Positions 1 to 64,000 of a stretch of DNA of 64,000 nucleotides are shown in pieces. The position numbers and the translations under genes were made by a program. The stretch's first letter is position 1. Every line of letters starts with the position of its first letter. The stretch covers positions 11,747,191-11,811,190 of the forward strand of contig NC_088300.1 in NCBI RefSeq assembly GCF_032854445.1, read 5' to 3'. Source of the stretch: Liolophura sinensis (Eukaryota > Mollusca > Polyplacophora > Chitonida > Chitonidae). Under the pieces are notes generated by a model that saw nothing but the letters and a program-made list of their open reading frames with translations, was not told where the DNA came from and made no database searches.

Positions 1-2348
1 TAAGGGATAAAGAGGTAAATAGACAAGAATTCAGTGCCACTGGCTTTGTTAGCTTTTTTGTTAAATATGGTGATATCCATTCAGATCTCAGAATGTATAA
101 TGCTTGCTTGCATCTATTATTGTTGTAAACTTTTCACAACTTTTCATCTTGTATGTTACATGCTGAACTTAATTAAACCATATAATATAAACTTTAGGTA
201 ATTATATATAGGGCTGACAAATAGGCACACAAAACCAGCATGAAAAGATTGTGATAATTACACGTAGTTTACACAGGTTTTATCTTGCTAAAAAAGATAG
301 TGAATAACAATGAATTCAGGTTATACAACTTCATTTTACATTAGCTGGATAGGAAGTGGATAATAAGATTTCGCCTTACATATCAGTATGTACTATATGA
401 AGTGCTTTAAGGTACATGGTGTAGGAAAGAAATTCGTGTAATTCTTCTGGGATATAGCTTAAGTTTGTGATATGCTTGATGGCTCTATCATGATCCTGAT
501 GGCTATGTTTCTGTCTATAGATACAGAACCATTTAGGACTTGTTTGCCAGGTATACACTGTCCCGGATACAATTTCAGTCCTTGGGATGAGTACAATAAA
601 AGCCATTATAGAGCTGTGAGGGAGGACAGTCACTCCCACAGTATTGTGGTCAAACCTCAGCATTCATTTGAAATGTTTGGATGGGTCCTGGGACAATGCC
701 ACTAATAGCTAGTGGCCCTTTAAGGGAGCCCTCCACAAGAGGCCAGTCCTCCGTTGTTTGAGGTATCCCTTCCCCTCTGCAGACAGACTGTCCAGCAGCC
801 TGCAGTTGGATGCAGGGCCAGTTTCTCTGCCTGTCCCACACCCAGGACAACTGTGAGAACAGGACATTGCCAGACACACACATGCTCTAACACTCTGGAC
901 CGGAGACCCTCAGTCTCTTCCAACCTCACTGAGCAAACTTGTGCTGACAGTCTCTTTATTTATGCCAATAGAACACTTTAAAAAATCGCACTTAAAACTT
1001 CTTATTTATAATCGGTGCATGGGAAAATTATTGACTCCACTTTATTTGTCCCAGGGCAAAGTATGTAAATATTTAGTGGTCCTCACTGAAGCAGGTTCCA
1101 GCTTTTATGTATTAAATGGCAGAGACAATGACAGGTTTTCATGTATGTAACCACAGATTTTAGGCTTGTGGAGAATAGTTTATTGGCCACTGTTTGATTG
1201 CCAGAGGTCTGTCTGGATTTTAGTGATATATTATGCATGTTGGAGCAAGCACATTGAACTGCATAAAACTGTCTCTGTTTTTACCACTTGAAAACAGTTC
1301 ATTGTATTGAACCTTTTGCGGTTTGTGGATTGGTTATATAATTTGTGTAAAAGAATTAAGCAAATTTTAGAGATGTAAACCATTTTACTGTATTGTAAAT
1401 TTTAGTGTTTTATTAAATGATCAGTTGTAATGTCTCTCCTTGCTCGCGGAATGTTCATGGTTTCAGAATTTGTTTCTCTACATAAAGGAATTCGTCATCT
1501 TTTTCAGTCTGGCAAAGTTCTTAAGCTCAAGAAATGTGGTTTTGTCTTGTACAGTTCTAGATGTAAGGTTTCACTGGTACATTTCTTCAGCTTATGAAAT
1601 GAGATTTGTTCTTCATTGTGATGGAAGTTTATCTGGCCCAGGTCCTCAGCTTATGATATGAGTTTTGTCTAACACCTTGAATTTCCCTCATAGTTTCCTC
1701 CAACTGTACAGCTGAGACATATTGTGGGAAATGTGTTTCAGTTCTGTCAGTATTCTTAGTTACTCCAAATCAGAAATAGTCAGGACAAGCAAATGATTTT
1801 TCTGCCCATATGACTTTGCTTATACAGTAAGCTGCTTTTTTATCGTTGAAGCAGACATGAATTTTACTTTAAAGCTGCACGTGAATTATGAGTTGATAAG
1901 CAAATTTTTTAGTAGGTTAGGTGTTAATGTGCAGTGGCATGTGCAGTTAGCTGACAATCCCTAAACTATCCCCTGAGGTTCACAGGAGTCCTGGACTTCA
2001 GGGATATCTAGAACAGGAAATGCCTGTGGCCATGTTTGTCTCCCGGTGGTTTTCAGGAGGACGTTTGACTGACCTTAATATCATGCATGTATTTGAAAAT
2101 CAGATCAGCTTCAACGTAATACACGTAAATAAATTCAGGGTAGGTTAAGGTGTGGAGGACTCCCTGTGATATGTAGAACCCATCATAATGCATATAGGTC
2201 ACTAACTGGGTAGGTAGCATGTCTTCAGCCAGCCCTCTTCTTGATGTGTCCTTAGCCTCTGTACACACTGAGGTTTGTCAGGAACCTTGAAAGAGTGGTT
2301 GTTTCCTCCAGTCTCTGGCTGGTTGTTTGCACCTATAAACCGACTCCT

Positions 2349-2640
2349 ACTATGTGCACCTTGGGCCTCCGTGGCTCAGTTGGTTAGCGCAAAGCACAGC
2401 GTAAAGGACCCAGGAGCCTCTCACTAATGCAGTCGTTGTAATTTCAAGTCTAGCTCATGCTGGCTTCCTCTCTGGGCGTAAGTGGGAAGGTCTGCCAGCA
2501 GGCTGCGGATAGTTGTGGGTTTCCCCCAGGCTGTGCCTGGTTTCCTTCCACCATAATGCTGGCCCCTGTCGTATAAGTCAAATATTCTTGAGTGTGGCAA
2601 AAAACACCAATGAAATAAAATAAATAAATACTATGTCACC
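2349..2640 (+). mobile_element. Full-length tRNA-derived SINE (family A) with target-site duplication
   Basis: The body at about 2363-2629 opens with a tRNA-like head: an A-box-like TGGCTCAGTTGGTTAGCGC and a degenerate B box near 2438-2450. The family-A middle follows (GTGGGAAGGTCTGCCAGCA, then CATAATGCTGG) and then the tail TATTCTTGAGTGTGGC, CACCAAT and an AAATAAATAAA 3' end. ACTATGTGCACC at 2349-2360 and ACTATGTCACC at 2630-2640 flank it and look like a target-site duplication with one difference. This is the best intact reference copy on the plus strand. Confidence 0.88.
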
Positions 2641-4726
2641 TGTAAACCTGACACTTTCATCCTTGACCAAGTTACTCATTTTGCTTGATTCTGATGATCA
2701 AGTGATCTTAAAAAGCTATGTTGAGGTTTGTTTAGAAGATAGGATGATATCCTTCTAGAAAAATGTTAATTTTGGGAAAAAGAAGGAATGTTTTATGACG
2801 TTTATTGTCTGAAAAACACAGTTTTTTGAGCAAAATTTTAAGTCAAAGAGTACTCAAGTGCAACATCCTTGAGAACCATATTTCAGCTCTGATAATGAAT
2901 CATATAACCTGTTTGATGTAATAAAATACTGCAGACCTGTCAGTGAATAATTTGGATTTGATTAATAGAATGAATGAATGATTATGGTTTCACGCCACCT
3001 CAGCTGTATTGCAGCCATATCTTGGTGATTGACCAGTGGAAAAATAAAGACATGTTCCGTGGAAGCTGGCAGGATATTTTGGATATTATTAATGATTTAC
3101 TCTTTATAGAAATCCTTGTCATTGCCTTTTTTGCTATAACTGGAATTCAGTGCAAAAAGAAATTCCTGGACAAAACTCTGATTACCACCAGGCCTAGAAC
3201 TTGACAGCTGGAGTAAAACTCACATTTCGTGATTCCTAGCTGAGCAATTCAAGAAGATTCAAGTTAAGCCCTTCTTGTTTCATTATGCTGTATATCTTTT
3301 TTCTTCTGATCAGCCATTAACATTGAAAACATTTGCATGTTAAGTTCACTCTGGCCAAGGTAGCTGGTGTTTGTTAGCATGAAACTGGAAAAGTATGACC
3401 AGATCTTCCGTACAGCTAAATAAGAATTTGATGGACATGTTTGGACAAGTTGCTGGCCATTGACCAGTTAAGTTCAGTTTATCTTTTACAAGTTTTACAA
3501 GTCTTGTTCACCAAAAATTCAGGTACTGCTCTATGATTTAAACATCTTCAGCCAGAATGTCCACTTCATGCTATATACTGCTTTAATTTGGCAGTTTGCT
3601 TTTGTTTTTTGTATACATTTAGAATACAACTCCAAATGTTACTTCTTTATGACCTCTGCAGGATGAAAGGGTGATGTGATAGTGTGTTCACATAAGGTAC
3701 ATACGTCAACTTTGCACATGTCACTTCATCTCTTTGTTGATAAACCATATAAAGTATTTACTTCAGTTATGCTAGCAGTTAGGTTCAAGAAAGCGAGGTT
3801 GTCATTTTGAAACCATGCATGTGTGATAGAGTTGTAAACAGAGATGTGTGTGTCCTGTGGCTTAAGATCTGGTGTCAAAGGCAGACACCCTCTTACTTAA
3901 GACATATTTCTCTTTGTGGACTCGGCACTGTTTGTTTTGAAGAATAGCACAAATTATTATGGCTGTTGTAAACATTGTAAGAATGGAAATGAAATCAGTA
4001 AAATATTGATCTTAAGAGCTTTATTATTATTATCCCAAAGTATAACTTCACCAAAAAAAACTTTCCTTAACTGATTTTTTTAAAATGATGATCCACTGAC
4101 AGGAAATTTTTACATGTGACAAATGATGAGATGTAAGACCACATTTTGGCATTTTTCAGATTATCCATGAATAAACTTCATGGTACTACCCAGTCAGCAA
4201 CAGTTTATGTTTTCCTCTATACTTTTAGTCATGTACATCCAACCCTTGATTTAATTGACAATTGAGCCTGCACACAGATTCTGTTATCTCTCTTGTGCTT
4301 TAGTGAAACCTGAATACTATTTTGATATGTGCACATTTTTCGAGACCAAATATTTCAGAAATCTGTATGGTATCATAGACTGGGTAATTCCATCTCTGTC
4401 CTGCTCTGATTATGGTGAAGATCTTCTCATGAGGCGACACAAATATTGGTGTTATCAGTGGTGTATATACCCAACCTGACATGCCTGTTGGGAAGACATC
4501 AGCTTGTGTGTGAACAGTGTACAAGCTGGTGGTTAATTTGTTTGGACGGTAGCTGTAGCACATTCCACATTGTGCAGCCAGACCTGCACCATGGACAAGT
4601 TCACATAGATTTAATTTCAAACATTCCTTGTGTTTTGGCTGAGTCTTATAGATCAGCTTTGCCTGGCCATACAGAATTGTAGGTCCTCTAAAGTTTCTGC
4701 CTGTGGGTATAACCGCTGTTTGCATG

Positions 4727-4885
4727 TAATTCGGCCGTACGTGGGAAGGTCTTCTAGCAACCTGTGGATGGTCATGAATTTCCCCTGGGCTCTGGCCGGT
4801 TTCCTTGCAGCATAATGCTGGCCACTGTCATAAAAGTGAAATATTCTTGAGTACGGCATAAAACACCAATTAAATAAATAAATAT
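4727..4885 (+). mobile_element. 5'-truncated family-A SINE
   Basis: The copy starts within the family-A middle (CGGCCGTACGTGGGAAGGTC) and runs through GGCTCTGGCCGGTTTCC, CATAATGCTGGCC and GAAATATTCTTGAGTACGGC to an AAATAAATAAATA end. The tRNA-like head is missing, as expected of 5' truncation in target-primed reverse transcription. Confidence 0.82.
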
Positions 4886-7800
4886 AACCCCAGAATTTGA
4901 AGTTGTTGTCTATCTGCTGTAGTGAAGATAAACGTAACCTTTAGATACTCGTCTACTTCTGATCATATCAAATCTGCCTCCTTCAAAGCCTTCTTGCATC
5001 TGTTGCTTGTTTTTATGTGTGGATTTGAGATAAGACATGCGGTATGTGATGCCCTTGCACTTGATGCCAGGCAGATTTCATGGTGTACATAGCAAGCTTG
5101 CATATTTGAAAGTTCAGCAGATTGCAAGCATTTTGTTTTTTTCTAAAAAAAATTATGTTATGTAACTGTTCTTGATGTTTGCATCTTTTTTTGACAATGT
5201 GAGTGTGAATCAAATGTATGCCCTCCGCCCCCTACCCCAATATAACTGGCTAAGGAAATGAAGGAGAAAGGCAATTTAACTTTGTTCACTTAAAATGCGA
5301 GTGAAGTCAAAATCAAGGTTAAATCTAAAGTTAGAGAAAGGTTGACATTATCTCACAAATATGCTTTTATGGATGAATAATCCGTAAGTTATGTTAAAGT
5401 TGTATCTTAAAAGCTTCAAGTAGGAATAGAGATATATGAATCTGAAAGCTTTTGAGTTCATGTGGCACTTGCATATATAATTTTCCCGTTTAGACAATTC
5501 TTAATGTTTACAAGTACAATTGAGTAGTTTGCGTTTAGAAGGGCTGATCATTTCATGTACATACTGAGTTCCCTCACTTTATAATTAACCTGTCTGGATG
5601 CCTTATGGGTGCCAGCTGTTTGGTAATGTCACCAGGGGTTATTACCTTTGTCAGTCATGATTCAAATTGCTAAGTGTTGAGGTACATAACCAACTGTTAG
5701 CCCTGTGCCACAGTAAACCATGAGATATGCCCCAGAGATAGTGGCCCGTATTGTGGGGGACATATCTAAGATGTTTGGGTGGGCTGGGGGCTGTGTTGTC
5801 TACAGTAGACTAATGGTACAGCTGCTTTGAGTCATTGAGATACCCTTGGGCTTACTGGGTTCAGAGCCTCTTTTTTTACCTATCTCCTATTGCACAAGTG
5901 AAGAGCATCCTTTGATTCTACCTGGCAGTGCATGGGGCGCTGTGTCAGCAGGGGATGGCCTTTAAACTTAAAAACACACATACCAAAACTCATTTTTCTA
6001 CTAGCCGATTGCCATGGAAACGGTGTACTCAGCCAGACAATTCCAGAACTATTGCTCCTGCCATGCCAAAAGTGTTTTCCTGTGTAAATAATAACAGCAT
6101 GAAGATGAGAGCTGTAGCAGACAAAAAAAATGGCACAAAACTCCATGGCATAGGTGTGTTGGTTAGGAGCTGGCACACAGAGCCACCTTTCCAGGTTAGG
6201 TTTCACCACTTGCTGCACATATTCCTCACCTTTCCTCCTAAAGTTTCCACAACATAGCAGGCAGATAGCTGAAAGATGAGTCTGCTCAGTGGCCAACAGT
6301 GGAGATGGCACCCTGCTACAACAACAGGCTATCTCTTGTGGGAAAATTCTGATATGGGCATGGGGGAAGACCTAGATTAAAATGCTGAGAAACAGACCAG
6401 TTGGCTCAGTATAATTTCTTACAAGCACCTGGGTATAACTTGATACAGGAAACAAGTGGATATTGGAAATGAAAAACGAACAGGACTAATTCTGAAGGGA
6501 TTCATGTTTTTGCTATATTACCTCGTTCTTAATACCAGGCTTAATCCATGAAATCATGATATCCATGCACCCTTCTGGATTTGAATATACATGTACTTCT
6601 TAACTCACTGCCACAATTGACCAGAGGTGTTTCATCATAGCAGGTAGCGTTATTCTGTCTGTCTGTTCCTTAATCCTCTGCCTCATAAAGACAACAATTC
6701 TTAAACTCATAAAGTCAAGATTACCATATTTGTACCACACATCCACTTAGTTATTAAAAAAGCACCCCTGTCATTTTCAGCTGTTTTCGCCATTGATCAT
6801 ATAGGTAGCTCCACACATGTTTATACACCTGATTCTGTTACTTAAAGGAGATCCTCAACAACTTTATTTTCACACTAAAGTTCCCAGGATACAATATTTA
6901 TGGCACATATTTATATTTATGGTCTGTGAGCTGCATTTAAAAAAGATAATATGTTAATTAGTTCCATTTTTAAAAACCAATAAAGCTGGATCATCTGACT
7001 GTCTTGTCTGTTGTGGAGCCCTTGACAGGTGAAGATTTGCTGGAATTATGTAGTGAAGAAACGACAAGCAACAGTTCATTTCTTGAAAAAGAATCAGTGT
7101 GATGCTCCGTTTTACACTATTTTGGTCGAGGAATGTTAAGTAACTTGCACAGTATTTTTAACTCCTCGTTAAGGAAAAAAGTACTTTATAGATTTAAGCG
7201 CAAATTGAAAGGAGCTTCATACACACTTTTTTACGTGGCCAAGAAGAGATAAAAATCCCTTATACCAGTAAATGTACATGTTCCATGTAGTCTCTACCAT
7301 GTGGATCTTCTTCATAATTGAGAAGGTTTTATTCTTGGCAAAGTTTTTAATTGCCTCTTTTGTATTACAAAGAAGACTTTTTTGCTGTAAGAGCAAGGTC
7401 CTAATGAGTTCTGTTTCAAAAGTGAAATATTGTTGAAATTTCTATTTGATTCACTCATAAATATGCCCTTCTAGTGGATCTTAAAATGACATTACACAAG
7501 TAAAACAAAACAGAATTTGATCATGTCAAGGCAGATTAAAAGAAACAACAAATAATATAATGAAATATTTGAGAAGAACTGTGGAAGTAGACCTAAAACA
7601 TTTGTTTGTAAGTGATAAATTCATAAATCCAATTTCAATGACTAATTCTTACTACACTATAGTGTGTGCCATGTTAGAGCAACCAAAAAAACATAATGTT
7701 GCGTCACCATATGCGAATATAGTTAAAAGGCAAAACAGGGTACAGGTGATGTAAGCAGAAACACTTGCGTCCTGAGGTTGTAGAAATAACTTGTGCCTTA

Positions 7801-9660
7801 TTAGTTAAAATTGATAATGTAGCGACACTTTTTATTTTCTTACAGCAAAAAAGTGTGCATGAATTTGAAAATTTTTAACTATGATGTCTCAAAAGCAAAA
7901 AGGTATGCCTCTTAAACTGCATGTCTGATGCCTAATCAGTGGACACATACATTTAATCTGGTATTATCTTTTCTTTTATAATATACTAGTTTAGGTAAAA
8001 TTGACATAGCTTGCATGGCCTGGAAATTAACATCCAGCTTATATCTCGAGCCAAACCCCCTTTGTTTCTGGACACATGGATAGAGTGGAGTACCTCCGTG
8101 GTAAACTGACAGACATGCTAAAGGCATTGCCATGCTGAGTTTTCATTGGGCTGTCAATTGTATATATAACTTTCTGTAAGCTGACAGTTTAAGCACAGAG
8201 AGCTCTATGCCCAGGCTGTCTGTTGGTGTATAGTTGAGGGGTGATAGATGATTTCAGATTTACCCTTCTCTGATAGTGTCCACTTTGGTGGTCTTACATC
8301 TACATCCTCTGTTTGAGAGCTGGCCTCGCTTGCTTTTCTGGGTTCTAGTTCTGTCAGGTTTCCATGCAGATCTCAGGCCATAATAGTGAAAAACACGAAA
8401 TGAATTGTAGAATGGTTTTCTCTCCAGAAATAGGGATTTAAGTGATGAAATCCACAGACTTCCAGAAGCATGGCATCTGAATCCCAGAAGTGCTTAGCAG
8501 GTTCTGGTCGGCAAAAAAAATCTGTCATCAGTAATGGAAATTTTGTTCTCCTGGGACATACTGCTAAAAAGGAAACACATGTAATAAATTTCACATAATA
8601 CAACTGTAACCTTTCTGTTAATTTTTTTAATATGGACTTGACTCTAAGCTAATGAATACAAGTGACAGGTGTAGAACAGAATTTTAAAGATTCTGTTCAT
8701 GCATGCATGTATCCAAAAACAAGACTGGAGCGCTAGTTGTAAAGTGTGGTGGAATATCCATGACAAGCTATTGAAATCACATTTGCCGCACACACACACG
8801 CTTTTCCTTATTGAAAGAGAATCCAGGTGCCATTCATCAAGAATATACTCTGGTTTTCTGTTGAGAAGGATTTCAAAAGCAGTTGTTTGTCCATTACTGT
8901 GGTTGAAAGCCAGGTTTAAGAAATAAGATCAGGTTAATTTGTCCAATGTGGTCAAGTTTGTTAAGCCTTTCGCTTATTTCACGTTAGGTGCATGCAAAAC
9001 ATGTGAAATGTGTAAATCATTGTTGAATACCTCAACATCTGTTCGTAATGTAAATCTGTATTAATGGCTTTTGGTTTAAGAATGCATACATGCATTGCAT
9101 TTATGTGCACATTGCAGCTGGAGTTGTTCCCCTTGAATTAGTAGAATTCCACATAAATTATCGGTCTCTGTTTGGTATCTCCAAAACAAGTTGACCTTTT
9201 ATCACCACTTTATACATGTACTTCAGGTATGGAATGTGTCAAGGGAATTGTAACTACTATTACTACTACTACTATTGTAGTCTATTTTTTTCAGGGAGTC
9301 AGATTCACTTTCAAAATTTCCTTTAGCCAGTGACTCGTAACAACCCAAGATCTACACATTGACTTGTTGCAACGTCAGTATTATTACAAGGAAATTGCAG
9401 TTAGAATACATTTTCTGATTCATAATGTTAACCTCTGTAATCTTAGTTTCGACACCGAGATTTCACTGCCCAGGACATCATAATTCTTCAAAAGCAAGTT
9501 GCATGCTGGACAATGGGCAGGGAGAGTAATTTGTTTTACAATGGCTGCACCAACAAGCGGTTAGAACAAACTCCACACAATAACATAGCCTACACTACAC
9601 TTTCTGGAAATGGACTACTTGGCTATAATTTCCTTACATCCATCTCTAAATCCATACCTG

Positions 9661-9775
9661 TACATGAGAAGGTCTGTCAACAACCTGCGGATGGGCGTGG
9701 GTTTTTCCTGGGCTCTACCTGATTTCCTACCACCCTAATGCTGGCCACCGTCGTATAAGTGAAATATTCTTGCAT
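9661..9775 (+). mobile_element. Fragment of family-A SINE
   Basis: It has the middle segment GAGAAGGTCTGTCAACAACC, then TAATGCTGGCCACCGTCGTA and GTGAAATATTCTTG. It lacks both the tRNA head and the AT-rich 3' end, so it is an old, doubly truncated copy. Confidence 0.7.
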
Positions 9776-11096
9776 TGGGGATATGGCACTGACTTGCGAA
9801 CTTGCGCTGAAAGCGTCACGTGATAATGGGCTGTCATGTCAAAAAAACCTATTAGCTCTCGTTAGTCAGTGTGGTTTCTTATAGTGGATATACAGATACT
9901 GATACAATAAATTAGATTTTGCGGTTTGTTCAAGTGTTTAACTGATGTATTTTGAAACACATTTATGTGTAGGGAACTGAGAATGGCTGCCAGTGTCAAA
10001 AAGCGTACACGTTGGGCAGAATACTACAGTAACTTGTCAGAGTGAGCTGTCAAGAGAAAGTGATTGCTTGAAGAAATATATTGTGACTTATTATTATTTT
10101 TCCTTAGTAAAGTCACATTTATTACAAAAATATCTTCTCAAAATCTGAATGAAAGAGTCTGTTATCAGTCAGAAGGTCCTGCTATGTTTGGTAAATTCTC
10201 TGATGTCGGTAGAGCCAGCTAGGCCCAATGGTTACACCCATGAAGGACAACGTCGAGCAGGGCCGCTAAAACACGACGCTTGTGTCCACGAACATCGCCT
10301 TGACCGAGCGCCAAACTAAAAGAAACATTGGCCTTCTGAACATGGAACATGTTTCTCGTTGTCACATCGTTTAATTCCGATGGTATGGGAGAGGTTTTGT
10401 GACATCGCTCTAGATAGCTGTAACAAGGCAAACTGGCGTAACCAGATAAGTGGCTGGGTACTGGCAATTATTAGCTATTTATTTTGTTAATAAGTGGTGC
10501 AGAGTTTTTTAAAATATTTTTAGAACATTTCTGGAATACTACTTTATTAATTAATTCAGCTTTAGTGGTTGACTTCATGTTCACTTCAACATTATGTCAT
10601 ACTAAAATGTGTAAAGAATTTTAAATATAACAGCAATCGATAGCACTGTAGGTAACTGGTGTCGCTCTCCATCAAAACTCTGCCCAATATCCAGCATGCC
10701 ACTGGTTTTTTAATAATTATGATGTCACATGATGCAATGGGTTCTTGCCCTCAAAACCCAGCTTAGGGATTTTAACATTGTGAAGTAGAAAAAATGTTGT
10801 AACTTCATTTTCCTTGAAATAATACAGTCTTCCAACATATTCATGTGTAGATGTCCCTTGTGTTGCTGACTAAAAGCAATTTTGGTAGCAAGTATGACTG
10901 ATTTTACAGAAAGCTGAGTATAGGCAACTGGATAAAAGAAGTAAGACTTAAGCTTTGGATATGTAAAAATTTGTTATAATTAATCTTGCCTTTCAGCTTT
11001 TAATTTTGATTTGTGTAGCTTTTCTTTTTCTTCCCACAACATTTTATTGTGGTTGAAGGGTGTTTCTCTGTCCTTAGAGTATTTATTAATTCTTCT

Positions 11097-11352
11097 CTCC
11101 ATGGCTCAGTTGGTAAGCATGCTAGCGCAGTGTAATGACCCAGGAGCCTCTCACCAATGCCGTCGCTCTGAGTTCAAGTCCATCTCATGCTGGCTTCCTC
11201 TCCATTCGTACGTGGGAAGGTCTGTCAGCAACCTGCAGATGGTTGTGGGTTTCCCCCGGGCTCTGCCCGTTTTCCTCCCGCCATAATGCTGGCCGCTGTC
11301 GTATAAGTAAAATATTGTTGAGTACGGCACAAAACACCAATCCAATAAATAA
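11097..11352 (+). mobile_element. Near full-length family-A SINE
   Basis: The head carries ATGGCTCAGTTGGTAAGC and a B-box-like GAGTTCAAGTCC. The middle and tail follow (GTACGTGGGAAGGTCTGTCA, TTTCCCCCGGGCTCTGCCC, GTTGAGTACGGC, CCAATAAATAAATAA). The flanks TTAATTCTTCTC and AATAATTCTCTT may be a worn target duplication. It ends about 245 bases before the first unc-79 exon seen. Confidence 0.85.
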
Positions 11353-11597
11353 ATAATTCTCTTGAACATACATGTGCAGAAGCATATTGGTGCCACAGTG
11401 GGAATAAATTATAGGGAAAGAGTTAAAATTTAAGGATGAACGAAAAATGAAAAAGTTTTTGTGGGGAAAAAACTAAACGTTTTCCCCAAATTTTTATTTC
11501 ACCATTACACCTAAAAGCTTTTGCACGATACTTATGTGAACGTAGTGATGTGTAATTCTGCTCCTTAACCAGTGACTTGTGTGTTGTATGTTTGCAG

Positions 11598-14500
11598 TGC
11601 CTGTGCCAGTGTCTGGAGTTCCAGTTTGACACAGTGATTGCTGATCGGGTGATGATACTACAGCGTCTCCGACTGCTGGCCAGCACTCTTCCCACCCAGC
11701 CTATCCTCACCTGGGAGTTCTTCCTCAACCGCTTTGACACTCTATCCCTAGAGGCTCAGCTCGACCTGGAGAGTAACGGTGATATACAGTACCCCACAGG
11801 TAACCCAGCAACCTACCCAGCTATGTCAGTTCACACACATGGTGCCCAGTGTGTTTCAGTCTGTTTTTGGCTTGTGAAACTTGGTATGAAATATGTCTAT
11901 ACTTGTGAGATAGTGATTGGGACTTAGTGTAATGTGTGTTGTTATTGAGAATTCAGATCTCAATGGAGAAGGAAGAAGTATTCATTAATCCAGAAGCCCA
12001 TTTCCTAGAAGTATGCAACTTACCTATATCTAGTCTCCACGGCACATTACACATGTTATGTCATCTGTAGAAGCTCACGTCACCTGGTGAAGAAATATGC
12101 CCACCTCTTGGGCGGAAATTGTGAACTGAATCATAAGAAATCTAATTGCAAATGGCTGCTACAAGAACTGGCCACACATTGAAACCGATTCTCCTTGTAG
12201 TATAACTACAATTTCAATAATTATTGTAGGTATGCAGTTATAAGCCCATTGACTATTTTTATATTTCCAAGCAACTTTAAAACAATTGCTGTCAAAAGAC
12301 ATTGTTGTCCTTTTACAAAACTATCTGCTTTCGTAATTTTTTTAAGTGTATTTCATTTCAACCACGTTTGGATCCCACCATGCATCAGCCGTTTCTCAAA
12401 CGTTAGCTGCGCAGTAGAGAGAAAAAAAAGATACATGGCTGTGCATATATGTCCCATAATGTGTTAGAGATGGAAGAAAAGTGTAAAAGGCCGTGGAGAC
12501 TAGATATAGGGAAGTTGGATACTTATAGGTGATGAACTTTTGATTAAACATGTATTATATTCAAAATTTTTATATTCAATTTTATCAAAAATTGTAACAT
12601 GTATGAGACAACGGGTTTCAAACTGGAACATTCTGAGATTTTATACTACGTGTATTGTATTATGGAATGCCCAGAAACATAATCTATATGTATATCACAA
12701 GAATAAACATTAAACTGTTCATCTGGTCAATGAATTATGAAACACTGAAACTTCCAACATCCTTCTCAGTAGCTATTACAGTCCTTCTGCTGCAAACCGT
12801 GTGGGTATAATCTGTCAGATGGCCATGGAGCCACGTGCTAGATGTTGGCATGTAACCTACATGTACATGGATTGCTTTTTGTCCCCTGGCTGATCTAATA
12901 GTACACATCCGTCTATCTGATACTCCCAACAACTAACAACTGTCTTGTCACTCTACATTTGGTCAAGTACATGTATGTAAATTCTCACCGTTTGCTGTAC
13001 TGTTAAATTTGTCCTCTATGATGTATAGCAAGTGATCATATATGTTACATTTCAACATGTCTCATGGAGCATGAAAATGAACTCTTTCACAAGGCTGTAT
13101 CTCCATCCATGTCTGACCACATTAGGATTAACATCACTACCTTCAGTTTCATCTCAGTATAACGTTGTCATTTTGTCTCTGTATTTTTACATAATACTAA
13201 CATTTCATTATCTTCAATTCTGCCCAAGTTTTGTATTCATTTATTTTATTTTAACTTTGCACATTCATTAAAGTCATGTAAAACTTTAATGTTTCACATT
13301 GACCAGTGCTGCACAGCATCTTAACATGGTATTAAAAGCTGCGTTCACACAGGGTGATTGTGGATTCCACCTGTCAGATTTGACATGCTCTTCCATGCGG
13401 TTGTAGTATTCAGCAAATCAGATCGTCTGAACACGGCTAACAGAGCTGATTGATTTGTATTCCACTTGTCGAACGTGTGGAGTTGATACGACGATCTCGT
13501 CTTGTGAATGTGGCTTTTATGATTCTTTAAAAAACACTTAAAAACTGTGAGCTAACTCCTGAGACATATCATAAAAATTCACATGACTTCTGATGTAAAT
13601 CTAATAAATACATGTATGTACAGTATTAGAAAGTTCACTGGCAAATCTTTTTATCCAATCAGCGACTGGCATATATTATGCCCTGGCACAGGGCCGGATT
13701 AAACGCTTGGGGTCGAGTGAGTATGAGTTATCTCCCCAAAAAGTGGTGTCGGACCCTGTAACTCTCCTTATACATGTATTTATATATACATTTTACTGTT
13801 TCCTCTTCAGCACCTACATGTAATAGCATTCACCTTATAGGGAGGAGATGTAGTGGAAAGCTTTGGGGAGCAGAAGTGAGCAGTGGGGAAATGTATTTAG
13901 GCTTTTGTGTTCAGTTCACCTATAAAATCTCCCCTATTTAATATTTGGTTGCACAACTCACCAATCTCTCTGTAATTTAAAATTGGGCCTGCTGCAGATT
14001 TTCCACATGAAGCCACACATTTCTGTGTTTTGATTCAGTAAATTTACACAAAGTCATGCATATAGCTGGTTTCCACTGAGAGTGTTTAAGATTTTCATTT
14101 GCAGAACACCTTGTTCTAAAATTTAGATTCTTCCACATGTTTTTTGTGAGGAAAATCTGTAGTATGAATCTGCTGTTTAAGCTTTGTTTTGCAGAAAAAG
14201 TAGCCTTAACATTACTAGAAGTTTCATCCCTTATCCTACTAACAAATTTTTAGCTTAATATCGCTTATTCATTGTAGTAGTGCTGAATAAATGATGGCTA
14301 GACATGATATATTGTGAACTTATTCTTGTAGCAGTCAAGCAAATATGCTTTTAAATTTGACCTGAGGATAAGAAGGAATAAAGAACAAAGTGATCTAAGC
14401 AACAAGGATGTTATTAACACTACAGTGAAAGCCTCCATATAAGCTTATATACTGCAAATGTAATTTATAATTTTTAAAAGGCCTGCACATACTAAACATC

Positions 14501-17500
14501 CCATTATAGAGAACACCCTATTGGAGACGGAGGAATGGCCTCATATTGTTTTAGCAAATAAGTTGTACAAATTATGTAGTTGTGATGACATAGCTTAAAA
14601 GTGTGGTCAAATTTGTGATTTTGCAACTTTTAGTATAGGTCATTCCAGATGAATGGGCCTGAGTATATCAACTTTTTTGCAGGATGAATTTAGTTATTTC
14701 AAATTTGAGATTTCTATGAATGTCTTGTAATGTGACAAAATTCAAAAAAAAAAAAAATTGTCATTGTGTGTTCATATGTAAACTTGGCTTGAACGAGGAC
14801 AACTGAATCAATTCATCAATGACTGTCTTAGCTTTCTGCAAAAACAGTCTGTCAGTTTAAAACATTCTTTAGAGCGATTACGTCTGTTTTGCACAAAATT
14901 TGCACCAGATTTGCACAATCACCAATGTCTTGTATAGTGTTTCACGGTCATCCTCATACACACTGTTGTCATGCACTCATCTACTTGCACTACATGGTAT
15001 ACAGGGCTTCTATGTTACATTCATCTGTCACTCAGTTAACGAGTGGTCATCATTGCTAAACTAGGATGAAGTGCATGTCATACATGTACAAGATTCCTAC
15101 TGCACAATGTGCGTTTGTTAGTTTGCATACATTTTTCAGTGAACACTTTACCCTAAAGCTTTGTTAATGTGCTTGTTTGTGTTACGATTTCTACGCTCAG
15201 GTTTGATAGTTTCTTGCACCTTGATTTATATTGTAACTTGTATGTAGTAAGCTTTAGTGTTCCAGCTAGCTATAAACTTACAGTCCCATACATCACTAAT
15301 ATTAATTGTTACAGTATGATTTTTTTTTTCAATACCTCACCTGAAAGAAAACTTTGTGTGAATGAATCCCCCAGTAACAGTGTGGAATGTGTACATGTAG
15401 CATAAGGAATGCTAATTGTCAGCTTTCAGCACAAAGAACATTTTACTTCTTTATTTTAGAGCGTTGAATACTAATTACTGAGCAACTTGTTGCATGAAAA
15501 TCACCTTTGGAATGACAGACTTTTTTCTGGCACTTTAGTTACATCACAAGTGGTAGCTGAGTTTGTACATGCATAAACTTTCTGGAGTCATTTCTTCACT
15601 TTGCAAAATTGTTTAGCTGAATAGCTCTGCCTGATATACGTACATGTATGTACATAGCTGATATATGTATGTCACCTGTACCATTGCCTATCCTTGCTTG
15701 ACTTGTTTTCCCCAGACCTTTCCAGTAGTGATCGAGAAAGTGAACACTTCCTGCGCAAACTTAATCGAGCACGATTTGCCCTGGCGCGCACAGACAGCAT
15801 TCGTTCAGTGAGCGACAGTCTCAAGACCAAGCCTCCATACAGGCGCACAGTCTCTGTGCCCCTCCATCTGGTGACCAAAACAGCATCCCCTAAAGGTAGA
15901 TAACTCTGGCAGGAACATTGTATTTAGTTATTAGGGATAGTAAATGCATGACTTCATATCAGTATTTGTCATCATTTCTAATTGTATCATATTCAGTTGT
16001 ATTATATATTCATCTAGGTGCTAGTGATTCTAATTATTTTAAATTATCTGACCCATTTTATTTATTGCTTCAGATATTGTGAAGAACAGAGCAGACTTCA
16101 ACAGTTAAATGTCCAGCATTGTCAGTAGTTTGTGTACTAAATAGCAAAAACGTAATGGAATTAAATATTTTTCAGGAATATATTTTGGGCCATCTAATTG
16201 TACTGCTGATCAACATATTGTAGGTAAAATTTTTATGTTCAAGGTAGTATTGTTCACAGAAAACAGTGAGAAAAGATAAACAACTACGACGTGTGACATT
16301 ATCCTGAACTCTGCTATGTTCTTTGTGAAGGAAGATCTTACTTCTTTTGATATGAATGTATTTTAGGAGAACTTTATTATAATACAAGCCATTCTGGTTG
16401 TAAAAACCTGTTTAAAACTTGATTGATGTTATTGACAGATTTGTCATCTACAAATTTGCTCCATTAATGGGTGTTTATGATTCTTTAGTTGTTCATGAAT
16501 ATATGTTTCTGTAAGTAACAAAGAGAACTCCTGTTTTGGTGTGACAGTGTCACTTAACTTCAGACAAGGCTCTATTTCTTTAATTATTTGATGGGTGTTT
16601 TTTTGTCGTAATCAGGATATTTTCACTCGTACAATGCCAGCCAGTTTTATGTGTATACATGTAAAGGGGAGTGTCCAAAGTAAACTGTCAACCTTTGGCA
16701 AGTTACTAACAAGCGCTCCCAGATGTCATATTGGTGGAAGGCATGTAGCATGAAACTTTATGTAAGACACCGCGATCAACTGCAGGATTCAGGAACTAGA
16801 GAAGCAGGGAAATCCTGAAATTGACCTGTCCAAGAGTGTGACATAAAGGACTTGGGCCTTTAATAATGTTTGACATAAGGGAATAAGTTGGGTAATCAGA
16901 AAATGAAATTGTGGGCAGCAATATTTGTAAAAATATGTATAGCACTTGACTTAGCCTTTTTTGGCAGTTACATCATGTCATCATAATATTTTCTAGTACT
17001 GCTTTTTTCATATTTCTTTGTACAGGTTTTTATTCTTGTGTAGAACGTAGTTCTCTGCAAACTGGGACAACCATGATCAACATACAAATTTGCTTAATGT
17101 AGTCAGTGGTTTGTGGAGAAAAACTAAGTACCTTGACATTTTGTGTATGTTTTCTTAAGTTTTCCAAAGGCGGTGAAAATTAGTTCTCTTTAACAAGAAA
17201 GCTTGGTTTTCCCAGGTTGGATTGCCTTTTAATTGTGGATACATGTTTTAAGATGTTTACAGTACTCACTTTTGATTAATCTATATTATCTCTAGATGTA
17301 AACTTATAGTTTCCATTCATATTTTTTCCACCTTTTATTTCTTTAATATATGTACTGTAGTCGTATTAGATTTCATGGTTGGATTCTTTTCCTCCGATTA
17401 CTAATTTCTCTTTATTGATATGTAGACTTAACTTCTTTTGGGTCTGCTTTCAATTGCTGCACTTTTTTTACTCTTTCTTTATTTGCTGCGACTTTAGTGG

Positions 17501-20094
17501 GAAAGGTGCAGCGAAAAAGTTACTGGCGACACAGCTCAAGAAAACACAAAATTATTCAAATGTGCAATAGTTTACCAAACTGTGGTATGTGGATACAGCA
17601 TACAGTGTACTGCCATCACAAGCACCTGCTGTTGTTGTTGTAAACTCACTGCACAGCACATTCAGTGTCCTGGGCACTTCATATTTCAAGAGATGTTGTA
17701 TTGCACCCATTTTGTGTTTCCAGTGCCACAGATAAATACCAAGAATATGTGTAAAGTTTAGTCCTTGAGTGTGAAACTGTTTGGAAAAGCAGAGGGGTTG
17801 GACTTGGTGTTGGCTTTGGATTAGATGGTACATATATACCGTTTTCATACATCAAACACAGATGGATAAATTGAACCATAAACGTTCCTGCAAATCAAGA
17901 ACTAAAATGAACATCATACGAACTAAAATGAACATACATATTCACATGCACATATAGGTTTATTTCATAATCACATGGAAAAACGGGGAAAAGAAGGCTG
18001 TAGTATTTTTGGATTAAAACTTTAATATATTCTAAATTCCATCTTTCTGTGCTTGATTTATTTTATTTATCGTTTTTCATTCAGGTTGTTGATGTTTTGT
18101 TTACTTTTTTCATAGCGTTTAACTTGCCTTTTTAATATATATCCATCTATAAATACCTCCCCAACCCTCACCCTCCAATCCCCCTCCCCTCACTCTTTGG
18201 CCAAATTCTGGGTATTCCTCTAGTACTAGCTGGTATCATTGAATCATAGTTGTATCTTAGTATATTTTATGAGTTCATTTTAATTCTGAGCAATACTCGC
18301 TGTTGGGTCATGCAGATGTTGGAAGTATGATGTATGGTGTTTGCTTTACACAGCTGCTTCTCCTTCACGTATCAAGTTGATAGAGTTCAATGCCAAGTGG
18401 CGACTGCTGAAGGGTAACAAATTTTCCTGGATTACATTTTTGCTGGCATGACAGCATTTTACGCTCATCTTTTGCCACTTTGACCAGCTACATTATGATT
18501 AAAGAGCTCTCTTCCTTTCAGCGCTGCATGTCTTCTGTTGGCTCCTGCAACCACTTTGAATTTGTTCTCAACAGATCTCAGCTTTGGACTCATTTGATGT
18601 GTTAACCTCAGGCTACTTACAGGTCAAATGATAAAATTGTACAAAATGCAGCGGTACATGTACTTGGTACATTTTATTTTTCCCCATATAATTTTTTTAC
18701 AATCATCCTTTGGTTTGATAATAATATGAGAAAAGGTAGTTTAGAAGCAAAATTTCATTTTATTTTCCTCATTGAATTTAGAGTTGGCAACTGCAATTTC
18801 CCACCTTTTATTGAGGCCAATGTAATTTGATTTAGTTTGGTTTCCCCACAATGCAGTGTAAAGTTTAATTTATTTGCATAAAGATGTTACTTAATTTTCA
18901 TTGAAAAGTTGACTCACCTTTAGTTATTGATTGCTTTCTAATTTGGGTATCAGATTTGCATATTATCAGCCATTTTGGTAAAGGATGAGTTTTTACTAAC
19001 ATGACATTTGCAGCTACATTTATGTGTTATACATGTATGTATCATAGAGTATTTTTCTCCTACATTTTAAAGACTAGATATGAATGCCACAATATACACA
19101 GTGTACAGTGCATCTTTCTCTTTGTGCTACAAATACACTCTCAACGTGGATGATGACTGTAATTTTATCCAGACATTTAATGAATTACCTGTACTAGATC
19201 ACAAACTATCGTAAACTTTGTTTCTAAAATTGTTCGATCACCATCAAAGTCCAATGGATTGGTGTTTGGCTGTACAAAAAATTTCATCTAAATTTTTCTG
19301 CGAAGTTGCTGACTGACAGTGAAACAATAAACACTGGCAGAGGATAAATTTGTAAGCCTGTGCATTGTCAGTTGATGACTTCTCAGGCTAGAATGTAGAA
19401 GGTGATTATAGACAATCATCAGGGATAGAATCACTCTCTGTGTATGACAGATCATATCACTGTTATGCATGAAGATTAAATGGACTCTTCCTATAATGCA
19501 GAATAAATTTGCCCTATAAGTTACAACTAACTTATGTGCATCTACTCTTCAATATGTCAACTCGTATGCCAGTCTTGAACTCTTCACTCTGTCACTGTTG
19601 TATGAATCTTGTCTCAGCTAACACCAGTTATCATCATCACTGATTGTGGAAATGCTTTGCACTTTACAATGTACTAATCCAAATCTGTTACGTCCTAAAA
19701 CATTTGAAGATATTGCATTTTTTTTTTCAGTATTTCTGTACAAATTGATAGATGATAAGCATGTACTCTTTGATTCTCTCCTTCAGAATATAAATTTATA
19801 TGAATACATATATATATATATACATATATACAAGCCGACATCATTCTATAACTGTTAAAATGTTGACCACGTAACCCTGGCTCAAGAATCTACCTGATTA
19901 TGCAGGCAAACAATTTCTGGTCTGCTGGAACAAGAAATATTTGAATACAATAAAAGTTTGGTGTGTTTTTTATGTGCCAACAGAGAAGGATAAGGCTTAT
20001 ATGAGACAGCAGTCTGCTCCATTTAATCTTGGCCGCCGACTGACCGGGAAGTTTTCTGGTGGTCTTGGGGGTTTCAGTAACTACATGTTTCAAG
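11598..20094 (+). CDS. unc79: unc-79 exons 1-4 (local numbering)
   Basis: Exon 1 (11598-11799, local residues 1-67) is preceded by TTTGCAG and opens with CLCQCLEFQFDTV. Exon 2 (15716-15895) encodes the basic, serine-rich RKLNRARFALARTDSIRS segment, a plausible phosphorylation region. Exon 3 (18354-18413) is exactly 60 bases and encodes 20 residues, including RIKLIEFNAKWRLL. Exon 4 (19984-20094) encodes a Gly/Phe-rich stretch (GKFSGGLGGFSNYMF). Exons 2, 3 and 4 are all multiples of three and all lie between phase-1 introns. Each could therefore be skipped without shifting the frame, which makes this an alternative-splicing-prone section. Exon 3 has no counterpart in the vertebrate proteins as I remember them. 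Confidence 0.88.
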
Positions 20095-23000
20095 GTAATT
20101 TATCAGTTAAGAAATTGGTGGTATACTATAAATCATAATGTCAAATTAACCCATATATTGAAGTGAAGAGACTGGCAGGGAACAGGAACAATTATTACTT
20201 GTGGTACGGGGTATTTGGTACATGGATTGGCTCTGCCGATCTGTGCTCACAAGTCAGCATTTGTATTTATACATACAGCAAATATGGATTACACAGCCAA
20301 AAAAAAAAGTTTTAAAAAAGTTCTCGATGTTAAACATGCATGTAAAAACATGTGTTCTTCTGTATGTTGTGAATTAAAGCTATAATGTGTATGTTGTAAA
20401 CAGGAGGACAATTGAGAGAGTTCACAGATGAGGAGAGTAATTTTGCTGCCTTACTGCAGCGGGCCATGGACCTTGAAGGGGTGGACAGAAACACAGTCTA
20501 CGAGCTTGTCGCCCTGCTTATGAAGGTGAGGGGAAGAAATCATTGAACATACCGCCGTGAACTGGGCGGAAATATATAGGAATAATGGTGTTTTTTTGTA
20601 GAGGTTTTTGTTTGGTTTTTTTTTTCAAATGGTAAATATCTGTACTTAAAGAAGGAAATAATCTTAATTATTTGTCTTTACATGAATGCTGGTAATTCTT
20701 GTCATAATCCTTCTTGTTTCTGGTTTTAAAATTTGGGGTTTTTATATACTGTTTTCAGCATCTTTTTTGTGTTAGTTGTTGTTGAGTTTTCTTCTCCTGA
20801 CAAAATTCTTGTCTTCTCTTTCAGTACATGGTTAAATGTAACCAGGATGAAGTGAATGAAGACAGGGCAGCTTTTAAAGCTCAGGTAAATTTCAGTTAGA
20901 CTGCAAAGAAGAGACATCTTTATTCCTCAACTTTTTCACATATGAGAGAGCAACTTTCAGTGAAATTTATGCACATTTTTAATATGAATTTAGAGACAAG
21001 ACTACATTGGTTGAATGGGCCAGTTTCAGAGCTTCGCAAAAGTAGGATTTTATCATTGAACACAGAATAATGGCTTCAGAATATGTTTGAATAAACACCT
21101 TGTAAACATGCGAAAAGATTGAAGAATGTTTTCTTATGTTATTGACTTGAGTAATGGATGCTTTTTTTTGTTCTTACATATCCAGACTCCTGTGAATGTT
21201 TAACCTTCATATTAAAGAAGTTTATTATCATAAATTTCTTTGGATGATAGAATAAGATTTGTATTTACAGAATATCGTGCTGAGACACCTGAATGTGTTG
21301 CTGGGCTATAACCAGACAGAGAAAGCCTTCAGTGTACCACCTTACAAACTCAGGTTAGCTCAGTTGTGTGTAAGGTGGGATGTTCCAGTGAATCAATTAG
21401 GTTAATATTAAGAAATTTAAATTCTTATTCGGAAATAGAAAGTGGGCATACCTTTAGTTCCTCTAAGGATATTAGTGGTAATTCAAAATGTGATGTAACG
21501 GATGTACATAATTAGATGTATATGTATCAGTCGAAAAAATGTCTGTGAACAGTATGTATTGAACAGTTTAAGTTATGCACAGATTTTGAAAGAATGGTTT
21601 GACATTCTTTAGATCATTGAACTACTACATTGTGAAGACTTGCAGGCCTAGTCAACATGTCTTGAGTTCTTGAGTCACATTTTCTGTCACTTTACAGGTG
21701 CTCGGCTGTGTTCAATGCATTTCTGGCTGGATTACCACATGTGAGTTATAAAGCTGTGCTGATATATGTACATGTACTTGTATCTGTGTGTATAATAAGC
21801 CTTCATCATGTCATTTTACCTCACTGTGTTCATCCTGAGAGCTCCAAATTACAAATCTTGATACTTCATGATAGTAGTACATATCCACCCAGTATCAATA
21901 TGCTTTGAATGGGTGGGACATTTTGTCTTGTATCTTTTGCATGACAATCCAGAGCAGAAGCATCATGCATTAAAACTGGTTTACCACTAGGAAACAATGT
22001 CATGGTGTCAAGTTATTGTTTTCTGAGTATTTTGCCATGCCCAGTATTAGCAGTATTGGGTATATAAAGCTCTCCATGTCAGTACAATGGCTTCCTCTCT
22101 GGGAGTATGTGGGAAGGTCTGACAGCCACTTGCAGATAGTCATGGGTTTCTCCTGGGCACTGCCTGGTTTCATCACACCATAATGCTGGCAGCTGTCATA
22201 TAAGTGAAATATTCTTTAGTACAGCGTTAAATGCCAATCAAATAAATAAATTAAATATAACAACTAGATATGCATATGTCAAGCAGCAAGACAAAAGAAT
22301 TGTACCTTGAGACAATTTATACAAAATTACTGCCATTTCCATCAATTTTACAAGAGCAAATACATTAAATTGTCATCAACAAAAATAAAAAAACACTTCT
22401 CATTTTTCATTTTCAGGTTCTGGATAAGAACTTTAAGTTAGGTAACATGATATTGCCCATATCACTGTTGCTGCTGCAGTACGGCCCGTCCCCTCAGCGA
22501 TATGCCAGTGACTACCAGCCCCCAACCTACACACTGTGGTACCTGGAGCCTCACACACGCCAGGCATGGCTCATGGCTCTCCTTGTCATTCTCTACAAGG
22601 TATACTGATGTTCATCAATCTGATCAAGTTGCTCTGAGTAGTGAGGTCATGTTTGACATGTTTGTGAATTAATGTCTGAAGGATTGTAGGAATACAGGAA
22701 TACATGTGTGGGAAATACCGCTCTTTGAAACTTAACAGCAGTTATAAGACCCCTTTTAGTATCTTGTTGTATTGAAGAACTGCATTATATTGTCGGCGTT
22801 ATATTGTCTGCATTATTCTAGTTCAGTGTACATGGTACTATATTCGTGTATTCACATTCAACAAAAAAATGTTTAGGGTTTGAAATATTCTGTTCTTCTT
22901 TTTTTTTTTTTCTTTTTTTTTAAGTTTTTTGAAGGAAACTTAATGAGGAATTTCACATCAAGTCATTGTAACAGTATTTTTTGTCCTGTGAAAATACTGT

Positions 23001-26000
23001 GACACCACCTCTCTTGATCCCTATGTATGGCTGGCTATGTTTCAGTATCAGATCAGCAGCACCCCTGTCTCCACCATCATGCAGACTCTGATCAGGATAG
23101 TCATCAACACCATTGATGCCCAGCACCACCGCTGTAAAAAGAACGAAGATGGATTTGCCCCAGCTAGTCCAGCCGTGCCCAGAAACAGAGGTTGGTAGTC
23201 GGCAGTGTGATATCAAGTCAGTGAAGCAGATGCCTTTAATTGCTATGTATTAAGTCAGTCTAGGCTGGTTGTAAATTTGAGATAATTTGTCACATGCAGC
23301 AAAGAAAGATATTTTGTCCATTTGCATTATTTTGCAGATACAGTCTTCTGATGCATATGTTGTAATTTTTGTCAGTAACTTGACATTCACTTTGGCTTTC
23401 TGCCAGTACTGAAAATCAACCATCCATCAGTATTGTAAAACATAATTCTGTTGATTACATGTATTAAATGTTGCAAAGAAGTCTTTATTTCTTACATTAA
23501 AATCATGAGTTGTTCTCTGCACTTAATGAGTGTTGCCATTATATTGTCCTGTCTCGAGGCATCAAGCCTTAATCATCCATCGCCCTGCATTGCCTTTACT
23601 GCAGATGCGAGTAAGGTGTCAATGAGTGACCTGGAGAACATCCAGGAGACAGAGACTCCACCCCAAAGCCCCACTGAATCTCATGGAGACTTGCTGAGCA
23701 TCCACTTGAGATCCCCAGCCAAGGAGAGCCTGGTCCAGTATGTCCGGTCTCGGCAACCTGAGGGCCTGGTGGAGGAGGAGCCATCCGATGCAGACTCCTC
23801 CCCTGCCCTGAAACTCAACAGAAAACCCCTGAAGATCCCCGTACATCGCACTCCACGACGCCTGGTCGACTACTCTCTGACAGAAAGCGAGGAGGAGCGT
23901 GATGACAGGACGTGCAAGGAGCAGCGGGCAATTCATGAAGCAGACAAAGAGCAGAGCACAGACAGAGAGACGGAGAGGGAAGATGATGAGGATAAGGATT
24001 CTGATGACAGCCACACTACAGCTGAAAGGAAGGACAGCCTGGATCAGGTGGGTTGTGAGGGTTGTTAGAGCTGATCACATATGTAACAGTCATATTTATT
24101 GCATATATAAACCTTCCTCATTGTCTGATTTTGAAAATTGTGAACATGGACAGGGTTTCCACAAGATCCATTTTGCAAAAATTCCACCTCAGACATACAA
24201 AAAAGTGATAGAAAGAAAAATTCTTTTCAGTCACCTTTTACATGTATGTTGACCGTAATAAATAGTTAAAGCACTAAACAAACCAATCTACACCCTTGCC
24301 AAATCTTGTGTATCCACTACGTCACCAATGAGTCCCATTCTTGCATCTCGCCAAACACTTTTAAGTGTCTGTGTGTCTGAGACCTAAGACCTAATACACG
24401 CAGGAATAGTTAATAGCTGGAATGGATAGGCCTGTACTAGCCTGAAAATCCGTCCTATGGATGATCAACTCGAATGACCTCTTCAGACGTCAATAATTTT
24501 GGAAAAATGCTTTAAAAGTGACAAGAAATCAATGTTTGATGCGTAAATTGTCACAATGAGATGTCATACAATTGCCCCTTGTATACGCCATGGAGTGAGA
24601 TGAGAATCATCCACAAAGCTGCTTTTGCCCAGGACACCTAAGTTTTGGCACAAATTTTCGTTCCACCAACTTGCTTGTTGGAAAGCTTTGATACAACAAA
24701 TTTGCTACGAACATCATGAATTACGCCTTATCAAAAGACTCAGAAGTGAAGGGGGGAATACCACACTCTTGCACTCTCCCCCACCCGTATAGCACAAACC
24801 TTTGGCCTCAAAACGGAATCAAAATTTTGTTCTGGTGGAAACCCTGATGGACCTTGTAGGTACATTGTAAGCCATTATTTTCATAGTTTCCAAAACAACT
24901 CCTGCTAAGCGCTAATTTTTCGTACTTTTTTCAGGTGAGTTCCTCAACAACAGCCAAGACTTCAACCTCCTCTGGGGTGCAGAGGGATGAGATTGTGGAG
25001 TCACATACCACCTGTACTAACCTGTCTGAGGATTCGTACCTGGAAGACACAGCCAATACACCTGGGGAGGCAGCACCTGGCCTCCATGGGGCAAACCCCT
25101 CCCAACTCCCCGCTTCTGCAGTGGATCACAAGATGGTGCAGCAGATAGAAGAGTTTGAGGGTGAGGTCAGGCGTTCGTCTAGAACTCAGATACAACCGTT
25201 AAGTGGGTCTGAGATGGATGGGATGAAGACCAGCTCTGAGCAGCAGGCTGACGATGAAGAGGGCTCTCAGAGAAAACTGAGTGGTGAGGAGAAGGAGAGG
25301 AAGCGTAGCTCGGAGGAGCGTGATTCCTTGTCACGGGAGAGAATCGGGGGCTCAGAGGAGCGAGCACTTAGTTCGGAAGAGAGACTGCTGTCATCTGATC
25401 AGGGTCGGGAGACAATGTCAGAAGTGGAAGAGAGTGCAGAGGACAGCGAGAAGACACAGACGACATCGGACGCAGAGTCAGACAAACAACAAGCAACCAC
25501 AGACTCTGGGGAATGCCAGCAAGATGATAATAAAGGTAGTGATCTAGGGAGACGGATTGATACGATTAGATTGACATTGTTCATAAGGAATTAGTTTTAC
25601 CATCACCAGATGTGTGAAAATGTACTTAAAAATAAACTTAATAGGTTGTAATTTTTCATCATTTAAAAATACTAGGTGGTTATGTTTGAATAATTCAGTT
25701 ATGACAAAATTAGTTTAACTCTACAGAAACTTGTTAGATTTCATGAAATTACTGTAGCCATTATTGGTCCTGGTGTACACAAACACGTTCGAATTCATAA
25801 AGTTACTATAGCCATTATTGCTCCTGGTGTACACAAACATGTTAGAATTCATAAAGCTACTGTAGCCATTGTTGCTCCTGGTGTACACAAACATGTTGGA
25901 ATTCATGAAGTTACTGTAGCCATTATTGGTCCTGGTGTACACAAACAAGTTCGAATTCATGAAGTTACTGTAGCCATTATTGGTCCTGGTGTACACAAAC

Positions 26001-29000
26001 ACGTTCGAATTCATAAAGTTACTGTAGCCATTATTGGTCCTGGTGTACACAAACATGTTAGAATTCATAAAGTTATTGTAGCCATTGTTGCTCCTGGTGT
26101 ACACAAACATGTTGGAATTCATGAAGTTACTGTAGCCATTATTGGTCCTGGTGTAGAAAGAAGGAAATGTTTAATAAGGAAAACCTGTACATACAAGCAT
26201 ATATATTACGGATTTTGCAGAGCTAGGTGAAGAAGACCTGGCTCACCAGACTCCTTCTTCACTGCCTAAGCCAAACTTCAGACAGAGGAAGCAGAGAAAG
26301 ACTGGCCTGACAACAGTTGAACTACAGAAGATATTCCCTGAGTTAGCTGATACAGGTCCTACTCAGGAGACAACTTCCTCCCCAAAACCCAGCAGGTAAC
26401 ATGCCAACTAACCAGCCAGACCAATATGTGATCTCAGACATACAATATTAATAAAGAGCAGAATCTTCTACATATACCTTGCCAGTGCTTGAAATTTTGA
26501 CTTCATGAATAGGAGTATTTTGGAATTGGTGGGATGGGGGGAGGGGGCGTTTGTTAATAATTTTAGTTATTTACAGTAAAGAATGATGCAAAGATGAGAA
26601 TTTATCTTGTTCAGTGATGGGCAAGTTGACTGGTCCATAATGCTGGCAGATGCCCTGGGTATATATTTAGTGTCCAAATCTATATGTACACAGTGGTACA
26701 TTTACAAAGATGAAATTGTGGACAACCAATACAGCCATGTAACAAGCATTTAGTTTGGAATTGATGGTATGCCAGAGTTCTTGTGCATGTCCTGTATTCT
26801 ATTAAATGTTCTGTCTCTACAGTCGCAGATCACGTAAAGCAGAAATCCTAAACAAACCCCAGAAGCCTAAGAAGCAGGCACCATCTCGGTGCAGTGAGAC
26901 TCTGTTGGTGGAGAGGTGCCCAGAATGCAATGCTGTCCTGGAGCAGTATGACGAGGACACAGTTGGTCAGTGTATCATCGTCCTGGCAACCTTCATTCAT
27001 AGAGAGCCCTCGCTGGCCACACCCATTCTTCTGGAGACATTTCAGACTGTGGCAAGGTGAGAATCACATGTGCTGTGTGTTTTCAGAGTGGCATACCAAA
27101 TTTGTACATGAAAATGGGATGTAAGAAGATTTGGAACATTAAATATTTCATCAATTGTAAAAGGCCAGAATCCACATTTATCAAATGTCTTCCAACTTAA
27201 AAATCAAAAGTTCAAACACAGCTACAGTAAAAAGTTTTGGCTCTGGGAAGTTCAACTTTACTGCAGAACAATGCGCCCTTCACAAATTGAGCTCTTTCCT
27301 GTTCTGAAATTGGCTTTTTGATAACTTGCAACTTATGACTTATGTGGTTGTGTGTGCATATACAGGTCCTACTGGCTCAGCTGCAGTTTTAGACTGAGAG
27401 GTTTGTTAGGTACTTGTAGTGAAGTAGTGTAGTTTTGTATAGGCCCTGTCCTGTTTCTTTTTAATAATCCATAAACTGTTGTGTAAGTCAAATATTCTTT
27501 ACTACAGTATTTAAACCCAGCATGATAAATGTGAATAGGAAAAAACTGCCTGGGGTTTTCACTCACAGATGAATGTACCTCCTTGTTTATTTCCTGGACG
27601 TGGAAGTGAAAGAATGGCCAGCTCTTGTGTCAGTTGACACATAGGGCTTAAATTGATCTCTGATCACAGGTTTTTCATGTACATGGAAGCAGTATTTTTG
27701 TATATCATGTACAGATCTTTTATGTGGTAATCATCTACTTTACAGAATTGCAAGTCATAGCCCTTATTCCTGGCAGTCAGATGGGTAAGTTTTAATAAAC
27801 CATGAATTCTTTTTGTGTATTTTATACTGAGATGTTGTGCCCTGCACATGTGAACATTGAATCACTTTGACATGATTGGAGCAAACTGACAAATTCTGTA
27901 TGAAAAAAAAAATATTAAGTTTAATATTTGAGGAGACTGTAATTGCCACAGAGTTTCAGTTTTGCCTGAATGTGTAACTTTATGGGAAGAAGCTATTCTT
28001 TGTTATCACATCTTTTAATGAGTCAAACTAGGTATGTAATTGAAACCTTCGGTTTCAACCATTAATTGAAGCACATATATTCTAGACCACCTTTAAATAC
28101 ACCTACTCATTCCAACCAGTACAATGTTGAACTTTTAGTCCCATAAATAGGGATATGTTGAGAGGCTCAGACCTCGGGGAAGGTTAGTCCAGGGAAGTAT
28201 CAATGGCAGTCTTCAACCTTTTCCATAAAATAACTATGAAAATAACAGTAAAATGATTTGTTCATGTCACTAAAGATGCAAGCTTCATAAAACTATGCCA
28301 ATTATTTCTCTACACCCCATACTCCTTTCAGAATGTTTCAAAATATTGGTCACAAAGCCAGTTGAAAAAGTTGATCAACAGATTTTAATAACAGTGTATA
28401 TGAAATGGTTACTTTGTGATACATGGTTTTCTGGCCTGTTTATTACGTCTAGTTTGGTTGTTCCTGGGAATTGTGTGAGTATAGCTCGTCAGTTCCTGAG
28501 GTGTTGCTTACATCAGCTAGCTCCAAATGGAATCTTCCCAATGCTCTTCCAGAGTAACATTGAAGGTAAGTGACCCACATGTACTTGTACATGTATCTAT
28601 GGGTAAATCAATTATTGCAACTGATTTCATAGCCTTGGTGCTAACTGAGTGATCCGAATTGTGAGTTTTACAGTGATTCTACTGAATTAACACCTAAATT
28701 ATCAATAGGTAGACCAGTGGGTACAGTTAACTCAATTTACATTTAATATGCAAATTTAGAAAACCATTTAAAATTTTTATTTGATTATTTCCAGCCTCTG
28801 AGCAAAACACTCGGACTATTCCTAATTCTAAAAAAGATAAGAAAAATTTAATATGCATCAAAAGTTTATTGATAAGTAGACATGAAAATTAATCCATTAT
28901 TCTCCTCCCTGGTCGTACATGGGAAGGTTTAGCAGCAACCTGTATATGATCGAGGGTCTTCCCCGGGTTTCTTCCCAACATAATTGTGGCCAGTGTCGGA

Positions 29001-31418
29001 TAAGTGAAATATTCTTGAGTAACTTATTTACCTCACTGAATTATTTTGCAGATTCCTTAAAATAAACATTTCAGGCAATAAAATTCAACCATTATGGATA
29101 ATATTCATTATTTTATATATCTCGCCATGCATTGATTTCACTAACTATGCTGTAAAGCAAAGGGGTGGGGGGGGGATTTCTGTGGTTCAAGTCCAGCTGA
29201 TGCCGGCTTCCTTTGCAATCGTTCATGGGAAGGTTTGGCAGCAACCTGTGGATGATCAAGAGTTTTTTCCCATCATAATGTTGGCCACTGTCGTATAAGT
29301 GAAATATTCTTGAGTGTGACGTAACACAAATCAAATGAATAAATATTCCATATACCTGCTATTCTTTTGTATCTGGTACTATTCTGTCCATTCAGATTCA
29401 AGCTTTATGAAAACAATGGCTACAGCTTTGGTGGACTTCAGTGAGTTGAATTGCCATGCACCCTTACTCTTCCTGTTAGAGGTAAGTAATCTCCTTTTCC
29501 GCTGTATAGCCAACTGCAATGAATGAAGAGCATTTAATGTAGCATTAGCTCAGTGCTAAATGCATTTAATTCATAAAAACACTCAAGTTTTGGAATAAAA
29601 GCTTGTGATGTGATTATGTGCAGTTGAAAGCAGCCATTAAGGCTTTGTACAATGTGAGTGTATACATTGTATGTATTGATTACCATGCCATCTTCATACT
29701 AGGTTCATAAACTCTTCTAACCAGGACTTTGTGTAGTTAAAATTTTACAATGTTCCAAGCTTTGCCGTCTCCATGTGATGTATATGATTGCATCCAGATA
29801 TTTTGAAATTCAGGCTCTTTTAATTTAAGGTTTAATTTGATTGGTTAAACTTAATAATATTTTTGCACTTTCGATTTTCTCCTCGAGTGCTATTTTGCAT
29901 ACTGTTAACTGTGATGCAACATCACAGCAATAACAAAAAATATGCTTTTTAGAACCTGATGTGGGATACATTATTAATGCACATACATTTTACCTTGTGC
30001 TGTCTCTTTTTTCTAATATCTTTTGGGTCTGTTATTATAGGGGTTAAACAGTAAGAAGAACCTGCCAACAGAAGGGATTGTCCTATTGCTGAACAACGTG
30101 TCGACATACATCAACTGTATCACCCTGGAGAGTAACTCACCCGTGTGGAACAACATTCTCATACAGTTTGACATTTTCTTCCGGCGCCTGGTCACTGTGC
30201 TGCCAAACCCCTGCGATATGACCTCCTCAATGAAGATCATGATAGCTGTCCTCAAGGTCCCTGGTGTGGCCAATAACAGAGTAAGAAATGTAGTCTAAAA
30301 TATTATTTACACTTCTGTGCAACCTTATTCAGTGCTCAAATCAAATGCCGACAACTTCTATATAGAAGCCATCATGATTGGAAGTATTCTCAAGTTGGTG
30401 AAAGAAATGTAACTTATATATCAACTGCAGTGCAGGGTATAAATAGCTCGTGAATAACCTGAAGGGATGCTAGGTCAGGGCTCAGCATGTATTCCTGGGT
30501 AATATGTGTTACATGTCCTACAGTATGTCTTGGATGTATACAATGTATGTATGCTTGGGGTTTAACATCAGATGTCTTGGATGAGTATGTGGAACCAAAG
30601 TACAAGTTAATAACATCTGACCAAGGAAAAAAATTGATCCGTCATGTTTTAGTGCACATGTATACATTCAAGCATAGCTATGACTTCTGGGACTTTCATT
30701 TGATGTATTGAAAGAGAAATGTAGCCAGCATTATGAGGGTTCATCTTTCTGTAGTGTTTTCTGCTTGTGTTGAACATATTATTGTACCGTGTATCTACTT
30801 TATTTTATCAGTGCATCCTGGAGCCCTTCTCCAGGTTCTGATGTATCAGAACATATCACTGTACCGTGTATCTACTTTATTTTATCAGTGCATCCTGGAG
30901 CCCTTCTCCAGGTTGTGATGTATCAGAACATATCACTGTACCGTGTATCTACTTTATTTTATCAGTGCATCCTGGAGCCCTTCTCCAGGTTGTGATGTAT
31001 CAGAACATATCATTGTACCGTGTATCTACTTTATCTTATCAGTGCATCCTGGAGCCCTTCTCCAGGTTGTGATGTATCAGAACATATCACTGTACCGTGT
31101 ATCTACTTTATCTTATCAGTGCATCCTGGAGCCCTCATCCAGGTTGTGATGTATCAGAACATATCATTGTACTGTGTATCTACTTTATCGTAGCAGTTAT
31201 GACGTATCCCAACTTAACTAGAGTGTATGTATTTTATCTTGACAGTGTATTCTCGAGCCCTTCTCCAAGCTACTGAGCTTTGCTCTCCAGAACTGTTCTT
31301 TCAAACTGCAGCATCTACTGGATATATGTTCTCTCAGCAACAGGGCATTTGTCAAGGTAAAACCAACACAATACAGAGCTTTCAAGTGGTGACATAACAA
31401 CATCGTGGTTACATTGCT

Positions 31419-31453
<35 letters not shown>

Positions 31454-34400
31454 TTTGATTGATGTTTTACACTGTACTCAAGAATATTTGACTTATAAAA
31501 CAGTGACCAGCAGTATGGTGTGAGAAAAACGAGCAGAGTCTGAGGAAAAACCACGACCATACCCAGGTTACTGGCACAACTTCCCACATATAGCGAGATA
31601 GGAAGCTAACATCAGGCCACAGCGGTTCAATAAGTGACAATGTTAACATTTAGCACTGTAGCTCAGCCCCAAACATTCCGTGGCCAATAAGCTTTGGTGC
31701 ATATCTGTGAGAAAGAAACCATAAAAATCTTGACGTAGGTTGAAGGTCAAAATCTACACCTTTTTATGCCGTCAGCTGGGAGGTGTGCATAGCAACGCCA
31801 AGGGGACGTCACTCGCAGCCTCATCACCACCTGTCTCCTTGTGTCCTCTCGCCCAGAATTTCAAACTTTCCTCATTAAAACTCATACCTGCCCAAAGCTT
31901 AGACAATTTCCATCATTTTGATACCAAGCAGTACACCAAAAACTGCAGGCTGGCAGCAAAAAATGACTTTACACTCTAAAATACACAGAATTCCCACTCA
32001 AAAAATGGACGTTGTAATGGGGGTCTGTGTCCATCTACTGGACTTTAACCACAGAGCTCTCCCCAGCCCATTGCTTTACAGCATGGTTGGTGAAATCAAT
32101 GCAGCTTAACATGGCCAGGTATATACAATAATTAATATTATCTACAATGGGTGAATTTTATTACCTGAAATGTTTATTTTAAGGAATCTGCAAGGTATTT
32201 CAGTGAGGTAAATACATGTATGTTAATGTTTTGTGAATTTTTATTGCTGCTGCCCTTGTTAAAATGCAGTGACTTACCCCACTATTCCGTAAAGTGACAA
32301 AGGGACATCACCATTTATCACAATGTCGTAACTGTAAACCCCTGAATTGGGTTATAATGGGGACCTAACTGGATTAAGCACTGTTGTACAAAGGCAGGAA
32401 TGAGCAGTAGGCTATGTAGCTTTGGCCCAAACTACTTCATACACGATAGGTTCTCCATTAAGTGATAAATAAAATCCTGAAGAGGTGAAGTGGTGACTAT
32501 GTAATTTTTTTTTTTTTTTTTTTGGGTTTGTTTGTTTGTTTTACTGAGTTTAGAGGTGAATCTAAATCAGTTATGATGCAGTGTTTTATCTAGTTAAAGT
32601 ATCAGCATGTTTTTTTGAAGTTAATCTTTGTGGTATTGCCATAAAGACTTTCACACGTGAGAGGAATTCATCAAAAACCTTGAAGGAGTGTATTTTGTGT
32701 CAGGTCGCTTCTCATTTGTAACTCAACAGTATATGTTTTAAATAGTCTACCACTACCAGTAGAGTTTCAAAGACAAATCGTAGTCATGCTGTATACACCA
32801 TTTCGTCAGATTCGCACCCAATGCATGTTATTTATTATGCTTATTGATTACGATGTGTATCTGTTTCTGTAGGAGCGGGATAAGCTGTTCCTGACAAGGA
32901 GCGTCATATTTGAGTTTGTCCAAGCTCTCAAATTCAAGTCAACTTTACCTGATGAGAACTGGCTATTACTAGCTCAGGTAAGTCCACATAACTGACATTT
33001 TCCTTACAGAAGAACAACATTAAGTTTTTATTTTTTAGTTTCATTTGATTAGTTAATTAATTTGATACATTTTTTTTATCATGCAAAATGAACTCGAACA
33101 GCGTAACTTAATAATAATATCACTGAAGTTGGTTTTGTACATATGGTTTGCAATGATACATGTACGTGTGCTTCCTTGAAATGGAAGCCTTGTAATTTAA
33201 AGTACTGGGTTATTTTTCTAATAGTATTCAGAAACCTATGAGAACGCTGATTAAACCTAGAACGCTTAAGAACAGAAAAATGGTAAAATTTTAAAATTTA
33301 TCTAGCTTAATTTTTATTTCACCTTTCAACAACCACATGCCAAAGGCACAACCTCTGCCTTTGTAATTGTTGAGAACTGTGTTACTGCCGTGTTTGTTGT
33401 AGTTTTTGATCTAAAATAATGAAGCTACGGTTTCCTCCACCCATTGTAGAGGACATGGTTACTTCTGTGTTTGTAGTTTGTGATGTTGGATATCTGGGGA
33501 AGTGTTTAGTACACCCTTGTTTTAGAGGACATGGTTACTTTTGTGGTTGTTGTTTGTAATCTCAGATGATGGAGGAACAGTTTCCTCCACCCCTGTTGTA
33601 GAGGACAGATCTTGGATGTCAGGGAACTGTTTCATACACCCTTGTTTTAGAGAACATGGTTATTTCTGTGTTTGTAGTTTGTAATTGTGGAAGCTGGAGA
33701 AACAGTTTCCTCCACCCATGTTGTAGAGGACAGATCTTGGATATCTGGGGAATTGTTTCGTACACCCTTGTTTTAGAGAACATGGTTATTTCTGTGTTTG
33801 TAGTTTGTAATTGTGGAAACTGGAGAAACAGTTTCCTCCACCCATGTTGTAGAGGACAGATCTTGGATGTCTGGGGAATTGTTTCGAATACCCTTGTTTT
33901 AGAGAACATGGTTATTTCTGTGTTTGTAGTTTGTAATCGTAGAAGCTGAAGGAACAGTTTCCTCCACCCATGTTGGAGAGGACAGATCTTGGATGTCTGG
34001 GGAATTGTTTCGTACAGGAACAGTTTCCTCCACCCCTGTTGTAGAGGACAGATCTTGGATGTCAGGGAACTGTTTGGTACACCCTTGTTTTAGAGGACAT
34101 GGTTATTTTTGAGCTTGTTGTTTGTAATCTCAGATGATTGAGGAACAGTTTCCTCCACCCATGTTGTAGAGGACATTTTTACTTCTGTGTTTGTAGTTTG
34201 TAATCTTGGATGCTGGAGGAACAGTTTCCTCCACCCCTATTGTAGAGGCCAGATCTTGGATGTCTGGGGAACTGCTTGGTACACCCTTGTTTTAGAGGAC
34301 ATGGTTATTTCTGAGTTTGTTGTTTGTAATCTCAGAGGATGGAGGAGCAGTTTCCTCCACCCCTGTTGTAGAGGACATTTTTACTTCTGTGTTTGTAGTT

Positions 34401-37400
34401 TGTAATCTTGGATGCTGGAGGAACGATTTCTCCCACCCCTATTGTGGAGGATATGGCTGCTCTGTATCACTCCCACGCTAATGCCCTGGTCAGCACATCA
34501 GCCTCTGAGTGTATGCGACAGCACCTGACAGACTGTACAGAATTCATTGCTGACCTTCACACACTCACCAAGGTCAAGGTAATTTGGAAGATATAGATAA
34601 GGCATGATAATATTCAAAGACAGCTTTATATGAAGCCTTACAAGTTTTTTTCATTAGAGTAATTTGTTTTCTGCTTCTTACAAATTTATAGTTTTTATAA
34701 ATTCAACTGTATATGGATGTACAGTTTTTATGAATTCTACTGTGTAAGGTACATGTAGCTGACTCAGATGACAAGATTTAGAATCAGTTATTCTAGGAGT
34801 GGCCTACATTGATCATGTGCTTGTGATTCTGTTGACAGAGTATCATGAAAGGAGGAAGCAGCAGCCTGAACGAAGACACCTTGGGGAGTCAGCTTAAGGC
34901 AGCCCTGGCCCAGTATATTGCCCTGGAGATCAGCAAGGGGAACGGCAGAGACAGCCGTGCCATTACGCGTTACCTCCCCTGGCTTTACCATCCCCCATCA
35001 GCCATGCAACAAGGGTGAGCTGTAGGCCATGGTGCCAGATGTTGCCGCTCATGCTGACATGCTGGTTTTTAAACACATGGTGGAATTTTAAAGGAAAATA
35101 AATTACCAGTTGTATTTATAGAAAACAGCATTTTTATGTATCAAGAATACAGTGTCTATACACATACATTTATGTGCAATGTTTGGTAACCTAATTGAAT
35201 ATTAAGACATAACGTATGATAATTACAGAAAATTCAGCCTGATTTTTGTGCTTTTCCTAACTCTCAGTATTAAACCATAATTATTTGTTTGTGTTTTCAG
35301 CACTAAGGAGTTTATTGACTGTGTGGGTCACATTCGGTTACTGTCCTGGCTGCTAATTGGTTCCCTGACCCACACAGCACTGACAGATGGCACCGCCCCT
35401 GTGGTGTGTCAGCCAATACCCATGGAGGCCAGCAATCAGATAGCTGACCACGTCATGGTGATCATGACAGGTTTTGCTGAGCAATCCAAGGTTGGTAAAC
35501 CCTGCGTCTTTCTTAAAATAAACCTGTACTGTTAACAATTATATGAGAAATGGTATTATCAGTTAAGGGGGCTGTCACTTATTCTGCCGCATCATGAACA
35601 CTGGAGGATTGTCAGTTACCTGCAAAAGGACAGTGATTTACTCCCCAGTGAGGCCCCAGTTTCACAAAAATGTCGTACATGTACGATAATCACACATTTA
35701 CGACAGTGGTTCAGTAATAGTCAGGTATAAAAAAGTTGTACACCGCTTCGTGAGACTGGGCCCTGTTTTTCTCTGGTGATATATCTGACTGCCATCATAT
35801 AAGTGAAATTCCCTATAAAAATGCACTCACCAATCAAATTTGTGATTTATCATGACCTGTTAATGCTTCCTTGTTTTGTGTTGTATACTACTGTAATTGT
35901 ATTCCATTATCATCTGCTAATTGCTTTATGTTTACAGGCTTCTGTCCCTCACATGTCCTCACTCTTCCATGCTTTTATCCTCTGTCAGGTAAGAGTGTGA
36001 AACAAGTGTACATGCATTACATGAAAAAGGTGTCAGTTTGACCTTTCATGCCACCTCAACATTACGTGAAAAATGTGTCAGTTTCACCTTTATATCACCC
36101 GAACATTACATGTAATAAAAGATGTCAGTTTCAACCTTCATATCATCCCAACATTACAAAGACTGAATTCCTGGCTGTACAGTCTTTGTATGTGAGTTAG
36201 ATATAGGTACATGTATATCATTTCTGTTTTTGATGTCACCTAAATAAACGTTCAGCCCTGAACTACCAAGAGCTTAACATGAATCTCTAACTGGCATTCA
36301 TTATCAGATGATTCAATACTTCAAGAAAACATTCCTAATTTGTGCTTTAGTCATACTTGGAAAAAACATTGAATTTTATTACAACTACAGTCAAGTTGTT
36401 TGTTTCTACATTTGCATTTAATTCTTTGCTTATGACCTGTATCTGCTTGACATGTTTGCTGTATTTCACTGTAGCTGTGGACCATGTACTGTGAGTCTGC
36501 AGCCACCATGCACCCTGCAGGGAGTGAGTCACACATCACCGCCTCTAGTACCATCATGGATTTCTGGGCACGGGTCACCCCCGGGGTACTTCAGCTCCTC
36601 TCTCACTCCAAAGTGGTAAGTCAAGGCTGTATTACCTGTCAAGTAAAACCATTCTAGATCAGGTTTTATCTGCACTGCCAAAATCACCCTCTGTCAAATA
36701 TCGTAGCTCTTCAGCCTTTTCGCATGCAAAAAAGGCAACTTTGGATTCAGTTTATGCACTGTGGTAATTTGATTTTGGAAGTAAAATGTATTGGCAAGAT
36801 GGCAATATCCTTAGCATTATTAAACATGGTGGAAATATTCCTTCATATCTGAAATTAGGAACAATTTCTTTCCTGAACTTTTGACATAAAGGTTGCCACC
36901 TGCACATGCTGTCTTCTTCAGCTACATGTATATGGTTTAGTATGCACATGAGATTATAGGAAACAATAGTAAGGAAAAATATACAATAGTCCAGGAGATA
37001 AAATCATCAGTTTTTCTTTCAGATGAGTGATTTTATTTGTAAGTCTTATTCCAATAAAATATTTTGCTCTCTCTTAACTGATCAGGCCTTTTGAAATGCC
37101 CTTGTTATTTGGAGAGGACACATAATTCACAGTCCTGTCTGGTTGCATGTAAATGTAGGCCTAGGAGTTTACAATTAATGGTGATGTGCCTAGCCATGAG
37201 CACATGTCTGAATGAAGGAGGGGTTCACATGTATCAAAGAATTAATGGTGATGTGCCTAGGCACATGTATCAAAAATAAAACATATGAGTGATTTGAGTA
37301 AAACATCAAATATGTTAGAATATTAAAAACAGGCTTAAAATAGAAATGGTATGAACTATTGTGAATACTATTACACTATAAAACTTTTTTAAATTTGAAA

Positions 37401-40400
37401 ACAATAACGTATGAAAGTAGCTCAAGAAATACAAGTACATGAAGTTTAATGCTCAGATGAGTAACCCAAACCTTCTTATGCTTTTGTGTAAAATTTTAGT
37501 AAGGAAAAAATTAGGAAAATTTTCAGAACCAAAGTAAATCAGAAAATTGTCTAATTGTGTTTGCTGAATTTTAGAGGCGAGTAGGATGAGGATATATTTT
37601 ACAAAGATGGCTTAGAGTTGAAATTGGAGGTTTTGATATTACAGGAAGTCAGCGATGGAAGAAAACAAGTTGTATCAGTAAGTGTGGATCTAAATTGGAT
37701 CTACAGATCAGTATTACTCTCTTTGTTTGCTGAACTTTCTGTTCATTTAGGCTGTAATTTGTTTTAAGAATGTTTGCAAGTCGCACATTATTCAGTGTGT
37801 GTTCAGTTTAATTTAAAATCCATTTATGGCACTGATTATGTTTATATATTGTATTATTGTACAATGGTAGAGAGCACTGTACACTTCTCATACACCTGTA
37901 TGACACAGACTGGATGTTAAGTGCATCTGTTTCACATTTTCGTTTGTGTATCAGACACTCTTATTTCTTTCAGTCATATACACGTATGTCTGTAGTTTTA
38001 TGTAACATTTATTTCTTAGAAGTTTATCTTATTAATTTCACCAGTATACTGTTACTTATGCTTGATTATTATCTGTTCAATTTGAGTATCAATAGGACTT
38101 GTTATAGAAGACTAATTGTTGTGAAAGTTAGCCATGTTAATGATTATTGGGTTTGTATGTCTTTAGACACATGTAGGCTTGTCATTCTAATAAGTGAGTG
38201 AGGACCCTTGCTGACTGAGTGATCTCTTATTTCTGGGGGAGCTAGCTTTTGGCTACTCTCTCTGAAGACCACTTGAAATTGACCAGAGAGATCACATGTT
38301 CTAATCCTACAATCGCTAGCTTGGATTGCATACACACAGGCTGTCTCAGTTTCATGGGTGACTTAGTTCCATTTTTGTAGTAAAATAGAGGCCTCCATTG
38401 CCGCGTTAGTGTGCGTGACAGTGCGGCGCAATCACCCAGAAACCTCTCACCAGTGCGGTCGCTGTAAGTAAGTTCAAGCTCCTACTGGCTTCCTCTCCGG
38501 CCGTAAGTGAAAAGATCTGCCAGCAACCTGCGGATGTATGGGGGTTCCACCAGGCTCTGCTTTGTTTCCTCCCACAATAATGCCGGCAGCCGCCATACAA
38601 GTGAAATATTCTTGAGTATGGCACAAAACACCAATCAAATAAATAAAGATAATAAAGTATTATCTGATGCAGTGTACTTGTACAGGTGAATGTACTGGTT
38701 GAAATATTGGCATTTCTTATCAGCCCCCATATAAACCTGATGTCACTGTATTGAAGGCCTGAGGGCTTATATGGATATGATATGAATAAGCCAATGTTTT
38801 AACCATTTCGCCACATGTTTTTACCGGTGTGACAGATGGTTGCCATACTATTGAGAAAATGGAGAAATGAAGTAATTTCAGTCTACGTGTACATGTGTGA
38901 GATGTATTTTAATGGAACATTTACAAAGTCTTGGTAATAATGGGTAAAAAGGAAAACAAAAGATGGATATTGTTGTCATTCCGGTAAAAGGCAATTTGTT
39001 CTGGCAGAAGACTTGTTTGACTAAGCTTGTTTGACTTCAAAATATGTTGAACAATGTAGTCAGTAACATACTGTGGCCTGCCTGCCGTCCTCTCTGCCTG
39101 ATGTCTAGCAGTCCACTGGTATACAATCGTACTCAGTACCAGGTGAAACAAAACTACGCGCTCATACGAAAATAACTTTTTCAAGGGTTTTTATTTGGCG
39201 TCATTGTTTGTGAGCCCACTCTAGGGGGTACATATACAACAACAAATATTAACTGTGCTGGGATACAACTTTGTATGTGTCCAACATTATGCATATAACA
39301 TGTTGGACATTCGTAATGCCTGTAAGTTTAGTGTACAACAAGTTTAAAGCCTATGAAATGATGACTGACAGGTCATGTATACAACATAACTCTTTGCCTC
39401 TTATATACTCATGCTGGTAGCAACTATCATAAACTGATCGTTAAACAGGATTGTGACGCCCAAGAAATGCGCCTGGTATTGAATTCTACACTGCTGCAGA
39501 ACAATGAAGAAATTATGCTTTAATGTATGAAATTAGCTTGCCGTAATTATTTGTAACAATGACTTCTGGTCCTTTAGAAAAAAAAAACAACATTCTAGTA
39601 TAGTAGTATGGACAACACATATATGTACTTCTATTCATATATGTATATGACACTGTGCATGCATCAGTCAGCTGTGCTGCGCACCAGCTGTTTATACCAA
39701 GGCAGGAGGCATTGTGTAGGCAAAAGAATTAAATTTGATTTTTTTTTTCTCTTTTTCAAAAATTAGGGTACTGGCTCTAGAAATAACAATTTTGAATTAG
39801 AGGAAGTACATTTAGCATGTCAACAAGAATTCAGGTCTGATTTACTCACCATAGTGATTTGGTCAGCATTGTACACTTAATTCGGGCTTTTGTGATCATC
39901 TTGTCATACAGCACTAGTTAAATTCACTGAAGGAAACCTGATTACTAGTAATCTTTTTGGACAAGTTTGTCTCCATACATTACACATAAAAACCTTCTGG
40001 CAGGGAAGTTAACTGAGAATTCTGAATGATCAGCATATTTGCATGACCTTACTTCCAATCTACATGAAGCCCATTCAAATCAAATTCAAAGTGTACTTGA
40101 ATTCATGTGTAAGTGTGAATACATTTGTATGAAATTATTAAGATTCATTCATATACTGCAATTGAAGTATTGTCGCATACTGCATCAAAGATTCCTGAAA
40201 GTAATGTAAACACGTGGTTGCATCTGTTGAGTTCAGAAAGTCACTATCCTAATTTTGATCATGATATGACTGTCTAAATGCATCATAAACAGACAGATTA
40301 ATACATTTTAATCCTGTATAAGATATGGTGTGGCAATGACTTGTATGTTTCCCTTTTGTCTTCAAAGAATGCCTCGCATATTCATTCATTCAAAGATTGT

Positions 40401-41883
40401 CATCATTTTAAGTTGTTCAGTAAGGAACAGAAAAGCTGCTCTCATCTACAGTGATATGGAAAAGGTGTGCAAAAATCGTGCTGGTGTGAATCATGTTTGA
40501 AGCCACACGATTACTTCAGCCAAAATTCTTCTTACAAGATTTGACGTTTTGTTTTTGTAGCTGGCAGAGATGGTGAATCTTCACTTCCTCAGTCTAATGG
40601 AAGCGCTGCAGGAGTGTAACTCGTTTGTGTTGGCCAAGGTAAATTGATGTCTCTTTTCTCACTGTTTTGTCTATTTATGTGTGTAGGTGTGGGGAGGGTC
40701 ATCAGTGGGTTAATGTTCTACATGATTTGTTCTATATTTTGAACTCATTTTAATTTAAAAGAGAATATCTCCAAAATGATAAATATTGGTACGAATTTGA
40801 ACTGTTATAATTCTGATTGTGCATTGATTTGCTTTTATTTCACACAGCTATTCCCAATGTGGACATCCGTCTTGTACTCCTATCATTCGCAGGTAACCTT
40901 TTCTTTCTGCTTCACTTCGCATTTACAGACACATTTGTTGGATTACAATGACTACATTATGTGTGTTCAGCTATGTGTAGATTAGTGTGCAGGTGTTCTT
41001 TGTGTAAACTTCAGTACATTGGTTTAGTGAGGCACGTTATCTGTTACATACCGGTAAAGTCTGTGGAAAGATCTGCCCACTACCTACAGATGGTCATGGG
41101 TTTCCTCCCACTATAATGCCGGCTGTCGTCGTATAAGTGAAATATTCTGGTGTACAGTGTAGTAATACTCCAAACAAATAAATAAATATGTAAAATGCCT
41201 TAAAGAGTACAAAAAGCAGTGAGGTTGAGTAGATACTGGTAATGTACACCAAAATATGTTCTGCCAACAGTCACGCTCTGCTAAAATCAAATGGAGATAT
41301 TGAAATATTTTTATAGAATTTGAAAATTCAATTCACTATGTAAATATGAGCACACGTCTATAAGTGTTTATCAGACTTAAAGATGTTTTGAACATTTATA
41401 TGTACTAAATAGCAGCTAGGAAACTCAAAATAATAAATCCCTTTTCACTATTTTTGACACATACATGTACATTCATTTTTCTGTTCTTCATTCAACTTAT
41501 GGTCGTCATATGACTGAAAAATTGTTGAGTACGACGTTAAACCCCAAGCACTCACTCACTCATTCAACTTATGCCTTTTTGAGAGAGAGATCTAGAGAGA
41601 GGGAGAGAGAATGTTATGAGATACTTTGACCAGCTAAGCATAACAAACATACTTAATGGTGTCTCCTTGTCCCTGTTACATCATGACCACCCCGACTTTT
41701 TAGCTTCCAGGCCACCTGCAGGTGAGGTTACAGACCTGTCAGAACTGGGAACCCACCAGGAACACCAGCTCTCAGCCCTCCACCACCTGCAGCATGTTAC
41801 TCACCTGGTTGAAGAGGATCCAGTTCAAGCTGGGACAGATTGAGGTCCAGTCTTCAACTGCCACTCAGTTCTTCACAGTTTAG
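11598..41883 (+). CDS. unc79: unc-79 (NALCN channel complex subunit), C-terminal 28 exons, 5'-partial
   Basis: UNC79 is a very large, mostly helical-repeat cytoplasmic protein. It works with UNC80 as an accessory subunit of the NALCN sodium-leak channel, which sets resting membrane potential in excitable cells. Exons: 11598-11799, 15716-15895, 18354-18413, 19984-20094, 20404-20525, 20825-20884, 21271-21353, 21698-21740, 22417-22599, 23046-23190, 23605-24047, 24935-25535, 26221-26395, 26823-27056, 27746-27784, 28453-28565, 29396-29481, 30041-30280, 31246-31356, 32873-32977, 34399-34578, 34839-35014, 35301-35490, 35938-35988, 36475-36615, 40561-40638, 40848-40892, 41704-41883. They total 4377 bases, 1458 residues plus TAG. 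Every junction is GT-AG and phases agree throughout. Family landmarks recalled from animal UNC79 include LEFQFDTV, TLSLEAQL, FNAFLAGLPHVLD, TFIHREPSL, HQLAPNGIFPMLFQS, YLPWLYHPPSAMQQG and a C-terminus ending QSSTATQFFTV. The N-terminal part lies upstream of the window. Confidence 0.95.
11800..15715 (+). other. unc-79 intron 1, with one TIR element
   Basis: Apart from the inverted-repeat element at 12009-12525, this intron is AT-rich sequence with no exon I can support. It includes a short palindromic patch at about 13689-13758 (CAGGGCCGGA...TCGGACCCTG) and an A-run near 14744-14757. Confidence 0.6.
12009..12525. mobile_element. Non-autonomous DNA transposon (MITE-like) with ~36-bp terminal inverted repeats
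   Basis: The left end AAGTATGCAACTTACC...CTATATCTAGTCTCCACGGC (12009-12043) is matched in reverse complement by the right end (12490-12525), with about 33 of 36 positions identical. The interior of about 445 bases has no transposase frame. The ends and size fit a non-autonomous cut-and-paste element. I see no clear target duplication. It lies in intron 1 of unc-79. Confidence 0.65.
15896..19983 (+). other. unc-79 introns 2 and 3 (exon 3 lies between them)
   Basis: Apart from exon 3 (18354-18413) there is only AT-rich intron sequence. It includes a pyrimidine-rich block near 18155-18190 and a TA-rich microsatellite at about 19805-19832. No other gene or mobile element is recognised. Confidence 0.6.
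20404..23190 (+). CDS. unc79: unc-79 exons 5-10: conserved helical-repeat block
   Basis: Exons are 20404-20525, 20825-20884, 21271-21353, 21698-21740, 22417-22599 and 23046-23190 (local residues 185-396). The order of motifs matches the family: VYELVALLMKYMVK, then NIVLRHLNVLLGYNQTEKAF, then CSAVFNAFLAGLPHV joined to LDKNFKLGNMILPISLLLLQ, then WYLEPHTRQAWLMALLVILY, then TLIRIVINTIDAQHHRC. The 43-base exon 8 (21698-21740) is too short to stand out alone but is fixed by phase and by the GLPHV|LDKNF join. These are amphipathic helix pairs like HEAT/ARM-type repeats. Confidence 0.93.
22086..22250 (+). mobile_element. 5'-truncated family-A SINE in unc-79 intron 8
   Basis: It begins near GGCTTCCTCTCTGGGAGTA and continues through GTGGGAAGGTCTGACAGCC, CATAATGCTGGCAGCTGTCA and AAGTGAAATATTC to AATCAAATAAATAAATTAA. 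The tRNA head is absent. It is sense to the host gene. Confidence 0.8.
23605..26395 (+). CDS. unc79: unc-79 exons 11-13: acidic, serine-rich, predicted disordered insert
   Basis: Exon 11 (23605-24047, 443 bases) and exon 12 (24935-25535, 601 bases) are the two largest exons. They encode a highly charged, low-complexity linker of about 350 residues, rich in S, E, D, K and R (for example SLTESEEERDDR and SEEERLL-like repeats around 25310-25390). Exon 13 (26221-26395) has a basic cluster, RQRKQRKTGL. A similar acidic linker occupies this position in vertebrate UNC79, but the sequence is poorly conserved. Exon 12 ends AATAAAG|GTAGTG and joins exon 13 in phase 1. The base composition is more GC-rich than the flanking introns. 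Confidence 0.88.
24151..24846. mobile_element. hAT-like non-autonomous element in unc-79 intron 11
   Basis: The left end is CAGGGTTTCCACAAGATC at 24151. The right end at 24830-24846, read in reverse complement, is CAGGGTTTCCACCAGAAC. The CAGGG start is typical of hAT-superfamily ends. ATGGA occurs on both outer flanks, but a clean 8-bp duplication is not seen. About 696 bases long with no transposase frame. Confidence 0.5.
25733..26157 (+). repeat. 54-bp tandem array in unc-79 intron 12
   Basis: A 54-bp unit (core ATTATTGGTCCTGGTGTACA, then GAATTCATAAAGTTACTGTA) recurs about 7.5 times with a few per cent divergence. The unit is a multiple of three, so the minus strand stays open through the array (18-residue repeat NSNMFVYTR...NNGYSNF). 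There is no splice context or homology, and I take the frame as a by-product. Unlike the other large arrays in this window, this one shares no sequence with a neighbouring exon. Confidence 0.9.
26823..31356 (+). CDS. unc79: unc-79 exons 14-19: conserved C-terminal core, first half
   Basis: Exon 14 (26823-27056) carries the CPEC pair in ERCPECNAVLEQYDEDT, followed by TFIHREPSL. The 39-base exon 15 (27746-27784) encodes IASHSPYSWQSD. Exon 16 (28453-28565) encodes ARQFLRCCLHQLAPNG. Exon 17 is 29396-29481 and exon 18 is 30041-30280. Exon 18 encodes LNSKKNLPTEG, FDIFFRRLVTVLPNP and MKIMIAVLKVPG. Exon 19 (31246-31356) encodes CILEPFSKLLSFALQNC. Phases run 2, 2, 2, 1, 0, 0, 0 with no break. Exon 19 sits directly after an array of five partial copies of its own 5' end (30778-31200). 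Confidence 0.94.
28911..29020 (+). mobile_element. Family-A SINE fragment in unc-79 intron 16
   Basis: GTCGTACATGGGAAGGTTTA, CTTCCCCGGG and GATAAGTGAAATATTCTTGA identify a worn fragment without the head or AT tail. It runs directly into the repeat at 29025-29200. Confidence 0.72.
29025..29200 (+). repeat. Unclassified interspersed repeat, left arm of an inverted pair
   Basis: This stretch (TTTACCTCACTGAATTATTT ... GGTTCAAGTCC) matches the reverse complement of 32030-32214 over about 175 bases. Shared blocks include GATTCCTTAAAATAAACATT and TGCTGTAAAGCAA. It carries neither SINE family's middle and is not identified. The pair flanks unc-79 exons 17-19. Confidence 0.8.
29190..29346 (+). mobile_element. 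Family-A SINE in unc-79 intron 16, fused to the inverted repeat
   Basis: From GTCCAGCTGATGCCGGCTTC it continues GGGAAGGTTTGGCAGCAACC, CATAATGTTGGCCACTGTCG, AAATATTCTTGAGTGTGACG to AAATGAATAAATA. It abuts the unclassified repeat, with a G-run at 29165-29174 upstream. It ends 50 bases before exon 17. Confidence 0.75.
30778..31200 (+). repeat. 77-bp tandem array of partial exon-19 copies (acceptor + 5' exon)
   Basis: Five units start at 30812, 30889, 30966, 31043 and 31120. Each holds a pyrimidine-rich tract with TTATCAG (an acceptor) followed by TGCATCCTGGAGCCCTTCTCC, encoding CILEPFS, the first residues of exon 19. Read in frame from each decoy acceptor, translation stops within a few codons (AGG TTG TGA). 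The authentic exon at 31246 has the slightly different TGTATTCTCGAGCCCTTC and lies 49 bases after the last unit boundary. The array therefore arose by tandem duplication of an exon-edge fragment. Confidence 0.93.
31407..31640 (-). mobile_element. TTTA microsatellite and antisense family-A SINE in unc-79 intron 19
   Basis: A (TTTA)n run at about 31407-31456 is the A/T-rich 3' end of a reverse-oriented SINE. The body follows: TGTTTTACACTGTACTCAAG, AATATTTGACTTATAAAAC, CAGCAGTATGGTGTG and CTTCCCACATATAGCGAG. It is strongly diverged and lacks the tRNA head. It is the only family-A copy antisense to unc-79. Confidence 0.72.
32030..32214 (-). repeat. Unclassified interspersed repeat, right arm of an inverted pair
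   Basis: This is the reverse complement of the 29025-29200 repeat, with shared blocks TTGCTTTACAGCAT, AATGTTTATTTTAAGGAATC and CAGTGAGGTAAATA. It lies in intron 19 downstream of the antisense SINE. A T19 run follows at 32505-32523. Confidence 0.8.
32873..36615 (+). CDS. unc79: unc-79 exons 20-25: conserved C-terminal core, second half
   Basis: Exon 20 (32873-32977) encodes ERDKLFLTRSVIFEFVQALK. Exon 21 (34399-34578) encodes FVILDAGGTISPTPIVED, then SECMRQHLTDCTEFIADLH. Exon 22 (34839-35014) encodes LNEDTLGSQLKAAL and RYLPWLYHPPSAMQQ. Exon 23 (35301-35490) encodes HIRLLSWLLIGSLTHTAL. Exon 24 (35938-35988, 51 bases) encodes HMSSLFHAFILCQ. Exon 25 (36475-36615) encodes LWTMYCESAATM and FWARVTPGVLQLLSHSKV. 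The start of exon 21 is fixed by the acceptor GTTTGTAG at 34391-34398. Earlier near-identical acceptors in the repeat array run into stop codons. Confidence 0.94.
33376..34450 (+). repeat. ~126-bp composite tandem array of partial exon-21 copies
   Basis: The core TTTCCTCCACCC occurs about nine times before the authentic exon-21 version (TTTCTCCCACCC at about 34428). The clearest spacing is 126 bases (TTTGTAG at 33671, 33797, 33923). Each full unit has an acceptor-like TGTTTGTAG, then exon-derived sequence (in frame: FVI, D-x-GG, VSSTP, VVED). A non-exonic half follows (GACAGATCTTGGATGTC ... CACCCTTGTTTTAGAG). The copy at about 34187-34255 is nearly identical to the real exon start. Decoy frames hit stops such as CTTGTTTTAG. 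Confidence 0.92.
35649..35764. mobile_element. Small MITE-like palindromic element in unc-79 intron 23
   Basis: GGCCCCAGTTTCAC at the left is mirrored by GTGAGACTGGGCCCT at the right. The interior of about 85 bases is itself partly palindromic (GTACATGTAC) and has no coding capacity. Ends of this type occur in small DNA elements of marine invertebrates. No target duplication was established. Confidence 0.5.
36014..36163 (+). repeat. ~45-bp tandem repeat, three copies, in unc-79 intron 24
   Basis: Units begin CATTACATGAAAAAGGTGTC, CATTACGTGAAAAATGTGTC and CATTACATGTAATAAAAGAT, each followed by AGTTT(G/C)A and CCTT. The array starts 26 bases after the donor of exon 24 but does not include exon sequence. 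Confidence 0.75.
36616..40560 (+). other. unc-79 intron 25 (3.9 kb)
   Basis: The longest intron fully inside the gene. It holds a short imperfect direct repeat (ATTAATGGTGATGTGCCTAG near 37170 and 37241), one SINE (38389-38647) and a small hairpin at 39278-39307 (GTCCAACAT...ATGTTGGAC). No other gene is recognised. The frame at 37857-38201 has no homology I can see. Confidence 0.6.
38389..38647 (+). mobile_element. Nearly full-length family-A SINE in unc-79 intron 25
   Basis: Degenerate tRNA-like head (GAGGCCTCCATTGCCGCGTT) and AACCTCTCACCAGTGCGGTC, then CTTCCTCTCCGGCCGTAAGT, CAGCAACCTGCGGATG, AATATTCTTGAGTATGGC and CACCAATCAAATAAATAAA. Sense to the gene. Confidence 0.85.
40561..41883 (+). 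CDS. unc79: unc-79 exons 26-28 and stop codon
   Basis: Exon 26 (40561-40638) encodes LAEMVNLHFLSLMEALQECN. Exon 27 (40848-40892, 45 bases) encodes LFPMWTSVLYSYHSQ. Exon 28 (41704-41883) opens LPGHLQVRLQTCQNWEP and ends WLKRIQFKLGQIEVQSS, ATQFFTV, TAG at 41881-41883. This matches the well-conserved family C-terminus, so the frame is closed by its authentic stop. A 3.9-kb intron separates exons 25 and 26. The acceptor of exon 28 is TTTTTTAG at 41696-41703; the nearby CCAG would break the family alignment. The last 39 coding bases are repeated in tandem downstream. Confidence 0.94.
41056..41189 (+). mobile_element. Family-A SINE fragment in unc-79 intron 27
   Basis: GAAAGATCTGCCCACTACC, ATGGTCATGGGTTTCC, CTATAATGCCGGC, TCGTATAAGTGAAATATTC and a CAAATAAATAAATA end identify a 5'-truncated, internally shortened copy. 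Confidence 0.75.
41489..41573 (+). mobile_element. Tail-only family-B SINE insertion with 13-bp target duplication
   Basis: Only the 3' 59 bases of the family-B element are present (41502-41560: TCATATGACTGAAAAATTG, GAGTACGACGTTAAACC, CACTCACTCACT). They are flanked by perfect copies of CATTCAACTTATG at 41489-41501 and 41561-41573. This is a textbook severely 5'-truncated insertion by target-primed reverse transcription, 131 bases before the last unc-79 exon. Confidence 0.9.
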
Positions 41884-42190
41884 ATGGCAAGCTACATGTA
41901 GCAGGTCAAAGAGCTGGGTCCAGTCTTCAACTGCTACTCAGTTCTTCACAGTTTAGATGACAAGCTACATGTAGCAGGTCAAAGAGCTGGGTCCAGTCTT
42001 CAACTGCTACTCAGTTCTTCACAGTTTAGATGACAAGCTACATGTAGCAGGTCAAAGAGAAGGGTCCAGTTTTCCAGTGCTACTCAGTTCTTCACAGTTT
42101 AGATGTAGCGGGTGAAAGAGAAGGATCCAGTCTTCAACTGGTTCTCATTTCTTCACAGTTTATGTGCTACAGTCACAGGGCAAAGCAAAT
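41845..42190 (+). repeat. 73-bp tandem array containing the unc-79 C-terminus and stop codon
   Basis: Units start GTCCAG at 41845, 41918, 41991 and 42064, with a shortened unit (61-bp step, 12 bases deleted) near 42125. Decayed sequence continues to about 42260. The first unit is the authentic coding end (VQSSTATQFFTV and TAG). The rest are 3'-UTR copies that still read CAGTCTTCAACTGC, CTCAGTTCTTCACAGTTTAG. Between them is GACAAGCTACATGTAGCAGG, which carries the palindrome CTACATGTAG. Confidence 0.93.
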
Positions 42191-42745
42191 TCAGTATAAG
42201 CTAGGATAGAACTGGGTTAGTCTACTGAGTTATTCACAGTTTAAGTCACCTGCGAGCAACATAAGAAGAACCTTGTACCGGTAACTACTTCTCAACTGCT
42301 ACTTTAATAGTTTTTTAGTGCTTAAATGACAGAAAGATTAGCTTTAAATTTTAAGCTGTAAAGACAGAAAAATTTGCTCTGCAGTTCTTTATTATTTGAG
42401 GGCTTTAACATTTATTAATATGTGGTGCATTAAGGCAAATCAAGGTCACCAAAATTGTAATCAATTAAGATAGTTAAGTCAAATCTGCAATGAATCAAAT
42501 AATATATGGCCTATACAGTCTGAAGATATGGGGCCATTCATTAGACCTCATGAAGGAGTTTTATAATAGTCTTGAGACAAGCCAAAATTCCTGTTGTGGA
42601 ACGAGCTCATAGGCTTAGATCTGGCTTAAGATATTAGTTACCTGGAGGATTTGTGTATAAATGACAAATATCACTGTGAATTAATATACATGTGCTGAAT
42701 TCTGTTTACTTCAGCTGTTTTAATAGGGCCTATGTGCTGCATACT

Positions 42746-42751
42746 AATAAA
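42746..42751 (+). promoter_or_regulatory. Candidate polyadenylation signal of unc-79
   Basis: AATAAA at 42746-42751 is the first strong canonical signal I noticed after the stop codon at 41883. AT-rich sequence makes such hexamers common, so the true 3' end is uncertain. Confidence 0.25.
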
Positions 42752-44061
42752 TGCATGTTGGCTTTCATCAGATATTCCAGGGTTGCTGCATTGTTGTAGA
42801 CGGACTGCAATGTACATGTCAGAATATAGAGCTCAGCATCTGACACACAGGATTATCTAATAATGTGTATCTTTGATTTCCAACAGGAAATGTTGGTGAC
42901 ACCATGGTTATTGTATAGGGTAATTTTTAAGCTTAGTCATGACAGAGTGCTGTAAGGGCATTGAACTTAGAATGTACACATGGTTTGAAGGTAGACATGA
43001 GTAAATAAGACATTTCAGTTGGTAAGTAGGTTCTTCCATACACATGCACATGTACATGTATGTTAGATTTATGTTGTTATACATGCTGATTTACATGTAT
43101 TATACATGTCCACAATCAAAAGAACTGCTATCTGTGCACATGTATGATAGAGTGAAGACATGGAGTTCAATACAGGTTCATGGTAAAGATAGGAATTTAC
43201 AAGATTATCATTTACAGGTCATATATAGGATTGAATATTAAAATTGTTTTCGTGTTGGTCATGGAAAACCAAAGAGTTTAAAGCACAAGTCTTTTCAGCA
43301 TTGTTGACAGAAATGAAGTGTTTCACTGTTTCATAGAAGAAGTATTTAAAGTTTACATATGTTCTTGATGTGCAATATATCTAATATATACATCTTATAT
43401 ATCTAGATGTTTCTGTTTTTATTAATTTATTTGCTTTGTTTTAAGCATTACTGTGCAATATTGACATTTGTGCAATGAAAAGATAAATTATTGTTAGACA
43501 TGTTTAATCATGTGAAAAACTTGTTGATGGAGGAAATCTGAAATATAAGCTGAGAGCTATTTCATATATTGCTATAAAGGTAGCTAACTATGATGTTACG
43601 TAGTTACACAATGCTTACAGATTACCAGAATGATTTTTGAACAGTTTTTTAGACTGACTTTTTAATGTTCACATTTTTATTATTTTTCTTATTATAGTAT
43701 TGCTAGGCTGCAAGGACAAATATGGGAAACCAACCAAGATCTTACATTGTTACCATTTTTCTAATTGTAAACATTGCATTCAGTTCAGTTCAAAATTCTG
43801 GGTTGAGCCTTTATGTGTCAGTCATTGCATAATCTCAGAACTTGTTATTTTACTCTTGTTTTAGCTTGTAATTTGCAATTCATGTGTACTGGTTAGTGGT
43901 CTGAAAATTCTACCGTTGCTACATTGTATGTTATACATATGTGTTCCATGTATGGTCTACTGAATGTTTTGAGCTTTTTTAGTTTTGAGATAACCTTTTG
44001 TGAACATACAAAATCATAAACAGAATTTCATATACTCCTAAGCCATCATGAACCATTTATA

Positions 44062-44252
44062 GTTTGGCGTGTCGGAGTGGTTAGTGTGCTAGTGAAGCAC
44101 AATGACTCGGAAGCCTCTCACCAATGTGGTCACTGTAAGTTCAGGCCATGATGGTTTCCTCCAGCTTTTCCTGGTTTCCTCCCATGTTAATGCTGGCCAT
44201 CGTTGTACAAGTGAAATATTCTTGAGTACACCGGAAAAACACAATTTATCAA
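44062..44252 (+). mobile_element. Diverged family-A SINE with internal deletion
   Basis: GGCGTGTCGGAGTGGTTAG resembles a tRNA-like A box, followed by GCCTCTCACCAATGTGGTC, TGGTTTCCTCC, TTAATGCTGGCCATCGTTG and AAGTGAAATATTCTTGAGTA. The CGTACGTGGGAAGGTC middle is missing. Confidence 0.72.
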
Positions 44253-45072
44253 ATCCTACTTTTATATAATAGAGATTTGTTGTCAGAATGACTGGTACCA
44301 TTGTTTTATTGTTTTTCACTTGAGTAATGAATTATGACTAAGTTTTATGAATTATAAGTACACGCTAAGCACCAAAAATGTGATGTTTTGTCTTCGCAAT
44401 GTTGGGTTAGTTATTCAGTCTTCACACACTATCCAGCGGCTACCAGTTCCTGTACAGGAATAGTGTTGTGTAACGTAGATCAATAAATAATGTCATGCTT
44501 AGATATCAGTTGGCTTATTTGTTTAATGTTGGTTGGTATAAAATGGAAATGTCTAGAGATGACTCTTTGAGAATATTCACTGGTTGAGACAGTTGATGGA
44601 CAAGTTAGTATTCAAGGTAACTTTTATGCTGACTTGACTTAAAGAAAGACTAAACTCAGACTGAATCACATGTGGTTTGTCAAGAAGGAAGTTAAGGAGG
44701 ATAGCGGTGGAGGGTTGCGATGAAATAGGAAATACTTGTATTTAGGTGATGTAAGTCTATTGCGTCATCATTTAAAGGAAGATTCTCATCTCATTTGCAC
44801 AAGAAGATAAAAAAAAAATTGCTGGACAACATGAAGTGGGTGAAGAACATTTTAGAAATAAATTTACCGTAGGCAAATTAGTTCTAATGGAGTATTCACC
44901 TGGAAATCCCCAATGTTGGTTCTTCCACTGAGGGATAGGCCAAATACTGGTCCAGCCAGTTGCTGAGTGATATGTGGTGTTCATGCAGTGTCTTAAACAT
45001 GGCGTTCCGCTGAGGTACTGTAAATGTGTTCGCTTTGATCTATGTGTTGGTGTTTTATGTGGTAGGTAATTG

Positions 45073-45263
45073 GGTGAGGCCTAGCGGTTTACATGCCTAT
45101 ATTAATCGCTCTCATTACGTGAGAAGGTCTGGTAAAGACCTGTGGATGGTCGTGGATTTCCCCCGGGCTCTGCAGGGTTTCCTCCCACCATAATGCTGGC
45201 CGTAGTCATATAAGTGAAATATTTTTGAGAACCGCGCAAAACACCAATCAAATAGATAAGTAG
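45073..45263 (+). mobile_element. Family-A SINE with shortened head
   Basis: GTGAGGCCTAGCGGTTTAC replaces most of the head. Then TACGTGAGAAGGTCTGG, ATTTCCCCCGGGCTCTGC, CATAATGCTGGCC, CATATAAGTGAAATATT and ACACCAATCAAATAGATAA follow. Confidence 0.75.
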
Positions 45264-45512
45264 AAATGATCGCTAGCAGACACAATGAGCGAGTTCAACA
45301 CTGACGATTGAACAATGAATTTGTAGATTTCCTGCTTTCATGCACTATTCGTCGGACCTTAGTAAGAATAAGCTGGAATGGTCGTTTGCGCAGTTTAACG
45401 TTCGTTGCCTTCCGCTAATATTATAAACATATCTTTACATCACAAGTGGCAAAATTTGGACAGTGGCTTGGCAGAGATGAGTAGTTTACGCGTGTCATCT
45501 TGGTCCCCTCCA

Positions 45513-45577
45513 CTCATAAAACACACGGCCATCGTATAACGAAAAAGTTCTTAAGTATGGCGTTAAACAGTAATAAA
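45513..45577 (+). mobile_element. SINE tail fragment
   Basis: CACGGCCATCGTATAACG, AAAAAGTTCTTAAGTATGGC and GTTAAACAGTAATAAAT match the family tail only. Confidence 0.5.
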
Positions 45578-45786
45578 TTATGTTGATCCAGGTTTAAGGG
45601 GAAGAGCGAATGGATAAATCCAGGACAAAACATATTCATCCCTGTATGAATATGCGCATAGCATAAAAAATGTTGAGTTAGTGTATACCCTGCCCAGGGT
45701 GATGTGTGGATTGAACCAATGTAAACAGCCAACTGAAGGACTTCATTGTCGTCATATATAAGCGTGCTGAGACTTCTTTCTTAATC

Positions 45787-45940
45787 ACATGTCAAGCTCA
45801 TGCTGACTTCCTCTCCCACCGTACGTCGGAATGTCTGTCAGCAGCCTTCGGATGGTCGTGGGCTTCCCCCGGGCTCTGTCCGGTTTCATCCCACGTATTT
45901 TGAGTACGGCGTAAAACACCAATCAAACAAATAAAATATA
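45787..45940 (+). mobile_element. Family-A SINE lacking the CATAATGCTGG block
   Basis: CATGTCAAGCTCATGCTGAC, GTACGTCGGAATGTCTGTCA, GGCTTCCCCCGGGCTCTG and CCGGTTTCATCCCACG jump straight to TTTTGAGTACGGCGTAAAAC, CACCAATCAAACAAATAAA. This is a clean internal deletion of about 40 bases. Confidence 0.8.
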
Positions 45941-47325
45941 TTGTTTCAATCTATGTTCTAATTTGCAGCATGTTCATGTATTCAATTTATAGCGTCAAGG
46001 CATCTGAACCCTTTGACACTGTGATGGCGTCCTGATGAGAAGGTCCCCCTCAAGACAAGCGCTCACTTCTGAATATGATCAAATCTATTGTTCCTCACTG
46101 AATAGGGTGGTACTGAGGACTAATCGAAAGGCTCCAAGACAGAAAAGGCATGTTAAATTCTCTGTCTTCGACATTAGTCCACTATAGATCAAATCTACCC
46201 ATAACCCTTACAAAACAAATCTTGAGCACTGCGTTGAAAACAAATCAATCATTCGTTCAGTCAATCATATCTTCATGTGAGGGTTTCAGATTGGCAATAC
46301 CCGCCCTGCTTCACTTGGCCTTGTGTATAGGCGAATAAACCGAAAAGGGTTCGTCCCACTGTCAACATGCACTGTTGATGGCTTGGGCGCCAGACCGCCT
46401 CACCGGGTGATTTCCATGCCAACAAGGCCATTCACAACATGTATACAAAATTCCTTTCATGGGCGTAAGATTCAGCTCTCTATAGCTGTATAGCCACTAC
46501 ATAATAAATATTTAACTTAAAGAAATATTCCCTTTTCTCTTGAAACTGATCTTGATCAGGTTCTGTTTTACCTTAAACCTTAAGGGATACTTGCGGCGTA
46601 TAATTCTTGTAGCGAATTATATATTCTCGTGTCGTATTCTGTCCTGCAATCCATCTGTTTTCCAGGTTAGCATGACACTTAATCCTGAGAGAAGGAGTCT
46701 GAAATTGTTTTAGAGACATTTGAGCTTAAGTCCATCACAGGAAATCGGGGAAATGTGTTACACGGGCAATAAAAGTTACACAGTAAAACTGGGTTGAAGA
46801 CATTACTTAAAGTGCTACATTGCCTTTGTAGTGCATAAAAAAGGTTTCCTGATATAGTGAACGGTGATTATTTTGTTATCATACACTCTGTTTGTAACCC
46901 CGATAACCCTATCAAACATGCCTGACGCTTGTTTTTTCTTTCACTGCCAAAAGTAACCTCTAATCTTATTTAAGAATAAAAATGTTTACATTTTATGAAT
47001 GACAGCGTCGGCATGAATACTAAGCAAATGTGACCACAGTAGCACAGATGTTAGTTCTCCAACCAGCAAGAAAGTACAAATCTACATCCATCAAGAACAG
47101 TTTATTTGCAAACGCCTCAGCAAATTAACATGTGCATGTTAACACATGTGGACAAAGTACAACTCGACCACTATACCCGAACTAGAAACCGATAGACTTG
47201 TACTTCAAGCCGACACATGCAGAACTAGATAAAGGGGTTAGTTCTGTGGTTTCTGACACTGTCGCCACTCCACAAATCAGTTTTAATTTTATTATTCTGA
47301 CAGCAACGGAGAACAAGTCGTAATA

Positions 47326-50300
47326 ATGTATGGCGTGGGACTGAGAGTGGTTACAGGAATATTAGTTATGTCAGGAACTCTTATAGATACTACAGGGGCA
47401 TTGAAAAAAACGAAAAGTGAACATACTGTTACTGCCAATTTACAGGCTGTGGAACCGGAGTTCAATGTTGCGGGATCGGTGACCTTGGTGGACACTGCCT
47501 CCCCCGACCCCACGTCTGGTTTTGAAACACGTTTCTTGACTAAACTGCAGACCATAAAGAACAGTCTTGGTTTTAGGTTACGTAAGATGTTTACGTCTCT
47601 CGATTCCCAGGTTCATCGTCTCGACGTTATGGAGAGAGACATTCTGGATAATGTCGGAGAGATCCCGATTTCTTCCAAAACTTGGTTCATGTTCCGAGTC
47701 TACCGGGATCGGATTAGAAAAAGCCGGGGAGCGGTCTCGAACCTTAGCTACAAACTCAACAAACCCGTGTCCTTCATCTATAACATTGATGAGGAGCCTG
47801 TAGAGACAACGACCGACGTCGAAGTGGCTTTGAGACAGATTTTGGAGCAGCTAAAACAGAACATTGAGCTCATGGGCATTTTTTCCAGGGATCGCGCAAA
47901 AATTCTTCGGCTCTTGGAGAGCGTTAGAACTGGCACGGACAAATCCATCGTAGCGGAACAGAAGATGAACGAATGTTTGAGCTTGATGGGCCGCGTGCCA
48001 GAGATCGAGAAATCTGTGAAAGCCGTCCTGCTGGAACACCAAGCCGACCAAGCTGCGGCGCAATCCAAAAACAACAGCAACAGCTTGTCCACAGAGAAAC
48101 TTCTGAACAAAATCCTGCTGGCTAAGTCTGGCAGTAGGATGGAATCCATCGACCCAATGTGCCTGAACGTGGGTAAAACTTGGCAGAGATGTAGTTTTGT
48201 GTACGACGGCTCCTACACAGATTGCCACGGCTCTCAGTATGTCAGACTGTCTGGCTATGACGTGGGTAGGTACGTGGGTGTGGTCACTTGTGGTGAACAC
48301 AGGAACAAAAGGTATAAAATATTCCTTGGCGATTCACTGAGTTCCAAGTTTCTTTCCATCGCGGACTTGAACGGCAAGGGAGAGGACCATTGCGAATTTT
48401 TGGGTGCCGGATCCAGCCCTTACTGGAGACACAGTATGTCCTATACACCAGGTACATTTGAAGGTGAGTAATTAGGAGCACAGTGAGGTACAGGTACATT
48501 TGAAGGTGAGTAATTAGGAGCACCGTGAGGTACAGGTACATTTGAAGGTGAGTAATTAGGAGCACCGTGAGGTACAGGTACATTTGAAGGTGAGTAATTA
48601 GGAGCACAGTGAGGTACAGGTACATTTGAAGGTGAGTAATTAGGAGCACCGTGAAGTAGAGGTACTTTAATTTCATTTGATCATTTTTTTAAAACCGATG
48701 CTCCAAATTTATAATGAAGTTATTCTTCAATAACGTGTTAACTGTTGTCAGATCATTTCTCAGCAAATCACTGGCTTCTATTTGGTTTAACCCTCCGAAG
48801 AAGGGAACTGATATGGCTGCATAGCGAAGACGCATTTATCATGTGACTGATTAACATGTGCTGCATCGATCACATCATTCCACACACAATCACTTTCACA
48901 TGTCTTGAGCTACTTTACTTAATGCAATATCTCTGTACACCACGCATGACCAAAACATCTTTCTACCACGACGTTTTGAGTTTAGATGCGAGAATCAGAT
49001 CAGTTTAGATCAGTTTGGCCTTAAATAAAGGATGGCGCAGAAAAATTTTTCAGGCTTGTCTAAAGACATTAATCCTGATTAGAGGGATTAGGATTAAGAT
49101 ACCATATGTCAACTTGTATTGGTTCTGTCAAGATACATATGCGTAATTACATCTGGAAGTCTAAATAAATAAAAACTCCTGTTTTTGTGAAGGGTTTTTT
49201 TTCCACAAATCACTCCGTGAAAAGCCGAAAACGTCCGCCGCGACCATGTTACGAAGAGACTGTAAGGCTATTTCCTCGTCGACTTGACGTTAAAGTAATT
49301 CAGCCGATCTCAATTTTCACCCTCATGGCGACAGTATATGACTTGACGAAAAAGCTGAAAGTAATTTACAAGTTGTTAGCATACAGACGCATCTCCGGTT
49401 GGGTAGGCACACTAGTGCCGAATCTACAATAGTACTTGTTACACGCTTACGTTCTGTCCGTTCTGCCCATTCTGCCAGCGAGAGCAAACTCTTCTGTTCT
49501 ATTCGTGAAGCATATGTTGCCGAATAATTTTAATATCTGCAAAAGCGATAGTCATGTAAGTAAGTTTATGTAGACCATTCCGTGTTAACTGTACCAGAAA
49601 TTATTCACGCTAATCTGTGTCAGTTAATCTTTGGCAGCTGAAAATGCTAAGCTTGTAAGCCTTTTTCTAATACATACAACACTGCATGAACCAAAGAAAT
49701 GGTGTTGAGAAATTATTTGTTTTTTCGTTGATATTTCACATTTAGGAATAAGTATCTTCTGTCCTGCACACTGAAGGCGGTCACATTGAAGAGTGATTTA
49801 AACCTCGGCGCCTTGACCTTTTCTAATGAAGCCCCTGCCCTGTTGACATGTTCTCAGGAACACATTATGTAACACTGTAAATAGTTCACTGATTACACCG
49901 TGTTTAGGAATTATTCACTTCTATAACCACGATCAGGTGTATGGGTATAGGAAATCGGGGTTCCAGGCGCAAACCTTTAAACGCAAGTCAAACTGGTTTT
50001 CATTTTACTTATTAAATGCAGTTTACAGACTACTATAACTTGAAGTTTGTTTGTAGGTCATATTTACCGTGAAAATAAAAGCGTTGGGAGTCTCCTTTAA
50101 GATTATGAAAAGAGATCTGGGACTGGGACATGGGTTCAGCCGTGAAGAAAATCGAATTACATATAAATTGTTTTGTACCCACAATTCATATTGTTAGATC
50201 CATATGAAAATATACAGTATTTATAGTCTTAACTGGCGATTTTATTACAGAACTTATAATTAAACTTAAATGACCTATGAAGTCTAGTTCTAGCACCGAT

Positions 50301-52324
50301 GTCGGGGTTATTTGTGATACGGTTAAAAGCCTATGATTTATATAAAATGATAAATTCATTAAAAATACATCTGGGAGGTATGACATATACATGGCTGAAG
50401 CGTTGTTCTTGGGGTTGTATCACTGTGCCCTGCTGAAGACAAGGCCTTCCCTGGAAAACCGTGAAACGCGATTTTAAATGTCCACCCAGAGCCACCTATC
50501 CTGGCACCACGCCCGCCCAGACCCTAACTACTTTCTTGACTTGTATTGACCAATAAGTTAAATTTCAAAGCAACATCATCGGTTTTTTTTAAAGCTTCAC
50601 TGTGCAGACTGAAGCCAGTGCTCGCTTGTCAGGGCATGCGATCTGTAAACCACCAGCCTACATATACACATATAGCAAAATCTTCACTATACCTGGACAA
50701 CCTCCAATATTGGGTGAGTGAAACTGTGAATTTGGCGTTTTCCAAGCCCTGAAAAGGGATGGTGCACGCCACTCCAATAGTCGTCAGAGTATATCGTCAT
50801 ACAAATATGATTTAATCTCGACTTTATCCTTCGAAATTAGACCGATTGCGGAGCATTTATAGTATGTCGTTGTTAATTTTTATATTTTCCTTGTTTTCAC
50901 TTTCACTTATTGATTCGTACGAGTTAAATGTAAGGCATATCCGCTAAATGACCAGACTGATTCAAACAAATCCGAGGTGAGCTTGACAAAGACTAGCTGG
51001 CCTTTTGAATCTTAAAAAGTTTAAGTCGTGCATGGATGACATGGTTAAATTAAAGCGCATGCTTGTAACACTTTCATATTTATTTATTTATTTATTTGCT
51101 TATTTATGTGATCGGTGTTTTACGCCGTACGAAAGAACATTTCGTTTATACGACGGTGGCAAGCATTATGGTGAGAGGAAACCAGGCTGAGCCCGGCGGA
51201 AACCCACGACCGTCCGCAGGTTACTGCACGACTTTCCCACGTACGGCGACCGGCCCGGATAGCACAGTTGGTAGAGCGTCCGCTTCGGGACCGGTAGATC
51301 CAGGATCAATCCTTGGTCGAGTCACACCTAAGACTTTAAAAGAGGAAATTGTAACTTCCTCGCTTGGCGTTCAGCATGAAGGGGATAGTGCAACGACTGG
51401 TTGACCCGTATCAGTATAATGGCTCGGGCGGGGCGGCTTACTTGCCTTCGGTAAGTCGTCTCAGTGATGCAGCACTAAATAAAAGAGCGGTGGAAATCCG
51501 TCCTGCAACAAGGAGGCACATTACACGTGCATGCACCCTAATGATTCCTTCTTCGTCATATGACTGAAAAATTGTTGAGTACGACGTTAAACCCCAAGCA
51601 CTCACTCACTCCCACGTACGGCCGGAGAGGAGGCCATCATGAGCTGGGCTTGAACACAACAGCGACCACGTTTATGAGAGGCTCATGAGTCATCGCCGTG
51701 CTGCCCTAACTTGTAAGATATGGATATATGATTGTATTGGTTGTTATCTTATTGTGGACGTCCTCACCTAAACCCTGAATGCAGAATCCTTGTGCTGGGT
51801 TTGCCATACGGAATGTAGACGGGTGGTACACGCTACATTGTTAAAGCAATATTATTGCTAATCCACAAGAATTATTAACACATAGCGTTGATAGAGAATA
51901 TATATTACATCTCATATTCCATTATATCCCACTTTATGACAAAGAACATGCATTTGTATCGGTGCATTGAATCATGTATACATGAAATTATTCACAATAA
52001 TTTTGGTTTGACCAACAAAACTGACAACCTTGAGACAACCGACCGCTAATATAGGGCTAGTCAAATTTTTCGCAACTTTCCACCAAATTTACATTGCTTT
52101 GTATAGCGATAGAGCCTATAGCACGACGAGAAATTTGACTTCAGAAGTTTCATATAAGTGTGCATTAGGTATGTCTGAATAGAGGTCCTTCTTCGTCCTC
52201 CTTTGTTCTGTGTCTAGGTTACTTGAGGCGGAGGAGAGGAGAACCACCAGTTCGACGGACACTCCACGGCAGTACTGGTCATTACTCCCCCAAGTGGTAC
52301 GAGTGTGGGGTTGCCGTGCCATAA
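47326..52324 (+). CDS. Predicted secreted protein, two exons, unrecognised family
   Basis: Exon 1 runs 47326-48463 and exon 2 runs 52218-52324 with stop TAA at 52322; the product is 414 residues. Residues 1 to about 25 (MYGVGLRVVTGILVMSG...) look like a signal peptide. Residues 70-270 are mostly polar and helical, with heptad-like stretches (VALRQILEQLKQNIELM). The C-terminal domain (residues about 278-414) has six cysteines at 279, 289, 300, 322, 356 and 409, with CLNVGKTWQRC, LSGYDVGRYVGVVTCGE, DHCEFLGAG and the terminal KWYECGVAVP. Exon 2 follows the acceptor TGTGTCTAG, and the phase-1 join restores a sensible tail. I know no named family with this layout. The start was chosen as the first ATG before the hydrophobic stretch. 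Exon 1 is firm; exon 2 rests on phase and composition. Confidence 0.8.
48451..48668 (+). repeat. 42-bp tandem array duplicating an exon end and its splice donor
   Basis: The unit GGTACATTTGAAGGTGAGTA, then ATTAGGAGCAC(A/C)GTGAGGTACA, occurs five times from 48451. Each unit repeats the last bases of exon 1 and a strong donor AAG|GTGAGT (GT at 48464, 48506, 48548, 48590, 48632). Use of any donor but the first reads GAA GGT GAG TAA and ends the protein at GTFEGE. Only the first donor can give the full-length product. Confidence 0.93.
48669..51074 (+). other. Intron of the secreted-protein gene, left part
   Basis: No exon or known element is recognised. The frame 49187-49432 is locally more GC-rich but has no similarity I can name. 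Confidence 0.5.
51075..51709 (-). mobile_element. Family-A SINE (minus) split by a family-B SINE
   Basis: The family-A copy is in two parts. The part at 51075-51247 holds its TTTATTTATTTA tail, GGTGTTTTACGCCGTAC, AGCATTATGGTGAGAGGAAA and AAACCCACGACCGTCCGCAG. The part at 51611-51709 holds CCACGTACGGCCGGAGAGG, then the head as TTGAACACAACAGCGACC and GAGAGGCTCATGAGTCAT. The split falls inside CCCACGTACGGC, which is duplicated on both sides of the family-B insert. Confidence 0.88.
51236..51622 (+). mobile_element. Family-B tRNA-derived SINE, full length, with 12-bp target duplication
   Basis: The body is 51248-51610. Its tRNA-like head (CCCGGATAGCACAGTTGGTA, GAGCGTCCGCTTCGGGACC, then a B-box-like GGTCGAGTCAC) is followed by a unique middle (CTTGGCGTTCAGCATGAAGG, GGCGGCTTACTTGCCTTCGG, CCTGCAACAAGGAGGCACAT). 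The tail is ATATGACTGAAAAATTGTTG, AGTACGACGTTAAACCC and CACTCACTCACTC. CCCACGTACGGC flanks it at 51236-51247 and 51611-51622. Confidence 0.92.
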
Positions 52325-54258
52325 CTGGAGAGTCGGGGTTTACGTTGTCACACGGAATAACACGTGGTCCACCGACAGGAAACCATGACACATCAAGAGA
52401 AAGACGGCAAATGTTTACCTAATGTATGGCATTACTTTGTGGCACAGAAAAAGTGAAATATCCTTCCATGGTTTATCTTACCAATGGCACAAAGATTTTG
52501 CAGAAAAAGTTTCTCTGCGTGCAATGCGAATTAGCCCGGTATACAAGATCATCAGAGTATTTTCTTCCCAAAATGTGGCCCAACCATGGAGTTATAAACA
52601 GCTATACCGGTATATATTTATACATTTATAATGTGTACCGCAAGTATCAGGTTGTCATGACAGGTCATACACTGTTAAACTTTTTCCATAAACTTTTAGT
52701 GAAATAAGTGCAGCTGGACTGGATCCGCTTCAGTGAAGTTTCACTTCACGTAAAACTATACTATTACTTTTGTAATGTAAAGGTTAACATTTATCTTGAT
52801 GTCTTCCAGCCGTCGTGTGTAAACCTCTTCTGAAACATTTACTCAAAAATATGCAGCCTAGATTTGCAGTCCTTATTCATGCAGGCTGCGGTGGGCTTAT
52901 AGGCCTATTTCCTTAGGAAAGTATTGATTTAGTACACATCATTTAAAAAAATATATATGTATAAGCGTCATACATGGCAAAACGTAAACGTTCAGCGATT
53001 TGAGTGGAGAGTGGGATATACCCTTACCTTAACATGTACATGCTTAAAGAGTAAAAGAGTAAAAATACCTTAGTTCCAAGTAAAAATATCTTAGTTCATC
53101 TTATAAATGAGGAATGTTAACTGGAAAAGATAAACATTTCCACAATATGTGTAAAACATATGCAGTTATCGCTGAAAGTTTACTAGAATTTCTAACAGTG
53201 TGTGTGTGCGCTACAGTACTTATGTTTTATGACATTATGGCTAAGCAGACGACCCCTTTAAGAAACCACCAACTTACACTGTATGAGAAATATTCTACCA
53301 GGTAGGCAATCCACTGAATACATTGGCCGTCAGTCTGCCACCCAGTGGACTCGTCAGTCGATGTATTTGTCGCCGCTCTTGTCGGCATGGCATCTTAGTT
53401 ACCGTTGGCAACTGGTTCGCTTCCAGCGTCTGTTTTGAAACAAATACATATCATCCCTGAGATCAGTGATTGCTAAGTGTTCTTTGACACCTGGGCATTG
53501 TACCGTTGAGATATACAGATGCCCGAACGGGCATACTTTATTGACGTACGCTGAAGAGGTTTCACTCATTACGTTTGAATACACTCAAAAAATTAATCTG
53601 TTAATTTTAGCAGAAAGTCTGTTGTCTGAGAGATGCTGGAATGTGTTCTGTATTATAACATAATACTGTGTCATATTCAACACAATGTCCTGTTTAATAG
53701 AATCTACATGCTCAATTAACAGAATATGTGTGTTATGTTTAACAGAATAATCTGTTGGAATAGCAGAATGCCTTCTAGCATCACTCAGACCAGAGGCTTT
53801 CTGTTAAATTTAACAGATTATTTTTGTGACTGTACGATGTTGTCGATCTAGGGGAGATACATAAAAAATCCTCCTCGTCGACTATAGTTGATTCATTCAA
53901 CAGGTGGCTGCAGTCCTTGGGGCCCTTAATCCCACAAAGGTTTCGCTTGACTAGTGAATTTCTGACTTTCTGGTGCTATGATTTCTCATGAGTTCAGTTT
54001 TTGTGAAATTGATCACAAAAAGTGACATAAGTATTCCAACATCATAGATACAATTTACTATTCAGGATGAAAATAATTTGATTGATGGAGCGACACCTTA
54101 GCCCTTTATGTCATGTATTTTTGGAATTCATTTCGTGTTAAAATGTTTTACTTTTCAGTTTGTCAGTTAAAAGTCTCGTTGACACAGGCTATTAGATTTC
54201 TTAGCCTTCTAGGTAGTGTGATAGTTACATGGTTAAATATGGCTGACATGCGGATTAC
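52325..54258 (+). other. 3' flank of the secreted-protein gene and convergent intergenic space
   Basis: It carries the 3'-UTR (polyadenylation site not identified) and a MITE at 53584-53830. The two flanking genes converge on this stretch. Nothing else is recognised. Confidence 0.5.
53584..53830. mobile_element. MITE-like inverted-repeat element, copy 1
   Basis: The left arm CTCAAAAAATTAATCTGTTA, ATTTTAGCAGAAAGTCTG, TTGTCTGAGAGATGCT is mirrored by AGCATCACTCAGACCAGAGG, CTTTCTGTTAAATTTAACAG, ATTATTTTTGTGA. The arms are about 55 bases. The interior is AT-rich with repeated TTAACAGAAT. A second copy is at 55049-55280. Confidence 0.75.

Positions 54259-64000
<9,742 letters not shown>

Follow-up and report, generated by a model that had tools for sequence, protein, structure and literature searches.

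Introduction

Tandem repeats that reach across an exon edge have a named precedent. In amphioxus genes, arrays termed mirages are described as tandem units lying over the exon-intron boundary at either 5' or 3' exon edges (PMC3087553; PMC3902484). These reports describe six and three copies in the two haplotypes of one gene, with RT-PCR suggesting normal splicing (PMC3087553), as well as haplotype and somatic instability (PMC3087553; PMC3902484) and the addition of PGBD5 and TnC as mirage genes (PMC3902484). Two other systems share individual features with them. Where introns are gained by tandem duplication, as for RdRp in potato, the duplicated segment carries splice signals (PMC4974935), and the 27-bp minisatellite in intron 3 of an abalone TSSK1-like gene is an intronic tandem array whose copy number varies among individuals (PMC6905558).

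We analyzed a stretch of 64,000 nucleotides from the mollusc Liolophura sinensis, hereafter the window, in which the initial annotation had noticed tandem arrays anchored on exon edges and had known of no named description for them. The latter view was mistaken; the pattern is that of mirages, the name already given in amphioxus genes. No mollusc report of mirages was recognized in the literature searched, whose scope left out most subscription papers.

Tandem arrays at exon edges in the window

All six arrays noted in the window were recovered in place by Tandem Repeats Finder (TRF). Four of them had been assigned to exon edges in two genes, an assignment that stands for arrays 1, 2, and 4 but fails for array 3, where a stop codon and an alignment to the UNC79 C-terminus place the array at the gene end. 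The window accordingly holds three splice-edge arrays (two UNC79 acceptors and one donor of a gene with a TARSH_C domain) and one stop-codon edge. As had been claimed, all four extend into non-coding DNA only.

The UNC79 gene was identified from seven hand-spliced exons (30040-35990), whose 352-aa translation matches solved UNC79 chains (E=1e-113). The spliced-query match and exon prediction agree in marking 31246 and 34399 as authentic UNC79 acceptors. Array 1 (30772-31188, plus strand; 77-bp unit, 5.4 copies) lies in the intron upstream of the exon at 31246-31356 (plus strand; CILEPFSKLLSF..AFVK) and contains five copies of the acceptor together with the first ~26 nt of that exon. The AG is intact in all five, and the copied acceptors score 10.3-11.9 relative to 10.2 for the authentic site. 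Copies are 96% identical among themselves and on average 70% identical to the authentic edge, which sits 57 nt outside the TRF bounds. By sequence comparison, this edge is thus a diverged outermost unit, a modified form of the original claim that the authentic edge is simply the outermost unit of the array. Codons that differ between the authentic edge and the copies comprise three synonymous changes and one K/R exchange. This synonymous excess (3/4 changed codons) was seen in array 1, whereas results for other arrays are mixed, and it is therefore not used as a general claim. Across the 609-Mb assembly (632 contigs), the array 1 unit has six matches, all at its own locus.

Array 2 (33430-34456, plus strand) repeats the acceptor of the UNC79 exon at 34399-34578 (plus strand; FVILDAGG..LTKVK) along with ~52 nt from the start of that exon. 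The array itself was confirmed, but its description as a repeat of about 126 bp was not, as it is a mosaic with periods of 50, 66, 76, 126, and 202 bp. At an identity of at least 62%, eight copies of the edge can be discerned, with the AG intact in five. Array 3 (41844-42162, plus strand; 73- and 61-bp units) was rejected as a splice edge. In its first unit, the final 37 nt of UNC79 coding sequence, together with the stop codon, are followed by 3' UTR. A query of the C-terminus matches 7w7g_A, a solved UNC79 chain of 2654 residues, over residues 2550-2652 (E=2.8e-9).

Array 4 (48449-48665, plus strand; 42-bp unit, 5.2 copies) includes the donor AAG/GTGAGT of the TARSH_C-gene exon and four intronic copies, and the donor score is 11.5 in the authentic site and in every copy. 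The exon (47446-48463, plus strand) has its predicted start at 47446 within a frame open from 47287, and it was assigned from a match to Pfam PF21731. Given that the match covers positions 1-76 of the 127-position profile before the donor at 48463, a later exon should carry the rest of the domain; none was identified among the open reading frames listed.

The two remaining arrays had been described as free of exon edges, which TRF and exon prediction bear out. One (25722-26155, plus strand; 54-bp unit) is intronic, between predicted exons at 24935-25535 and 26221-26395, and holds no predicted exon edge; the other (36015-36158, plus strand; 45-bp unit) is intronic, beginning 26 nt past the exon end at 35988, and is likewise without an edge. 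In the former, whose unit length is divisible by three, both strands carry an open frame (178 aa on the plus strand and 149 aa on the minus strand). Elsewhere in the window, predicted exons at 56983-63909 on the minus strand belong to an apparent glucose/sorbosone dehydrogenase or HHIP-like gene. One fragment has a weak GSDH match below the Pfam cut-off. A separate observation concerns G000:C8:37880506-37891931, where eight tandem hemocyanin beta-sandwich domains (PF14830; 8/8 above cut-off) lie on one contig. This is the molluscan type of hemocyanin, and it marks the host as a mollusc, an amphioxus host being rejected on the same grounds.

Frequency of edge-holding arrays in dynein and myosin loci

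The frequency of such arrays was estimated in a sample of 299 kb, made up of 30 dynein and myosin loci chosen irrespective of their repeats. The dynein part comprises 18 heavy-chain loci grouped from PF08393 matches. The myosin part comprises 8, later 12, of ~20 myosin-head loci, selected for compactness and not randomly, the four extension loci having been added once the first result was known. The exon set contains 359 exons, of which 260 were found by comparing the proteins of paralogues, their splice edges being adjusted with a site model, and 99 are ab initio predictions (score at least 20); ab initio exons entirely within arrays were excluded. Neighboring homology exons were phase-compatible in 162 of 202 cases. 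In a leave-one-out trial, a looser ab initio model overlapped 217 of 228 homology exons, 130 of them exactly, while predicting 658. Arrays were called by TRF with both strands pooled (score at least 80, period at least 18), using thresholds fixed after inspection of the TRF list and before intersection with exons. TRF calls depend on the strand: the gene strand yields 52 arrays and both strands 56, the four extra arrays having no edge. Since arrays in L001, L009, L010, and L024 were missed on one strand, single-strand counts are slightly low.

The 56 arrays cover 12.3% of non-coding bases in the 30 loci. Eleven hold an exon edge (nine donors, two acceptors), corresponding to ~1.5% of exon edges in these loci. 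Growth is into the intron in 11/11, which extends the directional claim beyond the window, and exonic overlap is at most about one unit in 10/11. The exception, an acceptor at L012 6909, is doubtful (score 4.0) and, as it exceeds the one-unit limit, was left out of the null counts, leaving 10 counted arrays. The donor exon at L012 534 has a weak dynein match (E=0.014) that ranked below an unrelated protein, whereas comparison with solved dynein and myosin confirmed L003 1687 and L026 773. Some arrays are very large (in gene-strand coordinates, L027:2761-5999 with 125 copies of 26 bp and L026:5165-8551 with 52 copies of 65 bp, both in myosin introns). Intronic arrays can also come very close to exons, as at L030:2637-3422 and L027:548-1411 (gene-strand coordinates), which begin 14 and 31 nt past a homology exon whose end they exclude.

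The initial annotation had suggested intersecting arrays with exon boundaries and comparing the overlap with random placement. Across the 30 loci, the excess found in this way depends on the null. When each array starts from one unit placed randomly in its locus (founder-unit null), 10 arrays were counted versus 5.1 expected (P=0.025), and at a TRF score of at least 200 the expectation is 3.7 (P=0.0019). When whole arrays are placed with an exon overlap of at most about one unit (array-placement null), the same 10 compare with 9.2 expected (P=0.43); at a score of at least 200, 6.7 are expected (P=0.098). Restricting TRF to the gene strand gives 10 versus 4.3 (P=0.008; P=0.0009 at a score of at least 200) under the founder-unit null and 8.0 expected (P=0.26; P=0.064 at a score of at least 200) under array placement. 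When the first 26 loci are analyzed on homology exons alone, 8/40 arrays hold an edge versus 4.5 expected (P=0.048), with no edge enrichment among periods of at least 40 (P=0.32); inclusion of ab initio exons gives nine counted versus 3.4 (P=0.0045) or 6.4 (P=0.16). With P ranging from 0.0009 to 0.43 according to null, score threshold, and repeat call, a general preference for exon edges is not established. In the window itself, the control rate would predict ~0.6 splice edges where three are seen, a hand calculation on ~24 of 27 predicted exons (three minus-strand exons being set aside as unlikely) for a window chosen for its pattern.

For a like-for-like comparison, 30-mers over exon edges were searched for a local copy on one side only and set against shifted non-coding positions; 5 of 718 edges were not testable. 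Copies were found for 11/713 edges (1.54%) versus 1.27% in the control (P=0.28), and for 10/634 edges in the first 26 loci (P=0.15). Acceptors displayed no excess (2/359, 0.6%, versus 1.3%; P=0.86). For donors, 9/354 (2.5%) versus 1.25% gives P=0.04 with 5 mismatches allowed and P=0.027 with 7, both one-sided and uncorrected, and P=0.025 in the first 26 loci. The proposal that slippage or repair favors exon edges is consequently not established in general and finds no support among acceptors, and what survives of it is the donor signal at uncorrected P=0.04. We regard a donor preference of about two-fold at most as possible but unproven.

These figures bear directly on the reading that donor edges truly are hot spots for founding arrays. 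Something about the 5' splice site, be it GT-rich sequence, pausing, R-loops, or microhomology of the exon end with adjacent intron, would then raise the rate of tandem duplication. The donor excess and the founder-unit result point toward such a hot spot, as does the difference between donors and acceptors in the first 26 loci (8/315 versus 2/319; Fisher P=0.06). Beyond being one-sided and uncorrected, these P values contrast with the array-placement null, the four extension loci added 12 arrays but only one edge, and acceptors account for two of the window's three splice-edge arrays. We therefore consider a donor hot spot rather unlikely, and we favor the reading that the apparent exon-edge bias mainly reflects a high density of minisatellites on which selection has acted as a filter.

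Copied splice sites and gene annotation

Many of the arrays present the splicing machinery with several sites of similar predicted strength. The nine donor mirages of the sample contain 80 decoy donors within 2.5 bits of the authentic site, from 1 to 27 per array and at least five in 7/9. Use of 78 of these would extend the exon past an in-frame stop, and the other two shift the frame. The four decoy donors of array 4 all lie past an in-frame stop as well, and in arrays 1 and 2 each of the 15 upstream AG sites that come within 2.5 bits would break the frame or add a stop. The sample acceptor at L012 5661 has no decoy within 2.5 bits. Retention of AG or GT ranges from complete (5/5 in array 1 and 4/4 in array 4) to partial (5/8 in array 2) and is mixed among sample arrays. 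The separation of the authentic edge from its copies is similarly uneven: identity among copies versus identity to the authentic edge is 0.96 versus 0.70 in array 1 and 0.977 versus 0.973 in L012 534. As the genes are conserved, splicing presumably uses the outermost site, a conclusion drawn from gene structure.

Such strength and consequence could suggest that the copied sites are functional, either in regulated unproductive splicing or through extra U1/U2 binding that strengthens exon recognition. Site strength does equal that of the authentic site in many arrays, and the stops and frameshifts that the examined decoys would bring are what unproductive splicing needs. Stops are nonetheless expected by chance in intron DNA, young and homogenized copies would stay strong anyway, the AG is absent from three of eight array 2 copies, and arrays away from edges carry no surplus of splice motifs, which together make a functional role very improbable. 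This last result comes from the 30 arrays without an edge in the first 26 loci, where splice-like motifs lie at a mean percentile of 0.47 for donors and 0.46 for acceptors; mirages therefore do not form a separate class by sequence. The same 30 arrays lend no support to the idea that non-edge arrays are decayed mirages.

Because every repeat unit in L012:583-2190 has both an acceptor-like and a donor site, the looser ab initio model placed a string of pseudo-exons there, mostly 54 nt long and numbering roughly one per unit. This illustrates how edge arrays can act as a trap for gene prediction.

Origin of the arrays

Mirages are, in our judgment, probably minisatellites whose founder segment chanced to straddle an exon edge, with array load and selection accounting for their distribution. 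Local tandem duplication, whether by slippage or driven by microhomology, would strike gene regions throughout at near-random positions, and arrays within exons would be eliminated by selection. If a splice edge falls within the duplicated stretch, one intact edge would remain against the exon, so that the gene survives and later copies accumulate on the intron side only. At a gene end, the same process could operate with the stop codon and 3' UTR. Copies may then homogenize mutually, with change at the authentic edge subject to coding constraint, and the spliceosome would keep to the outermost site despite many about equally strong copies, as gene structure suggests. Exon edges would be caught roughly at the rate predicted by array load, with any donor excess at most about two-fold.

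Of the two explanations offered in the initial annotation, the proposal that such duplications are tolerated when one working edge remains next to the exon is the better, because exonic arrays would be removed and the outermost copy would still work. It fits the intronward growth of all 11 sample edge arrays, the exonic overlap limited to about one unit in all but one of them, and the frame-breaking nature of the decoys examined. Assembly error, with copies collapsed or expanded at repeats, is very improbable: tandem arrays are error-prone and copy numbers here are those of the assembly, but substitutions distinguish the copies, units differ between arrays, contigs span tens of megabases, and the array 1 unit is matched at its own place only.

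Because these arrays line up many comparably strong splice sites within conserved genes, they lend themselves to tests of how the authentic site is chosen. A bolder reading, which we hold to be unlikely yet worth stating, is that minisatellites arise preferentially at 5' splice sites, that 1-3% of donors genome-wide face up to ~27 about equal copies, and that the outermost is reliably spliced. If true, such introns would be natural experiments on spliceosome choice among near-identical sites.

Comparison with known systems

The arrays described here differ from the other two intronic systems in their relation to the splice edge. Intron gain by tandem duplication, as described in potato, yields a new intron with duplicated AG and GT (PMC4974935), whereas the present copies lie within existing introns and no new intron was identified among them. 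For the abalone TSSK1-like minisatellite, the accessible text of the report makes no mention of a splice edge (PMC6905558).

The correspondence to mirages is closer. Arrays 1, 2, and 4 and 11 of the 56 sample arrays span an exon boundary; array 3 does not. Unit length is variable in both systems (10-72 bp and 150-160 bp in amphioxus, ~25-140 bp in the present sample). In both, AG or GT is kept in many but not all units, and copies are homogenized. The amphioxus reports describe the boundary unit as excluded from homogenization, a feature that is clear in array 1 and absent in L012 534. The amphioxus work drew on RT-PCR and haplotype comparison, whereas ours draws on the DNA of one assembly. 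Further differences are that one case here lies at a stop codon and that frequency was measured against null models. Lastly, the known range of mirages is the cephalochordates, and the present host is a mollusc; judging by the literature search, their range thereby reaches beyond lancelets into a new phylum.
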